NCBI RefSeq assembly: GCF_023897065.1
Contig: NZ_JAMHIV010000030.1
Coordinates: 1-64,000 of the forward strand
Length of the DNA: 64,000 nt
Direction of reading: 5' to 3'
Source of the DNA: Crossiella sp. SN42
GTDB lineage: Bacteria; Actinomycetota; Actinomycetes; Mycobacteriales; Pseudonocardiaceae
The number at the start of each line of letters is the position of its first letter. The first letter of the stretch is position 1. Made by a program: the position numbers and the translations under genes. A model generated the notes under the pieces. It worked only from the letters and a program-made list of their open reading frames with translations. It had not been told where the DNA came from and made no database searches. Below are positions 1 through 64,000 of this stretch, piece after piece.

Positions 1-550
1 GGCTGGCTCGCGGCGACGTGGGCTCGACGCGCCGGGTGGCGAGGCACCTCTGATCGACGGCTGCGGCTGCTCGTCGGGCGACCTCGGCCGCTTGCCCGGC
101 GACCTCACCCCACGGCCTCGGCGACCGGCGACTGCCGACCGGTGACTGGCGAGCAGCGACTCCGGCCTGCCTGCCCCCTGGCCCGTCGACGGCCGGTGCG
201 CCTGCAACCGGCGGCCGGTGTGCCGGTGACCGATGTGCCTGCAACCGGCGACCGGTGTGCCAGCGACCAGTGGGCCGGTGACCGGCGCCCAGCGGCCTTG
301 GCTGCTGAGCTCAGCGACCGCGCGTTGCCGCCCCTGACGGGGTCCGCCGCCGCCACCGTTCCTCTGCGGAACGCTCGAACCCCGGTTTTGGTTGCCTTTC
401 GTTTTGGATCACTGCGCTCGATCGGGTGAACCGGGGCGGGACTGGGGTGGTGGGGTCAGCATAACCGCTGGTCGGGGGTGGGGCGGGAGTGGGCCGCGGG
501 GCCGGCCGCCGGAGGGGTTCGTGCGGGCTCTGGCGGCCGGGGGGCGGGGG
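1..550. other. No confident gene; degenerate short repeats
   Basis: Open frames exist on both strands, but they have arginine/proline-rich, low-complexity translations with no recognisable domain. The sequence is built from recurring short words such as GACCGGCGA and CCGGTGTGCC. The clearest case is an imperfect 37-bp tandem pair at 201-237 and 238-274, both starting CCTGCAACCGGCG. I see no gene here; it is most likely a spacer upstream of a neighbouring locus. Confidence 0.5.
201..274. repeat. Imperfect 37-bp tandem duplication
   Basis: Two adjacent 37-bp copies begin CCTGCAACCGGCG and share CCGGTGTGCC ten bases further on. They diverge mainly in their last third. They lie in the gene-poor left edge and no function is evident. 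Confidence 0.5.
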
Positions 551-1204
551 TTACTTGGGCATGAGGACTGAGTCGATGAGGTAGACGGTGGCGTTGGCGG
601 TGTGCACGCCGCCGCAGATGACGTTGGCGTCGTTGGCCTTGAGGGTGTTGCCTGCGCCGGTCACCTTCAGCACGCCGGTCTGCACCGTCTTCTGGTCGCC
701 GGCGATCTTGTCGGGGGTGATCTGGCCGGGGAGGACGTGGTAGGTGAGGATCTTGGTCAGCAGGGCGTCGTCTGTTTTGAGCTTTTCGATGGTGGCCGCG
801 TCGATCTTGGCGAAGGCCGCGTCGGTGGGGGCGAAGACGGTGAACTCGCCGCCGTTGAGGGTGGAGACCAGGTTGACCTTGGGGTTGAGCTTGCCGGAGA
901 CGGCGCTGACCAAGGTCTTGAGCAGGGGGTTGTTGCTCGCGGCGACCGCGACCGGGTCCGCCGCCATGCCGGTGACCGAGCCGCCGCCGCTGGGGACCTG
1001 CTTGGCGTAGTCGGCGCAGCCGGGGCCGACCAGGTCGCGGGCGGGGTCGGCCATCGCGCTGGAACTGGGGGCCGCGGCGCTGCTGGGGGCGGCCGCGGGA
1101 GTGCTGGAGTTGCCTGCCATGTCGCCGGAACCGCAGGCCGCGGCGAGCAGGGCGATCGAGGCGACGCCGAGGGTGGCGGTGGTGCGGCGGGCGATGTTGG
1201 TCAT
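551..1204 (-). CDS. Secreted fasciclin-domain lipoprotein
   Basis: A 217-residue protein begins with a positively charged, hydrophobic leader ending LLAAAC (Cys24), which looks like a lipoprotein signal. A serine/alanine/proline-rich linker follows. The fasciclin (FAS1) domain covers roughly residues 85-217, with the H1 motif [11 protein letters not shown] and the terminal H2-like YLIDSVLMP. The family includes mycobacterial MPT70/MPT83 surface proteins and is usually linked to adhesion or cell-envelope roles. I chose the ATG at 1204 because it starts the signal peptide and has a GAGAGAAG ribosome site just upstream; a longer in-frame reading from 1282 has no signal sequence. There is no obvious link to the biosynthetic genes. 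Confidence 0.85.
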
Positions 1205-1319
1205 GACTGGCTTCTCTCTTCCGGATGGTCGGTCGAACACCTCGCATTCGGCGCCAGGGGGAACACGGATCGGGTCCATCACCGACCGTTATTCCTTCGT
1301 TACCTCTGGTGGGGCCTGA

Positions 1320-1880
1320 ACCGGCTGCGGCGGGGCCACGGCTGCCGCGGCACTGTTGGCGCGCACCATCGGCGGCGACCGGCTGGCCACCGACCCCAGC
1401 GCCGCCGCGGCCCTGCTCGCGCACGCCGACGGCCTGCCCCAGGTGCTGCACAACGTGGCCGCCCGGCTGGCCGCCCGCCCCGACTGGACCCTGGCCACCG
1501 CACTCGTCGAGGCGCATCTGCTCGAACCGGTCGCCGAGGGCCGGTATCGGTTGCGCGCCCCGCTGCGCCGCTCCGCCCGCGCGCACGCCCTCACCGAGGA
1601 CGGCGAGTCCGCCTGCCACGCCGCGCTGTCCCGCCTGGTCCGGCACCACCTGGACACCGCGGCGCACTGGTCACCGGCCGAGGACGGCGACCGGTGGGCG
1701 CTGGTCGCCCAGACCGAGCGGGTGCCGGAGGTGCCCTCGGCGGAGCTGGCCCGGTTGCTGGCCGAACGCGCGGCGCGCCGAACACAGGCGGTCCCCGCGC
1801 CCGCCCCGGCTGGGGGATCGGGGGAACGCGGGGACGCCCGTGGCCGGTGGTGGGGGTGTGCACCGGCCGGTCCGGTCGCT
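1320..1880 (+). pseudogene. Remnant of an AfsR/SARP-type regulator (NB-ARC part)
   Basis: The frame opens after a stop at 1317-1319 and reads AALLARTIGGDRLATDPSAA, then AHADGLPQVLHNVAARLAA. This matches the conserved stretch after the nucleotide-binding core of AfsR-like STAND regulators (GLPLAL..AGARLAARP). A YRLRAPLRRSARAHA segment resembling the winged-helix/ARC2 region follows. There is no start codon in a sensible place, no SARP DNA-binding domain and no Walker motif. The frame continues into the 3' end of the convergent ABC permease without a natural stop. It is best read as a decayed fragment, perhaps of a former cluster regulator; the intact homologue lies at 52768-50927. Confidence 0.55.
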
Positions 1881-2698
1881 CAGGTGAGCAGCCGACGCTG
1901 GAAGGAACGCAGGGCCAGCGCGCCGATGACCACGGTGCCCGCGATGATCACGGTGAGGGACACCGCGATCGGCATGTGCGGCACCTCTGGGGTGAACACC
2001 GCGCGCAGCGTCTCGCTGGCGTAGACCACCGGGTCGATGAGCACCAGGGCTTGCAGCCACGGGATCGGGTGCAGCGCGGCCCACGGGTAGTAGACGCAGC
2101 CGAGCAGGGTGGCCGGCACCATGACCAGGTTGATCAGCAGGCTGGTCTGCCCGATGTCGAACAGGGTGCCCAGCAGCAGTCCGATGCTCGCCGACAGCAG
2201 CGGCAGGAAGACCAGGCAGGCCAGGAACAACGGCCAGTCCGCGATGTGCACGCTGGGCGCCAGGCCCGGCGCGTGCAGCAGGAACACCAGCGGGAAGACC
2301 ACCAGTCCGGACAGCACCCCGTTCACCGCGCCCCAGGCGATCTTCTGCAGGCCCAGCGCCCACAGCGGGAACGGCGCCAGCATGCGGTCCTCGATCGCCC
2401 GGCCGAAGGACAGCTCGCGCACCAGTCCCAGGGTGACCACGGTCATCGCGTTGAGCACCACCGCGTTGCCCACCATGCCCGGCACCAGCACCGAGGAGAA
2501 CGCCGAGCCGAGCAGGCCGGGCGAACCGGCGCCGCCGGCGCTGATGGTGGGCAGCACGTAGGTGAACACCAGCGCGAACAGCGCGGGCTGCATGGCGGTG
2601 TGCAGCACGAAGGAGAAAGCGTTGCGGCGCAACAGGTGCAGCTCCCTGGCCAGCATGGCCCAGAACACCCTCGACTGGCGCGGCACGGCGGCGGTCAT
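1880..2698 (-). CDS. ABC-2 type permease of a drug/polyketide exporter (DrrB-like)
   Basis: This 272-residue membrane protein has about six hydrophobic segments and the ABC2_membrane layout of DrrB-type export permeases. It carries the family-typical region RELSFGRAIEDRMLAPFPLW before the central helices. Its ATG at 2698 overlaps the TGA of the upstream ATPase gene (ATGA), so the two are translationally coupled and form one exporter. Position at the cluster edge, next to a divergent glycosyltransferase, fits export of and self-resistance to the glycosylated product. That substrate is inferred. Confidence 0.88.
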   Translation of the reverse strand: MTAAVPRQSRVFWAMLARELHLLRRNAFSFVLHTAMQPALFALVFTYVLPTISAGGAGSPGLLGSAFSSVLVPGMVGNAVVLNAMTVVTLGLVRELSFGRAIEDRMLAPFPLWALGLQKIAWGAVNGVLSGLVVFPLVFLLHAPGLAPSVHIADWPLFLACLVFLPLLSASIGLLLGTLFDIGQTSLLINLVMVPATLLGCVYYPWAALHPIPWLQALVLIDPVVYASETLRAVFTPEVPHMPIAVSLTVIIAGTVVIGALALRSFQRRLLT

Positions 2699-3660
2699 CC
2701 GGCGTACTCCTTTCCGGTCAAGGCGAGGTAAGCGCTCTCCAGGCTGGGCGTGACGGTGGTGACGTCGCGCACGCCGAGGCCGCGCGCCGCCCCCGCGGTG
2801 ATCAGGCCGCCGAGCAGGCCGTCGGTGTGCGCGGCGAAGACCCGGATCCGGTCGCCGTCGACCTCGGTCTTGCGCACCCCCGGCGGCAGCTCCGGCAGCG
2901 TGAGGTCCTGGGCGGGGCCGTCGTAGCGGACGGTCAGCACGGTGTCCCCGCCGGTCCGGGTGGTCAGCGCGGAGACCGTGTCGCAGGCCAGCACCCGGCC
3001 GTGGTCGATGATCGCCACCCGGTCGCAGAGCTGCTCGGCCTCGGCGAGGTGGTGGGTGGTCAGCAGCACGGTCAGGCCGTCCCGCTGGTACTCGCGCACG
3101 GTCTGCCACAACGAGATCCGGGTCTGCGGGTCCACCCCGGCGGTGGGCTCGTCCAGGAACAGCACCTCCGGCCGGTGCATCAGCGCCCGCGCGATGGCCA
3201 CCCGCCTGGCCTGCCCGCCGGAGAGCTCGGTGACCATGGCCCGGCTCCGGTGCGCCAGCCCGCCGCGCTCCAGCAGCTCGGCGGCCCGCCGCCGGGCGGC
3301 CGAGGCGGTCAGGCCGAAGTAGCGGCCGCGGAAGACGAGGTTCTCCAGCACGTTCAGCTCCCGGTCCAGGTTCCCGGCCTGGGACACCACGCCGATCCGC
3401 GCCCGCACCCGCACCGGGTCGCGCACCACGTCGATCCCGGCCACGCTCGCGCTGCCGCCACTGGGCCGCACCAGCGTGGTCAGGATGCCGATCGTGGTGG
3501 ACTTGCCTGCCCCGTTCGGGCCGAGGATGCCGAACAGCTCGCCGGTCCTGACCTCGACGCTGATGCCGTGCAAGGCTTCCACCGGGCCGCTGCGGCTGCG
3601 GTAGGTCTTGCGCAGCGCCACGGTCCGCAGCACTGGCTCCGCACCTCGTTCCCCGCTCAC
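2695..3660 (-). CDS. ABC transporter ATPase (DrrA-like)
   Basis: The 321-residue ATPase has Walker A GPNGAGKST (about residues 45-53), Q-loop region VVSQAGNLD, signature LSGGQARRV, Walker B VLFLDEPTAGVD and the switch His in LLTTHH. The C-terminal 80 residues carry the DrrA-type domain ending in LESAYLALTGKEY. The chosen start is GTG at 3660; another GTG 13 codons inside (PVLRT) is possible. It partners the permease at 1880-2698. Upstream, at 3683-3702, are GCAA/TTGC repeats similar to the MarR-type element found elsewhere in the cluster. Confidence 0.9.
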   Translation of the reverse strand: MSGERGAEPVLRTVALRKTYRSRSGPVEALHGISVEVRTGELFGILGPNGAGKSTTIGILTTLVRPSGGSASVAGIDVVRDPVRVRARIGVVSQAGNLDRELNVLENLVFRGRYFGLTASAARRRAAELLERGGLAHRSRAMVTELSGGQARRVAIARALMHRPEVLFLDEPTAGVDPQTRISLWQTVREYQRDGLTVLLTTHHLAEAEQLCDRVAIIDHGRVLACDTVSALTTRTGGDTVLTVRYDGPAQDLTLPELPPGVRKTEVDGDRIRVFAAHTDGLLGGLITAGAARGLGVRDVTTVTPSLESAYLALTGKEYAG

Positions 3661-3682
3661 CCCAGCAGCATGACCCCGATAT

Positions 3683-3702
3683 TTGCCTAACGCAAGCAAG
3701 TT
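3683..3702. promoter_or_regulatory. Possible MarR-type operator between exporter and GT1
   Basis: TTGC-CTAAC-GCAA is an exact 4-bp-arm inverted repeat, followed directly by GCAAGTT. On the minus strand it reads ACTTGC..G.GTTA..CAA, close to the element upstream of 11034. It lies just upstream of the exporter start. Similarity to the other two sites is partial, so this is tentative. Confidence 0.35.
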
Positions 3703-3710
3703 GTCCTGGC

Positions 3711-3755
3711 GTTTCAGCACGCCCCCAGCGCCGTCCGAGGTCCACGCCGAAACCT
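3711..3755 (+). promoter_or_regulatory. SARP box and -10 for GT1
   Basis: Heptads GTTTCAG (3711), CCCCCAG (3722) and GTCCGAG (3733) are spaced exactly 11 bp apart. Ten bases after the third comes the hexamer AAACCT (3750-3755), and seven bases later the ATG at 3763. The geometry matches the other putative SARP boxes here and implies a leaderless transcript. Confidence 0.6.
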
Positions 3756-3762
3756 GGTCGCC

Positions 3763-4935
3763 ATGCGCGTGCTGTTCACCACCTGGGCCTGGCGTTCGCA
3801 CTACAACCCGCTGGTCCCGCTCGGCCACGCGCTGCGCGCGGCAGGGCACGAGGTCATGGTCGCCAGCCACCCGTCCTTCGCGGACTCGATCACCGCCGCC
3901 GGTCTGCCCGCGCTGCCCGCCGGCCCCGAGGTCGACCTGCCCGAGGTGCTGAGCGCCGCGATCCGCACCAGCACCTGGCGGCCCAGCCCCGGGGCCCTCC
4001 CCCAGGCCGACAACCCGCTGCGCCGCCGCAAGGGCCTGACCGTGCTGCGCCTGGCCGCCGACAGCGCCACCGCGATGGCCGGGGACACCCGCCGCTTCGC
4101 CGAGTCCTGGCGACCGGACCTGGTGGTGTACGAGCCGATGGGCTTCCTCGGCCCGGTGCTGGCCCGCGCCATGGGCATCCCGTCCCTGCGCCAACTGTGG
4201 ACGGTGGACTTCCTGGCCGACATCCCCGAGGTGGAACAGGAGATCCTGGGCGAGCTGGCCGCCAGCCTCGGCGCGGACACCCCCAACGCCCTCGGCGACC
4301 GCACCCTGGACCCCTGCCCGCCGAGCCTGCGCGGCCCCGGCGACTACGAACGCCAGCCCATCCGCTTCGTGCCCTACAACGGCCCCGCGGTGCTGCCGCA
4401 CTGGCTGCGCACCCCGCCCCGCCGTCCCCGGGTCTGCGTCACCTGGGGCACCTCCATCGACGGCATGGGCCTCAACGACTACTTCCTCGCGCCCCAGGTG
4501 GTCCAGGCCCTGGCGGAGCGGGAGGTGGAGGTGGTGGTGGCGGTGGTCAACGGCCAGCGCGAGCTCTTCGGCGACCTGCCGCCCAACGTGGTGCACCTGG
4601 GCCCGGTGCCGCTGGACCTGTTGCTGCCCAGCTGTGTCGCGGTGGTGCACCAGGGCGGCGGCGGGACCACGATGACGGCGATGAAGGCGGGCATCCCGCA
4701 GTTCGTGCTGCCGTACCTGCCGGACACCACGTTCAACGCCCGGCACATCGCGGCCACCGGGGCGGCGCGGTGGGTGTGGGGCGGGACGGCGGACGCGTCG
4801 GTGCTGCGGGCGGAGCTGGCGGAGTTCCTGGACGGGCTGGCGGGGTATCGGGCGGGGGCGGAGCGGTTGCACGCCGAGCACCTGGCGCAGCCGAGTCCGG
4901 CGGAGGTGGTGTCGGTGCTGGAGCGCGCGGGCTGA
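3763..4935 (+). CDS. Glycosyltransferase GT1 (family 1, antibiotic type)
   Basis: A 390-residue GT-B enzyme. The N-terminal half starts MRVLFTTWAW and carries the acceptor-side motifs WRPDLVVYEP and LDPCPP. PYNGPAVLP and VCVTWGTS mark the domain junction, and the C-terminal HQGGGGTTMTAMKAG is the diphosphate-binding motif for an NDP-sugar donor. It shares this set of motifs with GT2, GT3 and GT6 in this window, so they are paralogues specialised for different sugars or positions. It is transcribed alone, divergently from the exporter, with a SARP-like box directly upstream. Donor and acceptor cannot be told from sequence. Confidence 0.92.
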   Translation: MRVLFTTWAWRSHYNPLVPLGHALRAAGHEVMVASHPSFADSITAAGLPALPAGPEVDLPEVLSAAIRTSTWRPSPGALPQADNPLRRRKGLTVLRLAADSATAMAGDTRRFAESWRPDLVVYEPMGFLGPVLARAMGIPSLRQLWTVDFLADIPEVEQEILGELAASLGADTPNALGDRTLDPCPPSLRGPGDYERQPIRFVPYNGPAVLPHWLRTPPRRPRVCVTWGTSIDGMGLNDYFLAPQVVQALAEREVEVVVAVVNGQRELFGDLPPNVVHLGPVPLDLLLPSCVAVVHQGGGGTTMTAMKAGIPQFVLPYLPDTTFNARHIAATGAARWVWGGTADASVLRAELAEFLDGLAGYRAGAERLHAEHLAQPSPAEVVSVLERAG

Positions 4936-5045
4936 CCGTGGTGCGGCAGCACGGAGCAGGTCGGGCCGGCTAAGTGCGCGGTCCGCGGCACGCCTAGACT
5001 GTACGGCCCGGCGGGGAGGCGAGCCGGGTCGAAGGGGGCAACGCC
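4936..5045 (+). promoter_or_regulatory. Promoter region of the GHKL gene
   Basis: The 110-bp gap contains a -10-like TAGACT at 4995-5000 and a strong ribosome site GAAGGGGG just before the GTG at 5046. No three-heptad SARP box is present, unlike the biosynthetic operons on either side. Confidence 0.4.
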
Positions 5046-8000
5046 GTGGACCGGTCGCACACCTACAACCTGATCATCAACTCGTCGATCACCGGGTCCG
5101 ATGTCGTACAGGCCAGGGACATCGGCGCGGCACCGGCCGCCGAGGCCGACATCTGGCGGCACGTGCACCCCGCGGCCGATGCCGCGCTGTACCGGGAGAG
5201 AACCGCCGAAGTGGTCACCCGGTTGAGCGAAATTCGGCAGGCGGTGGACACGGTGCTCGCCGCCGATCCGTGGCAGGACCCCGGTTATCCGGCACGGTTC
5301 CTGCACGAGCTGCACTGGCTGCTGGGCGACATGGAGCTGAGCGCGGCCGAGGCCGCAGTGCTCGTGCTGCTGCCGTTCCTGCGCGTGACGCACGACCGGC
5401 GACTGGCGGCCGCGCTGTCCGGTGTACGCCCGGCGGAGCTGACCCCGGAACCGGGCGACGAGGCGGAAAGGGCGGAGTTCGACTCGTTCGCGGCAGGCTT
5501 CGCGCCGCTGCGCGAACGGGCTCGGCTGCGGCCGGAGGCAGCGCCCGCGATCGGCTGGTGGCTGTTCCACCGCTGGCTCCGCCACCGGAACCCAGCCGCC
5601 GAACCCGGCCAGGTGGCAAAGCTGCTGAACCTGCTCGGGGAACCGGCGCTGGCGCTGGAAGAGACGTTCGCGGCAGAGCGGATGTTCCTTCTCCTGCAAG
5701 GACTTCGCCGTGGTCCAGGGGTCTGCAACCCGGAGTTTCTCGGCAACTTCCCCGCCGAGGACCGACTGCGCGCACCCGGGCGGCAGAAGTTGCGCGGCAG
5801 ACAACTGGCCCTGCTCGCCGCGCTGGCCCACGGCATGGCCATCGAACTGACCGCCCTGCCGGAGGTGGTGGGCGAACACCTGGGCATCCCGCACCCGGTC
5901 ACCCCGGAGGACCTGCGCCGGACCCTGGCGGCCGTGAAATGGGGCGGCCCACCGGAACTGCCGGTGCTCACCGCACGCTGCGAGCACGAGGCCGTGGTGG
6001 AGGCGCTGCGCGAACACACTGCCCGCCTGGACGAACTGCTGCACGAGGCACACCTCGCCGCGGGCGCCCCACTCGCCAAGACCCTTCCCACCCGGTTCTC
6101 CGCCGACCAGGTCACCGGCACCTTCGCGGGCTACGCACGTTTCCGGCACAGCAGCACCGGCGTCCGGAGCCTGCTGATGGGCGTTCAGCTGTACAAGGAC
6201 CCGGACCTGGCCATCCGCGAGCTCTACCAGAACGCCCTGGACGCCTGTCGCTACCGCACCGCCCGCACCGAATACCTGGACCGCACCCACCCGGCGACCT
6301 ACGACTACACCGGCCGGATCCGGTTCGAGCAGGGCGTGGACGACCAGGGCAGGCACTACGTCGACTGTCACGACAACGGCATCGGCATGGGCACCGCCGA
6401 ACTGCGCGGTGTGTTCTGCGACGCCACCGCGCGCTTCACCGACCAGGACGACTACCGCCACGAACTGGCCCGCTGGCAACAGCTGGCGCCGCCGGTGACG
6501 CTGTACCCGAACAGCCGCTTCGGCATCGGCGTCTTCAGCTACTTCATGCTGGCCGACGAAATCCTGGTGACCACCTGCCGAATGGGCATGGACGGCATAC
6601 CAGGGCCCGTACTGGAAGCGGCGATTCATGGGCCGGGGCATCTGTTCCGCATCGAGCAGCGGGCGGAGCGTGGGGCGGAGCCGGGGACGCGGGTGCGGTT
6701 GTACCTGCGGGATCCGGAGCGGTGGTCTTGCGTGGAGGTGCTGGAGCGGTTGCTGGGGATCGCGGAGTTCGAGACGACGGCGGAGGACGGGGACCGGGTT
6801 GAGACGTGGGCGCCAAGGCGGCTGCGGAGCCGCAAGGCTCCCGAGGAGAGGTTCGGGCTCAACGCCTACGGGGAGCTCGTACCATGGGATGGGGCGCCAG
6901 CGGGGATCCAGGTCATCTGGTGTGAACATGGTGGCGGTGTGCTGGTGGACGGGCTGGTGGTGGAGCCCTCCGAGCGTCGGCCACCATTCGGAACTTCGTC
7001 CTCGGGGCTTTCCGGCGTGGTGGTCAACCTGTTCGGCCCCGCCGCTCCTCGCAAGCTGTCGGCGGATCGAACAGAGGTGCAGGACGAAGATCTGCCCAGC
7101 CGAGTAGGCGAGGTATTGGAAGTTGCGATAGGCCCACTGATCGCCATGAACGGGTCTCTTCCGAGCTACGGGTGGATATGCGAGTTGGCCAGAACGAACG
7201 TAGCGCTGGCAGACCACTTCACGCTGGCTACTGCAGAGGCTGGCCTGCAACTACAAGGTGGCTCATTCACCTTCGACATGACCCGCGCGGGTTGTTTCTC
7301 ACGAGACTGGCACATCCTCAACAAGTACGGTGTTCGGCAGGGCATCGCAAATCTCGCGAAGTGGGTTGGGGCGACGCACTTCCCAGTGCCGGATCACATC
7401 TTGTTGTGGCGCTTGCTCGCCAACAGGGTCACACAGGCCCTCCGAGTGCTCACTGCGCTCGACCCGACTCTGTCCGAGGTCACTGTGCGCGTAGCGCGTC
7501 CGTCCGACGAGATGCTACTTGTCTTGGACAGACAAGGGGGATGGCTCGATCAGTGGACTAGCGTATCGGATCAGGACATTGCCAGCTTCGCGCACCGCAT
7601 GGGCGTCACCTCGACGGAGGTGTCCGCCGTCGCTCGTCAACTGGGGTTCGACAGCGCATCCACCAGCGCTGGCACACCACGTCCTGCAGAAGTCGATGAC
7701 CTGCGCAAAGCGCAACGGTCGTGGCAGGTGAACGCTGAGGAGGTCGCTCGTCAATGGCGTGCACGGGGTATAGATGTCCCTGAGGCGGTTGTGCGCATTG
7801 TCGCCAACGGTGAGGACACGTGGTTCTTGCAGCCGGACCCCGAGGACCAATACTACTGGCTTGATCCCAATAGTGCCGTTCCTGCTGGACATCTCGCCCT
7901 TGCCAGCCTGAACTCCGGTCGCCCGGTATCCGAGGTCCGCACGAGACTGGAACAGCTGGGATTTCGCGTCGACACGGTCAACCTGCCGGAGTATCCGCAG

Positions 8001-8759
8001 GCGGAGGTCGTGACGTTGCTCAGCGGTAACAGAACCAGGCGATCACGGTGGCTAACCCGCGGTGAGCCGGTGCCGCCAGGCCACATCATGCGGTCCTCAG
8101 CTGATTTGGGAATGTCCGTGGCCACCGTGCTGGAGCAGCTGGAGCGCTTCGGTTTCGAGGTGCCCGTGCTCCCAGCTAACGCCACTGCAGCCGAGCATGT
8201 TCTGTTGGGTGACTATCAGCTCTCCGGCCCAATACCCGCGCAGCACCTAGTGCGCTCGGCAGATGTCCTGGGAGTTACGATCTCGCAGGTGGTCGGGCGA
8301 CTTCGAGACTACGGCTTTCTCATCGAGGTCGACCCGCCTGCCCAACCCAGTCCGGATGAGCGGAACCTGTTCGGCCCCCGCGGCCCGATGCGCTGGGCAG
8401 ACGTCACCAGCAACACCTCGATCACCCTGGCTGAGGTGGTTGTGGCCGCTGTCGAGCTTCGCATGCCCCTTGAAGAGGCCGTGCGCCATGTCACCCACTA
8501 CGGCTTCTCGCTGTCAGCGACGGAGCTGCCAGACGGACTTACCTTTGACCTCGCGTGCGAGCTCCTGGAGTGCCAAGCCGTCGAAGGTGGCAGCGTCATC
8601 AGTAGAATCGACAACTCGCTCGAAGAATTCCTGGATGGTGCACTGCGTCTGGGCGTGTCGATCGACCAGCTCGTCTCCTGGTGGCGCGGCCTCGGCATCG
8701 ACGTGCCCGACCCCCGGATCGCCCTCCGCGCGGCCCTGGCCCGCGTCCCCCGCGCCTAG
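5046..8759 (+). CDS. GHKL/HSP90-like ATPase with repeat C-terminus (conflict-system type)
   Basis: This 1237-residue protein starts with a short motif, NSSITGSDVVQARDIGA (residues 12-28), of the VVQARDI kind common at the N-terminus of actinobacterial STAND/GHKL conflict proteins. The GHKL ATPase lies at about 365-560, with the N-box IRELYQNALDACRYR and G1 box DNGIGMG. The last 390 residues hold about seven copies of a helix unit of the form (A/L)xxLGVSxxxVxxxLxxxGFxV, starting near 848, 885, 952, 1017, 1071, 1135 and 1199. These probably form winged-helix-like adaptor repeats. Codon third positions are clearly less GC-rich from about 7070 to 8650 than before, suggesting mosaic origin. The nearby SARP boxes skip this gene. 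A biosynthetic role is unlikely; a signalling or defence role is inferred from domain type only. Confidence 0.7.
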   Translation: MDRSHTYNLIINSSITGSDVVQARDIGAAPAAEADIWRHVHPAADAALYRERTAEVVTRLSEIRQAVDTVLAADPWQDPGYPARFLHELHWLLGDMELSAAEAAVLVLLPFLRVTHDRRLAAALSGVRPAELTPEPGDEAERAEFDSFAAGFAPLRERARLRPEAAPAIGWWLFHRWLRHRNPAAEPGQVAKLLNLLGEPALALEETFAAERMFLLLQGLRRGPGVCNPEFLGNFPAEDRLRAPGRQKLRGRQLALLAALAHGMAIELTALPEVVGEHLGIPHPVTPEDLRRTLAAVKWGGPPELPVLTARCEHEAVVEALREHTARLDELLHEAHLAAGAPLAKTLPTRFSADQVTGTFAGYARFRHSSTGVRSLLMGVQLYKDPDLAIRELYQNALDACRYRTARTEYLDRTHPATYDYTGRIRFEQGVDDQGRHYVDCHDNGIGMGTAELRGVFCDATARFTDQDDYRHELARWQQLAPPVTLYPNSRFGIGVFSYFMLADEILVTTCRMGMDGIPGPVLEAAIHGPGHLFRIEQRAERGAEPGTRVRLYLRDPERWSCVEVLERLLGIAEFETTAEDGDRVETWAPRRLRSRKAPEERFGLNAYGELVPWDGAPAGIQVIWCEHGGGVLVDGLVVEPSERRPPFGTSSSGLSGVVVNLFGPAAPRKLSADRTEVQDEDLPSRVGEVLEVAIGPLIAMNGSLPSYGWICELARTNVALADHFTLATAEAGLQLQGGSFTFDMTRAGCFSRDWHILNKYGVRQGIANLAKWVGATHFPVPDHILLWRLLANRVTQALRVLTALDPTLSEVTVRVARPSDEMLLVLDRQGGWLDQWTSVSDQDIASFAHRMGVTSTEVSAVARQLGFDSASTSAGTPRPAEVDDLRKAQRSWQVNAEEVARQWRARGIDVPEAVVRIVANGEDTWFLQPDPEDQYYWLDPNSAVPAGHLALASLNSGRPVSEVRTRLEQLGFRVDTVNLPEYPQAEVVTLLSGNRTRRSRWLTRGEPVPPGHIMRSSADLGMSVATVLEQLERFGFEVPVLPANATAAEHVLLGDYQLSGPIPAQHLVRSADVLGVTISQVVGRLRDYGFLIEVDPPAQPSPDERNLFGPRGPMRWADVTSNTSITLAEVVVAAVELRMPLEEAVRHVTHYGFSLSATELPDGLTFDLACELLECQAVEGGSVISRIDNSLEEFLDGALRLGVSIDQLVSWWRGLGIDVPDPRIALRAALARVPRA

Positions 8760-9106
8760 TCCCCCTGCGCCCAAGCCGCCACCGGCAGCGACAGGTACAC
8801 GCCGAAGTCCGCCAGTCCGGTGGCCGCCGCGATGTCGGCGTGCAACCGGTCCACCCGTTCCTGCCGGTTGGCGGCCCGGCTCTCGAACCACTTCGACTTG
8901 ATCTCGATCACCACGTCCAGCCCGCAGCGGTCCAGTGGCCCCAACTGCCGGAACCGGATCTCCACATCCCCCGGCTGCAAATCGCCGTCGTAGGGCTCCT
9001 CCGGGCACTCCACCGCCACCGACACCAGGTGCGGCAACACCGAGCCGAGTTCGCGGAGGAGCGACTCGGCGACCTGCGGGGCATGAATGACTTCCACGAG
9101 CGGCAC
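8756..9106 (-). CDS. Small hypothetical protein, tautomerase-like
   Basis: This 116-residue protein starts from GTG at 9106. Its first residue after Met is proline (MPLVEVIHAP), and the layout resembles the 5-carboxymethyl-2-hydroxymuconate isomerase/4-oxalocrotonate tautomerase fold, where Pro1 is the catalytic base. The similarity is weak and judged by eye. Its stop codon overlaps that of the convergent GHKL gene in the palindrome CTAG. It may have arrived together with that gene. Confidence 0.5.
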   Translation of the reverse strand: MPLVEVIHAPQVAESLLRELGSVLPHLVSVAVECPEEPYDGDLQPGDVEIRFRQLGPLDRCGLDVVIEIKSKWFESRAANRQERVDRLHADIAAATGLADFGVYLSLPVAAWAQGD

Positions 9107-9115
9107 CGGACCACT

Positions 9116-10351
9116 CTAGGCCGGATCCTCCGTGGGCACATCAAATTCGGCGCGGTAGGCCGCGGTGCGGTGGCGGAGGGCGGACAGGTCGAGGCCCAGT
9201 TCGCCGGGGCGGTAACGGATGCGGCCGAAGCGGTGGGGGTGGCGTTGGGTGTGCAGCTCGGTCATCGCGGTCAGCGCGGGGTCGGTCAGGGGCAGGCCGG
9301 CGGTGGTGTAGACGCGGCGCACCACCGCCGCTGGGTCGTCCCTGATCTCGTGGAGTCCGATGTGGACGGACCGGCCGGGCGGGATCCGGGTGTGGTCGCG
9401 CAGGCAGCGGTCGGTCATGCCGGTCACGCGGTCGGTCCAGTACGCGGCGATGCGGCGTGGGTCGACCTGGGCGCTGGCGAGGCGCTGGGCGTAGGCGAGC
9501 ATGGTGGCCAGGGACGGGGTCACCGCGGCTGGGTCGCGGTGGGTCAGGACGAGGGTGGCGTCGGGGAAGGTGGTCAGCAGGGCGGGGAGTTGTTCGATGT
9601 GCTGCATGGTTTTCAGGGCCCAGCGGCCGCCGCTGTGGCGCCAGCTCAGCACCTGCAGGACCCGGCGCAGGTAGGCGTAGGCCGGGCGTTGCTCGGTGGC
9701 CAGGTACCAGTCGCGGTAGGTGGGCAGCACGGCCTGGGTCTCGAACAGGATCGAGGAGAAGCTCAGTGCCAGCAGGCGGATCTCCTCGTGCACCGAGTCG
9801 GGGCTGACCTCCAGCATGCGTTTCAGGTGCGGCAGGGCCTGCTCGACCACCTCGGCGTAGTGCTGCGCGGCGGGGTCCGGTTCTGGGTCCTCGCCTGGGG
9901 TCTGGGCTTCGGACTCGGTGAGGTGGCGCAGGGCGGGGTCGGCGGCGAGCAGGCCGTGCAGGAAGGTGGTGCCGGAGCGGGGCAGGCCGGCGATGATGAT
10001 GGGCGCGGGCACCGGTTCGGCCAGGATCTCCGGGTGCGCCTTGATCAAGGCCTCTACTCGCAGGCGGGTGCGGAGGAAGCCGAGTAGCTGGTGGTACTGG
10101 CTGAGCAAACCGAGGGGGCTCAGGGCGGCTTCGGTGCGCAGCGCGGTGCAGAGCACGGACAGGGGCTCGTGGAACCAATCCGGGCCGAAGTCCTCGTGGC
10201 CGGTGGCCTCGGCGGCCTCGGTCAGCAGGCGGTCGGGGTGCAGCCGGGCGGCGAGCTTCGCGGGGTCGAGGTTGTGGTTCCAGCGCGCGAGCTCCGGGGG
10301 CAGGCCGGGGGTGGCGAGGTCCTCGATGCGGAAGTCCGCCGGGCCGCTCAT
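9116..10351 (-). CDS. PAPS-dependent sulfotransferase
   Basis: The 411-residue protein has the 5'-phosphosulfate-binding loop LPRSGTTFLHGLL near residue 140 and the 3'-phosphate motif VLTHRDP near 280. Both are typical of the Sulfotransfer_3 family, which transfers sulfate from PAPS to hydroxyl groups. The ATG at 10351 overlaps the stop of the upstream membrane-protein gene (ATGA). An APS kinase fusion at 20712 could supply PAPS, so O-sulfation of the polyketide or a sugar is a reasonable inference. This pair is preceded by a MarR-type element rather than a SARP box. Confidence 0.85.
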   Translation of the reverse strand: MSGPADFRIEDLATPGLPPELARWNHNLDPAKLAARLHPDRLLTEAAEATGHEDFGPDWFHEPLSVLCTALRTEAALSPLGLLSQYHQLLGFLRTRLRVEALIKAHPEILAEPVPAPIIIAGLPRSGTTFLHGLLAADPALRHLTESEAQTPGEDPEPDPAAQHYAEVVEQALPHLKRMLEVSPDSVHEEIRLLALSFSSILFETQAVLPTYRDWYLATEQRPAYAYLRRVLQVLSWRHSGGRWALKTMQHIEQLPALLTTFPDATLVLTHRDPAAVTPSLATMLAYAQRLASAQVDPRRIAAYWTDRVTGMTDRCLRDHTRIPPGRSVHIGLHEIRDDPAAVVRRVYTTAGLPLTDPALTAMTELHTQRHPHRFGRIRYRPGELGLDLSALRHRTAAYRAEFDVPTEDPA

Positions 10352-11034
10352 GCGCCCGCGGCGGCCGGGAACATCCGGGCCACCTGGGCGTCCACGATCT
10401 TCTCCAGCCGCTTGCCCGCCCGCGCCGCGGCCACCAGGCAGACCAGCACGCCGATGACGCCGGGGATCTCGTTGAGCCAGATGGACTCCTGCACGCTGCT
10501 GACGTGGTAGATGATCACCACCCGGATCGCCGCGTAGGCCAGGAACATCACGCACCAGGTGGCGCTGAGCGCGCGGTGGATGCGCAGGAACTCGCGGGAG
10601 TGCTCGGCGCACCACTCGTAGGCGGTCAGCCGGTGCGGATCTCCCTTGTACGCCATGGGTTTGGACACATCCACGGTGATCGGCCGGGAGGTGAAGGTGT
10701 TGACCAGGATCCAGATGCCGGCGATGGCGATGTAGAGCGAGCCCCTGGCCAGGATCAGCCTGGGGTCCTGGAAGGTGAAGTCCAGCACCAGACCGACGGC
10801 CACCTCCACGATCACCAGCACGCCCAGGTTGTCCAGCTTGCCCCGGCGGATGGTGTTGGCCAGGGAGTTCGCCGCGGTGAGCAGGCCGCCGGTGACCAGG
10901 GCCCAGAAGTCGCTGGCGCCGAGGGACTTCAGGATGAAGTAGGTCGCGATGGGGATGATCACGTCCAGCGCGTACGGCAGGACGCCGAGCAGGCCCCTGC
11001 TCTGCCGGGGCGTCGCCGCGGGCGATGTGGACAT
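10348..11034 (-). CDS. VC0807-family integral membrane protein
   Basis: This 228-residue protein has about five or six transmembrane helices and an N-terminal pattern (LDVIIPIATYFILKSLGA) of the VC0807 family, whose function is unknown. A paralogue lies at 40680-41357. The ATG at 11034 is preceded by GAGAGGAACC. It is translationally coupled to the sulfotransferase, suggesting a membrane role linked to the sulfated product, perhaps transport or resistance. That is inference. Confidence 0.75.
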   Translation of the reverse strand: MSTSPAATPRQSRGLLGVLPYALDVIIPIATYFILKSLGASDFWALVTGGLLTAANSLANTIRRGKLDNLGVLVIVEVAVGLVLDFTFQDPRLILARGSLYIAIAGIWILVNTFTSRPITVDVSKPMAYKGDPHRLTAYEWCAEHSREFLRIHRALSATWCVMFLAYAAIRVVIIYHVSSVQESIWLNEIPGVIGVLVCLVAAARAGKRLEKIVDAQVARMFPAAAGA

Positions 11035-11079
11035 AGCTGAGGTTCCTCTCAAAGGCCGCAGGGCGGTGCGGTGCCGCCT

Positions 11080-11118
11080 CCGCCACCATAGAATTACTTG
11101 CGCGTGTTAATCAAGTAT
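11080..11118 (-). promoter_or_regulatory. Promoter with MarR-type operator upstream of 11034
   Basis: On the minus strand, TTGATT and TATGGT are separated by 16 bp, a good -35/-10 pair. Overlapping it is a perfect inverted repeat TACTTG-N11-CAAGTA (11095-11117). The block GCAAGTAATTCTATGGTGG matches GCAAGTAGTTCTACGATGG in front of the MarR gene at 16 of 19 positions. This points to control by that MarR protein. Confidence 0.6.
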
Positions 11119-12114
11119 CTCGGCCCGGCGTGCCACCACGAGCGTGTCCCGAGCGCCCAGCGGCACCGCGGAAACCGGGGTGAACCCGGCATCTCGGAGG
11201 TATCCGGCGCAGTCCCGCGCGCTGTACTCCGCGCCGCCCTCGGTGACCAGCAGCATGTTCAGGCTGACGATCAGCGGGCCGAGCTCGGCCGGGTCGCCGA
11301 GCATCGCGTCGTAGACCAGCACCGCCCCGCGCGGTTCGACCGCCTCGTGCGCCTTGCGCAGCAGGGCCACCCGCTGCGCCGGCGACCAGTTGTGCAGCAC
11401 GTGCCCGAAGACCAGCACCTCGGCGCGCGGCAGCGGGTCGGTGAAGAAGTCCCCCGGCTCGAACCGCACCCGGTCGGCCACGCCGAGCCCGGCCAGGTGC
11501 TGCTCGGCCTCCGCCTTGACCGCGGGCAGGTCGAACACCGCGCCGCTGAGGCCGGGATGGGCCTGGGCGAGGCGGCCGAGCAGGTTGCCGCGGGCTCCCC
11601 CGATGTCGGCCACCGTGCGGTGCTCCGCCCACGGGAACGCCTCGGCCAGCGCGGGCGCCAGCGGGCCGTTGACCGCGTCCATCATGGCCAGGAACCGGCG
11701 CAGCTCGGCGGGTTCGGCCATTACCGCCGACAGCGGGGCGCGGTGCTGCGGCACACCGGTGCGCAGGGCCTGGCCGAGGTGTTGCCAGGCGGGGTAGAGC
11801 ATCCGGTCGGCCCTGGCCAGGAAGCCGCCGAGGAAGGAGAGCCGGTCGCGGACCAGGAACTCGGCGGCCACCTCGGTGTTGCGGTAGCGGCCATCGGACT
11901 CCGCCAGCAGCCCCAGCGCGGTCAGCGCGGCGAGGAAGTGCGGCACGCCTCTGGGGTGCAGGTCCAGTTCGGCGGCGAGCTCCGCGGCGGTGGCCGGGCC
12001 GCGCGCCAAGGCGCTGAACAGGTCCAGTTCCACGGCGGTGAGCAGGAGTTTGGCCTCGGCGAAGGCGTAGCCCAGGCGTCGGAGGTCGGCCGCACCGGTG
12101 AGTTGTGCCGTCAT
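11107..12114 (-). CDS. SAM-dependent O-methyltransferase (TcmN/DnrK type)
   Basis: A 335-residue protein with an N-terminal winged-helix dimerisation region (about 20-105) and a C-terminal Rossmann methyltransferase domain. It has the SAM motif VADIGGARGNLLGRL, the acidic VFDLP and the GDFF/HVLHNW block of class I plant-type O-methyltransferases common in aromatic polyketide clusters. It probably methylates a phenolic or sugar hydroxyl. It has its own SARP-like box on the minus strand, ending in a leaderless ATG at 12114. The gene at 47530 belongs to the same family. Confidence 0.88.
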   Translation of the reverse strand: MTAQLTGAADLRRLGYAFAEAKLLLTAVELDLFSALARGPATAAELAAELDLHPRGVPHFLAALTALGLLAESDGRYRNTEVAAEFLVRDRLSFLGGFLARADRMLYPAWQHLGQALRTGVPQHRAPLSAVMAEPAELRRFLAMMDAVNGPLAPALAEAFPWAEHRTVADIGGARGNLLGRLAQAHPGLSGAVFDLPAVKAEAEQHLAGLGVADRVRFEPGDFFTDPLPRAEVLVFGHVLHNWSPAQRVALLRKAHEAVEPRGAVLVYDAMLGDPAELGPLIVSLNMLLVTEGGAEYSARDCAGYLRDAGFTPVSAVPLGARDTLVVARRAEILD

Positions 12115-12120
12115 GCGGCC

Positions 12121-12165
12121 AGCCTGCCCGGGGCGGCTGGGCTCGTGCTGGTGTGGCGCTGAGCC
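12121..12165 (-). promoter_or_regulatory. SARP box and -10 for methyltransferase 12114
   Basis: Reading toward 12114, heptads GGCTCAG, ACACCAG and AGCCCAG lie at 11-bp intervals (12165-12137). Ten bases later comes CAGGCT (12126-12121), and six bases later the ATG. All three heptads end in CAG. This is the clearest example of the element in the window. Confidence 0.65.
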
Positions 12166-12206
12166 CAGAACCGCTGGAGCGGCGCTGGATCGGGCGGTGC
12201 TGGGCT
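12162..12206 (+). promoter_or_regulatory. Candidate SARP box for the 12213 operon
   Basis: AGCCCAG (12162), GCTGGAG (12173) and GCTGGAT (12184) repeat every 11 bp. A weak hexamer TGGGCT follows after 10 bp, and GTG 12213 six bases on. It overlaps the divergent box for 12114. The geometry supports GTG 12213 as the start, but two heptads depart from the CAG-ending form. Confidence 0.4.
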
Positions 12207-12212
12207 GCCGTC

Positions 12213-13157
12213 GTGGAGCACACAGCGCACCGGATCGACGTCCACCAGCACGCCGTGCCGCCGGAGATCGCCGAGGCGATGCGGGCGGCGGGCGCGCCGT
12301 TCGTGCCCGCCTGGTCGCTGACGGAGACCTGGCGGGTGCTGGCGGAGAACAAGATCGCCGCCGGGCTGGTGTCCAATCCGGTTCCCGGCGGGTTCCTGCA
12401 CGGGGCGCGGCAGGCCGCCGGGTTCGTCAGGGCCGCCAACGAGGCCTCCGCCGAGCTGGTGCGGGAGTATCCGGCCCGGTTCGGGTTGCTGGCCGCGCTG
12501 CCGATGCCGCACGTGGACGCCGCGCTGGCCGAGCTCGCCCACGCCTATGACGTGCTGGGCGCGGACGGGGTGGTGCTGATCCCGCAGGCCGAGGGCCGCT
12601 ATCTCGGCTCCGGCGAGCACGACCCGGTCTTCGCCGAGCTGGACCGGCGGGGCGCGGTGGTGCTGGTGCACCCGATGATGCTGCCCGGCGGGCCGGTGGC
12701 CGATCCGCCCTCGGTGCTGGCCGACTTCCTGCTGGACACCACCAGGGGCGCGCTCAGCCTGATGCTGGCCGAGGTGCCCGACCGCTACCCGCGGATCCGT
12801 TTTGTGCTCGCGCACGCCGGTGGTTTCCTGCCCTATGCCGCCGCCCGGATCGGCGCGCTGGGCGGGCAGTTCTTCGGCCTGTCCCCCGCGCGGCTGCGCG
12901 ACTACCTCGGCCGCTTCCACTACGACCTGGCGCTGTCCGCGCCCTCCGCGCTGCCCAGCCTGCTGGCCGCGGTGCCGCCGGAGCGGGTGCTCTTCGGCAC
13001 CGACTGGTGCGCGGTGCCGCCGGAGCTGGTGGCCGCCAACACCGAGGGCTACCGGCGCGCGCCCGGACTGGACGAGCGCGCCAGGGCGCTGATCGACCGG
13101 GACAACGCGCTGCGCCTGTTCCCCGCACTGGCCAGGCGACTCGACCCCTCGGCCTGA
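12213..13157 (+). CDS. Amidohydrolase-2 family enzyme (ACMSD-like decarboxylase)
   Basis: This 314-residue TIM-barrel protein carries the metal-ligand pattern of the amidohydrolase-2 family: IDVHQH at the N-terminus, VLVHPMM, LAHAGG and FGTDW. Members such as aminocarboxymuconate-semialdehyde decarboxylase remove carboxyl groups from aromatic or dienoic acids. Decarboxylation of a polyketide carboxyl is therefore a plausible role; a hydrolase is the alternative. The GTG at 12213 is chosen because upstream residues are not family-like and a promoter-like element ends there. It opens a plus-strand operon running to 17178. Confidence 0.75.
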   Translation: MEHTAHRIDVHQHAVPPEIAEAMRAAGAPFVPAWSLTETWRVLAENKIAAGLVSNPVPGGFLHGARQAAGFVRAANEASAELVREYPARFGLLAALPMPHVDAALAELAHAYDVLGADGVVLIPQAEGRYLGSGEHDPVFAELDRRGAVVLVHPMMLPGGPVADPPSVLADFLLDTTRGALSLMLAEVPDRYPRIRFVLAHAGGFLPYAAARIGALGGQFFGLSPARLRDYLGRFHYDLALSAPSALPSLLAAVPPERVLFGTDWCAVPPELVAANTEGYRRAPGLDERARALIDRDNALRLFPALARRLDPSA

Positions 13158-13166
13158 GGAGGCACC

Positions 13167-14102
13167 GTGCCGCTCACCGCACCGGAACTCGACCGCACCG
13201 GCCGCGCCATCCACCGGGCGGTGATCATCGGCGGCGCCGGGTTCATCGGCAGCAGTCTCAGCGCGGCGCTGACCAGCTGCCACATCGACACCGCCTGCTT
13301 CACCAGGCGCTCGCCGTTCCTGCACCAGGACGAGCTGAGCTATCCGTTGCACACCACCAGGATCGTCTACTACCTGGCCAGCAGCATCAACCCGGCGCTC
13401 GGTGAGGCGCACCCGGACTGGGCGGCCGCCGACCTGGCGCTGTTCGGGCGCCTGCTGCGCCGCCTGGCCCGGCTGGCGGAGCCACCGGCGGTGGTGCTGA
13501 CCAGCTCCGGCGGCACGGTCTACGACCAGGCCGTGCCGCCGCCCTACGCCGAAACCGACCCGGTGCGGGCCACCGGTCGTTACGGCGCGGCGAAACTGGC
13601 CCTGGAGCAGGAGCTGTTCCGGCACTCCGATCGGGTGCCGGGCGCGATCCTTCGTCTGTCCAATGTGTACGGACCGGGGCAGCGGGCGGTCAAGGGCCAG
13701 GGGGTGCTGGCGCACTGGCTCGGCGCGGTGCTGGACGATCGTCCACTGAGGATAGTCGGCGATCCGGCGGCCAGCCGGGACTACGTGCACATCGACGACC
13801 TGGTGGCCGCGATCCACCTGCTGGACCGGCACATCCGCACCGGCGGCCTGGCCGGGCGGGGCGAGCCGCTGGTGCTCAACATCGGCTCCGGGCGACCCAC
13901 CTCGCTGACCGAGCTGGTGCGGGTGGTGCGCGCGGCCACCGGCCGGGACGTGCCGGTGGAGCTGCTGCCGGCGCGGCGCTACGACCGGCAGCACGTGTGG
14001 CTGGACGTGCGCGCGGCGGCCGCGGTGCTGGGCTGGCGGCCGGTCACCGGGCTCGCCGAGGGGGTGGCCGGGATGTGGCGGTGGCTGCGCGCCCGGCCGT
14101 GA
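13167..14102 (+). CDS. NAD-dependent sugar epimerase/4-ketoreductase
   Basis: This 311-residue extended SDR has the Rossmann motif VIIGGAGFIGSS, the catalytic TSSGGTVYD/YGAAK pair (Ser/Tyr/Lys) and the sugar-binding LSNVYGPGQ and SRDYVHIDDL motifs. Such proteins reduce or epimerise NDP-4-keto-6-deoxyhexoses. With dehydratases elsewhere in the cluster, a C-4 ketoreductase or epimerase in deoxysugar synthesis is likely. The start is GTG 13167 with GAGGAGG upstream. Confidence 0.8.
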   Translation: MPLTAPELDRTGRAIHRAVIIGGAGFIGSSLSAALTSCHIDTACFTRRSPFLHQDELSYPLHTTRIVYYLASSINPALGEAHPDWAAADLALFGRLLRRLARLAEPPAVVLTSSGGTVYDQAVPPPYAETDPVRATGRYGAAKLALEQELFRHSDRVPGAILRLSNVYGPGQRAVKGQGVLAHWLGAVLDDRPLRIVGDPAASRDYVHIDDLVAAIHLLDRHIRTGGLAGRGEPLVLNIGSGRPTSLTELVRVVRAATGRDVPVELLPARRYDRQHVWLDVRAAAAVLGWRPVTGLAEGVAGMWRWLRARP

Positions 14103-14112
14103 TCCGAGCACG

Positions 14113-14151
14113 GCACCAGCGCCAGCCCGCACCATCTGCTCCGACAACGCT
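14113..14151 (+). promoter_or_regulatory. Weak candidate SARP box upstream of 14171
   Basis: GCACCAT (14129) is followed after 10 bp by AACGCT (14146), the same spacing as other boxes. The two upstream heptads (AGCACGG, AGCGCCA) fit poorly. The 68-bp gap is otherwise empty, and a GGGAG ribosome site precedes the ATG. Confidence 0.25.
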
Positions 14152-14170
14152 TTCGGCACACCGATGGGAG

Positions 14171-14917
14171 ATGAGTGTCGTGCTAGCCGAAACCATGGCC
14201 CGCGCCGGCCAGGGACTGCTCGGGACCACCCCGCCGAACGGCCGGGCCTACTGGTCGGCCCGGTTCTGGGACCGGGACAAGGCCGAGCGGCATCCGGTGC
14301 TGGCCCCGGAGTTCCTGCGCCAGCGGGAGACCATCGCCCGCTACCTGCGCGAGTACGGCGGCCAGGCGGCGACCTCGCTGGAGTTCGGTTGCGGCACCGG
14401 GGAGTTCACCCGGCTGACCGCGCTGGGCACCCCGGTGGCCGAGATGACCGCGCTGGACATCTCCGCGCAGGCCATCGAGATCGCCAGGGGCAAGGTCGAG
14501 CACGCCAACATCGAGTTCGTGCGCGGGGACTTCTGGGCCGAGCACGGCCTGGCCCCGGCCGACCTGGTGGTGTGCGTGGACGCGATCCACCACCTCGGCG
14601 ACGTGCGCGCGGTGCTGCGGCGGCTGCGGAGCTTCGTCAAGCCGGGCGGGGTGTTCATCGGCAACCTGTTCACCCTGGACAACTTCCACGAGTTCGAGCG
14701 GCTGCGCTACGGCGCGCTGGAACACCTGTGGCGCACCACGATGTTCCTCGGCTCCGCGGTGCTGATCAGGGCCAGCGGTGGCAGGCTGCGCTCCGGTTCG
14801 CACCGCACCCAGCTGCTGCCCTCCGCCCAAGGGCAGCGGCTGCTCGCCGAGGAGTTCGGCGAGGTGCTGGAGGTCTCGGCCGACCCGTACTTCACCGCCT
14901 TCGCCTGCCGGGGCTGA
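14171..14917 (+). CDS. Class I SAM-dependent methyltransferase
   Basis: This 248-residue protein has the SAM-binding motif SLEFGCGTGEFTRL (about residues 72-85), the acidic ALDIS turn, and VVCVDAIHHLGD, typical of the Methyltransf_11/25 superfamily. The opening residues include a WSARFWDRDKAE segment seen in small-molecule methyltransferases. The target (C-, N- or O-) cannot be told. It lies between sugar-modifying genes, so sugar methylation is possible. ATG 14171 is preceded by GGGAG. Confidence 0.82.
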   Translation: MSVVLAETMARAGQGLLGTTPPNGRAYWSARFWDRDKAERHPVLAPEFLRQRETIARYLREYGGQAATSLEFGCGTGEFTRLTALGTPVAEMTALDISAQAIEIARGKVEHANIEFVRGDFWAEHGLAPADLVVCVDAIHHLGDVRAVLRRLRSFVKPGGVFIGNLFTLDNFHEFERLRYGALEHLWRTTMFLGSAVLIRASGGRLRSGSHRTQLLPSAQGQRLLAEEFGEVLEVSADPYFTAFACRG

Positions 14918-14919
14918 GC

Positions 14920-15975
14920 GTGCGGGTGCTGGTCACCGGCGGCGCTGGGTTCATCGGCAGGCACCTGGTCGCCGAACTGGCCGCCGCCGGGCACGAGGTG
15001 CGGGTGCTGGACGCGCTGCTGCCGGAAAGCCATCCCGGTGGCGCACCGCCGGAACTGCCCGCCGGGGTGGAGTTCGTGCACGGCGACCTGCGGGACGCCG
15101 ACGCCGTGGACCGGGCGCTGCGCGGGGTGGACCTGGTCAGCCACCAGGCCGCGGTGGTGGGGCGGGGCCGGGAGGTCCTGGACGCCGCCCACCACGTCTC
15201 CTGCAACGACCTGGGCACCGCGGTCCTGGTGGCCGCGATGGCCCGGCGCGAGGTGCCGCGGCTGCTGATGGCGGGCACGGTGGCCATCTACGGCGACAGC
15301 CGCTACGACTGCCCGGTGCACGGGCGGGTGCGGCCGGAACGCCGCTCCCGCGCGGACCTGGCGGCCGGGCGGTTCGAGCCGCGCTGCGGGCAGTGCGGGG
15401 CGGAGCTGGTGGCCAGCGCGGTCACCGAGGAGGACGTGGCCGACCCGCCGCGCAACATCTACGCGGTCAGCAAGTTCGCCCAGGAGCTGCTGGCCGGGAC
15501 CTGGGCCAGGGAGACCGGTGGCCAGGCCGTGGTGCTGCGCTACCACAACGTGTACGGGCCGCACATCCCTTACCAGAGCCCGTACTCCGGGGTGGCCGCG
15601 GTGTTCCGCAGCGCGGTGGCCAGGGGTCAGGCGCCGGAGGTGTACGAGGACGGTGGCAGCCTGCGCGACTTCGTGCACGTGCGCGACGTGGCCGCCGCGC
15701 ACACCGCGGCCCTGGCCTGGACCGGCGGCGGCTTCCGCGCGTTCAACATCGCCAGCGGCGTGCCGCGTTCGATCGGTGAGGTGGCCGCCGCGCTGGCGGC
15801 CGCGGTGGGCGCGCCCGAACCGGTGGTCACCGGCCGGTTCCGGATCGGCGACGTGCGGCACATCGTGGCCGCGCCGGCGCGGGCGCTCCGCGAGCTGGCC
15901 TGGCGGCCTGCCGTGGACTTCGAGACCGGCATGAAGGAGTTCGCCACCGCGCCGATGCGCGGTGGCCCGTCCTGA
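14920..15975 (+). CDS. NAD-dependent epimerase, dTDP-L-rhamnose 4-epimerase-like
   Basis: A 351-residue extended SDR with VLVTGGAGFIG at the N-terminus and the NIYAVSKFA (Tyr-x3-Lys) active site. Between strands it has a cysteine insert (CPVHG ... RCGQCG) likely to bind zinc. I recall this insert from dTDP-L-rhamnose 4-epimerase-like proteins (WbiB type), which interconvert L-rhamnose and 6-deoxy-L-talose; that link is from memory. GTG 14920 lies two bases after the preceding stop. It supplies or alters an NDP-6-deoxyhexose for the glycosyltransferases. Confidence 0.78.
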   Translation: MRVLVTGGAGFIGRHLVAELAAAGHEVRVLDALLPESHPGGAPPELPAGVEFVHGDLRDADAVDRALRGVDLVSHQAAVVGRGREVLDAAHHVSCNDLGTAVLVAAMARREVPRLLMAGTVAIYGDSRYDCPVHGRVRPERRSRADLAAGRFEPRCGQCGAELVASAVTEEDVADPPRNIYAVSKFAQELLAGTWARETGGQAVVLRYHNVYGPHIPYQSPYSGVAAVFRSAVARGQAPEVYEDGGSLRDFVHVRDVAAAHTAALAWTGGGFRAFNIASGVPRSIGEVAAALAAAVGAPEPVVTGRFRIGDVRHIVAAPARALRELAWRPAVDFETGMKEFATAPMRGGPS

Positions 15976-15984
15976 GGGAGCGTT

Positions 15985-17178
15985 GTGGCACTGCGGGTGG
16001 CGATCGCCGGGGCCGGGGTGGGCGGGCTGTGCCTGGCCCAGGGCCTGCGCGCAGCCGGGGCGCAAGTCGCTGTGTACGAACGGGATCCGGCCGTGCGCAG
16101 CCGGCACCAGGGCTACCGGCTGCGCGTCGACCGGCACGGGAACGCGGCGCTGCGGGCCTGCCTGCCACCGGAGCTGCACGAGCTGTTCCTGGCCACCGCC
16201 TGCCCGCCGTACATGTCCAGGGGCAGCGTCTACGACCACCACCTCACCCTGCGGCACACCCACCGCGACCCGGCCCCCTTCGACCCGGCCCAGGCCAGCC
16301 GGGGGGTGAACCGGCTGACCCTGCGCCAGGTCCTGCTGGCCGGGCTCGACGACACCGTCCACTTCGGACACACCGTGCTGGGCTACTCGTCCACCGGTGA
16401 GGGAGTCCGGGTGCACTTCGCCGGTGGCGGCAGCGCGGAGGCGGACCTGCTGGTCGGCGCGGACGGCATCAACTCGGTGATCCGGCGGCAGCTGCTGCCC
16501 GCCGCCGGGGTGGTGGACACCGGCCTGCGCGCGATCTACGGTCAGGCCCCGCTGACCTCGGCACTGCGCGAGCTGCTGCCCGCCGGGCTGTTCGGTGGCT
16601 CCTGCCCCGTGCTCGGCCCGCACCGGCGCACCCTGGCCCTGGGTTCCTTCGAGCCGGTGACGCCACCGGCCGTGGCGGATCCCCGGCTGGATCCGGTGGC
16701 CGCCTACCTGAAGTGGACCCTGGTGGCGCCCGGGTTCACCCTGACCGAGCCGGAACTGTGGACGGCGACCCCGCGACGGCTGCTGGAGGAGGCGCGGCAG
16801 GCGATCGCGGGCTGGCATCCCGCGCTGGCGGAACTGCTGGCCCGCTCGGTGGTCCCGGTGACCTTTCCGCTGGCGATCCGGGCAGGCAGCGCGGTGCCGG
16901 CGTGGCCGAGCGGGCCGGTGACCGTGCTGGGCGATGCCGTGCACGCCACCACGCCGGTGGGCGGCACCGGCGCGAACACCGCGCTGCGCGATGCCGCCCT
17001 GCTCACTCAACGGCTGCGGCCGGTGCTCACCGGCGCGGCCGGGTTGCGGGAGGCGGTGTCCGGGTACGAGGCGGAGATGCGCGAGTACGGCAGCGCGGCG
17101 GTGCGGAACTCGTTGCTGGGGGCCGAGAGGATCTTCCGCGCGGACCCCCGCGAGTTCAGCCCGGCGCTGACCCGCTGA
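15985..17178 (+). CDS. FAD-dependent aromatic monooxygenase
   Basis: This 397-residue class A flavoprotein has the dinucleotide-binding motif AIAGAGVGGLCLAQGL at the start, the DG motif LLVGADGINSVIR near 160, and the FAD ribityl motif VLGDAVHATTPVGGTGAN near 310. It probably hydroxylates or oxidatively rearranges the polyketide core using NAD(P)H and O2. It ends the plus-strand operon 12213-17178, and its last 23 bases overlap the convergent GT2 gene. GTG start with GAGGG upstream. Confidence 0.88.
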   Translation: MALRVAIAGAGVGGLCLAQGLRAAGAQVAVYERDPAVRSRHQGYRLRVDRHGNAALRACLPPELHELFLATACPPYMSRGSVYDHHLTLRHTHRDPAPFDPAQASRGVNRLTLRQVLLAGLDDTVHFGHTVLGYSSTGEGVRVHFAGGGSAEADLLVGADGINSVIRRQLLPAAGVVDTGLRAIYGQAPLTSALRELLPAGLFGGSCPVLGPHRRTLALGSFEPVTPPAVADPRLDPVAAYLKWTLVAPGFTLTEPELWTATPRRLLEEARQAIAGWHPALAELLARSVVPVTFPLAIRAGSAVPAWPSGPVTVLGDAVHATTPVGGTGANTALRDAALLTQRLRPVLTGAAGLREAVSGYEAEMREYGSAAVRNSLLGAERIFRADPREFSPALTR

Positions 17179-18343
17179 CCAGTTCGACGAGCTCGGGCAC
17201 CACCTCGGCCGGGGCCGGCTGGGCCAGGATCTCCGCCCGCAGCCCGGCCGCCGCCGCGCGCCAGCCCGGATCCGCCAGCGCCTGCTCGACCGCGACGCCG
17301 ACCTCGGCTTCGGCCACCACCCGGCCCGCCCCGGTGGCGGCCAGTTGTGCGCTGAGGAAGCGCTGGTCGGGCAGCTGGGGCAGCACCACCTGCGGCACCC
17401 CGTGGTACCCGGCGGTCAGCAGGGTGCCGTTGCCGCCCTGGTGCACGATCGCCTGGCAGTGCGGCAGCAACAGGTGCAGCGGCAGCGCGGCCACCGCGCG
17501 CACACCCGGCGGCACCGGGCCGAGCGCGGCGAGGTCGTGCTCGGCCAGGGACACCACGACCTCGCGGTCCCGCCCCGCCAGCTGTTCCAGCAGCAGCGGC
17601 GGGCGGAAGGTCTCCGCACCGGCCAGGCGGCTGGTGGAAGTGCCCCAGGTCAGGCAGATCCGCGGCTTATCGGCGGGCCGGTGCAGCCAGTCGGGCAGCA
17701 CGGCGGGGCCGTTGTAGGGCAGGTAGCGCACCGGGATGTGCCGCAGGCCGGTGCTGATCTGCATGGCCGGCGGGCAGGGGTCCAGGGTGGCCACGCCGAG
17801 CGGGTCCGCCGCGGGCAGGCCGAGCCGCCGCCGCACCGGTTCGATCAGCTCCGGCACCAGCTCGCGAGCCTGGTAGGTGACGTCCACCCCGTGCACGTGC
17901 CGAACCGAGGGCACGCCGAGGGCGGCGGCGACCAGCGGCCCGGCGTAGGTGGTGGGGTCGTGGATCACCAGCTCCGGCCGCCACTGGCGGGCGAAGTCCA
18001 GCAGGTCCTCGATCATCGCCTCGGTGTAGGCGGTGAACACGCCGAAGACCTGGCGCACCTTGGCTTTGCGGGCCGGCGACCAGTCCGATGTGGACTCACC
18101 GGGAGCCGGCGCGTCCGGCACCGAGGGCAAGGTCATGGCCGGCATGCGTTCCCGGCGGACGGTCTCGTGGTCCAGGTCGGGGCCGACCGGCACCGCGACG
18201 CCGCCGGAAGCGGTGATCACCGGAGTCAGCCGCGGCTGGCTGGCCACCCGCACCTCGTGCCCGGCGGCCTGCAACGCCCACAGCACCGGCGCCAGCGGCA
18301 GGTAGTGCGAGGGCCAGGCCCAGCAGGTGATCAGGACGCGCAT
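17156..18343 (-). CDS. Glycosyltransferase GT2
   Basis: A 395-residue GT-B glycosyltransferase of the same subfamily as GT1. It begins MRVLITCWAW and has WRPELVIHDP, LDPCPPAM, PYNGPAVLPDWL, ICLTWGTS and the nucleotide-binding HQGGNGTLLTAG. It is the last gene of a minus-strand operon with a 4-ketoreductase and a PLP 3-dehydratase, and its start overlaps the 3-dehydratase stop by 13 nt. It may therefore transfer the 3-deoxysugar those enzymes make. Confidence 0.9.
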   Translation of the reverse strand: MRVLITCWAWPSHYLPLAPVLWALQAAGHEVRVASQPRLTPVITASGGVAVPVGPDLDHETVRRERMPAMTLPSVPDAPAPGESTSDWSPARKAKVRQVFGVFTAYTEAMIEDLLDFARQWRPELVIHDPTTYAGPLVAAALGVPSVRHVHGVDVTYQARELVPELIEPVRRRLGLPAADPLGVATLDPCPPAMQISTGLRHIPVRYLPYNGPAVLPDWLHRPADKPRICLTWGTSTSRLAGAETFRPPLLLEQLAGRDREVVVSLAEHDLAALGPVPPGVRAVAALPLHLLLPHCQAIVHQGGNGTLLTAGYHGVPQVVLPQLPDQRFLSAQLAATGAGRVVAEAEVGVAVEQALADPGWRAAAAGLRAEILAQPAPAEVVPELVELVSGSAPG

Positions 18344-19647
18344 CGGCCCCGCCCCGCCGCGCCGGTGGTGAACTCGGTGATGGTGGTGATCATGTAGTCC
18401 AGCATCTCCTCGGTGATGCCCGGGTACACCCCGATCCAGCAGGTCCGCTCGGTGATGATGTCGCTGACGCGCAGGCCGCCGACCACCCGGTGTGGCTGAT
18501 CCCGGTAGGCGGGGTGTCTGGTGAGGTTGCCCGCGAAGAGCAACCGGGTGCCGATCCGCCGGGACTCCAGGTGCCGCACCAGTTCCCGCCGGGTGAACGG
18601 GGCGTCCTCGGCGACGGTGAGCACGAACCCGAACCAGCTCGGGTCGCTGCCAGGGGTGGGTTCGGGCAGCAGCAGCCAGGGCAGGCCGTCCAGTCCGGCG
18701 CGCAGCCGCCGCCAGTTGCGCCGCCGGGCGGCCACGAACCCGGGCAGCTTGGCCAGCTGGCTCAGGCCGAGCCCGGCTTGCAGGTCGGTGGTCTTCAGGT
18801 TGTAGCCGACGTGGGAGAAGATGTACTTGTGGTCGTAGCCGGGCGGCAGCTCGCCGACGGTCTGGTCGAACCGTTTCAGGCAGCGGTTGTCCTCCCCCGG
18901 CTGGCACCAGCAGTCCCGGCCCCAGTCCCGCAACGACTCCACGATCCGGGCCAGCGCGAGGTCGTCGGTGAGCACGCAGCCGCCCTCGCCCATGGTGAGG
19001 TGGTGCGCCGGGTAGAAGCTGACCGTGCTGAGCTCGCCGAAGGTGCCGGTCTGCCTGCCCTGGTAGGTGGCGCACAGCGCGTCGCAGTTGTCCTCGATGA
19101 GGAAGAGTCCGTGTGCGGCGGCCAGTTCGGCGATCTCGGTGGCGGGGAACGGGTTGCCCAGGGCGTGCGCGAGCATGATCGCCCTGGTGCGCGGGCCGAT
19201 CGCGGCGGCGACCAGGTCGGCGGTGGTGTTGTAGGTGCCCAGTGCCACGTCCACGAACACCGGGATGAGCCCGTTCTGCAGGATCGGGTTGACCGTGGTG
19301 GGGAACCCGGCGGCCACCGTGATCACCTCATCGCCGGGCCGCAGCCGCCGATCGCCGAGGCCCGGTGCGGTCAGCGCGGTCAGCGCGAGCAGGTTGGCCG
19401 AGGAGCCGGAGTTGGTCAGGTGCGCCTTGCGCAGTCCCATGGTCTTGGCGAACTGCCGTTCGAAGCGCAGCGCGGTGGCCCCGGCGGCGATGCGCAGCCC
19501 GAGCGCCTGCTCCACCAGCGCCGCCCGGTCCTGCGCGTCCAGCACCGCGCCGGAGGGCAGGATCGGCGTGACCCCCGGCACGAACCGTTGGCCTGCCTCG
19601 ATCTCCCGGTGCAGCTCGCGGGTGCGGGCCAGGATGAGCTCGTCCAC
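18331..19647 (-). CDS. PLP-dependent NDP-hexose 3-dehydratase (LanQ/SpnQ/RfbH type)
   Basis: This 438-residue DegT/DnrJ/EryC1-fold protein has YPAHHLTMGEGG where aminotransferases carry the PLP lysine. The His in place of Lys is the hallmark of the E1/ColD/SpnQ dehydratases, which remove the C-3 hydroxyl with PMP and an electron donor. VGYNLKTTDLQAGLG is also typical of the LanQ/UrdQ group. It should give 3,6-dideoxy or 2,3,6-trideoxy sugars such as rhodinose or amicetose precursors. GTG 19647 shares its first base with the preceding TAG. Confidence 0.88.
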   Translation of the reverse strand: MDELILARTRELHREIEAGQRFVPGVTPILPSGAVLDAQDRAALVEQALGLRIAAGATALRFERQFAKTMGLRKAHLTNSGSSANLLALTALTAPGLGDRRLRPGDEVITVAAGFPTTVNPILQNGLIPVFVDVALGTYNTTADLVAAAIGPRTRAIMLAHALGNPFPATEIAELAAAHGLFLIEDNCDALCATYQGRQTGTFGELSTVSFYPAHHLTMGEGGCVLTDDLALARIVESLRDWGRDCWCQPGEDNRCLKRFDQTVGELPPGYDHKYIFSHVGYNLKTTDLQAGLGLSQLAKLPGFVAARRRNWRRLRAGLDGLPWLLLPEPTPGSDPSWFGFVLTVAEDAPFTRRELVRHLESRRIGTRLLFAGNLTRHPAYRDQPHRVVGGLRVSDIITERTCWIGVYPGITEEMLDYMITTITEFTTGAAGRGRCAS

Positions 19648-20591
19648 TACGGCCTCTCCTTCTGCGGCGGGCTCGCCTGTGCCCACAGCGCGTGCAGCGC
19701 GTCGGTGAGCCCGCGCGTCGGTGTCCAGCCGAGGCGGTGGCGAGCTTGGTCGATGACGATCCGGTGTGCGCCGAACCCGTCGTCGCGGCGCGGTCGCCCG
19801 CGCAGCCGGGTGACCGCGGTGACCGGGCGGCCGCTGATCTCGATCAGCTCGCGCACCGCGGCCCGCACCGGAACCAGTCGCCCGGAGGCGATGTTGAGCA
19901 CCCCGGTCACGCCGGGCCGCCGGGCCGCGGCGAGCACCGCCCCGGCCACGTCCCGGACGTCCACGAAGTCCCGGTTCCCGGACAGCGGCGGCAGTTCCAG
20001 CGGCACCGGGTCCGCTGGGTGCCCGGCGAGCTGGGCGGCCAGCTGCCCGAGCAGGCTCTGCCGGGGCGCGTCCGGGCCGATGACCGTGCTCAGCCGCAGC
20101 ACCAGCGCGGCCACGTGCCCGCCCGCGCTGAGGATGTCCTGGGTGGCGCGGAACTTGGTGCGCGCGTAGGTGGTCCGCGGATCGGCGGGGCTGGTCTCGG
20201 TCAGCTCCGCGCCCTCGGGCTGGCGGCCGTACTCATACACCGAGCCCAGGTGCACCAGCCGGGGCGCGGGGCGCAGCATGCCCAGCGCGGTCAGCAGGAT
20301 GTCCACCGCGGCCGCGTTCAGCGCCACCATGGCCGGGTCGTCGGCCTCCCACAGCGCGCCCGCGGCGTTGACCACCACGGCGGCGCGCTCGGCCGCCAGC
20401 AGCGCGGCCAGCCGGTCGGGGGCCACGCCGGTCAGGTCGAGCCGCTGGAACCGGCACCCGGCGGGCAGCGGCGCGGGCCGCCGGGCCAGCGCGAGCACCT
20501 CGTACCCCGAGCGGGCCAGGTGGCGGCACAGGTGGCGGCCGAGGAACCCGGTTCCGCCGAGCACCACGGCCCTGACTGTTCTGGCTGACAC
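19647..20591 (-). CDS. NDP-sugar 4-ketoreductase (NAD-dependent epimerase family)
   Basis: This 314-residue SDR has [14 protein letters not shown] at the N-terminus, NAAGALWE, and the TYARTKFR active site. It resembles TDP-4-keto-deoxysugar reductases such as LanR/UrdR. Placed first in an operon with a 3-dehydratase and GT2, it probably sets the C-4 stereochemistry of a trideoxysugar. GTG 20591 is selected because a -10-like TAGCGT ends seven bases upstream of it. A start further inside (VVLGG) is possible. Confidence 0.8.
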
Positions 20592-20598
20592 GGCAGGG

Positions 20599-20643
20599 AC
20601 GCTAGGTCTGGTCAACCGGGTGCCGCTCCGGTCGTCCTGGTGC
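20599..20643 (-). promoter_or_regulatory. Candidate SARP box and -10 for 20591 operon
   Basis: Toward 20591: GCACCAG, ACCGGAG and ACCCGGT lie at an 11-bp period (20643-20615). Ten bases later comes TAGCGT (20604-20599), then seven bases to GTG. The hexamer is the best -10 among these sites. Confidence 0.55.
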
Positions 20644-20660
20644 GGCGTCCTACCGGGCCG

Positions 20661-20705
20661 GTCCGAGCAGGCCACCAACGCGGCACCAGCCGGGCGCGGC
20701 ACGGT
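20661..20705 (+). promoter_or_regulatory. SARP box and -10 for 20712 operon
   Basis: GTCCGAG (20661), CCACCAA (20672) and GCACCAG (20683) are spaced 11 bp apart. CACGGT starts 10 bp after the last heptad, and six bases later comes ATG 20712. The final heptad and the linker CGCG are identical to those before GT6. Confidence 0.6.
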
Positions 20706-20711
20706 GCCGGC

Positions 20712-21647
20712 ATGGCCTCCATCCTGTGGTTCACCGGCCTGTCCGGTGCGGGCAAGTCCACCATCGCCGCCGTGGTCGAAGGCAGGCTGCGGGCCGCCGG
20801 GCGCGCGGTGTGCGTGCTGGACGGGGACCGGTTGCGCGCCGGGCTGAACCGGGACCTGGGTTTCTCCCTGGCGGACCGGACCGAGAACGTGCGGCGGGCG
20901 GCCGAGGTGGCCCGGCTGCTGGCCGATGCCGGGCTGGTGGTGCTGGTGGCGTTGATCTCGCCGCTGCGCGCGGACCGGGCGCTCGCGCGGGACACCGTGG
21001 GCGGGCACGACTTCCGGGAGGTGTTCGTGGACGCGCCGCTGGCCGTGGCCGAGCGACGCGATCCCAAGGGCCTCTACCGCAGGACCAGGGCCGGGGAGCT
21101 GCCCGAGTTCACCGGGATCGACTCGCCGTACGAGCCGCCGGAACACCCTGATCTGCGCCTGGACACCACCGTGAGCACCCCGGAGCAGGCCGCCGATGCC
21201 GTGCTGGCGCTGCTGAGCGCCCCGCCGCGGCCGCCGGAGCTACGGGCAGCCGATGTCCGGGAGCTGCTGCGCACCGAGCGGCACCTGTGGCTGGCCACCG
21301 CGAACGGCCGCGGCCCGCACCTGGTCCCGCTGGCCTTCACCTGGGACGGCACGCACGTCTACGCCACCACCAAGCGGCGCAACCGCAGCATCGGCAACCT
21401 CGCCGGCGACGGCCGGGTCCGGCTGGCCGTGGGCAGCACCAGGGACGTGGTGCTGCTGGACGCCACCGCGAGCGTGCACCCGCCGGGCGAGCTGCCGCCG
21501 GAGTGCACCGCGGGGCTGCCACTGGACCCCGGCCGGGTGCCCGGCGCGGTGGTGCTGCGCCTGACCCCGCACCGGATCCAGGCCTGGCGCGGGCTGCCGG
21601 AGATCCCCGGCCGGACCGTGATGGCCGAGGGGAGCTGGCTGTGCTGA
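20712..21647 (+). CDS. APS kinase fused to a pyridoxamine-phosphate-oxidase-like domain
   Basis: A 311-residue two-domain protein. Residues 1-175 are adenylylsulfate kinase: Walker [27 protein letters not shown], and [18 protein letters not shown]. This domain makes PAPS from APS and ATP. Residues about 180-311 look like an FMN/F420 split-barrel (PNPOx family), with [20 protein letters not shown] and [11 protein letters not shown]. The fusion is unusual. PAPS supply for the cluster sulfotransferase at 9116 is the simple explanation for domain one; domain two may be a redox or binding module. It opens a plus operon. Confidence 0.82.
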
Positions 21648-22528
21648 CCCTGGCCCGCGACTACGTGCGGTACGCCCCGTGGCGAGCGGGCAAGGCACTG
21701 CTGGTGGACCGCTACCTCAACGCCGCGCTCAAGGCCGATCCGGTGGTACGCCTGGCCCGGCTGTGGACCGGGCAGCGGGTGCGGGTGGACACCAGGGACA
21801 TCGTGCAGCGCTACCTCTACCAGTTCGGCGTGTGGGAGCCGAACCTGACCGCGTTGCTGCGGCGGCGGTTGCGGCCGGGGGACGTCTTCGTCGACTGCGG
21901 GGCCAACATCGGCTACTTCAGCCTGGTGGCCGCGCACCTGGTCGGCCCGGCCGGCCGGGTGGTGGCGGTGGAGGCCTCGCCCTCGGTGTGCGCGGTGCTG
22001 CGCGGCAACCTCGCGCTCAACCGGGTCGGCACGGTGCGCACGGTGCCCAAGGCGGTGTCCGACCGGGCGCAGACGCTGGCCTTCTACCAGCCGGTGCCGG
22101 GCGCGCCGAGCGTGACCACCAGCGTGCGGCCGTCCGAGGCGGACGTGCCGGTGTTCGAGGTCGACGCGTTGCCACTGGCGGAGCTGGTGCGGCCCGAAGA
22201 GCTCCGGCGGGCCCGGCTGATCAAGATCGATGTGGAGGGCGGGGAGCACGTCGCGCTGGCCGGGTTGCGGCCGGTGCTGGGCGAGCTGCGGCCGGAGGCG
22301 GAGATCGTGGTGGAGGTCAGCCAGCGGCTGCTGGCCAGCCAGTCGCACACCGTCGCGGAAACCGTGGAACTGCTGACCAGCCAAGGCTTCCACCCCTACC
22401 GGCTGGCCAACAGCTACCGGCCGTCCAGCTATGTGGACACCGCGCCCGGCCCGGCCCTGCGGGTGCGCGGCGAGCTGACCGGGGACGCCGACCTGGTGTT
22501 CTCCCGCCTCGACGCGGAGGCGGTGTAG
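21641..22528 (+). CDS. FkbM-family methyltransferase
   Basis: This 295-residue protein has [19 protein letters not shown] (SAM motif I), VVAVEASPS, and the FkbM-typical [15 protein letters not shown]. FkbM proteins methylate hydroxyls in polyketides and sugars. GTG 21641 overlaps the stop of the APS kinase fusion by seven bases and has GAGGGGAG upstream. The next gene is GT3, so it may methylate the sugar that GT3 adds. Confidence 0.88.
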
Positions 22529-22533
22529 CCGGT

Positions 22534-23877
22534 ATGCGGGTGCTGTTCACCACCTGGGCGCAGACCGGGCACTTCCAGCCGCTGGCCCCGCTGGGCTGGG
22601 CATTGCGCGCGGCCGGGCACGAGGTGCTGGTGGCCACCACGCCGGGCTTCGCGGGCACGGTCGCCGAGGCCGGTTTGACCGCGGTGGCACTGGGTCCGGA
22701 CCTCGACGTCACCGCGGAGCTGCGGCGGCGCTTCGGCGCGCTGCCCGCGGAAGCCTTGGCGCCCAGCACCTTCGAGCGCCCGGCGTCCTGGACCGCGGCC
22801 GCGCCGCCGGTGTCCGGGCGGACCAGGGACCTCGCGCAGAACCAGTTCGGGCGGGAGATGCTGCGGGTGGTGCTGGACGGCTGCGCCGCCATGCTGGACG
22901 ACGCGCTCGCGCTGACCCGCACCTGGCGACCGGACCTGGTGGTGTTCGAGCCGACCGGTTTCCTCGGCCCGCTGCTGGCCGCCGCGCTGGACATCCCGTC
23001 GGCGCGTCAGCTGTGGGCGCCGGACTTCAGCCTGCCGCTGCAAGGCATCGCGGACCGGATCATGGGTCCGCTGCTGCGCCGGGTCGGCCGCACCGAGATC
23101 AACCTGACCGGCACGCTCACCCTGGACCCGTGCCCGCCGCGGTTGCAGGTTCCGGCCGACATCCCGCGCAGGCACCAGCGGTATGTTCCGTACCACGGCC
23201 GGATCGCGCCGCGGCCCTGGCTGTACCGGCGCGGCGCGCGGCCACGGATCTGCGTCACCTGGGGCACCACCATCCACGGCGTCGGCCTGCACGAGACCTA
23301 CCTGGCCCCCAGGGCAGTCCGAGCACTGTCCACTGTGGACGCCGAGGTGGTGGTGGCCGCGCTGGAGTCGCAGCGGCCCCTCTTCGGCGAGCTGCCGGAC
23401 AACGTGACGCACTTCGGCCCGGTGCCGCTGCGCGACCTGCTGCCGGGCTGCGCCGCGGTGGTGCACCAGGCCGGTGGCGGCACCACCATGTCCGCGGTGG
23501 TCTCCGGGGTGCCGCAGCTGCTGGTGCCGACCTTGCAGGACACCCTGTGCAACGCCACCCAGCTGGCCGGGACCGGGGCCGGGATCCGGTTGCGGGCCGG
23601 GGAAGCGGACGCGGAGCGGATGCGCACCGCGACCAAGGAGCTGCTGGCGGACCAGGACTACCGGGCCGCCGCCTGGGAGCTGCGCACCGAGGCGCTGGCG
23701 CTGCCCACTCCGGCGGAGCTGGTGCCGGTGCTGGAGGCGCTGGCGCGCAACGGTTCACCAGCGGCGGAGCTGGTGGCTGCCGGCGCCCCGGAACGAGAGC
23801 CGCACACCGTCCTCCAGGAACAGCAGCACCGCGCCGGTGACCGCTCCGCCAAGGCCGGTCACGTTGCCGAGCAGTAG
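22534..23877 (+). CDS. Glycosyltransferase GT3, with extended C-terminus
   Basis: This 447-residue GT-B enzyme begins MRVLFTTWAQTGHFQPL and carries WRPDLVVFEPTGFLG, LDPCPP, ICVTWGTT and HQAGGGTTMSAVVSG. The family normally ends near LEALAR at about residue 406. Here the frame runs some 40 residues further, antisense to the convergent membrane-protein gene. The extension is low-complexity and may be a by-product of a lost stop. Its partner genes are the FkbM methyltransferase and APS kinase fusion. Confidence 0.88.
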   Translation: MRVLFTTWAQTGHFQPLAPLGWALRAAGHEVLVATTPGFAGTVAEAGLTAVALGPDLDVTAELRRRFGALPAEALAPSTFERPASWTAAAPPVSGRTRDLAQNQFGREMLRVVLDGCAAMLDDALALTRTWRPDLVVFEPTGFLGPLLAAALDIPSARQLWAPDFSLPLQGIADRIMGPLLRRVGRTEINLTGTLTLDPCPPRLQVPADIPRRHQRYVPYHGRIAPRPWLYRRGARPRICVTWGTTIHGVGLHETYLAPRAVRALSTVDAEVVVAALESQRPLFGELPDNVTHFGPVPLRDLLPGCAAVVHQAGGGTTMSAVVSGVPQLLVPTLQDTLCNATQLAGTGAGIRLRAGEADAERMRTATKELLADQDYRAAAWELRTEALALPTPAELVPVLEALARNGSPAAELVAAGAPEREPHTVLQEQQHRAGDRSAKAGHVAEQ

Positions 23878-24216
23878 CAGCAGCATCGTGCCCAGGCTCA
23901 GGTCCTCGTCCGCCTGCTCCAGCCTGATCTGGATGGTGATGAACACAGCGGCGATCACCGCGCCCGCCAGCAGGATCGCCAGCCAGCGCAGCTTCGCCCG
24001 CAGCCGTTCGGCCGGACTGAACACCCGCGTTTCCAGGCGCGCGTCGCAGGTGCCACACGACACCGTGGCCGTCACCACACCCGTGGTCGGCCTGGGCACC
24101 GGAATCTCGTGCAGCGAGTACTGGATCTTGCTCGTGAGGACGGGGCCGTACAGGCGGTCCTGCTCGCTGAACACGTGTGTCAGGCGGACCCGTGGGTGCT
24201 CCCCGACCTTCGCCAT
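23755..24216 (-). CDS. Small membrane protein with CxxC motif
   Basis: This 153-residue protein has a soluble N-terminal half including VSCGTCDARLETRV and two transmembrane segments (LRWLAILLAGAVIAAVF and a leucine/glycine-rich helix about 30 residues later). I do not recognise the family. Its 3' 123 bp overlap the end of GT3 on the other strand. ATG 24216 is preceded by GGCAGGGCG. It has no SARP-like box and may not belong to the pathway. Confidence 0.55.
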   Translation of the reverse strand: MAKVGEHPRVRLTHVFSEQDRLYGPVLTSKIQYSLHEIPVPRPTTGVVTATVSCGTCDARLETRVFSPAERLRAKLRWLAILLAGAVIAAVFITIQIRLEQADEDLSLGTMLLLLLGNVTGLGGAVTGAVLLFLEDGVRLSFRGAGSHQLRRW

Positions 24217-24305
24217 CGCCCTGCCCCCGCACTCCGAGTCCGCCGGTGTCGCGGTCCATGCTAGGCCAGCCGGACCAGCGGGCTCACCCCACTGGCCTGA
24301 TCCTG

Positions 24306-25121
24306 TCAGGGGGCCGGTTTGCGCAGCGCCACCAGCTGGCTCATCACCGGGTACAGCGGGCTCAGGTTGTACTCCCCCACCCGGTCGACCACCCGCCGCG
24401 GGTCGAACTCCGGGAATCCCAGCAGCTCCGCGGGATCCCCGGCCACCAGCTCCAGCCCGAGGCCCTCCAGCAGCGCCCGCACGTCGAGGTTGGTGCCCCA
24501 GTAGTTGCGGGTCAGCAGGCCGAAGGGCCGCAGGTCCAGGAACAGGTCGATGGTCAGCAGCGCCAGGCCACCGGGGGCGAGCGCGCTGGCCATGGTCTCC
24601 AGCATGTCGCGGGCTTCGGCCTGGCCGACGTGTTCGAGCACGGACAGCGCGAAGATCCGGTCCACCGAGCCGGGCGCGAGCTCCGCGTCCTGCAGGCGTT
24701 TGCGGACCAGGGGAACGTCCACCTCGAACAGCGCGGTGAACCGGCGGTGCGTCTCGGCGTGGGTGTCCGCGCCTGCCGCGCGGTGGTCCGGGGTCCAGCG
24801 CTGGTCGGCCGGTTCGGAGGGGTCGACGTTCACCACTGAGCACCCGGCTTTGGCCAGCACGACCTGGAAACCGCTGAGCCAGCCGCCGACATCGACCACC
24901 CGCAGGCCGGGCCGGAGGTCGGCGGTGTGGAAGGCCCACGGGTACTCCACGATCCGGGTGAAGCTGGTCTGCTGGAAGCCGAACGGGCCGTAGCGGGCGG
25001 GATCGGCGTCGGTGAGGCGGTGGTGGTGCTCCAGGGAGCCGGGCACGCGGAAACCGAACGGCGCGCCCCATTCCTTGTTCCACCGGCGGTACTCCGCCGG
25101 CACCGCACTGCGGCCGATCAT
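24306..25121 (-). CDS. SAM-dependent methyltransferase (last gene of PKS operon)
   Basis: This 271-residue class I methyltransferase has the motif RVVDVGGWLSGFQVVLAKAG, VNVDPSEP, and IFALSVLEHVGQAEARDML, as in Methyltransf_11-type enzymes. ATG 25121 overlaps the GT4 stop (ATGA). It closes the long minus-strand operon of polyketide genes. Substrate position is unknown. An imperfect hairpin, CCTGA-TCCTG-TCAGG, spans its stop codon. Confidence 0.8.
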   Translation of the reverse strand: MIGRSAVPAEYRRWNKEWGAPFGFRVPGSLEHHHRLTDADPARYGPFGFQQTSFTRIVEYPWAFHTADLRPGLRVVDVGGWLSGFQVVLAKAGCSVVNVDPSEPADQRWTPDHRAAGADTHAETHRRFTALFEVDVPLVRKRLQDAELAPGSVDRIFALSVLEHVGQAEARDMLETMASALAPGGLALLTIDLFLDLRPFGLLTRNYWGTNLDVRALLEGLGLELVAGDPAELLGFPEFDPRRVVDRVGEYNLSPLYPVMSQLVALRKPAP

Positions 25122-26305
25122 GCCAGCTCCTCCAGTTCGTCGACCAGCACCGCCACCGGGGGCAGGGCGTGCAGGTGCCGTTGCAGCCACCGCGAGCGGG
25201 CTCGGTAGCGCGGCTGGGTGAGGACGGTTCTCATTGCCGCGGCGAGGTTGTCCGTGGTCGCCTCGTGCACGTCGACCACCTCGGCCACCCCGGCCTTCGC
25301 GCACATCCGCAGGTTGTGCCGGTGGTCCGCGCCGGGGCCGACCCCTGCCATGGGCACGCCCAGCCGCAGCGCCTCCTTGACGCTGTTGAGGCCGCCGTGG
25401 GTGAGGAACAGGTCGCAGCCCTCCAGCATCAGCGCCTGGTCCACGAAGTCGGTCAGGCGCACGTTGGGCGGTGGCCTGCCGAGGTCGGCCGGGTCGTGGC
25501 CGGCGCCGACGGCGAGCACCGCGGTGCAGTCCACCGCGCCGAGCGCGGCCAGCACCTCGCGCAGGAAGGCTTGCGCCCCTGGCAGTTCGTAGACCACGGT
25601 GCCGAACCCGGCGAAGACGAACGGCCGGTCCGCCGGGAGCTCGGTCAGCCAGTCCGGCAGCCTGCCCCGCCGCTGTTCCACGTTGGCGTGCCGGAAAGCC
25701 TTGGTGCGGGGCAGGATGAACTCCGCCGCGCCGTAGGCCTCGGGGACGAAGGTGGCGTGCCGCCAGTGGTAGAGGCGCTCGCCCGCCGGGTCGGGGGTGA
25801 GGCCGAGCTCGGCGCGGCCCAGGTCCAGCACGGGCGCGAGATCGGGGCCGCGGATGCCGTCCAGGCCGCCGAAGGAGGCCACCGAGACGTGCGGGATGCC
25901 CAGGGCCTCGGCGGCCAGGTAGCCGCCGAACTCGTCGGCCTCGCGCACGACCAGCTGGGGGTGCCAGTCCGCGGCCAGGATGTCCCGTGCGGTGGCGCGG
26001 GCGGCCGGACCGGCGAACAGGGCGGTGACCGCGGGGGTGAGCGCGGTGAGGGCGTCGGCGGCCTCGGCGAAGCCGAAGCGGTGGTATCCGGCGGGCAGCA
26101 GGGGCAGCAGGTCGGGGCCCCATTCGTAGCCTGCCGGGTGCAGGGTCAGGCCGAAGCCGGTGACCTCGGCGCGCAGCCGTTCGGTGCTGCCCACCCGCAC
26201 GTCGTGGCCGCGGGCGGCGGCCTCTTGCGCGATCGGGATCAGCGGGCGCAGGTGGCCGCTGGCCTGCTGGGTGGTGAACAGGATGCGCAGTGGTTCAGCC
26301 GGCAT
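25118..26305 (-). CDS. Glycosyltransferase GT4 (divergent, macrolide-GT-like)
   Basis: A 395-residue GT-B protein that differs from the other five. It starts MPAEPLRILFTTQQASGHLR, lacks the LDPCPP and TWGTS signatures, and has FVFAGFGTV and LTHGGLNSVKEALRLGVP as its junction and donor motifs, closer to OleD/MGT-type enzymes. It lies between GT5 and a methyltransferase in the PKS operon, with an 11-nt overlap with GT5. It probably glycosylates a different position or uses a different donor. Confidence 0.88.
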   Translation of the reverse strand: MPAEPLRILFTTQQASGHLRPLIPIAQEAAARGHDVRVGSTERLRAEVTGFGLTLHPAGYEWGPDLLPLLPAGYHRFGFAEAADALTALTPAVTALFAGPAARATARDILAADWHPQLVVREADEFGGYLAAEALGIPHVSVASFGGLDGIRGPDLAPVLDLGRAELGLTPDPAGERLYHWRHATFVPEAYGAAEFILPRTKAFRHANVEQRRGRLPDWLTELPADRPFVFAGFGTVVYELPGAQAFLREVLAALGAVDCTAVLAVGAGHDPADLGRPPPNVRLTDFVDQALMLEGCDLFLTHGGLNSVKEALRLGVPMAGVGPGADHRHNLRMCAKAGVAEVVDVHEATTDNLAAAMRTVLTQPRYRARSRWLQRHLHALPPVAVLVDELEELA

Positions 26306-27464
26306 GGCACACCGTCCGTTCCCCGGCGAGCCGGGTCAGTTCGCCGACCACCTGGCGGGCGCTGGGTTGCGCGGCCATCTCCGCGCGCAGGCCCCTGGCC
26401 GCGGCGCGGTAGGACGGGGTGTGCAGCAGGTCGGCGGCCGCGGCCCGGATGGCCCCGGGGTCCGCGTGCACGGCGTGCACCAGGCGGGCTGCCCCGGCCT
26501 TGGCCAGGCGGCGCGCGTTGAACTGGTGGTCGGGGTTGAGCGGCAGCAGCAGTTGCGGCACCCCGGCGTGCAGGGCGGTCATGGCCAGTCCGCCGCCACC
26601 GGAGTGGATCACCAGGTCGCAGCCGGGCAGCAGCAGGTGCGCGGCGATCCGCGGCGCGGTGCGCAGGTTCGGCCGCCGCGGCAGCTCGCCTGCCGGGGCC
26701 AGCACGACCAGCTCGGCGTCCACTTCGGACAGTGCGGCCACCACCCTGGCGTCCAGGGGTTCGGCCCCGCCGAAGCGACCGGCGACGGTGCCCGCGGTGA
26801 CACAGATCCGGGGCCGCTGCGGCGGGCGCCGCAGCCAGTCCGGGAGCTCGGCGGCCCCGTTGTAGGGCGTGTAGCGCAGGTGCAGGCGGCGCACCGGGAA
26901 GCCCGCCTGCAACGAGGGTGGGCAGGGATCGATGCTGACCACGCCCAGGGTGTCCACAGTGGACAGACCGAGGCGGCGGGCCAGCGGGGTCAGCGCGACG
27001 GGTTCGAGCGGGCTGGTCAGGTAGGTGAAGTCCATGCCCCACAGGTGCCGGACCGAGGGCACGCCGAGCGCGGCGGCGACCAGCGGGCCGGCGAAGGTGG
27101 TGGGCTCGTGCACCACCAGGTCCGGTCGCCAGCGGCGGGCGAAGGCCAGGGTGTCCGGCAGCATGGCCTCGGCCAGCTCCAGGTAGAGCGAGACGGTGCC
27201 CGCGCCGAAGCGGGTGATCAGCTCGGGCATCTCGATCGGCCGTCCGGCGGCGGCCAGCCGGGCTGAGAGCGGGGCCAGCCGGGGGCGGATGTCCAGGTCC
27301 GCGCCGACCGGCACCGCGGTGAGCCCGGCGCGGGTGATCTCCGCGGTCAGGCCGGGCTGGCTGGCCACCCGCACCTCGTGCCCGGCCGAGGCCAGCGCCC
27401 AGGCCAGCGGGACCAGCGGGGACAGGTGCGAGGCCCAGGCCCAGGTGGTGAACAGCACGCGCAT
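26295..27464 (-). CDS. Glycosyltransferase GT5
   Basis: This 389-residue GT-B enzyme begins MRVLFTTWAWASHLSPL and has WRPDLVVHEPTTF, IDPCPPSLQ, PYNGAAELPDWL and HSGGGGLAMTALHAG. Two signature positions differ from its paralogues: VTAGTVAG replaces VTWGTS, and HSGG replaces HQGG, so donor handling may be altered. ATG 27464 follows the phosphotransferase-like gene by two bases. Confidence 0.9.
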   Translation of the reverse strand: MRVLFTTWAWASHLSPLVPLAWALASAGHEVRVASQPGLTAEITRAGLTAVPVGADLDIRPRLAPLSARLAAAGRPIEMPELITRFGAGTVSLYLELAEAMLPDTLAFARRWRPDLVVHEPTTFAGPLVAAALGVPSVRHLWGMDFTYLTSPLEPVALTPLARRLGLSTVDTLGVVSIDPCPPSLQAGFPVRRLHLRYTPYNGAAELPDWLRRPPQRPRICVTAGTVAGRFGGAEPLDARVVAALSEVDAELVVLAPAGELPRRPNLRTAPRIAAHLLLPGCDLVIHSGGGGLAMTALHAGVPQLLLPLNPDHQFNARRLAKAGAARLVHAVHADPGAIRAAAADLLHTPSYRAAARGLRAEMAAQPSARQVVGELTRLAGERTVCHAG

Positions 27465-27466
27465 GG

Positions 27467-29779
27467 TCAGCCCGCCGGGCGGACCAGGCCCGCGGCGCCG
27501 TCCACGGTGACCAGCAGGCCGTCGCGGAGGGCGCCGGTGGCGTTGCCGGTGGCCACCACCGCGGGGATGCCGTACTCGCGGGCCAGGATCGCCGGGTGGG
27601 ACAGCAGGCTGCCGTTGTCGGTGACCAGCGCGCCGATGCTGGGGAACAGCACCGCCCACTGCGCGGTGGTCTCCGGGCACACCAGCACGTCGCCGCTGCG
27701 CAGCTTGCCGAACTCGGTGACCGAGGTGATCACCCGCACCGGCCCGGTGTAGCGACCGGCCGAGGCCGCGATGCCGCGCAGCGAACCGTCCTCGGCCTCA
27801 CCTGCCGGGCCGCCGCCCCACAGCGACATCGACCACTGCCCGGCCTCGGCGACCCGCTGGGCTGCCGGGGACAGTGTGAGGTCGCCGGAGTCCGGTGGCT
27901 GGTAGTCGCCGTGGAACTTCGGGCCGGGGTGGGCCAGCGCCCAGGCGTGCTGCCCCCGGCCCAGCCTGGCCGGTTCGCGCACGTCGCCGCCCTGGGCGAG
28001 TGCGGTGAGCGCGGGTTCGAGGTCGAGGTGGAAGGCGTCGCCGGGATCGGCGAGCTGGTCGCGGGCGGCCAGGCGGCGGCCAAGCTCCTGGGTGGCGTAG
28101 CGGAACTGGGCCCACAGCGAGACCGCGTAGAAGACCTTCTCATCGCGCACCGGCCCGGCCGCCTCACTGCCGGCGAACGCCGACTCGAACTTCTCCCGGT
28201 CGGCGGGGGCGAGCGCGGCGCGGGCCTCGGTGAGCGCGGCCTGCTGGCGCTGGGCGAGCGCGCGTTGCTCGCGGTCGAAGTCATAGGGCGAGTCGAGCTG
28301 GGCGCGGACCAGGTTCAGCAGCATGCCGGGCTGTTCGGCCATGGTGGGCTCGGTGATGTCGAAGCCGACCGTGCGGTGCCCGTAGTCGCGCACGTACTCG
28401 GCGAAGGCGGCCGCGAAGGCCGGGCCGCCGGTGGGATCCTGGTGCCCGGCGGCCAGCGCGGCCAGCTCGCCGAGGCGGACCGCGGCCGGCATGTGGTCGC
28501 CGGTGAGGCCGCCGCGCAGCCGCAGGGTCTGCTCCGGGGTCCAGTCCAGCAGTTCCCGGCAGGTCAGGCCGAGCTCGCCGAGCAGCGCGATGGAGGCGCC
28601 GCTGAGCCGGAAGTAGACCTCGTGCAGCTCGCCGAAGAACTCGGCGATCCGCCGGAAGTGCGCGGCGAAGTCCACATCGGACAGTGCGGTCAGGTCCGTC
28701 TCGCGCAGGGCGGCGATCCGCTGGGCGAAGGCGGGTTTCCACTCCTGCTGCCAGCGGCGCACCAGGGCCAGGGGCTCCCCGGCGGCGATCCGCGCGGCGA
28801 TGTGCGCCAGCCGTTGGGCGCGCTCGGCCGGGGTGTCCGGGGGCAGGCTCAGGTACAGCCAGCCGCCGATCTGGGCCACCGCGGGCCGCGCGCCGGTGGT
28901 GAAGGCGAAGACGTGCCGGGAGACCTCGGCGAACACCGGCAGGAACACCGAGCGCTGCATCGCCGTCCACGGCCGGTCGGAGTTGCGGTCCCGCACCCAG
29001 AACCCCGGCGGCGGCGCGGCGTCCACCGGGATCTGCTCGACCTGCTCCGGTAGCGCGGTGATCGGCCGGGCCTGCACCAGGGCGGGCTCGCCGTCCGCGA
29101 TCGCCCACTCGATGTCCTGCGGCACGCCGAAGTGCTCGGCCACGCGCCGGGCCAGCGCGGCGATCTCCTTGGCCTGCACGGCGGTCAGCGCGTCCTGGTC
29201 GCCGGAGGTGCGTTCGGCGGTGTCGCCGCGCACCACCCACTCCTCCGCGGTGACCGCACCGGCCATCAGCTGTTCGCCGAGGCCGCGGACCGCGCTGATG
29301 AGCACCTCACCGGTGTCCCCGGTGACCGGGTTGGCGGAGAAGGCGGCCCCGGCCGCGACGGCCGGGACCATCCGCTGCACCAGCACGCCGATCGGGGGCG
29401 GGGCGCCCTCGCCGCGGTGGTAGACGGCCAGCCGCGCCGAGTCGGCCGAGGCCCAGCAGTGCCGCACCGCGTCCAGCACCGCCGCAGGCCCGCGCACGTC
29501 CAGCACCGACTCGTACTGCCCGGCGTAGGACTGATCGGCCAGGTCCTCGGCCACCCCGGAGGAGCGCACCGCGACCGGCGGGTCACCGAGCTCGCGCAGG
29601 GCTTCGGCCAGCTCGGCGCGCAGCTCTTCCGCGGGCGCCCGCACCGCCTCGGTGGTCACCGCGAAGCCGTCCGGCACCGGGAAGCCCTGGCCGCGCAGCG
29701 CGCCGAGCACGGCGGCCTTGCGCCCGATCTGCCCGGTGTCGTCCAGGTCCACTGCGGACAGTGGCAGCAGGTACCTCAC
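27467..29779 (-). CDS. PEP-synthase / rifampin-phosphotransferase-like enzyme
   Basis: This 770-residue protein has an N-terminal PPDK ATP-grasp domain (IGRKAAVLGAL, PVAVRSSGVAEDLADQSYAG, VQRMVPAVAAGAAFSANP, VQARPITAL), a middle region of about 350 residues, and a C-terminal swivelling domain with VCPETTAQWAVLFP and SLLSHPAILAREYGIPAVV. The conserved His near residue 727 is the phosphohistidine carrier. This architecture matches rifampin phosphotransferase, which moves the beta-phosphate of ATP to a hydroxyl. Inside a type II PKS operon it could phosphorylate the polyketide, either as a tailoring/activation step or for self-resistance. GTG 29779 overlaps the upstream stop (GTGA). Confidence 0.82.
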   Translation of the reverse strand: MRYLLPLSAVDLDDTGQIGRKAAVLGALRGQGFPVPDGFAVTTEAVRAPAEELRAELAEALRELGDPPVAVRSSGVAEDLADQSYAGQYESVLDVRGPAAVLDAVRHCWASADSARLAVYHRGEGAPPPIGVLVQRMVPAVAAGAAFSANPVTGDTGEVLISAVRGLGEQLMAGAVTAEEWVVRGDTAERTSGDQDALTAVQAKEIAALARRVAEHFGVPQDIEWAIADGEPALVQARPITALPEQVEQIPVDAAPPPGFWVRDRNSDRPWTAMQRSVFLPVFAEVSRHVFAFTTGARPAVAQIGGWLYLSLPPDTPAERAQRLAHIAARIAAGEPLALVRRWQQEWKPAFAQRIAALRETDLTALSDVDFAAHFRRIAEFFGELHEVYFRLSGASIALLGELGLTCRELLDWTPEQTLRLRGGLTGDHMPAAVRLGELAALAAGHQDPTGGPAFAAAFAEYVRDYGHRTVGFDITEPTMAEQPGMLLNLVRAQLDSPYDFDREQRALAQRQQAALTEARAALAPADREKFESAFAGSEAAGPVRDEKVFYAVSLWAQFRYATQELGRRLAARDQLADPGDAFHLDLEPALTALAQGGDVREPARLGRGQHAWALAHPGPKFHGDYQPPDSGDLTLSPAAQRVAEAGQWSMSLWGGGPAGEAEDGSLRGIAASAGRYTGPVRVITSVTEFGKLRSGDVLVCPETTAQWAVLFPSIGALVTDNGSLLSHPAILAREYGIPAVVATGNATGALRDGLLVTVDGAAGLVRPAG

Positions 29780-30096
29780 GAGCGGCCCTCTCCCCCGTAT
29801 CCGGCGAGCACTTCGTACACACCGAAGCGTCCCCGGCTGGTGTCCTGGTAGGGCCGCAGTGGTGCGGTGGTGTCCCGGTGCGCGCTGCCCCGCTCCCAGT
29901 CCTGGAAGGCGGCCAGGCTCGCCCACTCGCTGATCACCACGAACCGGCCTGCCGGGGCGGAGACCTCGCGCAGCAGCTCGTTGCCGAGCAGCCCCGGTGT
30001 GCCGTCCAGGTCCTGGCTGATCCGGTGGTATGCGGCCACCACGTCCTGCGGCCGCTCGGCCGCGGCGAAGAGCAGCACCCTGGCCCGCGCGCTCAT
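29776..30096 (-). CDS. ABM-type monooxygenase (first of a pair)
   Basis: This 106-residue single-domain antibiotic-biosynthesis monooxygenase contains FVVISEWASLAAFQDWE and SRGRFGVYEVL, typical of the dimeric cofactor-free ActVA-orf6/PdmH group. These enzymes oxidise anthrone-like rings to quinones. It is coupled to the next ABM gene (ATGA) and to the phosphotransferase-like gene (GTGA). Confidence 0.82.
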   Translation of the reverse strand: MSARARVLLFAAAERPQDVVAAYHRISQDLDGTPGLLGNELLREVSAPAGRFVVISEWASLAAFQDWERGSAHRDTTAPLRPYQDTSRGRFGVYEVLAGYGGEGRS

Positions 30097-30407
30097 CCGG
30101 CCGCTCCGGTCATCGCGCGCAGCACGGTCATCGTGGTCATCGACCCGCTGCTGCGGAAGGGGTGCAGTCGCCGGCGGTGTGCCAGGTGGGTCTCGCTGCG
30201 CTCGTAGCGGCGGAAGGTGTCCTCGTCGGTCCAGTCGCTGGTGATGTAGTAGACGCCCTCCTCCTCACTGCTGCGGGCCAGCCACTGCCCGAGGTTGCCG
30301 GGCTGGGTGGTGATGATGTCCGCGCCCGCGTGCCAGGCCGCCTCGAACTCCCCGGCCCGGCCGGGGTGGGTGCACATGCGCAGCAGCACCCGGAACGTCT
30401 CGGCCAT
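30093..30407 (-). CDS. ABM-type monooxygenase (second of a pair)
   Basis: This 104-residue ABM-fold protein has HPGRAGEFEAAWHAGADII and YYITSDWTDEDTFRRYERS, close in type to PdmI/GrhU-like oxygenases. Pairs of ABM enzymes next to a C19-type ketoreductase are a feature of pradimicin- and griseorhodin-type clusters, where they hydroxylate and oxidise the nascent pentangular skeleton. It lies two bases after the ketoreductase stop. Confidence 0.82.
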   Translation of the reverse strand: MAETFRVLLRMCTHPGRAGEFEAAWHAGADIITTQPGNLGQWLARSSEEEGVYYITSDWTDEDTFRRYERSETHLAHRRRLHPFRSSGSMTTMTVLRAMTGAAG

Positions 30408-30409
30408 GC

Positions 30410-31138
30410 TCAGATCCCTCCGTCCACGTGGATGGTCTCCCCGGTCAGGTATGCCGCCTGGTCACCGGCCAGGAAGGCGACCACCGCGCCGATGTCGGCC
30501 ACGTCGCCGAGCCTGCCGAGCGCGGTGAGCGTCTGGTAGCGGCGCACCACCTCCGGCGGCAGCTCGGCCTCGGTGGCGATCACCCCCGGCGCGACCAGGT
30601 TGACCCGGATGCCTTGGGGCCCCAGCTCTTTGGCCAGGGAGCGGGTCAGGCCGATCAGCCCGGCCTTGGCCGCGGTGTAGTGCGCGCGCAGCGGAATGCC
30701 GACGGTGGCGACCTTCGAGCCGATGTTGACCACCGAGGAACCCGGCCCGAGCAGCGGCAGCGCGGCCTTGGTCACCAGGTAGGGCGCGGTGAGCCCGGTG
30801 TCGAGCACCCGCCGCCACTCCGCTAGGGGCAGCTCGGCGAAGGGCACGTGGCTGATCGCCCCGGCGTTGTTGACCACCACGTCCAAGGCGCCGTAGACCT
30901 CGCGGGCCTCGGCGAGCAGGCGGTCCACCTCGGCTTCCTCGGTGACATCGGCGCGCACCACGTGGTGTTCGCCGGGCAGCCCGGCCAGTTCCGCCTTCAG
31001 GCTGGCCGAGTGCTCGGTGTCGGTGCGGTGGCAGACCAGGACCTCGGCCCCGGCCGCGGTGAGCGCGCGGACGATGCCCCGGCCGATGCCCCTGGTGCCT
31101 CCGGTGACCAGTGCGCGTTTCCCGGTCAGTGCGGTCAT
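30410..31138 (-). CDS. Polyketide ketoreductase (SDR)
   Basis: This 242-residue classical SDR has the NAD(P) motif TGGTRGIGRGIV, NNAGAISH, the catalytic NIGSK serine region and HYTAAKAGL (Tyr-x3-Lys), and the C-terminal LTGETIHVDGG. It resembles the late-acting ketoreductases of pentangular pathways (PdmG type) more than the first-ring C9 reductases. It therefore probably reduces a carbonyl far along the chain together with the ABM oxygenases. The position reduced is inferred. Confidence 0.85.
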   Translation of the reverse strand: MTALTGKRALVTGGTRGIGRGIVRALTAAGAEVLVCHRTDTEHSASLKAELAGLPGEHHVVRADVTEEAEVDRLLAEAREVYGALDVVVNNAGAISHVPFAELPLAEWRRVLDTGLTAPYLVTKAALPLLGPGSSVVNIGSKVATVGIPLRAHYTAAKAGLIGLTRSLAKELGPQGIRVNLVAPGVIATEAELPPEVVRRYQTLTALGRLGDVADIGAVVAFLAGDQAAYLTGETIHVDGGI

Positions 31139-31159
31139 GTTGTTCCTCTCCCTTGCGGT

Positions 31160-31600
31160 TCACAGGGCGATGAGGTTGAGCAGGAAGGCCAGCGTGGCCA
31201 GCCCGGTGCGCAGCAGGTTCCAGTTCCGCCAGCGGCGGCGCGGATCCCGCCGCGCCCAGTCGGCAGGCCGGTGCGCGGGGTCGAGCGCGGTGACGTAGCG
31301 GTTGACCGGCACGTTGCGGCTCACCGAGATCAGCACCACCGCGGCCAGCAGGACCGCGGCCGCGGTGTGCGCGGCCCGGCCCTGCGGAGCGAGCGCGGCC
31401 AGCAGCAGGTCCAGCAGCAGCACGCCGCCGTTGAGCGCGGGCATGATCGGGTCGTAGCGCCGCCACAGGAAGCGCACCAGCTGCACGTACTGGCCGTAGG
31501 GCAGGGCCAGCATGAGCGGCACGATGCCGATCACCGTGGACAGCATGATCCCGGCGGCGACCCCGTTGGCCAGCGCCGCGACCAGGGCGAGCACGCTCAC
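31160..31600 (-). CDS. DUF1772-like membrane protein (anthrone-oxygenase family)
   Basis: This 146-residue protein has about four transmembrane helices and the ending DPRRRWRNWNLLRTGLA. The DUF1772 family includes fungal anthrone oxygenases acting on emodin-type rings. Placed between aromatase/cyclase and ketoreductase, an oxidation role at the membrane is plausible but unproven. GTG 31600 overlaps the aromatase stop (GTGA). A paralogue with the same ending lies at 40231-40668. Confidence 0.75.
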   Translation of the reverse strand: MSVLALVAALANGVAAGIMLSTVIGIVPLMLALPYGQYVQLVRFLWRRYDPIMPALNGGVLLLDLLLAALAPQGRAAHTAAAVLLAAVVLISVSRNVPVNRYVTALDPAHRPADWARRDPRRRWRNWNLLRTGLATLAFLLNLIAL

Positions 31601-32055
31601 CCTTCGCCCTTGGCGGCGCGTTCCACGATCTCCTTGATCCGCCGCTGCTGGACCGGGGTGTTGCGGTTGATCCGCTCGGCCATGCCCGCGTCGTCCACCG
31701 GCGCGGCGGGCTTCATCGCGAAGTCCTGCACCCAGCGCAGCCGCACCCCGCCGTCGACCTCGGTGTAGTCCCAGTGGATGCGCATGTACTCGAACGGCCC
31801 GGTCTCCACCCGTTCCGCGCGGACCGTGCGACTGGCCGGGTCGCTGTGCCGCTCCGACACCCAGCTCCAGGTGCGGCCTGCCTCGTCCGGGTGGGTGGTG
31901 AGCCGGAACCGCACCCGGTTCTCGCCCTGCTCCAGGATCTCCGCGGCGGCGTACTCGCTGAACAGCTCCGGCCAGGAGGCCACGTCGTTGGTCATCCGCC
32001 ACACCAGGTCCATCGGCGCCTGGACCAGCACGGTGTTCTCGGTGCGCGCGGCCAT
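31597..32055 (-). CDS. Polyketide aromatase/cyclase (monodomain, SRPBCC)
   Basis: This 152-residue START/SRPBCC-fold protein has VLVQAPMDLVWRMTNDVASW, FRLTTHPDEAGRTWSW and MRIHWDYTEVDGGVRLRWVQDF, as in TcmN N-terminal, WhiE-VI and ZhuI aromatases/cyclases. It should fold and aromatise the first ring(s) of the poly-beta-ketone chain on the ACP. The monodomain form is usual for unreduced first rings. It follows the ACP gene by one base. Confidence 0.92.
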   Translation of the reverse strand: MAARTENTVLVQAPMDLVWRMTNDVASWPELFSEYAAAEILEQGENRVRFRLTTHPDEAGRTWSWVSERHSDPASRTVRAERVETGPFEYMRIHWDYTEVDGGVRLRWVQDFAMKPAAPVDDAGMAERINRNTPVQQRRIKEIVERAAKGEG

Positions 32056-32056
32056 C

Positions 32057-32305
32057 TCAGGCCTGCCCGGCGAGGTCGTTGAGGTAGGCCACCGTCTCCC
32101 TCGGTGTGGTCATCCGGTCCACGGCCTCATCCGGCACCGGCAGGCGGTAGGCCCGGCGCAGCAGCGCGGCCACCTCCAGCTTGGCCAGCGAGTCGTAGCC
32201 GAGGTCGGCCAGCGGGGTGTCCAGGCCGGCGGCGAGGTCGGCGTTCTCCTCCCCCGCTGCCTCGGTGAGCACCTTCTTCAGGTCGATCAGGGTGAATCCG
32301 GACAT
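32057..32305 (-). CDS. Acyl carrier protein of the minimal type II PKS
   Basis: This 82-residue ACP has the phosphopantetheine attachment motif LGYDSLAKLEV (Ser about residue 39). ATG 32305 lies 19 bp inside the end of the CLF gene, so translation is coupled. It carries the growing chain for KS-alpha/CLF. Confidence 0.93.
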   Translation of the reverse strand: MSGFTLIDLKKVLTEAAGEENADLAAGLDTPLADLGYDSLAKLEVAALLRRAYRLPVPDEAVDRMTTPRETVAYLNDLAGQA

Positions 32306-33483
32306 GGGTTCCCTCCAGCTGTTGTGAGCACCACGGCGGAGTTGAAGCCGCCCGCACCCCTGGCCAGCACCAGCGCGGTGCGCGGCGTGTCCGGCCGCGG
32401 TTCGTCCTTGACCAGGTCGAGCAGGTACCCCTCGGGCACCTCGCCGATCCCGGTGGTCGGCGGGATCACCTGATCCCGCAGGCAGAGCAGGGCGGCGGCC
32501 ACGTCCAGTGGCGCGCCACCGGCGTACAGGCGGCCGGTCATCGACTTGGGCGCGGTGACCGGCACGCCGTGCGGGCCGAAGACCTCGGCCAGCGCCTGGG
32601 CCTCCCGCCGGTCCAGCCCGGGGGTGCCCGCGGCGTCGGCGAAGACCACGTCGATGTCCGATGTGGACAGTCTGGCGTCGGCGATGGCGAGCTCGATCGC
32701 GCGGCGCAGCGCGGGTGGCCGGTGGCTGCCCGGCGGCGGGTCGAAGGTGGCCGCGTACCCGGCGAGCACCCCGTAGCCGCGCGCCCCGCGCCGCCGCGCC
32801 GAGGCCTCGGACTCCAGCACCAGCAGCGCGCCGCCCTCGCCGGGCAGGTGGCCGTCGGCGTCGCGGGCGAAGGGCCGGTAGCCGGTGTGGCTGATCCGGC
32901 CGCTGGTTTCCTGGCACAGCTTGGCATATGGGGACAGCGGGGCTTCGGCGCCACCGGAGAGCAGCACGCTCGCGCCGGTGCGCAGCATCCTGCGGGCCTG
33001 GCCGAGCGCGTCCAGCCCGGCGGCCTGTTCGGAGACCAGCACCCCGCACGGGCCGCGGGCGCCGTGCCGGATGGACACCTGGCCGGTGGTGGCCGCGTAG
33101 AACCAGGCGATGGACTGGTAGACGCCCACGTGCTCCGGCCCGCCGGTCCACAGCTTCGCGATCTCCCGCTGCCCGAACTCGTTGCCGCCGGAGGAGCTGC
33201 CGGTGACCACGCCGAACTCGTACTCCGGCAGGGTGGCCGGGTCCAGCGCGGCGTCGGCCAGCGCCAGCTCCGCCGCGGCCAGGCCGAACTGGGTCCAACG
33301 GTCGGTCTGCACCAGCAGCCGGGAGGGCAGATGGTCGGCGGCGGCGAACTCCGGCACCACCCCGGCGCGCACGCCGTGGTCGATGCCGCTCTTGCCGGCC
33401 AGGGTGGCCGCCCAGTACGCCTCGACGCCGATTCCGTTGGGCGCGACCACACCCAGCCCGGTGATCACCGCACGGCCGGTCAT
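32287..33483 (-). CDS. Ketosynthase beta / chain length factor (CLF)
   Basis: This 398-residue KS-fold protein has the active-site Cys replaced by Gln ([13 protein letters not shown], about residue 150), the hallmark of CLFs, which set chain length and generate acetyl starters by decarboxylation. The later His/Lys motifs are also altered ([17 protein letters not shown]). ATG 33483 overlaps the KS-alpha stop (ATGA). A long chain of about 12 acetate units is inferred only from the surrounding pentangular-type genes. Confidence 0.94.
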
Positions 33484-34742
33484 CGCACACCGCCCGCCCT
33501 GGTCAGCACCATGGCGCTCTGGAAGCCGCCGAAGCCGCTGCCCAGGCTGACCACCGTGTCCAGCCGCGTCTGCCTGGCTTCCCTTGGCACGTAGTCGAGA
33601 TCGCAGCGCGGATCGGGCACCGCGAGGTTGGCCGTGGGCGGGATCACCTGGTGGTGCAAGGCGAGCGCGCAGGCGGCCAGCTCGATCGAGCCGATCGCGC
33701 CAAGGGAATGGCCGACCATGGACTTGATGGAGCTCATCGGTGTCCGGTAGGCGTGCGCGCCGAGCACCGTCTTGACCGCGGCCGTCTCGTGCACGTCGTT
33801 CTGCTGGGTGCCGGAGCCGTGCGCGTTGACGTAGTTCACCGCGGCGGGATCGGTGCGGGCGCGGTCCAGGGCGGTGCGCAGCGCCTCGGCCAGCTCCCGC
33901 CCGTCCGGTTTCAGCCCGGTCATGTGGAAGGCGTTGCCCCGGTTGGCGAATCCGCTGATCTCGGCGTAGATCCGGGCACCCCGGCGGCGGGCGGACCCGG
34001 CCTCCTCCAGCACCAGCACGGCCGCGCCCTCGCCGAGCACGAACCCGTCCCGGCGGCCGTCGAAGGGCCGGGAGGCCTGGGCAGGCTCCTCGTTGTTGGG
34101 CGAGGTGGCGCGGATGGCGTCGAAGCAGGCCACGGTGATCGGCGAGATCGGGGCCTCGGCCGCCCCGGCCAGCACCACCTCGGCGCTGCCCTCGGCGATC
34201 AGCGCCGCGCCGTGCGCCACCGCGTCCAGTCCCGCGGTGCAGCCGGTGGAGATCAGGCTGACCGGTCCTTCGGCACCGCAGAGCCAGGCCACCTCGCGGC
34301 AGATCGAGCTGGGCACCAGGTAGTCGTAGAGGTGCTCCTCCGCCTTGGCCGCGTCGACCTGCCAGTTCCGGCCGAAGTCGCTGACCTCCAGGTAGTGCTG
34401 TTCCAGCCGGGTGGTGTTGCCGACCGCGCTGCCCAGCACCACCCCAAGCCGTTCAGGGGCAAGCGAAGGAAAGTCCAATCCGCTGTCCACAATGGACTCA
34501 CGGGCCGCGGCCAGCGCGAACTGGGCGACCCGGTCCAGGTCGCGAGCCTGCTCTTTGGACAGGCCGTGCCGCCGGGGGTCGAAGTCGCATTCGGCGGCGA
34601 TCCGGGAGCGGAACCCGGTGGCGTCGAACAGCGAGATCGGCCGGGTCGCGGTCCGGCCCGCGGTGAGCAGGTCCCAGAACTGGGGCACGCCAACGCCTCC
34701 GGGCGCGACCACCCCGATACCGGTGACGGCGACGGCGGTCAT
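33480..34742 (-). CDS. Ketosynthase alpha of the type II PKS
   Basis: This 420-residue beta-ketoacyl synthase has the nucleophile in [15 protein letters not shown] (Cys about residue 168), the His in [11 protein letters not shown] and the second His in [12 protein letters not shown]. It performs the decarboxylative condensations with CLF. I chose ATG 34742; the adjacent GTG at 34745 is also possible and would give a GTGA overlap with the cupin gene. Confidence 0.96.
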
Positions 34743-35161
34743 CACCGGCTCGCAATCTCCGGATGGGGCGCATCCGGGTTCGGCAGCTCCTCGGTGTCCA
34801 CGTGTCCCAGGCTCGGTTCCGGCGCCAGCGGGCCGAGCTGGAACACCGCGAAGGCCTCCTGCTCGGCGTTGTTCTCGATGCGGTGCCGGGAACCGATGGG
34901 CACCAGCACGCCCTCGCCAGCCGCCAGGCTGAGCAGCTGCCCGTCGATCCAGGCGTCCACCTGGCCGCGCACCAGGTAGAGGAACTCCTCGGAGTAGGGG
35001 TGGTAGTGCTCGGCGACGAACTCGCCGGGCCGCAGCGTGAGCACGCCGAGGAACCCGGCGGAGGCGCCGACGGTGCGCGGGCTGAGCAGCACCCGGATGT
35101 CGCCGCCGCGCCTGCGGTTGGCCGGGATGTCCTCGGCCCTGACCTTGCGCAGCCCGGTCAT
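34742..35161 (-). CDS. Cupin-type polyketide cyclase (TcmJ/WhiE-II type)
   Basis: This 139-residue cupin has the metal-binding pattern [16 protein letters not shown] and GSRHRIENN. Such proteins (TcmJ, RemF, WhiE ORFII) assist ring closure in tetracenomycin-like and pentangular polyketides. ATG 35161 overlaps the TcmI-like gene stop. The combination with TcmI-type cyclase is a pentangular marker. Confidence 0.88.
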
Positions 35162-35478
35162 GGCCGGTCCCACTGGTAGAAGGGCGTGGCCATGGCGTCC
35201 TTGGGGCCGCGCCAGCTCGGGTGGTAGGGGCGCACGTACCCGGCCAGGTCGGTGTTGAGCTGCTGGAACAGCGGGGTTTCCCGGACCTCGCGCAGGCGTT
35301 CGCCGACCTCGTGCTCGCTTTCCACCAGGTGGAAGTAGAGGTCGTGGAAGGAGTACAGCGTCCGCCTGGTCACCCCGACCCGGTGCGGCAGCTCGGTCTG
35401 GTCGGACTCGCCGAACAGCCGCGCGACCTCCCCGGTGTGGGCCGGGTCCAGTCGGGCGACGATGAGGCTGCGGTGCAC
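35158..35478 (-). CDS. TcmI-type polyketide cyclase
   Basis: This 106-residue protein has [14 protein letters not shown] and [20 protein letters not shown], closely resembling TcmI and WhiE ORFVII, which close the final rings of tetracenomycin F2-like intermediates. GTG 35478 has GGGAG upstream. It lies 34 bp after the luciferase-like gene and probably belongs to the same transcript. Confidence 0.9.
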
Positions 35479-35512
35479 TGCCGGACTCCCTTCTGTCGTT
35501 TCCCTTGTGGCT

Positions 35513-36562
35513 TCAGCCGATGCTCGCCGCGGCCGGTGGTGTGGTGCTGGGGAGGCGCTCAGCCGCGTCGGCGGCGGCCTCCAGCACGCTCAGCCGCTCG
35601 TGCGGGGTGGCCGCGAGCAGGGTCAGGCCGAGGGTGGTGACCCCGGCCTCGCGGTACTGGGCCAGCCGGGCGGCGATCCGGCCGGGGTCGCCGAGCAGCG
35701 CGGTGGCGTCGATCAGCTCGAAGGGCACCGCCTCGGCCGCGCCCTCGGCATCGCCCGCGGCGCGGCGGCGGTGGATCTCCGCGGCGGCGCGTTCGAAGCC
35801 CAGTTCGGTGGCCAGGCGGTAGTAGATGCTCCTTGCCGGGTCGCCGAGGCCGATGAAGTGGGCGAAGTAGCCGCGCAGCGACCGGGCCGCGCGCTCCGCG
35901 TCTTCGTCGACCGCGATCGGCACCGACGGCATGACCTCGAAGCCCGCCAGCGTCTTCCCCGCCTTCGTTCGTCCTTTGTGGACATATTGGAGGGCGGTGC
36001 TGATCCGCTCGGGTGGGCTGAACACGCCGATCCAGCCGTCGGCGACCTCCCCGGCCAGCTCCAGGCTGCGCGGGCCGACCCCGGCCAGGTGGATCGGCAG
36101 GTCGGCGCGCACCGGGGCGGCCCGCAGGTGCGCGGTCTCCGCCGCGCCCGGCGGCGGCAGCCGGTAGTGCTCGCCGTGGTAGCGCACGGGTTCGCCGCGC
36201 AGGGCCAGCCGCACGATCTCCACGTACTCGCGCAGCCGGCGCAGCGGGCGGTCGAAGTCCACGCCGTACCAGCCCAGGGAGACGTCCGGGTTGGAGACCC
36301 CGAGCCCGAGCCGGAACCGGCCGCCGGAGAGCGAGTCCAGGGTGGCCGCGGTGAGCGCGGTCAGCACCGGGGCGCGCGCGGCGATCTGCAGCACCCCGGA
36401 GGCCAGGCCGATCCGGCTGGTGCGCCCGGCGACCGCGCCGAGCACGCTCACCGCGTCCGAGCGGAAGCCCTCCGGGGCCAGCGCGGTGGCATAGCCCAGC
36501 TCCTCCGCGCGCCGGGCCAGCCCGACCGCGCCGTCCTGGTTGAGGAACACCCCGAGCCGCAT
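35513..36562 (-). CDS. Luciferase-like (LLM) flavin/F420 oxidoreductase
   Basis: This 349-residue TIM-barrel oxidoreductase has MRLGVFLNQDG at the start, RIGLASGVLQIAARAP, SGGRFRLGLGVSNP and the C-terminal GDPGRIAARLAQYREAGV, all typical of F420- or FMN-dependent bacterial luciferase-like proteins. In polyketide clusters they reduce or oxidise ring carbonyls. As first gene of the core PKS operon it may act early in tailoring. The cofactor cannot be told from sequence. Confidence 0.85.
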   Translation of the reverse strand: MRLGVFLNQDGAVGLARRAEELGYATALAPEGFRSDAVSVLGAVAGRTSRIGLASGVLQIAARAPVLTALTAATLDSLSGGRFRLGLGVSNPDVSLGWYGVDFDRPLRRLREYVEIVRLALRGEPVRYHGEHYRLPPPGAAETAHLRAAPVRADLPIHLAGVGPRSLELAGEVADGWIGVFSPPERISTALQYVHKGRTKAGKTLAGFEVMPSVPIAVDEDAERAARSLRGYFAHFIGLGDPARSIYYRLATELGFERAAAEIHRRRAAGDAEGAAEAVPFELIDATALLGDPGRIAARLAQYREAGVTTLGLTLLAATPHERLSVLEAAADAAERLPSTTPPAAASIG

Positions 36563-36579
36563 CGGCCCCACCCCGCTCT

Positions 36580-36624
36580 CCGCTGGTGCGCTGTCCTGGC
36601 CAGGGTGCGCGCGGGGTCTGGGGT
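36580..36624 (-). promoter_or_regulatory. Weak candidate SARP box for the core PKS operon
   Basis: Toward 36562: ACCCCAG, CGCGCGC and TGGCCAG at 11-bp spacing, and CAGCGG ten bases later. The middle heptad and the hexamer are poor. A GGGGTGGGG ribosome site precedes the ATG, so a short leader would be present. Confidence 0.3.
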
Positions 36625-36638
36625 GGCGCGCCGGTCGG

Positions 36639-36683
36639 TCAACAGCGCTGCCCCAGCGCGGCACCAGTGGCCGGCGCGAGGGT
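36639..36683 (+). promoter_or_regulatory. SARP box and -10 for GT6 operon
   Basis: TCAACAG (36639), GCCCCAG (36650) and GCACCAG (36661), all ending CAG, lie 11 bp apart. GAGGGT begins 10 bp after the last heptad, and ATG 36690 follows six bases later. Confidence 0.62.
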
Positions 36684-36689
36684 CGGCGC

Positions 36690-37874
36690 ATGCGAGTGCT
36701 GTGCACCACCTGGGACATGAGCGGGCACCTCAACCCGATGGTTCCGCTGGGCTGGGCGCTGCGGGCGGCCGGGCACGAGGTGCTGGTGGCCTGCGCCCCG
36801 CACTTCGCGCCGGTGGTCACCGCGGCCGGGCTGCCCGCGCTGCCGGTCGGGCCGGAGTTCGACTCCTTCGCCGAGCTGGCCCGGCAGGTGCGCGAACGCG
36901 GCTGGCAGCCCAGCGCGCCGGTGGACCGGGACGGCGATCCCACTGCCCCGCAACGGATCCGGCGGCGCGGTCTGCTCGGTCACCGGGTCGGCGCACAGGC
37001 CGCCGCGGCGCAGGCGGCCGAGCTGGTGGACTTCGCCCGCCAGTGGCGGCCGGACCTGGTGGTGTTCGAGCCCACCGGCTTCGCCGGGCCGCTGGTGGCC
37101 AGCCTGCTGGACATCCCCGCGGTGCGGCACCTGTGGAGCGTGGACCTCACCGCGCCGGTCGCGGAGTTCGCCGAGGACCTGGTCGGCGAGCTGTGGCGAC
37201 AGTACACAGTGGACAGTCCGCGGCTGAACGGCGACCGCACCCTGGACCCGTGCCCGGCGCAGGTCCAGGTGGCCGACGAGCTGCCCCGCGAGCCGATCCG
37301 GTTCGTGCCCTACAACGGGCCCTCGGTGCTGCCGGACTGGCTGCTGGAACCACCGGAGCGGCCCAGGGTCTGCGTCACCTGGGGGACCTCGCTGGACCGC
37401 TTCGGCTTCGGCCACCTGGTGCACGCGCCCAGGGTGGTGGCGGCGCTGGCGGACAGCGAGGTGGAGCTGGTGCTGGCGATGACCGAGAGCCAGCGGGCCC
37501 TCTTCGGCGAGCTGCCCGCCAACGTCCGCTTCCTCGGGCCGGTGCCCCTGCACCTGCTGCTGCCCACCTGCGCCGCGGTGGTGCACCAGGGCGGGGCGGG
37601 CGGCACGATGACCGCGCTGGTCAACGGGGTGCCGCAGCTGGTGGTCGCGGACATGCCGGACGGGGTCTTCCACGGCAGGCAGCTCGCCCGCGGCGGCGTC
37701 GGCCGGACGCTCGCCGGCGAGCAGGCCACCGTGCCCGTGCTGCGCGACCAGGTGCACAGCCTGCTGAGCGAACCCGGTTACCGGCAGGCCGCCGCGGCGG
37801 CGCGGGCGGACATGCTGGCCCGGCCGTCGCCGCTGGATGTGGTGGCGGACCTGGAAAAGCTCGCCGCGCGATGA
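36690..37874 (+). CDS. Glycosyltransferase GT6
   Basis: This 394-residue GT-B enzyme begins MRVLCTTWDMSGHLNPM and has WRPDLVVFEPTGFAG, LDPCPAQVQ, PYNGPSVLPDWL, VCVTWGTS and HQGGAGGTMTALVNG. It is a close relative of GT1 and GT3. It starts a plus-strand operon with a nitroreductase and an alcohol-dehydrogenase-like gene, divergent from the PKS operon. The start appears leaderless behind a SARP-like box. Confidence 0.92.
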   Translation: MRVLCTTWDMSGHLNPMVPLGWALRAAGHEVLVACAPHFAPVVTAAGLPALPVGPEFDSFAELARQVRERGWQPSAPVDRDGDPTAPQRIRRRGLLGHRVGAQAAAAQAAELVDFARQWRPDLVVFEPTGFAGPLVASLLDIPAVRHLWSVDLTAPVAEFAEDLVGELWRQYTVDSPRLNGDRTLDPCPAQVQVADELPREPIRFVPYNGPSVLPDWLLEPPERPRVCVTWGTSLDRFGFGHLVHAPRVVAALADSEVELVLAMTESQRALFGELPANVRFLGPVPLHLLLPTCAAVVHQGGAGGTMTALVNGVPQLVVADMPDGVFHGRQLARGGVGRTLAGEQATVPVLRDQVHSLLSEPGYRQAAAAARADMLARPSPLDVVADLEKLAAR

Positions 37875-38473
37875 CCGGCTCCGACGGCCTGCTGCTGCCG
37901 AAGCCGGCGCAGGACCTGCTGTTCCGCCAAGCCCGTTCGGCCACCGAGTTCAGCGCCGAAGAGGTCTCCGAGGAGCAGCTGGCCGCCATCCACGACCTGG
38001 TGCGCTACGGGCCGACCTCGTTCAACCAGCAGCCCCTGCGCATCCTGGCCATCCGCAGCCCGCAGGCGCGGCAACGGTTGCTGCCCCACCTCAACGAGCG
38101 CAACCGGCGGCGTACCGCGGCCGCCCCGCTGCCGGTGGTGCTGGCCACCGACCTGGACTTCCACCACCGGCTGCCGGAGGTCTTCCCGCACGCGCCCGGC
38201 CTGGCCGAGCTGCTGGAGGGCCAGCCGGAGCGGCGGCTGGAGCAGGCCAGGTACAACGCCTGGCTGCAGATCGGCTACTTCATCATCGGCGTGCGCGCCG
38301 CCGGACTGGCCGCCGGCCCGATGATCGGTTTCGACGCCGAGGGCGTGGACCGCGAGTTCTTCCCCGGCACCGCTTTGCGTTCGCTGCTGGTGGTGAACCT
38401 GGGCAGGCCGCTGCCCCGCGCGCACGCCCGGCTGCCGCGGCTGTCCTACGCCGATGTGGTCCGCACGCTGTGA
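37871..38473 (+). CDS. Nitroreductase-family flavoprotein
   Basis: This 200-residue FMN reductase-fold protein resembles RutE-like malonic semialdehyde reductases: FRQARSATEFS near the start, VRYGPTSFNQQPLRI, and GFDAEGVDREFFPG. Within the cluster a role in reducing or dehydrogenating the polyketide is possible. ATG overlaps the GT6 stop (ATGA), so expression is coupled. Confidence 0.82.
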   Translation: MTGSDGLLLPKPAQDLLFRQARSATEFSAEEVSEEQLAAIHDLVRYGPTSFNQQPLRILAIRSPQARQRLLPHLNERNRRRTAAAPLPVVLATDLDFHHRLPEVFPHAPGLAELLEGQPERRLEQARYNAWLQIGYFIIGVRAAGLAAGPMIGFDAEGVDREFFPGTALRSLLVVNLGRPLPRAHARLPRLSYADVVRTL

Positions 38474-38482
38474 GGGAGCGCC

Positions 38483-39478
38483 GTGTTCGCCGTCTACGCC
38501 ACCCGTCCCGACCCCGCCGACCCGCTGGCCGCGCTGCGCACCGGTGAGCGCCCCGAGCCCGAGGTGCCACCGGGCTGGGCCGAGGTGACCCTGCGCGCGG
38601 CCTCGCTGAACATGCACGACCTCAACACCTTGCGCGGGGTGCGGATGAGCCCCGAGCGGTACCCGATGATCCTGGGCTGCGACGGCGCGGGAGTGCTCGC
38701 CGACGGCGCCGAGGTGGTGCTGCACAGCCTCATCGGCGCACCGGACTGGCACGGCCCCGAGCAGCTCGATCCACAACGGACTGTGCTCAGCGAGCTGCAC
38801 CAGGGCACCTTCGCCGAACGGGTGGCGGTGCCCGAGGCCAACCTGGTGCGCAAACCCGCCGCGCTGTCCTTCGCCGAGGCGACCTGCCTGCCCACGGCCT
38901 GGCTGACCGCCTACCGAATGCTGTTCACCACCGCCGCCGCGCGACCTGGGCAGACCGTGCTGGTGCACGGGCGGCGCAGGCTGGGCAGCATCGCCGGTGC
39001 GGTGCTCCAGCTGGCCGCGGCCGCCGGGTGCACGGTGTGGGCCGCACTGCCGCAAGCCCAGCACGAGCTGGCTGTTTCCCTTGGCGCACACCGGGTTTTC
39101 GCACTCGCGGACCGGCTGCCGGGGCAGGTGGACGCGGTGCTGGACGCCGGGGTGGAGGAGACCGGGTGGACGCACGCGCTGCGCTGGCTGCGGCCGGGCG
39201 GCACGCTGGTCTGCGCGGGCTGGCGCACCGGCGCGCCGGATGGGGAGCCGCCCGCGCACCTGCTCAACGAGCTGATCTTCCGCGAGCTGCGCCTGGCCGG
39301 TTCGACCATGGGCACCGCGGCGGAACTGGCCGAGCTGCTGGCCTTCCTGGAAATGACCGGCGTGCGGCCGCCGATCGCGGCGGAGCTGCCGCTGACCCGG
39401 GCGGCGGAGGGATTTGAGCTGATGCTCACCGGCCGGGTCAGCGGCAAGATCGTGTTCACCGCAGCAGCACGGCCCTGA
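38483..39478 (+). CDS. Medium-chain dehydrogenase/quinone-oxidoreductase-like protein
   Basis: This 331-residue MDR protein has MHDLNTLRGV and LGCDGAGVLADGAEVVL in the catalytic domain and no structural zinc cysteines, so it is of the quinone oxidoreductase type. The nucleotide-binding loop reads VHGRRRLGSIAG, where the family normally has a glycine-rich GAxGGVG; NADPH binding may be weakened. GTG start with GAGGG upstream. Its 3' end overlaps the convergent phosphatase-like gene by 23 bp. Confidence 0.78.
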   Translation: MFAVYATRPDPADPLAALRTGERPEPEVPPGWAEVTLRAASLNMHDLNTLRGVRMSPERYPMILGCDGAGVLADGAEVVLHSLIGAPDWHGPEQLDPQRTVLSELHQGTFAERVAVPEANLVRKPAALSFAEATCLPTAWLTAYRMLFTTAAARPGQTVLVHGRRRLGSIAGAVLQLAAAAGCTVWAALPQAQHELAVSLGAHRVFALADRLPGQVDAVLDAGVEETGWTHALRWLRPGGTLVCAGWRTGAPDGEPPAHLLNELIFRELRLAGSTMGTAAELAELLAFLEMTGVRPPIAAELPLTRAAEGFELMLTGRVSGKIVFTAAARP

Positions 39479-40199
39479 GCCGCTGCTGCTGTTGCGCGGT
39501 GACACCGAGGCCGCGGCTGAGGAACTCCTCGAAGGACCCGTAGTCCTGGCGCACCTGGTCGAAGGCGGCGTCCAGGTACTCGGTGAAGGCGAACCGGTCG
39601 CCGAGGGCCTCGTTGCTGAGCAGGAAGTCGCGGTCCACCTGCGCCCTGGGCACGCCCAGCGCGGTCAGCAGCACCGCAGCCAGCCAGCCGGTGCGGAACA
39701 CCCCGGCGCTGTCGTGGCAGAACAGCGGCACCCCGGCCCCGGCGAGCTTGGTCAGCGGCGCGGCGACGCCCGCCCTGGCCTGGGCGTCGGTGACGAAGGC
39801 GCGGAACATGGCCAGCACGGCCGGGTCCGGGGTGCTGCGGCCGCCGGTGGCGCCGTTCCAGTTGTTCGGGATCGGCGCGGACAGCAGCGAAACCCCTGGG
39901 GGCAACCGGTCCTCGCCCTGCCGCTGCCGTTCGTCCTGGCCACGGGAGTCGGCCACCCAGCGCAGGCCCAGGCCGCGCAGCTGGGTCAAACCAGTGTCGC
40001 TGATCCGGGACAGCGAGCCGCCGCGGTACACCAGTCCGGTGCGCACGGTGTGCCCGTCGCCGGTGGTGGCGCCGCCGAGATCGCGGATGTTCACCGCGCC
40101 GTCGACGGTCACCGCGCTCGTCGCGGCCAGCGCGGGCGCGGGGGTGAGCAGGACGAGCAGGGTGGCGCCGAGCACCGAGCGTCGGCTGATCAGGTTCAT
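39456..40199 (-). CDS. Exported tyrosine-phosphatase-like protein lacking the catalytic Cys
   Basis: This 247-residue protein has a twin-arginine-like leader (ISRRSVLG then a hydrophobic stretch to ALAA), so it probably acts outside the membrane. The body is a Y_phosphatase3 fold with NIRDLGG near residue 38. The signature loop, normally HCxAGxxRTG, reads CHDSAGVFRTG: Asp replaces the nucleophilic Cys and a Cys sits two places earlier. Classical cysteine-phosphatase catalysis is therefore unlikely. It is the last of three genes running from 41357. Confidence 0.78.
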   Translation of the reverse strand: MNLISRRSVLGATLLVLLTPAPALAATSAVTVDGAVNIRDLGGATTGDGHTVRTGLVYRGGSLSRISDTGLTQLRGLGLRWVADSRGQDERQRQGEDRLPPGVSLLSAPIPNNWNGATGGRSTPDPAVLAMFRAFVTDAQARAGVAAPLTKLAGAGVPLFCHDSAGVFRTGWLAAVLLTALGVPRAQVDRDFLLSNEALGDRFAFTEYLDAAFDQVRQDYGSFEEFLSRGLGVTAQQQQRLRAVLLR

Positions 40200-40230
40200 C
40201 GTAGGGCTCCTCGGGGACCTCGCGCGGCGG

Positions 40231-40668
40231 TCAGTGCGCCACCGCGTACGCGTTGAGCAACAGGGCGAGCACCGCGAGCCCGGTGCGCAGCAGGTGCCAG
40301 CCCCGCCAGCGCCGCCGCGGATCCACCCACCGCACGGGAAGTTGTTGCCCGGCAAGGCTTTTCACCCGCCGGTTGATCGGCACGTTACCGAGCTGGGAGA
40401 CCGCGGAGACCCCGGCCAGGCACAGCGCCGCGGCCAGGTGCGCCAGCTCGCCGGTGCGCCCGGCCAGCACCAGGCCGCCCAGCGCGGAGAGCAGCACCAC
40501 CGGCGGCATCACCCGGTCGAAGTGCCGTCCCACCAGCCGGTGCACCGCCACGTAGTCGGCAGGCGGCAGCGCCAGGAACATCGGCACCACGCTGATCGCC
40601 ACCGCGAACAGCACCCCGGCGGTGAGCCCGCTCCCGGTCAGCACCAGGACTTCCAGCCACCCCGTCAT
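40231..40668 (-). CDS. DUF1772-like membrane protein, second copy
   Basis: This 145-residue protein with about four transmembrane helices ends DPRRRWRGWHLLRTGLA, nearly the same as the protein at 31160-31600. The family is related to fungal anthrone oxygenases. ATG 40668 lies 11 bp after the VC0807-like gene stop. Two copies in one cluster suggest two oxidations or an alternative partner role. Confidence 0.75.
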   Translation of the reverse strand: MTGWLEVLVLTGSGLTAGVLFAVAISVVPMFLALPPADYVAVHRLVGRHFDRVMPPVVLLSALGGLVLAGRTGELAHLAAALCLAGVSAVSQLGNVPINRRVKSLAGQQLPVRWVDPRRRWRGWHLLRTGLAVLALLLNAYAVAH

Positions 40669-40679
40669 GACCGCCCGCC

Positions 40680-41357
40680 TCAGGCGGCCACGGCGGGCAG
40701 ACCGGGGCTCGCGGGCGCGGAAACCCGCCCGGCCAGTGCCTTGCGCACCGGCCCGCCCAGCGCCCAGGTGCTCACCGCCATGACCACCAGCATCGCCACC
40801 GTCGGGATCTGCCCGGCGAGCACCGCGACATCCAGCGGAACCCGGTAGACCACCACCACCCGCAGTACCGCGCTGAGCACAAAACCGATGCCCCACAACA
40901 CGTTCAGCAGCTTGATCCGGCGCACGAACTCCGGATCCCGCGCCCAGCACTCCCGCCAGGCCGCCACCCTGGCCGGGTCGCCCCTGGTCACGAAGGGCTG
41001 GCCGACGTCGTAGATGAGGGTGCGCCCGAAGAAGGTGGTGGCCAGCCCGTACAGGCCGCCGACGAAGGGCATCACCGCCGACTTGGCCAGCACCAGCCGC
41101 CCGTCCCCGGTGACGAACACCAGCGCCAGGGTCGCGCCGAGCATCACCACCATCATCAGCGAGAACGCGTTGATCCGCCGCTCCCGCACACTGCGCACCG
41201 CGGTCCGCACCCCGGCCACCAGCGCGCCCGCGCTGAGCGCGAGCACCGGGTCGAGGCCGAGCAGGAAGTGCAGCAGGTAGTAGCTGAGCACGGGGGCGGC
41301 CATGTCGAGCAACAGGGGCGCGAGGGCGGCGAACCGCCGGGTGGACTGCTCCTTCAC
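40680..41357 (-). CDS. VC0807-family membrane protein, second copy
   Basis: This 225-residue integral membrane protein begins with LLLDMAAPVLSYYLLHFLLG. It matches the arrangement of the protein at 10348-11034, including the central LVLAKSAVMPFVGGLYGL block. Function is unknown. GTG 41357 appears leaderless, six bases after a -10-like CACGAT and a SARP-like box. Confidence 0.75.
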   Translation of the reverse strand: MKEQSTRRFAALAPLLLDMAAPVLSYYLLHFLLGLDPVLALSAGALVAGVRTAVRSVRERRINAFSLMMVVMLGATLALVFVTGDGRLVLAKSAVMPFVGGLYGLATTFFGRTLIYDVGQPFVTRGDPARVAAWRECWARDPEFVRRIKLLNVLWGIGFVLSAVLRVVVVYRVPLDVAVLAGQIPTVAMLVVMAVSTWALGGPVRKALAGRVSAPASPGLPAVAA

Positions 41358-41363
41358 CCGGTC

Positions 41364-41408
41364 ATCGTGGGCGGGGCGAATCGCGTGCCGCTGGGGCAGT
41401 TCTGGGAC
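41364..41408 (-). promoter_or_regulatory. SARP box and -10 for 41357 operon
   Basis: Toward 41357: GTCCCAG (41408), GCCCCAG (41397) and ACGCGAT (41386) at 11-bp period, then CACGAT (41369-41364) after 10 bp and GTG six bases later. The first two heptads are close to consensus. Confidence 0.6.
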
Positions 41409-41414
41409 GCGGCT

Positions 41415-41885
41415 TCAGTCCTTCTGCTGCCAGTGCCGCCCGCCCTGGCGCCGCTCCTGCCGGTTGGCCGCTGCCATGGCCTCCTCCAGCTTGCCCAGCA
41501 GCCTGCCCAGCGTGCGCACGTCCGCCGGGTCCCAGTCGGCGACGAAGGTGGCGAAGCGCTCCAGGCCGACCTTGGTCAGCCGGTCCACCTCGGCGCGGCC
41601 GGAGTCGGTGAGGGTGATGAAGCAGGAGCGCCGGTCCTCCGGGTCCATGGCCAGGGTGACGTGGCCGGACTCCTCCAGCGCGCGCACCTGGCGGGTGATC
41701 GAGGACTGGTGCACGCCCAGCGCGGTGGCGATCTCGGAGGGGCGCACGTTGTCCCGGGTGGCGGCGGCCTGCAGCACGGTGAGCGCGGTCGCGCCGGAGC
41801 GGCCGCGCCAGGCCCGTTGCACGCCCACGCTGACACTGACCAGCGGAACCGCCATCCGCTCCACGTCATCCATGCTCGGCCGCAT
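41415..41885 (-). CDS. MarR-family transcriptional regulator
   Basis: This 156-residue winged-helix repressor has RPSEIATALGVHQSSITRQV as the recognition region and DPEDRRSCFITLT as the wing. MarR proteins usually repress their own gene and a nearby export or modification gene until a phenolic ligand binds. The element in its promoter recurs before the membrane-protein/sulfotransferase pair at 11034, suggesting that pair is its target. Confidence 0.88.
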   Translation of the reverse strand: MRPSMDDVERMAVPLVSVSVGVQRAWRGRSGATALTVLQAAATRDNVRPSEIATALGVHQSSITRQVRALEESGHVTLAMDPEDRRSCFITLTDSGRAEVDRLTKVGLERFATFVADWDPADVRTLGRLLGKLEEAMAAANRQERRQGGRHWQQKD

Positions 41886-41887
41886 GC

Positions 41888-41918
41888 CCCCATCGTAGAA
41901 CTACTTGCTCTCGGCAAT
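41888..41918 (-). promoter_or_regulatory. Promoter/operator of the MarR gene
   Basis: On the minus strand, TTGCCGAGAGCAA is an inverted repeat (TTGC-N5-GCAA). It runs into GCAAGTAGTTCTACGATGG, which contains a -10-like TACGAT and matches the 11034 promoter at 16 of 19 positions. It fills the 32-bp gap after the NRPS gene. Confidence 0.55.
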
Positions 41919-44900
41919 CACACATCTGGCGGAAACTCCCGCATCCAGTGCCGCCAGCGCGCGGCCAGCCGCTGCGCCCGGCCCGGTGACACCACGTCGG
42001 CCCGGTGCCACACGTAGCCACTGTCCGGCCACAGCACCAGCGCCAGCTCGAACACCGAGTCCCGCTGCGGCACCCGCTCCCGCCGCACCGTCAGCCCCGG
42101 CAGCACCAGCTCGCCCTGCTCGGTGTTCTGCACGACGAACCCGGCCTGGCAGAACGGGTTGCGCCCGGTCGCCGGCGGCGCCAGCTCCCAGTAGGCCCGC
42201 TCCAGCGGCAGCGACTGCGCCTCCAGCGCCCTGGCCAGCTGCGTCCCGGCCCAGTCCAGGCAGGCCGACGGGGTGCGCACCGACGCGGGGAACCGCAGCA
42301 CCGCTGAGCTGGCGAAACAGCCGATCACCGAGTCTGCCTCGGCCACCGTGCGCCCGGCCAGCGGCAGGCCGACCGCGAAGTCCGCCGCCCCGGTCTCCTC
42401 CCGCAGCGCCAGCACCCAGGCCGCCAGCGCCGCGGCGGCCCGCACCCGGTCCAGGCCGGTGCGGTCCACCGGGACCTCGCGCAGCCCGTGCCCGCCCGGC
42501 GGGTCCGGTTCCAGCGGCAGCTCCGGCACGCCGCGCAGCTGGTCCAGCCAGTAGTCGTCGTCGGCGGTGTCCACCAGGCCGGCCTGGGTGCGGGCGACCG
42601 CGCGGTAGCCGGGGGCGGGCGGCAGGCTGCCGGTGGCGTAGGCGGTGGACAGGTCGCGGCAGAGGACCGCCTCGGACCAGCCGTCGAAGGCGGTGTGGTG
42701 CGCGAGGAGCAGCAGCTGGTGCCGTTCTGGTCCCTCGCGCAGCAGCCAGGCGCGCAGGGGCAGGTCCGCGCTGAGGTCGAAGGGCCGCGCGGTCAGCTCC
42801 GCCACCGTGCTCGCCAGGTCACCAGTGGGCAGGCAGGTCAGCGGATCCGCCGGCGCGTCGGTGAGCTCGGCGGTGATGTGCCTGCCGTCGGCGCTGTGCA
42901 GCCGGGTGCGCAGCGCCTCGTGCCGGGCGAACACCTGCCGGAGCGCGGTGGCCAGCGCGGCCCGGTCCAGCGGGCCGGTGAGGTGGAACAGCATGGGGTG
43001 CACCAGGTCCGGGGTGCCGGGGGCCTGCTGTTCCAGGTACCACATGCGGTACTGGCTGATCGGCAGCCCGCCGACCCAGCGCCAGTCCCGGCCGCGCCGC
43101 TCGCCCCGCCGGGCGGGGCCGGTCAGCCGGGCCGCGATGTCCTGTGGCCGCCGGTGTTCCAGCACCGACCGCACGGTCAGGCCCGGACCCAGCGCGGGCT
43201 GGAGGCGGCTGACCAGGCGGATCGCGGTGAGCGAGTCCGCGCCCACGGCGAACAGGTCGGTGTCCGGACCGACCGGGAAGCCCAGCAGTTCGGCGGCCGC
43301 CTCGGCCAGCGCGGTCACCTCGGGCGGACCGCTTGCCGCCGGAGCCACCGGCCGGGGTGGTTCAGCCAGTGCCGCCAGCCGCGCGGTGTCCACCTTGCCG
43401 TTCGGGGTCAGCGGCACACTGTCCACAGTGAACACCCGCTCCGGCACGAACGCCGGCGGCAGCGCGGCCGCGACCCGCTCCCGCAGCCCCTCGCCGGTCC
43501 CGGTGCAGAAGGCCACCACCCGCCGCTTGGCCACCTCGCCCAGCGGCAGGGCCAGCACGACCGCGCGGCGCACGCCCGGGGCCGCGGCGAGCACCGCCTC
43601 GATCTCCTCCGGGTCCACGCGCACCCCGCGCAGCTTGAACTGCCGGTCCACCCGCCCCCGGAACCACAGCACGCCGGCCCCGTCCCGCACCCCGAGGTCC
43701 CCGGTCCAGTACGCCCGCTCCCCCGCCAGCTCGCCAAAACGCTCCGCGGTGGCCGCCGGATCACCGAGATAGCCCAGCCCCACCCCGTCCCCGGTGACCA
43801 CCACCTGTCCCATCGTGCCGGGCGGCGCTGGATCACCGGACTCGTCCAGCACGTGCACGCCGGTGTTCGCCGAGGGCAGTCCGACCGGCAGCTCACCGTC
43901 CGTCCACTGTGGAACGTCCCACCAAGTGACCGCGATGGCGCACTCGACCGGTCCGTAGACGTTGGTCAGCCGGATCCCGGGTTGCCCGGCGCGGAACCGC
44001 GCGGCGTGGTGCGGGGACATCCGCTCGCCGCCGGTGAGCACGTGCCGGAGCCCGGTGAAGGCACTGGGATCGCTGTCGACCAGGGCGTTGAACAGGCTGG
44101 TGGTCAGGAAGACGGTGGTGAGCCCGTGCGAGATCTCCCGGCGCAGCTCGCCGGTGGTCAGGTGCACACCGTCGAAGAGCACCGAGACGCCGCCGTTGAC
44201 CAGCGGTGCCCACAGCTCCCAGGCCGCCGCGTCCCAGCCGGGCGGGGAGATCTGGAGCATCTGGACGGTGTGGTCCATGGCCAGGTGCGGGTCGAGGGCG
44301 ATGCGGACGGTGCCGGCGTGCGGGGAGAGCACGGCGCGGGGGCCGCCGGTGGTGCCGGAGGTGGTGAAGACGCAGCAGGGGTCGGCGGCGGTGCCGGGGA
44401 AGGGATCGGGGCGGGCGGGAAAACTCGGCAGCTCGGCGACGCGGGCCACGGGGCAGGGCAGGAGCGGATCGCCCGTGGCGAGCGGCATTGGGGCAGGCGG
44501 CACCGAGCCACCCGGGGCTGGGGCGGCAAGCGGCGGTGGCGCGGGCGGGACTGGCGCGGCGAGCGGTGCTGAGGCGGGCGGGGCTGGCGCGGCGAGCAAC
44601 GCCGGCGCGACCGGGGCTGGGGCGGCGTGCGGCGCGGACGCGACCGGAGCTGGCGCGGCGTGCGGCGCGGGCGGGATCGGCAGTGCGTCCTCCACCACCG
44701 CGAGCACCGCGCCGATGCGCTCGGCCACCCGCGCGACCCGCGCCACCGGCCAGTCCAGCGCCGCGCCCGCGGGCACCGCCCCGCACATCATCGCCCCGAG
44801 CAGCACCGCCACCTGCTCGGGCCCCCGCCCCAGCCACACCAGCAGCCGCTCCCCCGGCCGCACTCCCCTCGCCCGCAACCCGGCCGCCATCGCCGCGGCC

Positions 44901-45046
44901 CGCTCGGCCAGTTCGCCATAGCTGATCTCCCGCCCCCGCCAACGGAGGGCGGGCGCGTCCGGGCGGGTCTGGGCCCAGCGCAGCACCAGGGCGTCGAGGC
45001 GGCCGGTGGCGGGGTAGGCGATCTCGGGTCCGTGCACGAGGGGCAT
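41918..45046 (-). CDS. Free-standing NRPS module, A-PCP-C
   Basis: A 1042-residue protein. The adenylation domain spans about 15-545, with FTTSGTTGGPRAVLSPHAG, NVYGPVECAI, YWTGDLG and PLTPNGKVD (Lys). The carrier domain has VGADSLTAIRL (Ser about 605), and the condensation domain has LAHHTAFDGWS (HHxxxDG, about 783). By hand the specificity pocket reads D-A-W-F-L-G-V-I-A-K, suggestive of leucine-like substrates, but this alignment is approximate. Residues about 118-185 are a Pro/Ala repeat inserted in the A domain. The C domain could join the amino acid to an amine or hydroxyl of the glycoside. A SARP-like element favours an alternative GTG start at 45037. Confidence 0.9.
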   Translation of the reverse strand: MPLVHGPEIAYPATGRLDALVLRWAQTRPDAPALRWRGREISYGELAERAAAMAAGLRARGVRPGERLLVWLGRGPEQVAVLLGAMMCGAVPAGAALDWPVARVARVAERIGAVLAVVEDALPIPPAPHAAPAPVASAPHAAPAPVAPALLAAPAPPASAPLAAPVPPAPPPLAAPAPGGSVPPAPMPLATGDPLLPCPVARVAELPSFPARPDPFPGTAADPCCVFTTSGTTGGPRAVLSPHAGTVRIALDPHLAMDHTVQMLQISPPGWDAAAWELWAPLVNGGVSVLFDGVHLTTGELRREISHGLTTVFLTTSLFNALVDSDPSAFTGLRHVLTGGERMSPHHAARFRAGQPGIRLTNVYGPVECAIAVTWWDVPQWTDGELPVGLPSANTGVHVLDESGDPAPPGTMGQVVVTGDGVGLGYLGDPAATAERFGELAGERAYWTGDLGVRDGAGVLWFRGRVDRQFKLRGVRVDPEEIEAVLAAAPGVRRAVVLALPLGEVAKRRVVAFCTGTGEGLRERVAAALPPAFVPERVFTVDSVPLTPNGKVDTARLAALAEPPRPVAPAASGPPEVTALAEAAAELLGFPVGPDTDLFAVGADSLTAIRLVSRLQPALGPGLTVRSVLEHRRPQDIAARLTGPARRGERRGRDWRWVGGLPISQYRMWYLEQQAPGTPDLVHPMLFHLTGPLDRAALATALRQVFARHEALRTRLHSADGRHITAELTDAPADPLTCLPTGDLASTVAELTARPFDLSADLPLRAWLLREGPERHQLLLLAHHTAFDGWSEAVLCRDLSTAYATGSLPPAPGYRAVARTQAGLVDTADDDYWLDQLRGVPELPLEPDPPGGHGLREVPVDRTGLDRVRAAAALAAWVLALREETGAADFAVGLPLAGRTVAEADSVIGCFASSAVLRFPASVRTPSACLDWAGTQLARALEAQSLPLERAYWELAPPATGRNPFCQAGFVVQNTEQGELVLPGLTVRRERVPQRDSVFELALVLWPDSGYVWHRADVVSPGRAQRLAARWRHWMREFPPDV
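44490..44690 (-). repeat. 33-bp tandem repeat inside the A domain
   Basis: About five imperfect 33-bp units encode 11-residue repeats (PHAAPAPVASA, PHAAPAPVAPA, LLAAPAPPASA, PLAAPVPPAPP). They sit between early and core A-domain motifs, where the family has a short loop. This is probably a flexible, length-variable insertion produced by slippage. Confidence 0.75.
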
Positions 45047-45089
45047 GGCAGCTCTGGGTGGTCGAGAAGTGCTGGCGCGGGCCTGGACC
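45045..45089 (-). promoter_or_regulatory. SARP box and -10 for the NRPS gene
   Basis: Toward the NRPS: GGTCCAG (45089), GCGCCAG (45078) and TCTCGAC (45067) at 11-bp spacing, TGCCAT (45050-45045) after 10 bp, then seven bases to GTG 45037, which is in frame. The hexamer overlaps the ATG at 45046, so if active it would make GTG 45037 the start. Confidence 0.5.
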
Positions 45090-45115
45090 GAAACACCAGA
45101 CCGGGGGCGTTGCAT
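45071..45115 (+). promoter_or_regulatory. Candidate SARP box for the 45147 operon
   Basis: GCTGGCG (45071), CCTGGAC (45082) and ACACCAG (45093) lie at 11-bp spacing. TTGCAT (45110-45115) follows after 10 bp. The transcript would have a leader of about 20 nt containing GGGAGGG before ATG 45147. It overlaps the divergent NRPS box. Confidence 0.4.
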
Positions 45116-45146
45116 GGCTGGGGTTCCGGTCGGCGGGAGGGCAGTG

Positions 45147-46508
45147 ATGGCGAAGCTCGGGGTGCTGCGGTACGAGGACACCGTGCTGCCGCGGCGGGTG
45201 GCCGAGTCGGCGCTGGCCGGGGACGGGGTGCACGACAGCGCGGAGGTGGCCGCCTGGCTGGCGGAGTGCCGGGTGCGGCAGCGGCAGCGGGTGCGGCGGA
45301 TTCCGTTCGCGGAGCTGCGCGGCTGGGGTTTCGCGGCGGGGACCGGGGACCTGGTGCACGAGAGCGGGCGGTTCTTCAGCGTGGCCGGCCTGCGGGTGCG
45401 CACCGACTACGGGCCGGTCGCGGAGTGGACCCAGCCGATCATCAACCAGCCCGAGGTGGGCATCCTGGGCATCGCGGTGCGCGAGTTCGGCGGGGTGCTG
45501 CACTGCCTGGTGCAGGCCAAGACCGAGCCGGGCAACGTCAACGGCGTGCAGCTCGCGCCGACCGTGCAGGCGACCAGGAGCAACTACACCGGGGTGCACC
45601 GCGGCCGGGCCGTGCCCTACCTGGACTGCTTCCGGCAGCCGGATCCGCGCCGGGTGGTCGCCGATGTGCTCCAGTCCGAGCAGGGGGCCTGGTTCTACCG
45701 CAAGCGCAACCGCAACATCGTGGTCGAGGTCGGGCCCGAGGTGGTGCCGGGGCCGGACTTCCACTGGCTCACCCTCGGTCAGCTGCACCAGCTGCTGCCG
45801 GTGCCCAACCTGGTCGGCATGGACACCCGCACCGTGCTGTCCTGCCTGCCCTGGCCTGCCGGTGACGGCGGCAGCCTGCACAGCACGGCGGAGATCCTGA
45901 GCTGGCTCACCACCCGGCAGACCGAGCACGAGCTGCGCACCGACCTGTTGCCATTACAGGACATCCAGGGCTGGCGGCGCACCCCGGTGGCCATCGAGCA
46001 CGAGCACGGGCGGTTCTTCAGCGTGGTCGCGGTGGACGTGCGCGCCCGTGGCCGCGAGGTGGGCGGGTGGACCCAGCCGTTGATCCGCCCGCACGGCGTC
46101 GGTGTGCACGCGCTGCTGGTGGCCCGGTTCGGCGGGGTGCCGCACGCGCTGGTCAACGCCAGGGTCGAACCCGGCTACCTCGGCGTGGTCGAGCTCGCGC
46201 CGACCGTGCAGTGCACACCGGAGAACTACGCGCACCTGCCACCGCAGGACCAGCCGCCGTTCCTGGACCTGGTCACCCGCCGCCGCCCGGAGCAGGTGCT
46301 CTTCGACGCGGTGCTCTCCGAGGAGGGCGGCCGGTTCCAGCACGCGCAGGGCCGCTACCTGATCATCGACGCCACCGGGCTTCCTGTCCACAATGGACCC
46401 GGCTTCCGCTGGATGACCATGCCGCAGCTGACCGGGCTGCTCCAGCACAGCCACTACCTCAACGTGCAGGCCCGCACCCTGGTGACCTGCCTGCGGAGCC
46501 TGCGATGA
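45147..46508 (+). CDS. NDP-4-keto-6-deoxyglucose 2,3-dehydratase
   Basis: This 453-residue protein has the internal duplication typical of LanS/UrdS/SpnO-type 2,3-dehydratases. Paired motifs are GRFFSVAGLRV / GRFFSVVAVDV, WTQPIINQPEVGILG / WTQPLIRPHGVGVHA, and VQLAPTVQATRSNY / VELAPTVQCTPENY. It removes the 2-hydroxyl to start 2-deoxysugar synthesis. ATG 45147 has GGGAGG upstream. The next gene is the expected 3-ketoreductase. Confidence 0.93.
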   Translation: MAKLGVLRYEDTVLPRRVAESALAGDGVHDSAEVAAWLAECRVRQRQRVRRIPFAELRGWGFAAGTGDLVHESGRFFSVAGLRVRTDYGPVAEWTQPIINQPEVGILGIAVREFGGVLHCLVQAKTEPGNVNGVQLAPTVQATRSNYTGVHRGRAVPYLDCFRQPDPRRVVADVLQSEQGAWFYRKRNRNIVVEVGPEVVPGPDFHWLTLGQLHQLLPVPNLVGMDTRTVLSCLPWPAGDGGSLHSTAEILSWLTTRQTEHELRTDLLPLQDIQGWRRTPVAIEHEHGRFFSVVAVDVRARGREVGGWTQPLIRPHGVGVHALLVARFGGVPHALVNARVEPGYLGVVELAPTVQCTPENYAHLPPQDQPPFLDLVTRRRPEQVLFDAVLSEEGGRFQHAQGRYLIIDATGLPVHNGPGFRWMTMPQLTGLLQHSHYLNVQARTLVTCLRSLR

Positions 46509-47533
46509 CCGGCAGGCTGCGGATCGGCGCGCTGGGCTGCGCCGAGGTGCTGTGGCGGCGGCTCGGCCCGGCCTTCCAGGACCATCCGCGCACCGAGATC
46601 ACCGCGGTGGCCAGTCGCGACCCGGCCAAGGCCGCTCGCTTCGCCGCCCGGTTCGACTGCGCGGCAACGGACTACGCCGGCCTGCTGGCCCGCGCCGATG
46701 TGGACGCGGTGTACCTGCCCGCGCCCCCGGCCCTGCACCACCACTGGGGTGTCCGGGTGCTGGCGGCGGGCAAGCACCTGCTGGTGGAGAAGCCGCTGGC
46801 GGCCACCACGGCGCAGGCGCGGGAGCTCATCGCGCTGGCCCGGCGGCGGCGACTGCTGCTGTGGGAGAACTTCCTGTTCCCGCGGCACCCGCAGCACGAG
46901 GCCGCGCGCAAGCTGCTCGCCGAGGGCGCGCTCGGGCGGCTGCGCTCGCTGCACGCCGCGTTCTGCTTCCCGCCCCGCGCCGAGGACGACATCCGTTACG
47001 TGGCAGCGCTGGGCGGCGGCGCGCTGCTGGACGCCGGGGTGTACCCGCTGCGGGCCGCGCAGCTGCTCCTCGGCCCCGGGCTGCGGGTGGCCGGGGCCAG
47101 CCTGCGGATGGACCGGCGGCGCGGGGTGGACCTGTCCGGGCAGGCCCTGCTGGTCTCCCCGGACGGGGTGCTGGCCGGGATCGAGTTCGGCTTCGAGCAC
47201 AGCTACGCCGCCCGCTACACGCTCTGGGGCAGCGCCGCGCGGCTGCACGTGGACCGCGCGTTCACCCCGCCGCCCGACCATCCGCCGGTGCTGCGCCTGC
47301 GGAGTCAGGACGGCACCGAGCACATCCCGCTCCCGCCCAGCGACCAGGTGGCCGGTTCGGTCGGCGCCTTCGCCGAGGCCGTGCTGGCCGGGACGGAGGC
47401 GAACTCCCCGGCCGAGCGGGCCCGCGGCGCGACCGCGGTGGAGACGGTGTGGCTGACCGAGCAGATCCGGCTGGCCGCCGTGCGAGTGCCTGCCGAGGCA
47501 GAGGTTCCCGAGACTGGAGGACTCCCGAGATGA
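46505..47533 (+). CDS. NDP-sugar 3-ketoreductase (Gfo/Idh/MocA family)
   Basis: This 342-residue oxidoreductase has the N-terminal Rossmann motif LRIGALGCAEVLWRRL, the conserved VEKPLA lysine-proline and GGGALLDAGVYPL. This is as in LanT/UrdT/SpnN, which reduce the unstable 3-keto product of the 2,3-dehydratase. It is coupled to that gene by an ATGA overlap. Together they yield 2,6-dideoxyhexose precursors (olivose/oliose or rhodinose series). Confidence 0.9.
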   Translation: MTGRLRIGALGCAEVLWRRLGPAFQDHPRTEITAVASRDPAKAARFAARFDCAATDYAGLLARADVDAVYLPAPPALHHHWGVRVLAAGKHLLVEKPLAATTAQARELIALARRRRLLLWENFLFPRHPQHEAARKLLAEGALGRLRSLHAAFCFPPRAEDDIRYVAALGGGALLDAGVYPLRAAQLLLGPGLRVAGASLRMDRRRGVDLSGQALLVSPDGVLAGIEFGFEHSYAARYTLWGSAARLHVDRAFTPPPDHPPVLRLRSQDGTEHIPLPPSDQVAGSVGAFAEAVLAGTEANSPAERARGATAVETVWLTEQIRLAAVRVPAEAEVPETGGLPR

Positions 47534-48573
47534 CCGTGCAACCGACGACCGAGGTCTCCCCGCACCAGCACCTGCTGGGCCTGCTGGGCGGCAAGATGGT
47601 CGCCGCCGCGCTCTGCGTGCTGGCCAGGATCGGCGTCGCCGACGAGCTGGCGCACGGCCCGCTGCCGGTGGCCGAGCTGGCCAGGCGCACCGGCTGCCAC
47701 CCGCCGACGCTGTACCGGTTCCTGCGCGCCACCGCCTCGGTCGGGGTCTTCGCCGAAACGCCCGGCGGCGACTTCGCGCTCACCCCGGCCGCCGAGCTGC
47801 TGCGCTCGGACGTGCCCGGCACGCTGCGCTACCTGGCCTACCTCTACGGCGAGACCAGCGTGTGGAACTGCTTCGGCTCGGCCATCGACACCCTGCGCAC
47901 CGGCGAGCCCAGCGGACCGGCGCTGCGCGGCGGCAAGGGCTGGTTCGAGTACATGGCCGGGGATCCGGAGTACGCCGAGGTGTTCCACCTCGCGATGACC
48001 GGGGTCAGCGAGCGCGCCACCGCGGTCGCCGCCGCCTACGACTTCGACCGGTTCGCCACCGTGGCCGACATCGGCGGCGGGCAGGGACGGCTGCTGGCCG
48101 CGATCCTCAACCGCAACCCCGGTCAGCGCGGCATCCTGTTCGACACCGCCTCGGCCATCGGCGGGGCCGAGCCGGTGCTCTCCGGTTACGGGGTGGCCGA
48201 CCGGGTCGAGCGGGTGGTCGGGGACTTCTTCGCCTCGGTGCCCCCTGGCGCGGACGCCTATGTGCTCAAGGCGATCCTGCACGACTGGAACGACCGGGAC
48301 GCGCTGCGCATCCTGCGCAACATCCGCACCGCGCTGGCCGGCCGTCCGGACGGCCGGGTGCTCATCGTGGAGGCGGTGGTGCCCGGCGACAACGACTGGC
48401 ACTACAGCAAGCTGATGGACCTGGCGATGGCGGTCAGCCTCGGCGGCCAGGAACGCGACGCCGGGCAGTGGCGCTCGCTGCTGGCCGAGGCCGGGTTCGA
48501 GCTGTGCGCGGTGACCGAGACCGCGCCACCGCACTGCGTCATCGAGGCCCGTCCCGTCGACCAGGAGCGCTGA
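47530..48573 (+). CDS. SAM-dependent O-methyltransferase
   Basis: This 347-residue protein of the Methyltransf_2 type has an N-terminal winged-helix part (residues 15-100), the SAM motif VADIGGGQGRLLAAI, GDFFASVP, and LKAILHDWND with the catalytic-His position. It resembles DnrK/TcmN-type enzymes and the protein at 11107-12114. It probably methylates a phenol of the aglycone. ATGA overlap with the 3-ketoreductase. Confidence 0.9.
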   Translation: MTVQPTTEVSPHQHLLGLLGGKMVAAALCVLARIGVADELAHGPLPVAELARRTGCHPPTLYRFLRATASVGVFAETPGGDFALTPAAELLRSDVPGTLRYLAYLYGETSVWNCFGSAIDTLRTGEPSGPALRGGKGWFEYMAGDPEYAEVFHLAMTGVSERATAVAAAYDFDRFATVADIGGGQGRLLAAILNRNPGQRGILFDTASAIGGAEPVLSGYGVADRVERVVGDFFASVPPGADAYVLKAILHDWNDRDALRILRNIRTALAGRPDGRVLIVEAVVPGDNDWHYSKLMDLAMAVSLGGQERDAGQWRSLLAEAGFELCAVTETAPPHCVIEARPVDQER

Positions 48574-48575
48574 CC

Positions 48576-49727
48576 GTGCTGAGATATCCGTTCCAGTGGC
48601 CCTCCCCGGTGGACCAGCCTGCCGAGCTGACCGGCCTGCACGAGTGCCCGCTGGTCGAGGTGGAGCTGCCCAGCGGGGACACCGCGCTGCTGCTGACCCG
48701 CTACCAGGACATCCGCGCGCTGCTGGCCGACCCCAGGGTCAGCAAGAACCGCGACCGCCCGGACATGGCCAGGATGACCGAGCGCAAGACCAAGGTCTTC
48801 CAGCGCCAGGTGGACATGGACCCGCCCGCGCACACCAGGATGCGGCGGCTGATCGCCAAGGCCTTCACCGCGACCAGGGTGGAAGCCCTGCGCCCCCGGA
48901 TCGAGGAGATCGCCACCGGCCTGCTCGACCAGATGTCCACAGTGGACGGACCGGTCGACCTCAACTCGGCCTACTCCTACCCGTTGACCATCCAGGTCAT
49001 CTGCGAGCTGCTCGGCGTGCCGCCGGAGGAGCGCGCGCACTTCGGCAGCACCAGCGCGCCGCCGTGGGAGTACATGCGCGAGCTGATCGAGCGCAAGCGG
49101 GCCGAGCCGGGCGATGACCTGGTGAGCGCGCTGATCGCGGTGCGCGACACCGAGGACGGCAGGCTCAGCGCCGAGGAGCTGCACTGGTGGTGCACGCTGC
49201 TGCTGCTGGCCGGCTACGAGACCACGGCCAGCCAGCTCTCCGGTTCGGTGGTGCTCCTGCTGCACCACCCCGGGGAGCTGGCCCGGCTGCGCGCGCGGCC
49301 GGGGCTGGCCCCGCGCGCGGTGGAGGAGCTGCTGCGCCGCCAGGTGGTCGGCTCCTCGCTGTCCATGCTGCGCTACGTCACCGAGGACATCGACCTCGGC
49401 CAGGTGCGCATCCCGCGCGGCAGCAGCGTCATCCCCGCGCTGGACAGCGCCAACGCCGACCCGGCCGCCTTCGACTGCCCGGCGGCACTGGACCTGGGCC
49501 GCGCCGGGCGCCAGCAGCTGACCTTCAGCTCAGGCCAGCACTTCTGCCTGGGCGCGCCGCTGGCCAGGGTCGTCCTGCAGATCGCGCTCACCAGCCTGCT
49601 GGCGCGCTTCCCCGGCCTGCGGCTGGCCGTGCCCACCTCGGCGCTGCGCAGGCAGGAGGACGCGTTCTTCCAGGGCTTCACCACCGTTCCCGTCACCTGG
49701 TCACCCGCGCCGGAGGAGCCCCGATGA
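48576..49727 (+). CDS. Cytochrome P450, first of a tandem pair
   Basis: This 383-residue P450 has the I-helix LLLLAGYETTAS, the ExxR in VEELLRR and the heme loop FSSGQHFCLGAPLAR, so the heme chemistry looks intact. Compared with the neighbouring P450 it is about 18 residues shorter between LLGVPPEE and IERKRAEP, the F-G helix region that caps the substrate pocket. GTG 48576 follows the methyltransferase stop by two bases. It probably hydroxylates or couples rings of the aglycone. Confidence 0.9.
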   Translation: MLRYPFQWPSPVDQPAELTGLHECPLVEVELPSGDTALLLTRYQDIRALLADPRVSKNRDRPDMARMTERKTKVFQRQVDMDPPAHTRMRRLIAKAFTATRVEALRPRIEEIATGLLDQMSTVDGPVDLNSAYSYPLTIQVICELLGVPPEERAHFGSTSAPPWEYMRELIERKRAEPGDDLVSALIAVRDTEDGRLSAEELHWWCTLLLLAGYETTASQLSGSVVLLLHHPGELARLRARPGLAPRAVEELLRRQVVGSSLSMLRYVTEDIDLGQVRIPRGSSVIPALDSANADPAAFDCPAALDLGRAGRQQLTFSSGQHFCLGAPLARVVLQIALTSLLARFPGLRLAVPTSALRRQEDAFFQGFTTVPVTWSPAPEEPR

Positions 49728-50914
49728 CCGACCCGATCGCCTACCCGTTCCGCCGTCCCAGCCCGCTGGAACCACCGCGCGAGCTGGCCACCCTGCGACA
49801 GCGGCCGGTGCTGCCGGTGCGGCTGCCCAGCGGGGACACCGCGCTGCTGGTGACCCGCTACGCCGACGTGCGCCGCCTGCTCACCGACCACCGGCTCAGC
49901 CGCAACCTCAACCGGCCCGGCGCGGCCCGGATCAGCCGCGGCAACGCGCTGTTCCAGGACGTCAACATCGACCCGGACCCGCCTGCGCACACCAGGGTGC
50001 GGCGGCTGGTCACCAAGGCGTTCACCCCGGCCAGGGTGGCCGCCCTGCGCCCGCTGGTGCAGGGCATCGTGGACGAGCTGCTGGACCGAATGTCCACAAT
50101 GGACGGACCGGTGGACCTGAACGCGGCGCTGGCCTTCCCGCTGCCCATCCGGGTGGTCTGCCACCTGCTCGGCGTGCCCGCCGGGGACGTGGCCGCCTTC
50201 CGCGGCTGGACCGATGCCTTCCTGTCCATCGGCGGGCACGAGCCCGAGCGGATCCGCCGATCCATGCTGGAGCTGAGCGAGTACATCGCGAAGCTCATCG
50301 CGGCCAAACGCGCCGACCCCGGCGAGGACCTGGTGAGCGCGCTGATCTCGGTGCGGGACAACGAGGACGGCAGGCTCACCGAGTACGAGCTGCACTGGTG
50401 GTGCCGGTTGATGCTGCTGGTCGGCTACGAGACCACCGCGACCCAGCTGGCCGGTGGGGTGGCCATGCTGCTGGCGCACCCGGACCAGCTGGCCCTGCTG
50501 CGCGCGGACTTCGGCCTGCTGCCGCAGGCGATCGAGGAGCTGCTGCGCTGGAAGCTGGTCGGCTCCTCGGTGTCCATGCTGCGCTACGCCACCGAGGACA
50601 TCCCGCTCGACGAGGGCGTGCTGCCAGCCGGGTCCAGCGTGATCCCCGCGGTGGACTCGGCCAACCAGGACGAGACGGTCTTCGCCGACCCGCGCCGCTT
50701 CGACATCACCCGCACCGGCAACGAGCACCTGACCTTCAGCCTCGGCCCGCACTACTGCGTCGGCACCCACCTGGCCCGGCTGGAGCTCCAGGTGGCCACC
50801 GAGAGCCTGCTGCGCCGCTTCCCCACGTTGCGGCTGGCGGTGCCCTCGACCGAGCTGCACCGCCAGGAACACGCCCTGCTGGAAGGGTTCCTGGCGGTGC
50901 CGGTGACCTGGTAG
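49724..50914 (+). CDS. Cytochrome P450, second of a tandem pair
   Basis: This 396-residue P450 has the I-helix LLVGYETTAT, the ExxR in IEELLRW and the heme loop FSLGPHYCVGTHLAR. It is clearly related along its whole length to the upstream P450 (shared PSGDTALL, DPPAHTR, MLRY.TEDI blocks), indicating tandem duplication. The usual Ala before Gly in the I-helix is Val. It ends the plus-strand sugar/tailoring operon and converges on the SARP gene. Confidence 0.9.
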   Translation: MTDPIAYPFRRPSPLEPPRELATLRQRPVLPVRLPSGDTALLVTRYADVRRLLTDHRLSRNLNRPGAARISRGNALFQDVNIDPDPPAHTRVRRLVTKAFTPARVAALRPLVQGIVDELLDRMSTMDGPVDLNAALAFPLPIRVVCHLLGVPAGDVAAFRGWTDAFLSIGGHEPERIRRSMLELSEYIAKLIAAKRADPGEDLVSALISVRDNEDGRLTEYELHWWCRLMLLVGYETTATQLAGGVAMLLAHPDQLALLRADFGLLPQAIEELLRWKLVGSSVSMLRYATEDIPLDEGVLPAGSSVIPAVDSANQDETVFADPRRFDITRTGNEHLTFSLGPHYCVGTHLARLELQVATESLLRRFPTLRLAVPSTELHRQEHALLEGFLAVPVTW

Positions 50915-50920
50915 CTCGGG

Positions 50921-50936
50921 CGTGGCTCAGGCCACG
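50921..50936. terminator. Hairpin at convergent P450/SARP ends
   Basis: CGTGGC-TCAG-GCCACG forms a perfect 6-bp stem with a 4-nt loop between the converging genes, overlapping the SARP stop codon. There is no T-tract, so it is at best a stem-only bidirectional terminator. Confidence 0.4.
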
Positions 50937-52768
50937 GTGTCCAGCGCGGCGGGCTGGTCCTCGGCGCCCGCCGCGCCCAGCACGAACGAGCGGACCAGCG
51001 CGGGCAGCACGAACCCAGTCTCGCCGCTGATGTCCAGATCGGCCAGCTGCAGGAACCTGGCGTCGGCGAGCTGGTCCAGCAGCACCTCCACCGCGGGCGC
51101 GTCCAGGCCGATCAGCGCGGCCACCCCGGCGGCGATGAAGATGGTGGCGTTGTGCTGGGCCAGCCGTTGCAGCACCCGCCGCGCCGGACCGGCCAGCCGC
51201 CGGTAGCTGGGCGTGAGCCGGGCGCCCAGGTCCAGCTCGCCGAAGCGCAGCTCGGTGAGCCGCCGCCGCTCATCGGCCAGCCGGGCGGCCACCCGGCACA
51301 GCGGGGTCCTCGGCCGGGCGGCGAGCTTCGCGCCGACCATGCGCACCGCCAGCGGCAGCTGCCCGCACAGCTGCACGATCGCCCGCGCGGACTCCGGTTC
51401 GGCCTGGATCCGCGCCCGATCGGCCAGCCTGGCCAGCAGTTCCAGGCAGTCCGGCAGCGGCAGGGTGTCCACCTCCACGATGCCTGCCCCGGCCAGGCCG
51501 GGCAGGTAGGTGCGGCTGGTGACCAGCACCGCGCACCCGGCGCCCCCGGGCAGCAGCGGGCGCACCTGCCCCGCCGCGGCCGCGTCGTCCAGCAGCACCA
51601 GCACCTTGCGCTCCGCGGTCCAGCTGCGGAACAGGCTGCTGCGCTCGGCCAGGGTGCCCGGCAGCGCCTCGCCGGGCAGCCCGGTGGCGCGCAGGAAGTC
51701 ACCGAGCACCTCGAACGGATCAGCCGGATCCTCCCCGGAACCGCCCAGCTCGGCGTGGAACTGGCCGTCCGGGAACTCCGCCCGCGCCTGGTGCGCGGCG
51801 CGCACCGCCAGCACCGACTTGCCGACCCCGGTCATCCCGGTCAGCGACACCACGCGCACCGCGGTGCCGTCCCGGTCCGCGGTGGCCAGCTCCCGGACCC
51901 GGCGGATCTCCGCGGCGCGGCCGACCAGGTCGCCGATGTCCGGCGGCAGCTGCGCGGGCCGGGTGAACGCGCCCAGCGTGCCCAGGTTCAGCGCGCCGGT
52001 CAGCTGCGGCGGGCAGGGCGCCTCGTCGGCGTGCAGCAGCGCGTCCTGCAGGCCGCGCAGCCCGGCCGAGGGCTCGATGCCGAGCTCCTCGATGAGGGTG
52101 CGGCGCAGCTGCTGGTAGGTCTCCAGGGCCTCGGAGCGGCGGCCGCAGCGTTCCAGGCTCATCATCAGCTTGGCGTGGAAGTTCTCGTGGAACGGGTGCT
52201 CCACGGTGAGCGACTTCAGTTCGCTGATCAACTCGCGGTGGCGGCCCAGCTGGAGTTCGGCCTCCATGCGCAATTCCACCGCCTGGAGTTTGGCCTCGGC
52301 GAGCTGGTTCAGGTGCGCGCTCAGCACCGGGCCCGCCTCGACATCGGCCAGCGGCGCGGCCGAGGACAGTTTCAGCGCACCGGCGAGAATTTCCGCCGCT
52401 TTGTCCGGCTCGCCGCTTTCCAGCGCGGTGCGGCCCTGGGCGACCAGCTGCTCGAAGACGTCCCGGTCCAGGTCGCCGTCGGCGAGCTCCAGCAGGTAGC
52501 CGAGCGGTTTGGTCAGCAGGGTCCGCCGCTCGGCCGGATCGGCCCCGATCATCAGCCTGCGCACCTGGTAGATGTAGGTCTGGAGGGTGGCAAGCGCGCT
52601 GGCCGGCGCGTGGTCGCCCCAGATCTCCTCCATCAGCGTGCCGGTGGTGACGACGTGGCCGTGGCGTAAGGCCAGCAGTGCGAGCAAACTTCGCAGTTTC
52701 TGCGCACTGGGCGTGATGTTTTCCCCGCCGGCGGTCACCGCCAGCGGTCCAAGCACGGAAATACGCAT
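50927..52768 (-). CDS. AfsR-type SARP transcriptional activator
   Basis: A 613-residue regulator. Residues 1-95 form an OmpR-like winged-helix (MRISVLGPL, LRSLLALLALRHG) and about 98-245 the bacterial transcriptional-activation domain (LIEELGIEPSAGLRGLQ). An NB-ARC ATPase with Walker A GMTGVGKSVL (near 310) and Walker B VLVLLDDAAA follows, then a winged-helix tail. It lacks the TPR region of full-length AfsR. SARPs bind heptad repeats on an 11-bp period. Many operons here carry such repeats, so this is the likely pathway activator. ATG 52768 is preferred over an upstream GTG. Confidence 0.92.
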   Translation of the reverse strand: MRISVLGPLAVTAGGENITPSAQKLRSLLALLALRHGHVVTTGTLMEEIWGDHAPASALATLQTYIYQVRRLMIGADPAERRTLLTKPLGYLLELADGDLDRDVFEQLVAQGRTALESGEPDKAAEILAGALKLSSAAPLADVEAGPVLSAHLNQLAEAKLQAVELRMEAELQLGRHRELISELKSLTVEHPFHENFHAKLMMSLERCGRRSEALETYQQLRRTLIEELGIEPSAGLRGLQDALLHADEAPCPPQLTGALNLGTLGAFTRPAQLPPDIGDLVGRAAEIRRVRELATADRDGTAVRVVSLTGMTGVGKSVLAVRAAHQARAEFPDGQFHAELGGSGEDPADPFEVLGDFLRATGLPGEALPGTLAERSSLFRSWTAERKVLVLLDDAAAAGQVRPLLPGGAGCAVLVTSRTYLPGLAGAGIVEVDTLPLPDCLELLARLADRARIQAEPESARAIVQLCGQLPLAVRMVGAKLAARPRTPLCRVAARLADERRRLTELRFGELDLGARLTPSYRRLAGPARRVLQRLAQHNATIFIAAGVAALIGLDAPAVEVLLDQLADARFLQLADLDISGETGFVLPALVRSFVLGAAGAEDQPAALDTVA

Positions 52769-52904
52769 TATGAACACCCCAGCAATGCATTAATTCATCA
52801 CCCAGAAAAGGTGGACAACTACACGCTACCGCCAGCTTCTCCCTTCTGCAACAAACCGGCCGAATTCCCAAGAGCCGGTAAAGGAACAGTGGAATTCCGG
52901 TATT
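52769..52904 (-). promoter_or_regulatory. SARP gene promoter region
   Basis: This is one of the most AT-rich gaps in the window. On the minus strand TTGCAG (52851-52846) and TAGCGT (52828-52823) are separated by 17 bp, a good sigma-70-type promoter. A leader of about 45 nt with GGGGTG follows before ATG 52768. No heptad repeats of the SARP type were seen, so auto-activation is not indicated. Confidence 0.5.
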
Positions 52905-54110
52905 TCAGGACGCGCGGGCGATCACCGGCTCGGCGCCGATCCGGTCCTGGATGGCCCGCCCGTTCCTGGCCGCGAAGCGCAGCAGGCGGCAGAGCCGGTC
53001 GATCTGTTCCGCGCCCACCGCGGTGCCGGTGGGCAGGGCGAGGCTGCGCGCGGCCAGCGCCTCGGTGTGCGGCAGCCGGGTGCCGTCCCGGTAGGGCGCC
53101 ATCAGGTGGCAGCCGGGGTGGAAGTACCGGCGCGCCAGCACGTTCTCGGCCAGCAGCACCTCGTGCAGGGTGTCCCGGCCCAGCCCGGTCACCGTCTCGT
53201 CGACCTCGGCGACCACGTACTGGAAGTTGTTGTCCTCGGCCGGGTCGAAGGCCAGCAACCGGATTCCCGGCGCGGCGGCCAGGCCGGCGGTGTAGCGGGC
53301 GTGGTTGTGCGCGTTGTGCGCGCGGAACTCCTCCAGACTGTCCACAGAGGTCAGTCCCATGGCCGCGGACGCCTCGCTCATCTTGGCGTTGACCCCGACC
53401 TGCGCCACCTCATCCGGCCCGGTGAGGCCGAAGTTGCGCAGGCTGCGCGCGCGCTCGGCCAGCGCGTCGTCGTCGGTGACCAGCGCCCCGCCCTCGAAGG
53501 CGTGCACGAACTTGGTGGAGTGGAAGCTGAACACCTCGGCCGCGCCGAAGGAGCCGATCGGCCGCCCGCGCCAGCTGCACGCGAAGGCGTGCGCGGCGTC
53601 GAAGAGCAGCCCGATGCCGTGCCGGTGGGCCAGCTCGGTCAGCTCGTCCAGGCGGTGGCCCCGGCCCCACAGGTGCACGCCGAGGATGCCCGAGGTGCGC
53701 GGGCCGATCAGGGTGGCGGCGTGCCCGGGGTCCAGGCCGCCGGTGACCGGGTCCACGTCGCAGAACACCGGGGTGAGCCCGAGCCAGGCCACCGCGTGCG
53801 CGGTCGCGGCGAAGGTCAGCGCGGGCACGATCACCTCGCCCCGCCAGCCCGCGGCGCGGATGGCCAGTTGCAGGGCGAGGGTGGCGTTGCAGGTGGCCAC
53901 GCAGTGCCGGGCGCCGGTGATCCTGGCCACCCGGTCCTCGAACTCGGCCACCAGCGGCCCGCCGTTGGACAGCCAGCCCCGGTCCAGCGCGCCGCCGAGC
54001 CTGGCGAAGAACCGCGCCCGGTCACCGATGTTGGGCCTGCCCAGGCGCAGCGGGGTGCGGAACTCCGGTGTCCCGCCGAACCGGGCCAGCTCACCCACGA
54101 CAGCCTTCAC
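52905..54110 (-). CDS. PLP-dependent sugar aminotransferase (DegT/DnrJ family)
   Basis: This 401-residue protein has the DegT/EryC1 fold with the PLP lysine in FSFHSTKFVHAFEGG, plus NATLALQLA and LFDAAHAFACSW. It resembles DesI-like NDP-4-keto-6-deoxyglucose aminotransferases that make 4-amino-4,6-dideoxysugars. C-3 amination is the alternative. An aminosugar amine would be a natural acceptor for the amino acid from the NRPS module. GTG 54110 follows a GGGGGTGG ribosome site, and a SARP-like box lies upstream, so it belongs to the cluster. Confidence 0.85.
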   Translation of the reverse strand: MKAVVGELARFGGTPEFRTPLRLGRPNIGDRARFFARLGGALDRGWLSNGGPLVAEFEDRVARITGARHCVATCNATLALQLAIRAAGWRGEVIVPALTFAATAHAVAWLGLTPVFCDVDPVTGGLDPGHAATLIGPRTSGILGVHLWGRGHRLDELTELAHRHGIGLLFDAAHAFACSWRGRPIGSFGAAEVFSFHSTKFVHAFEGGALVTDDDALAERARSLRNFGLTGPDEVAQVGVNAKMSEASAAMGLTSVDSLEEFRAHNAHNHARYTAGLAAAPGIRLLAFDPAEDNNFQYVVAEVDETVTGLGRDTLHEVLLAENVLARRYFHPGCHLMAPYRDGTRLPHTEALAARSLALPTGTAVGAEQIDRLCRLLRFAARNGRAIQDRIGAEPVIARAS

Positions 54111-54149
54111 AAACCCACCCCCGTGACGCCCGGCGGAACCAGCGGCCCG

Positions 54150-54194
54150 ATCCTGAGCGGCGCCGGTAGGACCGGACTGGGGCGACGCTGGTCC
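54150..54194 (-). promoter_or_regulatory. SARP box and -10 for the aminotransferase
   Basis: Toward 54110: GGACCAG (54194), GCCCCAG (54183) and GTCCTAC (54172) at 11-bp spacing, then CAGGAT (54155-54150) after 10 bp. A leader of about 33 nt with a ribosome site precedes GTG 54110. This is the right-most box found. Confidence 0.55.
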
Positions 54195-54258
54195 GCCGCG
54201 GCTCACCGGCGATATACGCTGCCCGGGAAGCTCAACCCACTGGGGAAGGAACATCTTC

Positions 54259-55287
54259 GTGCGTATTCGACGTGCGTCCGTCGCGGGCACGCTCGCGCTG
54301 ACCGCGCTGCTGGTCCTCGGCGGCGCCACACCGGCCATGGCCGCGGCCACGCCTGCCGACCTGGGGGTGCTGCCCGGCACCGGCAGCTCGCACGCCACCG
54401 CGATCAACGACCACGGCGTGATCGTCGGCGAGTCCAGGAACAGCGACTACCGGCGGGCCGTGCGCTGGGCGCCGGACGGTTCGATGACCGAGCTGGCCCG
54501 GCCCGAGGGGCGCAAGTCCACGCAGGCCTGGGCGATCAACAGCAGCGGGGTCGTGGTGGGCGACACCCAGGACCCGGAGCTGGAGCGGCCGGTGCGCTGG
54601 GACGCCCAGGGCCGGGTCGAGGTGCTCACCCTGCCTGCCGACGAGCAGGGCAACAGCAGCGGTTACGCCGTGGGCGTCAACGATGACGGCGTGGTGGTCG
54701 GCCACTCCTTCTACTACACCGAGGACCGGTGGTTCGAGCGCGGCCTGCGCTGGAGCCCCGACGGCGCGATGTCCATTTTGGACCCGCTGCCGGGGCACGA
54801 GCGGTCCCTGGCCCGCGCGGTCGGCGCGGACGGCACCGCGGTGGGCTCCTCCAGCGTGGGCAACACCCAGGTCGCGGTCCGGTGGCTGCCGGACGGCACC
54901 GTCACGCCGCTGCCCGCGCTGCCCGGCCAGACCTCCAGCCGCGCTGAGGCGGTCAACCGGCACGGCGTGATCGTCGGTCTCTCCGGCAGCAGGCCGGTGC
55001 GCTGGAACCTCGACGGCACCGTCACCGACCTCGGCCTGGTGCCCGGTGGCCGGGCGGGGATCGCCAACGACATCAACGACGACGGGCTGATCACCATCGA
55101 GTCGCGCTTCCACGAGCTCGGCGACAGCAGGCCCGTGCTGCGCGAGCTGGACGGCACCCTCACCGTGCTGCCGGTGCTGCACGGTGAGGAGGCCGGGCTC
55201 ACCTCCGGGGTGAACAACTCGGGCACGGTGGTCGGCCTCAGCGGCGACCCGCGCACCTTCAGCCGCGCGACCCGCTGGGACCGCTGA
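54259..55287 (+). CDS. Secreted HAF-repeat protein
   Basis: This 342-residue protein has a Sec signal peptide (to about residue 29, ATPAMAAA). It then has about six repeats of the form AxxINDxGxVVGxS...AVRWxPDGxxTxL, the HAF-type extracellular repeat, likely forming a beta-propeller-like structure. Function is unknown. GTG 54259 has GGGGAAGGA upstream, and a TATACG element lies about 40 bp before. It seems outside the biosynthetic cluster. Confidence 0.8.
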   Translation: MRIRRASVAGTLALTALLVLGGATPAMAAATPADLGVLPGTGSSHATAINDHGVIVGESRNSDYRRAVRWAPDGSMTELARPEGRKSTQAWAINSSGVVVGDTQDPELERPVRWDAQGRVEVLTLPADEQGNSSGYAVGVNDDGVVVGHSFYYTEDRWFERGLRWSPDGAMSILDPLPGHERSLARAVGADGTAVGSSSVGNTQVAVRWLPDGTVTPLPALPGQTSSRAEAVNRHGVIVGLSGSRPVRWNLDGTVTDLGLVPGGRAGIANDINDDGLITIESRFHELGDSRPVLRELDGTLTVLPVLHGEEAGLTSGVNNSGTVVGLSGDPRTFSRATRWDR

Positions 55288-55308
55288 CCACGCGGTGCTG
55301 GATCGCCG

Positions 55309-56406
55309 TCACCAACTCAGGGGCAGTTTCGCCAGGTAGTCGGTGAGCAGGCCGGAGATCAGCCGGTGGTCGTGCTGGGAGAAGTGCCAGTCACAGCCGA
55401 GGCGGTCCAGCGCCGGGTCGTTGTAGAACCAGTGGCGGATGCGGTTGTCCCCCTTGCGGTTGCGCTCCTGCACGACCTGCCCGGTGGCATCGGCGAAGGT
55501 GGTGGTGCTGGACACCGCGGTGGCGCTGACCACGATCGTCGTGCCGGGGCCGTAGCGGGCCCTCAGCTTGTCCAGGAACCCGTGGTAGGCGGCCTTGTAC
55601 GCCGCGACCAGGCGCTCCGGGGTCCACTGCTCGCCGGGGTTGATCGCGGTGGAGAAGTCGTTGGCGCCCAGGCCGACCACGACCAGCTGCGGTCGCCAGG
55701 CCGGGTTGTGCCACACGTCGCCGGGCACGTGCTGCAAGCCGCGGTCGTAGAAGGTGCGGTAGGTGAGCTCGGGGGAACCGCCGTTGTAGTTGCGCACCAT
55801 GCCCAGGCCGGACTGCGCGTTGACCTGGTAGTCGGCGTTGAGGGCGCGTGCGGTGAGCGCGCCGAAGCTCTGGTCGGTGTTGGTGTTGCGGCTGACCCCG
55901 CCGGTGGCCGAGCAGTCGCGCGAGGTGGACATGTTGCCGTAGCCCGCGGTCATCGAGTCGCCGATGAACTCGATCTGCCTGGCCCGCGCGGGCGGCTTGG
56001 CCAGCACCGCGCCGCCGGGCGCGGCCACGAACCCGCCGAACTCCCCCGCGGCCCAGGTGCTCTCGGTGCGCTTGACCAGCCGGACGCGGTGCGCGCCGTT
56101 GCTCAAACCGCGCACCCAGTGCGTGGTCCGGCCCGGGGTCACCAGGGTGGCCACGGTCTTGCCGTCGATCTGCACGTCGTAGTCGTTCACCGCGTCGTTG
56201 AGCACGATGCCGACGCCGGTGCCGCGGAAGCGGCCTTCGAAGTAGACGCCGGGCCAGGTGTACTGCGCGGACTTGGTGACCCGGCCCGCGGTGTGCGCCT
56301 GGTCCAGTGGCGCGGCCGCGGTGGCCTGGGCGGCCGGGGCGCTGCTGAGGGTCGCGGCCAGCACGGCGGTGAGCGCCGCGGCTGCCGCTGATCGGTACCG
56401 GTGCAT
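55309..56406 (-). CDS. Secreted carbohydrate esterase, CE2-type SGNH hydrolase
   Basis: A 365-residue exported protein with a signal peptide to about residue 30. The N-terminal beta-sandwich covers about 35-135 and the SGNH hydrolase domain starts with FIGDSMTAGYGN (Ser). GANDFST and the C-terminal DWHFSQHDH follow (Asp/His). This two-domain order is that of CE2 acetyl esterases, which deacetylate plant polysaccharides. It is the last gene of the glycoside-hydrolase operon. Confidence 0.85.
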   Translation of the reverse strand: MHRYRSAAAAALTAVLAATLSSAPAAQATAAAPLDQAHTAGRVTKSAQYTWPGVYFEGRFRGTGVGIVLNDAVNDYDVQIDGKTVATLVTPGRTTHWVRGLSNGAHRVRLVKRTESTWAAGEFGGFVAAPGGAVLAKPPARARQIEFIGDSMTAGYGNMSTSRDCSATGGVSRNTNTDQSFGALTARALNADYQVNAQSGLGMVRNYNGGSPELTYRTFYDRGLQHVPGDVWHNPAWRPQLVVVGLGANDFSTAINPGEQWTPERLVAAYKAAYHGFLDKLRARYGPGTTIVVSATAVSSTTTFADATGQVVQERNRKGDNRIRHWFYNDPALDRLGCDWHFSQHDHRLISGLLTDYLAKLPLSW

Positions 56407-56488
56407 GCTGAGTTCCTCCAGGGCTGTCAGGGATGTGCGGATACGCGGGGAGCCCGGGCTCCCCGCGTACCGCCGTGGCCTGGGTGGG

Positions 56489-58213
56489 TCAGGCCGTCGT
56501 GCCGGTGACCGTGCTGCCCGACTTGGTGACGTGGTAGGTCAGCTTGACGCCGCTCCAGTAGTGGAAGGTCAGCGTCACCCTGGCGTTGTCCCTGACCGCG
56601 GCGAAGAAGTCCGCGGTCAGGTTGGTGGCGTTGCCGGCGTAGTTGGGCGCGAACGCGCGGTCGTACTCCTTGAACGGGGTCCAGTCGTGCGGGCCCGCGT
56701 TGCTGCCGTCGTCGTACTTGGCCTCCATGGTGGCCAGCAGGTCACCGCGGAAGGTGGTCGGGATGGCGAAGGCGGCCGTGGTCCCGTTGGCGTTGCCCAG
56801 GATCGGCTGGTCGTGGGTGATGAGGTTGATCCGCCACGGCAGGCCGTTGGCGAAGCGGGCCGAGAGCACCGCGTTGACGCCGTACTCCCGTGCTCCGCTC
56901 AGCCTGGTGATCGCCGCCGCGGTCAGGGTGAGCTGGTCCCCGGCGACGGTGTAGTCCCGGCCGCGCGCCAGCTCGGTGTTGCCGTGGCGCAGCCCGGTGA
57001 AGGAGGTTCCGTTGAGGTTCAACGTGATCGTCTTGGCGGTGACGGCACTGGCGCGGGCGCTGAACACCTGGTCGGTGGAGGCGGTGGCCGAGCGGGTCCG
57101 CCAGCTCGACTTGATCTGCGCCCACAGCTCGGGATCGCTCCACTGGAAGGAGGTGCGGCCCAGGTGCTGGCCGTTGTCCCACAGCATGGTGGTGATCTTG
57201 CGCTGGCGCGCGTGGTAGCCGAGGTACTCGAAGAACTTCAGCTTCTCGCCCTGCTGGATGGTCCCGGTGTGCCGGTCGAAGCCGAGCAGGCCGTACTCGC
57301 CGAGGATCACCGGCACGCCGCGCGCGATGAAGGTGTTGTGCACCCGGTCGAAGGAGTCGGTGACGTCCTTCTGCGCGGTGGCGTCGAAGTGCGTGCCACC
57401 GGCGACGTTCACGCTGAACGGCCAGTAGCCGTAGTAGTGCACGGTGGCGATCAGGTTGGGGTCGTTGAAGCCGCGGATCGAGGTGGCCAGCTCGTCCAGC
57501 CGCGCCTGCTCGGAGGAGGTGTGCAGGGTGGGCAGCACCAGCAGGCGCCGGGCGTTGTTGCCGCCGGAGCGGCGCACGATGTCCCGGAAGGAGGCGTTGA
57601 GCTCGTGCAGCAGCTCGGCGTTCTGCGCCGCGCCCGAGCTGCCGGTGAACTGCGGCTCGTTGACGCTCTCCAGGGTCAGCCTGGTCGGGGAGAAGTCCTT
57701 GAACGCGGTGGCCAGCTGGATCCACAGCTTGTTGTAGCGGGCGAGCACACCTGCGCGGTCGGCAGGCATGTTCGAGATCCACTGCCAGGAGTCGTGGTGC
57801 AGGTTGGCCATCACGTAGAGGCCCTCGGCCAGCGCCCAGCCGACGACCTCCTTGACCCGGTTGAGGTAGGCCGGCTTGATCGTGTGGTCCGGCGCGGGCC
57901 CGGTGTGCTGGGTCCAGGTGACCGGGATGCGGATGCTCTTGAAGCCCTGGGCCTTCACGTTGCGCAGCAACGCCTGGGTGATCCGCGGGTTGCCCCAGGA
58001 GGTCTCGTCGTCGCCGGTGGAGTCCAGGGTGTTGCCCAGGTTCCAGCCGGGCTGCATCGCCGCGACGTGGGCCATCGCGTTGGCCGGCGCCCGTTCTTCG
58101 GCGGTGGCCTCGTTCGCCGTCAGCAGGGTGAAGCTCGCGGCCAGGGTCGTGAACCCGGCCACCAGTGCGCCGATCCGATGGCGGATCGAGCGGTTTCTGA
58201 GTAATCGCAACAT
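56489..58213 (-). CDS. Secreted GH5 endoglucanase/xyloglucanase with CBM_X2 and CBM46
   Basis: A 574-residue exported enzyme. Signal peptide to about 38; GH5 catalytic domain about 45-370 with GWNLGNTLD, LHHDSW, SVNEPQF (acid/base Glu) and VILGEYGLLG (nucleophile Glu). An immunoglobulin-like CBM_X2 domain lies at about 385-470 (FSARASAVTAKTITLNLNG) and a C-terminal CBM46-like domain follows (FYWSGVKL-type HYWSGVKLTYHV). This triple architecture is known from GH5_4 enzymes active on beta-1,4-glucan and xyloglucan. Start ATG 58213 gives the signal peptide. Confidence 0.9.
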   Translation of the reverse strand: MLRLLRNRSIRHRIGALVAGFTTLAASFTLLTANEATAEERAPANAMAHVAAMQPGWNLGNTLDSTGDDETSWGNPRITQALLRNVKAQGFKSIRIPVTWTQHTGPAPDHTIKPAYLNRVKEVVGWALAEGLYVMANLHHDSWQWISNMPADRAGVLARYNKLWIQLATAFKDFSPTRLTLESVNEPQFTGSSGAAQNAELLHELNASFRDIVRRSGGNNARRLLVLPTLHTSSEQARLDELATSIRGFNDPNLIATVHYYGYWPFSVNVAGGTHFDATAQKDVTDSFDRVHNTFIARGVPVILGEYGLLGFDRHTGTIQQGEKLKFFEYLGYHARQRKITTMLWDNGQHLGRTSFQWSDPELWAQIKSSWRTRSATASTDQVFSARASAVTAKTITLNLNGTSFTGLRHGNTELARGRDYTVAGDQLTLTAAAITRLSGAREYGVNAVLSARFANGLPWRINLITHDQPILGNANGTTAAFAIPTTFRGDLLATMEAKYDDGSNAGPHDWTPFKEYDRAFAPNYAGNATNLTADFFAAVRDNARVTLTFHYWSGVKLTYHVTKSGSTVTGTTA

Positions 58214-58244
58214 GGAACCCTCACAATCTTCGTCGATTGGATGG

Positions 58245-59732
58245 TCAGAGGTGGTCACCCGCGTAGTCGAACCAGTCGAAGTGCACGGATCCCGCCGAGG
58301 CGTACATGCCGATGACCCGGCCGGTGAAGCCGCCCGCCACCTCGGTGGAGAGGTAGCGGCCGTCGAGCGTGCCCAGCACGGTGAAGCCGCCATCCGGCCG
58401 CACCAGGCCGAAGGAGAGGACGTCCGGCCCGGAACGGGCGTCCGCGAGCTCCCGCGTCGCGTCCACCTCGATGCCCAGGACCAGCGGTCCGGCGGGCACC
58501 GGCCGGGACGCCACCACCGTGCGCAGCTGGCCGATCCGGGCCAGCACCCGCACTTCCCCTGCGCCTGCCTCGATCTCGTAGTGGTGCCGCTCGTCGAAGC
58601 GGACCGCCAGGCCGCCGCTGCCCTCGGCGGGATCGAGGAGCGCGCGCACCCGGCAGGAGAGGTGTTGCTGGCGGCGGCCGAGGAAGACCACATCGAGCGC
58701 GTCCAGGGACTCACCGCGGGCGCGCAGGGTCAGCCAGCCGGGCCGTTCCGTTGTGGTGCAATGCTTTTCTGGGCGCTCACGCGGAGACACCCAGTGCGGC
58801 CGCAGCTCGCCGGAGTCGAACTCGTCCAGGCCCGGCTCGGCGGGGAAGGGGTGCAGCGGCCAGGGCGGCGTGGGCAGGGCTGGTGCCAGGTCGCCGACCA
58901 CGGGCCAGTCCTCGGTCCAGGTCACCGGGGCCAGGAAGGTCTCCCGGCCGAGCACGTGCCAGCCGGGGGTGCCGCCGCCGGGCCGCACGCCCAGCAGCAC
59001 CATCCACCACGAGCCGTCGGGACCCTGCACCAGGTCGGCGTGACCGGTGTTCTGGATGGGCTCGTCGGTGCCGCGGTGGGTCAGGATCGGGTTGGCCGGG
59101 CAGGGCTCGAACGGGCCGTTGGGCGATGCGCTCCTGGCGATGGAGACCCCGTGGCCCCGTTCGGTGCCGCCCTCGGCGATGAGCAGGTACCAGTAGTCGC
59201 CAATCCGGTACAGGTGCGGCGCTTCCGGGGCCTTCGCGCCCGGGGTGCCCGACCACAGTTTCCGGGCCGGGCCGAAGGTCTGCCCGGTGTGCGGGTCGAT
59301 GCGGTACTGGCTGACCCCGGCGACCGTGCACCAGCAGTTGCCGTCGGCGTCCCAGGCCAGGTCCGGGTCGATGCCCGCGACCTCGGGCAGCCACACCGGA
59401 TCCGACCACGGACCGGCCGGATCCGTTGCGGTGCACAGCAGGTTGCCGCCGCCCTCGCGCACGTTCGTCACGATCAGCCAGAACCGGCCGTCGTGGTGGC
59501 GCAGCGTGGGCGCGTAGATCCCGCCGGAGGACCACGCGCCGGCCAGGGCGAGCTGGCCGGGCCGGTCCAGCGCGTTGCCGATCTGCCGCCAGTGCACCAG
59601 GTCCCGGCTGTGGAAGACGGGCACGCCGGGGAAGTACTCGAAGCTGGAGCACACCAGGTAGTAGTCCTCGCCCACCCGGCAGACGCTGGGATCGGGGTGC
59701 ATGCCCGGGATCACCGGGTTGGTCAGGCTCAC
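58245..59732 (-). CDS. GH43 beta-xylosidase/alpha-L-arabinofuranosidase
   Basis: This 495-residue protein has the five-bladed GH43 catalytic part (HPDPSV with the base Asp, GIDPDLAWD, APEAPHLY with the acid Glu) and a C-terminal beta-sandwich from about residue 310. No signal peptide is present, so it acts on imported oligosaccharides. GTG 59732 overlaps the GH42 stop (GTGA). Xyloside or arabinofuranoside specificity is not decided. Confidence 0.88.
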   Translation of the reverse strand: MSLTNPVIPGMHPDPSVCRVGEDYYLVCSSFEYFPGVPVFHSRDLVHWRQIGNALDRPGQLALAGAWSSGGIYAPTLRHHDGRFWLIVTNVREGGGNLLCTATDPAGPWSDPVWLPEVAGIDPDLAWDADGNCWCTVAGVSQYRIDPHTGQTFGPARKLWSGTPGAKAPEAPHLYRIGDYWYLLIAEGGTERGHGVSIARSASPNGPFEPCPANPILTHRGTDEPIQNTGHADLVQGPDGSWWMVLLGVRPGGGTPGWHVLGRETFLAPVTWTEDWPVVGDLAPALPTPPWPLHPFPAEPGLDEFDSGELRPHWVSPRERPEKHCTTTERPGWLTLRARGESLDALDVVFLGRRQQHLSCRVRALLDPAEGSGGLAVRFDERHHYEIEAGAGEVRVLARIGQLRTVVASRPVPAGPLVLGIEVDATRELADARSGPDVLSFGLVRPDGGFTVLGTLDGRYLSTEVAGGFTGRVIGMYASAGSVHFDWFDYAGDHL

Positions 59733-61723
59733 CCGTCAGCTCCTCGCCTGAGCACCACGCAGCCACCGGGCGGCAGCTCCCGCACCTCGGTCCCGGTGAG
59801 CAGGTCGTGCGCGGCCGCGGGCAGCGGCACCGGCTCGGCGCGGTGGTTGAGCAGGAAGTGCCAGCGGCGGCCGTCCCCGGCGCGGCGGGTGACCGCCTCC
59901 ACGCCCGGCGGCAGGCCCGGCAGGTCGGGGCCCACGCCGGTCTCGGTCAGCAGCCGGGTGATCAGCGCGGCGTATCCGGGGTCGTCCAGGCGGGTGGACA
60001 GGTACCAGCCCTGGCCGAACTCGAAGCGGTGCCGGGTCAGCGCCGGGACCCCGGCCAGCATGCCGTGGGTGTAGGCCAGCACCGGCTCCGCGCGCCCGGC
60101 GCTCAGGAGCTCGCTCCAGGCGGTGGCCGTCGAGCCGTCGGAGAGCACGATCCGCTCGTCCCGGCCCAGCGGCCGGTGTTCCTCCACCCGGATGCCCAGC
60201 GTCTCGCGCAGCGGCTCGGCCGGGTAGCCGCCGAGCCGGGCGTGCATGCGCTCGTCGAGCACGCCGCTGAAGTGCTGGACCAGCAGCGTGCCGCCATCGG
60301 CGACGTACCGGCGCAGGTTCACCGCCCCGGCCTCGGAGAGCAGCGCCAGCGCCGGGGCCAGCACCAGCCGGTAGCCGCTGAGGTCGGCTTCCGGATGCGC
60401 GAAGTCGGCGGTGACGCCGGCGTCCCACAGCGCGCGGTGCGCCCGCCGCAGCGCCGCGTGGTAGTCCAGCTCGGGCGAGGGCAGCCCGTCGGACTCCAGC
60501 GCCCACCAGGCGTCGGAGTCGTGCAGCACGGCCACCTCGGCGGTGACCGTGGACCCGGCCAGCTCGGCCAGCCGGGCGACCGCGGCACCGGTCTCGGTCA
60601 CCTCACGGAAGATCCGGCTGTCCGGACCCGCGTGCGGGACCATCGCCGAGTGCCACTGCTCGGCGCCGGCCTTGGACTGCCGCCACTGGAAGAACAGCGC
60701 GCCCTCCGAACCGCGCGCGATGTGCCCGAGGGAGTGCCGCAGGATCTCCCCCGGTTCCTTGTGCAGGGTCCGATCACCGGCGTAGACGGTGTTGGTGCCC
60801 TGTTCCATCAGCAGCCAGGGCCGTCCACCGGCGAAGGAGCGGGCGCGGTCCGCGCCGAAGGCGGTGTCCGCGGCCGCGTCCAGGCCGGGCGCGGCCGGGT
60901 AGTGGTCGATGGCGACCAGGTCCACCTCCCGGCCCAGCGCCCACAGGTCCACGTTCTGGTAGCCGGGCAGCATCAGGTTGGTCGTCACCGGCCGGTCGCT
61001 GTGCGCGCGGATCGCCTCGCGCTGCTCCCGGTAGGCGGCGACCACCTCGTCGGAGAAGAACCGGCGGAAGTCCAGCGCCTGCCCCGGATTGTGGTGCCAC
61101 TGGGTCGCCCGCGGCGGCAGGATCTGGTCCCAGCTGGTGTAGTGCTGGCTCCAGAACGCGGTGCCCCACGCCTCGTTGAGCGCGTCCAGGGAGCCGTGCC
61201 GGGCCACCAGCCACGCGCGGAAGGCGGCGGCGGTGTGCTCGCACCAGCACAGCGTCACGTACTCGTTGTGCACGTGCCACAGCGCCACCGCCGGGTGGTC
61301 ACCATAGCGTTGCGCGAGCGCGGAAGCGATCCGCCTGGCCGCCTCGCGGTAGGCCGGGGCAGCCAGGCAGTAGGTGTCCCGGCTGCCGTGCACCAGCCTG
61401 GTGCCGTCGGCGGAGACCGGCAGCGCGTCCGGGTGGGCCAGGGTGAACCACGGCGGCGGGGAGGCCGTCGGGGTGGCCAGGTCCACGGCGATCCCGTTGG
61501 CGTGCAACCGGTCCAGGTGGGCGTCCAGCCAGCCGAAGTCGTAGCGGCCCTCCTCCGGTTCCAGCAGGGCCCAGGAGAACACGCCCACCGTGGCCAGGTT
61601 GACCCCGGCCCGGCGCATCAGCTCGTCGTCCTCCTTCCACACCGGCTCGTCCCACTGCTCGGGGTTGTAGTCCCCGCCGAAGGCCAGCCCGCCGAGCCGG
61701 TCGACCAGGCGACGGGTGCTCAC
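59729..61723 (-). CDS. GH42 beta-galactosidase
   Basis: This 664-residue enzyme has the GH42 three-domain layout: GGDYNPEQW at the start, the acid/base Glu in WHVHNEY, and the nucleophile Glu in LLMEQGTN. It lacks a signal peptide and would remove galactose from intracellular oligosaccharides. GTG 61723 overlaps the GH31 stop (GTGA), so it is co-translated with the alpha-xylosidase-like enzyme. Confidence 0.92.
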   Translation of the reverse strand: MSTRRLVDRLGGLAFGGDYNPEQWDEPVWKEDDELMRRAGVNLATVGVFSWALLEPEEGRYDFGWLDAHLDRLHANGIAVDLATPTASPPPWFTLAHPDALPVSADGTRLVHGSRDTYCLAAPAYREAARRIASALAQRYGDHPAVALWHVHNEYVTLCWCEHTAAAFRAWLVARHGSLDALNEAWGTAFWSQHYTSWDQILPPRATQWHHNPGQALDFRRFFSDEVVAAYREQREAIRAHSDRPVTTNLMLPGYQNVDLWALGREVDLVAIDHYPAAPGLDAAADTAFGADRARSFAGGRPWLLMEQGTNTVYAGDRTLHKEPGEILRHSLGHIARGSEGALFFQWRQSKAGAEQWHSAMVPHAGPDSRIFREVTETGAAVARLAELAGSTVTAEVAVLHDSDAWWALESDGLPSPELDYHAALRRAHRALWDAGVTADFAHPEADLSGYRLVLAPALALLSEAGAVNLRRYVADGGTLLVQHFSGVLDERMHARLGGYPAEPLRETLGIRVEEHRPLGRDERIVLSDGSTATAWSELLSAGRAEPVLAYTHGMLAGVPALTRHRFEFGQGWYLSTRLDDPGYAALITRLLTETGVGPDLPGLPPGVEAVTRRAGDGRRWHFLLNHRAEPVPLPAAAHDLLTGTEVRELPPGGCVVLRRGADG

Positions 61724-63756
61724 GACTCCGCCAGCACCGGCAGCCGCGCGTCGTCGCGCAGGAACAGCGGGATGCGCTCGATCGGGGCCGCCACGGTCAC
61801 CGTCTGACCGCCCGCGTGTTCCGCTCCGGTCCACGCGTCGGTCCACCGCGCGCCCGCGGGCAGGTGCACGGCGCGCTCGCGGGCGCCCGCCTCGGTGACG
61901 GGTGCGACGAGCAGGTCGGGGCCGAGCAGGAACTCGTCCTCGACCAGCCAGGACCGCGGGTCGTCCGGGAACTCCAGGAACAGCGGCCGCATCGGCGGCA
62001 GACCGGTCTCCGCGGCGGTGCGCATCTGCTCCATCACGTACGGGCGCAGGCGTTCCCGCAGCCGCAGGTGCTCGGCCAGGATCGGGTAGGCCTCCTCGCC
62101 GTAGGACCAGACCTCGTTGGCCAGCCCGGTCATCGCCGGTTCCAGGACCTGTTCGGAGCCGCGGAAGCCGTGCAGCCGGAACAGCGGGCAGAAGGTCCCG
62201 TACTGGAACCAGCGCACCAGCACCTCGCGGTAGGCGGGATCATCGGGATCGCCGCCGTGGAAGCCGCCGATGTCCGTGGTCCACCACGGGATTCCGGACA
62301 TCATCACGTTCAGTCCGGCCTTGATCTGGGTGCGCAGCGAGGCGAAGTCGGTGGCGATGTCGCCGGACCACAGCGCCGCGCCGTAGCGCTGCGCGCCGGC
62401 CCAGGTGGAGCGGTTGAGCGAGATGATCTCGTTCTCCCCCACTGCGCGCAGGCCGTCGTGCACCATGCGGGCGTTCTCGCGGGGGTAGAGGTTGCCGACC
62501 TCCAGGCCGGGCCCGGCGTGGTAGCGCAGGCCGTTCTGGTGGCCGGGCTTGAGCTCCGGTTCGCCCGCGTCCAGCCAGAAGACCGTGATGCCGAGCTCCT
62601 GGTAGTGCCTGCGCAGCCGCTCCCAGACGAACTCGCGGGCCTCCGGGTTGGTCGCGTCGTAGAAGGCGACCTGGGCGGAGTAGGCGCCCAGGCCCTTGTC
62701 CGGCCAGTCGGCATGCGCCATCGGCCCGTACTCGGTGCCGATGAACAGGCCCTGGTCCAGCATGGCGTGGTAGTTCTCGCTGGCCGGGCTGACCGAGGGC
62801 CAGACCGAGACCATCAGCTTGACGCCCATCTCGGCCAGCTCGCGGACCATGCCGGCCGGGTCCGGCCACTCGGCCGGGTCGAACCGCCACTCGCCGAGGT
62901 GGGTCCAGTGGAAGAAGTCGCAGACGATCACCGACAGCGGCAGGCCGCGCCGCCGGTGCTCGCGGGCGACCTCCAGGAGCTCCTCCTGGGTGCGGTAGCG
63001 CAGCTTGCACTGCCAGAAACCCGAGGCCCACTCGGGCAGTTCGGGGGCGTGGCCGGTCGCGTCGGCGTAGCGGCGCAGCACTTCGGCGGGCTGACCGGCG
63101 GTGATCCAGTAGTCGATCTGGCGGGCGCTGTCGGCGACCCAGCGGGTGCCGGTCTCGGCCAGCTCCACCCGGCCGATGGCCGGTGAGTTCCACAGCAGGC
63201 CGTAACCCCGGTTGGAGATCAGCACCGGGATGGTGACCTCGCCGTTGCGCTGCACCAGGTCGACGACCGCGCCCTTCTGGTTGAACAGGCCGTGGGTGTG
63301 CTGGCCGAGGCCGTGCAGCCGTTCTCCCGGGTAGGCGCGGAAACGCTGCTCCAGCCGGTGGTAGCCGTTGCCGGTGGCGGTGGCCAGTCGCGGGCCCGGC
63401 CACCAGAAGTGGGCGGGCTGCTCGGCGAGCAGTTCCGTGCCGTCGGCGGTGCGCAGGAAGGTCAGCCTGCCCGCGGTCGGGGACAGCTCAGGGGTGAGCA
63501 GGCCTTCGCTGTCGGCGTCGATGCGGACCGTGATCTCGCCGTTGACCAGGATCGCGTGGTGCTCGGCGAGGGTGATCTCCGGCTTGCCGCCCTCCGGCGG
63601 CGCGTCCAGCAGCGCGCCGGGCAGGTCTGCCAGCAGCGGTCCGCCGGGGGTGGCCCTGACCCGGACGGCGTCCGGGCCCCACGCCTCCACGCGCAGGGTC
63701 TCGCCTTTGGCGCGCCATTCCAGGGCGTCACCGAGGTCTCGGAAGTGCGGGGACAT
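61720..63756 (-). CDS. GH31 alpha-xylosidase (YicI-like)
   Basis: This 678-residue GH31 enzyme has the nucleophile Asp in VFWLDAGEPE and the acid/base Asp in ALWSGDIATDF. The FWQCKLRYRTQEELL and VIVCDFFHWTHLGEWRF regions are typical of YicI-type alpha-xylosidases rather than alpha-glucosidases. With GH42, GH43 and a secreted GH5 it fits xyloglucan breakdown. ATG 63756 has GAGGAGCG upstream; an in-frame GTG at 63804, overlapping the LacI gene stop, is also possible. Confidence 0.9.
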   Translation of the reverse strand: MSPHFRDLGDALEWRAKGETLRVEAWGPDAVRVRATPGGPLLADLPGALLDAPPEGGKPEITLAEHHAILVNGEITVRIDADSEGLLTPELSPTAGRLTFLRTADGTELLAEQPAHFWWPGPRLATATGNGYHRLEQRFRAYPGERLHGLGQHTHGLFNQKGAVVDLVQRNGEVTIPVLISNRGYGLLWNSPAIGRVELAETGTRWVADSARQIDYWITAGQPAEVLRRYADATGHAPELPEWASGFWQCKLRYRTQEELLEVAREHRRRGLPLSVIVCDFFHWTHLGEWRFDPAEWPDPAGMVRELAEMGVKLMVSVWPSVSPASENYHAMLDQGLFIGTEYGPMAHADWPDKGLGAYSAQVAFYDATNPEAREFVWERLRRHYQELGITVFWLDAGEPELKPGHQNGLRYHAGPGLEVGNLYPRENARMVHDGLRAVGENEIISLNRSTWAGAQRYGAALWSGDIATDFASLRTQIKAGLNVMMSGIPWWTTDIGGFHGGDPDDPAYREVLVRWFQYGTFCPLFRLHGFRGSEQVLEPAMTGLANEVWSYGEEAYPILAEHLRLRERLRPYVMEQMRTAAETGLPPMRPLFLEFPDDPRSWLVEDEFLLGPDLLVAPVTEAGARERAVHLPAGARWTDAWTGAEHAGGQTVTVAAPIERIPLFLRDDARLPVLAES

Positions 63757-63801
63757 GCGGCGCTCCTCGCGCTCGGGGATGGTGGGGTTCAGCGGTGGCG
63801 T

Positions 63802-64000
63802 CACGGGTGTGCGGCCAGTCGTGGTGCGGGACCGGTGCTCTCCCGGACGGTCAGGACCGGGTCCAGCAGCACCAGCTCGTCCTCCGGCCGCGAGTCGCGG
63901 GTGGCCGTGGCGAGCCTGCTCATCAGCTGGTCCACGGCCACCCGGCCGAGCTCCTTGGCCGGGCCGGTCACCGCGGTGAGCCGGGGCGCGTACTGCTCGA
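63802..64000 (-). CDS. LacI-family regulator, C-terminal part (runs off the right edge)
   Basis: Only the last 65 codons are present. The frame contains LGRVAVDQLMSRLA and LLDPVLTVRESTGPAP, the standard C-terminus of LacI/GalR repressors. It lies directly upstream of and overlaps or adjoins the GH31 gene, so it is the likely sugar-responsive repressor of the glycoside-hydrolase operon. The DNA-binding end is outside the window. Confidence 0.85.

Follow-up and report, generated by a model that had tools for sequence, protein, structure and literature searches.

Background

Streptomyces antibiotic regulatory proteins (SARPs) act at promoters of a recognizable build. As the AfsR study describes them, published SARP promoters carry direct repeats whose period is 11 or 22 bp, and 8 bp separate the 3' repeat from the -10 element; AfsR itself occupies positions -40 to -19 as a dimer whose protomers lie side by side, the -35 element is poor, and the -10 element of afsS is CACTGT (PMC10936776). 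The sites of DnrI, ActII-ORF4, FdmR1 and VlmI are described in PMC10972967 as three heptads with spacers of at least 4 bp lying over the -35 region. For PimR, PMC5930380 gives an operator of three CGGCAAG heptads with 4-bp spacers, no overlap with the -35 element, and one target gene.

The window analyzed here, a stretch of 64,000 nucleotides, comprises bases 1-64000 of one contig (C24) of a 9.7-Mb genome. It contains a type II polyketide synthase (PKS) cluster with KS alpha (33480..34745, minus strand, by Pfam), KS beta, ACP, ketoreductase and cyclases; tailoring genes that include several EryCIII-like glycosyltransferases, deoxysugar genes, a sulfotransferase and an APS kinase; and, in addition, an NRPS, two P450s, a MarR-type protein (41415-41885, by Pfam) and a SARP. 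An iHD-CE/Hsp90-associated gene is present at 5046-8759, and carbohydrate-active genes stand in a row from 55309 onward. Literature searches, among them ones on sulfotransferase/type II PKS and on Crossiella, returned, as judged from the listings, no paper on this cluster.

A sequence-only reading of this DNA had proposed that a set of three-heptad promoters outlines the cluster and constitutes a SARP regulon. Here we examine that proposal by de novo search, by matrix scoring against several backgrounds, and by comparison with other genomes.

Results

The cluster SARP

The SARP gene that had been reported within the cluster is indeed there, at 50927..52777 on the minus strand, and encodes 616 aa with the Pfam domains Trans_reg_C, BTAD and NB-ARC. 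The protein aligns with AfsR (structures 8k60 and 8jke) over residues 4-579 with an E value of 1.2e-104. Its N-terminus consists of an OmpR-type DNA-binding domain and a BTAD (PF00486 and PF03704, and the AfsR alignment), followed by a NOD/NB-ARC domain (PF00931) with the Walker A motif GMTGVGKS, located by the AfsR alignment. Large SARPs have C-terminal TPRs; a Pfam search of this protein gave no TPR match at E 0.001, and the AfsR match stops at AfsR residue 595 of 993. A scan of the genome contigs with the protein gave four loci, with 34-39% identity in the best segment.

Upstream of the SARP gene, on the same strand and separated from it by 127 bp, is a DegT/EryC1-type aminotransferase gene (52905..54110, minus strand, by Pfam). 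A sigma-70 scan around the SARP gene yielded no promoter at the thresholds used, and we offer the TTGCAG-N17-TAGCGT sequence, read by eye ahead of the SARP start, as a suggested promoter. We also considered the recognition helix, LQTYIYQVR, as a clue to specificity. By pattern comparison, a helix of the LQTY or MQTY type is present in 10 of 13 type II PKS inputs (it was found in none of L060, L144 and L145), but the SARP helix also resembles those of L001 and L002, two SARP-type genes that had not been chosen for PKS genes. Such a helix is shared by many SARP-type genes, and the clue is not decisive.

The 11-bp period emerges without a given consensus

We took the 100 bp before 16 operon heads and searched them by expectation maximization (EM) for equal heptads repeated three times at a single, freely chosen period, with no consensus supplied. 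The heads were 11 starts named in the sequence-only reading, together with 14164 (near its 14171), 5046, 35478, 41885 and 52777. The score was 64.3 at period 11 and 20.3-35.9 at the remaining periods within 7-16, and 40 shuffles at period 11 gave a mean of 20.8 and a maximum of 26.4. The matrix described below had pointed to two of the heads, 14164 and 35478; when these were removed and two flanking heads added, period 11 reached 54.2, while none of periods 8-10 and 12-14 exceeded 30.5. The proposal had carried its own warning, that the consensus was refined from sites later scored with it. A period recovered without any consensus eases this concern, yet 11 of the 16 heads were the reading's own.

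The heptads alone also returned a -10 signal. At the 13 places with a posterior of at least 0.5, T occupies position 6 of the hexamer read 10 bp downstream in 11 cases, and A occupies position 2 in 8. Two of the 13 places differ from the claimed site: that for 41357 lies one repeat upstream, and that for 45037 lies elsewhere, with its T there by chance. The starts of the iHD-CE, MarR and SARP genes received an EM posterior of 0.0.

Across all 51 gene starts, most of which are inside operons, periods 9 (78.3) and 12 (60.8) exceeded period 11 (53.0). This is probably the codon periodicity of the upstream genes, and the search therefore needs operon heads. The search was also run on five related loci whose starts were roughly called. 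Period 11 was preferred in G123 (35.1, against at most 24.0), whereas G261, G316, G058 and G297 showed no preference for it.

Matrix scoring against the genome and shuffled controls

All seven sites that had been ranked best have the proposed layout of heptad-N4-heptad-N4-heptad-N10-hexamer. Each was scored by leave-one-out (LOO), with a matrix built from the other sites, against both strands of 40 stretches of this genome (800 kb; 1,596,480 positions), a background not free of real sites, since some stretches come from contigs listed for SARP-type genes. For the sites before 3763, 12114, 20712, 36690, 41357, 45037 and 54110, the background positions scoring as high numbered 3, 1, 1, 2, 1, 149 and 1 with a matrix shared among heptads, and 0, 0, 0, 4, 0, 134 and 0 with a free matrix. 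Six strong sites are thus matched by one to three positions with the shared matrix, and the NRPS site (45037) is the weaker one. Leave-one-out scoring leaves the choice of sites by eye uncorrected, which the de novo runs and the other genomes address.

Between 3.7 and 54.3 kb there are 10 matches of at least 16, seven of them the training sites and three new (35564-, 14091+ and 29865-), against a mean of 0.15 and a maximum of 1 in 40 shuffles of the same interval; the remainder of the window has 0 matches at 9 or above. As the proposal had it, the sites skip the GHKL insert (where the iHD-CE gene scores at best -4.7) and the GH operon (0.0 at the CE2 gene that heads it). Matrix scoring of the DNA upstream of the luciferase-like gene and of the 2,3-dehydratase found no convincing site. 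A genome search with a two-CCAG pattern gave 130 matches (82 + 48) and was set aside as too unspecific.

The weaker sites fared unevenly against a null of 10,640 stretches of 150 bp (quantiles: 90%, 2.5; 99%, 7.9; 99.9%, 12.2). The site before 20591 is supported with a score of 10.2; that before 12213, at 7.7, is just below the 99% quantile and borderline, with the right start distance; and that for 14171 is found in another register. Those before 36562 (1.6) and 45147 (0.1) lack matrix support in the same comparison, but nonetheless have EM posteriors of 0.88 and 0.72.

The putative promoter sites

We count 11 putative SARP-type promoters: the seven strong sites and those at 12213, 20591, 14091 and 35564. 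The leftmost (3711..3755, plus strand; -10 AAACCT; LOO score 14.0, EM posterior 1.0) stands 7 nt, measured from the -10 hexamer, before the start codon of the glycosyltransferase gene 3763. Two divergent partners follow. One (12121..12165, minus strand; -10 CAGGCT; LOO 18.4, posterior 1.0) is 6 nt from the start of the O-methyltransferase gene 12114, and the other, a weak site (12162..12206, plus strand; -10 TGGGCT; score 7.7, posterior 0.97), is 6 nt from that of the amidohydrolase gene 12213. Farther along, the site at 14091..14135 (plus strand; -10 CACCAT; score 17.6, free-matrix score 9.2, posterior 0.86) lies 28 nt before the ATG of 14164, in a register other than that first placed before 14171.

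Genes for an epimerase, an aminotransferase and a glycosyltransferase (20591) are preceded by 20599..20643 (minus strand; -10 TAGCGT; score 10.2, posterior 0.59), with the start 7 nt past the -10, and the APS kinase gene 20712 by 20661..20705 (plus strand; -10 CACGGT; LOO 19.6, posterior 1.0), with the start 6 nt past it. A possible extra site at 29821..29865 on the minus strand (score 17.4, free-matrix score 12.2) is upstream of a PPDK-like gene (29780) within an open frame, 29778-30095, that was taken for a gene; because it is well inside that frame we regard it as doubtful and leave it outside the 11. The site at 14091 was kept despite its lower free-matrix score (9.2 versus 12.2) because it sits at a gene junction where a site had already been placed.

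The PKS operon itself has a candidate site that was absent from the original list (35520..35564, minus strand; -10 GAGCAT; score 19.8, posterior 0.99). It coincides with the 3' end of the luciferase-like gene and is 41 nt from the GTG of the polyketide cyclase gene 35478, which is followed by KS/ACP genes. The glycosyltransferase gene 36690 starts 6 nt past the -10 of 36639..36683 (plus strand; GAGGGT; LOO 19.3, posterior 1.0), and 41357 starts 6 nt past that of 41364..41408 (minus strand; CACGAT; LOO 20.0), where EM chose the place one repeat upstream with a posterior of 0.89. The NRPS site (45045..45089, minus strand; -10 TGCCAT) is weaker, its LOO score of 8.0 being at about the 99% quantile of the null; the GTG is 7 nt past the -10, and EM chose another place. 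Finally, 54150..54194 (minus strand; -10 CAGGAT; LOO 21.2, posterior 0.93) is 39 nt from the GTG of the DegT aminotransferase gene, which in turn precedes the SARP gene.

Geometry and start distances

The start codon is therefore 6-7 nt past the -10 hexamer at 8 of the 11 sites, a count that includes sites picked for preceding genes; a distance of 6-7 nt has a chance of 5.9% and was seen in 3 of the 30 matches in KS stretches of other genomes described below. Of the 10 window matches of at least 14 obtained by scanning (seven of them training sites), six have an ATG or GTG 5-8 nt away.

At the place of a -35 element, with 17- or 18-bp spacing, a hexamer beginning TTG was found by eye at none of the 11 sites; the repeats cover the -35 region, which has no good -35 hexamer, as at SARP promoters. 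The 11-bp direct repeats typical of such promoters are recovered on operon heads, not on all 51 gene starts. The 3' repeat is 8 bp from the -10 once the reading of each heptad is shifted two bases downstream, from GCNCCAG to NCCAGCG, so that N10 becomes N8; in that register, the equation of the 11-bp period with SARP geometry agrees with the published rule as given in PMC10936776. If the start codon is taken as +1, the AfsR box corresponds to heptads 2 and 3, and heptad 1 comes one turn further upstream. The score of heptad 1 exceeds that of heptad 3 in five of the 11 sites, is below it in five, and equals it in one.

The matrix carries over to other type II PKS loci

KS alpha matched 71 of 200 genomes, from which we took 20 that had enough contig around the gene. 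At a threshold of 14, the window matrix gave 30 matches in the 20-kb KS stretches versus 4 in 20 controls from the same genomes; five of the 20 KS stretches had no match at this threshold. The result depends on the geometry. At other periods the KS stretches had 1-6 matches and the controls 1-11 (the 11 at period 12); at gaps of 6-9 and 11-14 the KS stretches had 4-10, compared with the 30 at gap 10, and the controls 0-3. Thirteen of the 20 loci had been scanned in part before selection, with the matrix left unchanged; that earlier partial scan, of 24 loci of 4.2 kb, had found 6 matches of at least 16 in 201,624 positions, compared with 5 in the 1,596,480 positions of the own-genome background. 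It is likely, on these matches, that a matrix built from one cluster finds promoters near type II PKS genes of other actinomycete genomes. The matrix also carries over to a second type II PKS locus of the same genome, on contig C23.

Two other genomes, G261 and G316, hold related clusters with SARP homologues that are 52% and 46% identical, respectively. In G261, the nearest related cluster, there are six matches of at least 10, of which one is strong and one moderate, and the homologue of 41357 has a site scoring 12.3 with a GTG 6 nt past the -10.

Discussion

The de novo period, the published geometry and the carry-over to other PKS loci agree, and for this reason we favor the SARP-regulon reading: it is highly probable that the sites act as activator-dependent promoters of the type II PKS cluster, driven by the cluster's SARP (50927-52777). 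Bound to the 11-bp repeats along a single face of the helix, over the usual place of the -35 element, the SARP would bring RNA polymerase with the main sigma factor to -10 boxes that are poor (mostly nAnnnT). Transcription would begin at the start codon itself, giving leaderless transcripts, at 8 of the 11 sites. The site at 54150..54194 may provide positive feedback, by read-through from the aminotransferase gene into the SARP gene.

The alternative that survives best accepts SARP boxes but assigns the main activation to another SARP of the genome, alone or by cross-talk. There is no shortage of candidates, since scoring 150 of 203 candidate genes gave at least 56 BTAD regions in this genome; the activator might be, for example, a small SARP near a second KS alpha (contig C23) or an AfsR-like global one. 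The boxes, moreover, are alike. Of the window-matrix matches in the 800-kb background, the first and third in rank lie back to back beside the second KS alpha, 5 kb from the small SARP, and a third KS alpha, on contig C56, has one match scoring 20.8 at a distance of about 8 kb. Nevertheless, the cluster's own SARP sits among the sites, one of which is ahead of its upstream neighbor, and SARP homologues accompany the two related clusters of other genomes. We therefore judge this alternative improbable, and the sites are very probably targets of the cluster's own activator.

It is less probable still, indeed very unlikely, that the sites are operators of a different kind of regulator, such as the MarR-type protein. 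Its gene is present in the cluster, but MarR operators are usually palindromes, whereas these sites are direct repeats at a fixed, SARP-like distance from the -10, and the start of the MarR gene itself has no site (score 1.8). Chance patterning, arising from GC-rich DNA and common CCAG words chosen and refined by eye, could draw on the 130 genome matches of a two-CCAG-plus-RTG pattern at the same spacing and on the preference for periods 9 and 12 at all 51 gene starts, but it is opposed by the leave-one-out ranks, the shuffles and the -10 signal obtained from heptads alone, and so strongly by the geometry-dependent carry-over to other genomes that we practically dismiss it.

Within the preferred reading, control by the cluster's SARP, a bolder version may be put forward, although we regard it as doubtful: that, under the NB-ARC SARP, most operons give leaderless transcripts, and that their promoters are true three-repeat promoters on which three protomers act together. 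Three protomers are proposed because the upstream third repeat is about as well kept as the -10-proximal one. If this were true, the cluster SARP would differ in its action from the AfsR complex with its two protomers, and leaderless translation would be coupled to activation.

The type of control is already known, and the cluster, as far as we found, has not been studied before. New here are the candidate site before the PKS operon, the better register for the site near 14171, and the predicted leaderless starts, an arrangement that is, if borne out, the most unusual side of the system. The sites define a predicted regulon for the cluster of an aromatic polyketide that is glycosylated and probably sulfated, and a promoter set with fixed spacing allows one to ask about a third SARP protomer.

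The core of the DnrI and ActII-ORF4 sites is TCGAG, which the N-C-C/G-A-G core of the cluster resembles; the third base is usually C in the cluster (CCAG) and G in DnrI/ActII-ORF4. With these sites and those of FdmR1 and VlmI, as PMC10972967 describes them, the cluster shares three heptads across the -35 region, and differs in the 8 of 11 starts predicted to be leaderless. The three heptads with 4-bp spacers are common to the cluster and the PimR operator, which differs (PMC5930380) in its heptad (CGGCAAG), its lack of -35 overlap and its single target gene. To AfsR and its box (PMC10936776; structures 8k60, 8jke and 8hvr), the likeness extends to the order of SARP and then NB-ARC/NOD domains, the 11-bp repeats, the poor -10 and the overlapped -35. 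AfsR has 993 aa, TPR repeats and two repeats in its box, whereas the cluster SARP has 616 aa, no TPR detected, and sites with a third repeat further upstream.

Probable absence of most of the cluster from a genome of the same species

In G346, a genome of the same species, one 20-kb stretch is collinear with parts of the window, matching 318-1801 (interrupted near 1350 by 3.8 kb of additional DNA), 8752-9119 (91%), 23751-24312 (81%) and 54208-64000 (96%). The remainder of the cluster, across window 1801-54208, is unmatched in that stretch, and the closest match to the cluster regulator SARP anywhere in G346 is 43%. Because the short matching pieces look like remnants, we suggest that G346 may have lost the cluster by deletion.

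Individual genes and the predicted product

The first glycosyltransferase gene is separated from the remaining cluster genes by an iHD-CE / wHTH-Hsp90-associated gene (5046-8759), a member of a family linked to conflict systems, and matrix scoring found no SARP-type site before it. At the start of the MarR gene, within 41886-41897, a -10-like TACGAT lies 6 nt upstream of the ATG and no heptads are present; this start is possibly another leaderless promoter, at which transcription would begin at the start codon itself, and we consider it a candidate outside the SARP set.

Amid the PKS genes, a protein with PPDK_N and PEP-utiliser domains (27467-29780) has homologues in both related clusters, at 54.5% in genome G261 and 50.6% in genome G316. 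A sulfotransferase (9116-10000) and an APS kinase (20712-21647) are also encoded in the cluster, and each likewise has homologues in the G261 and G316 clusters: the product is probably sulfated.
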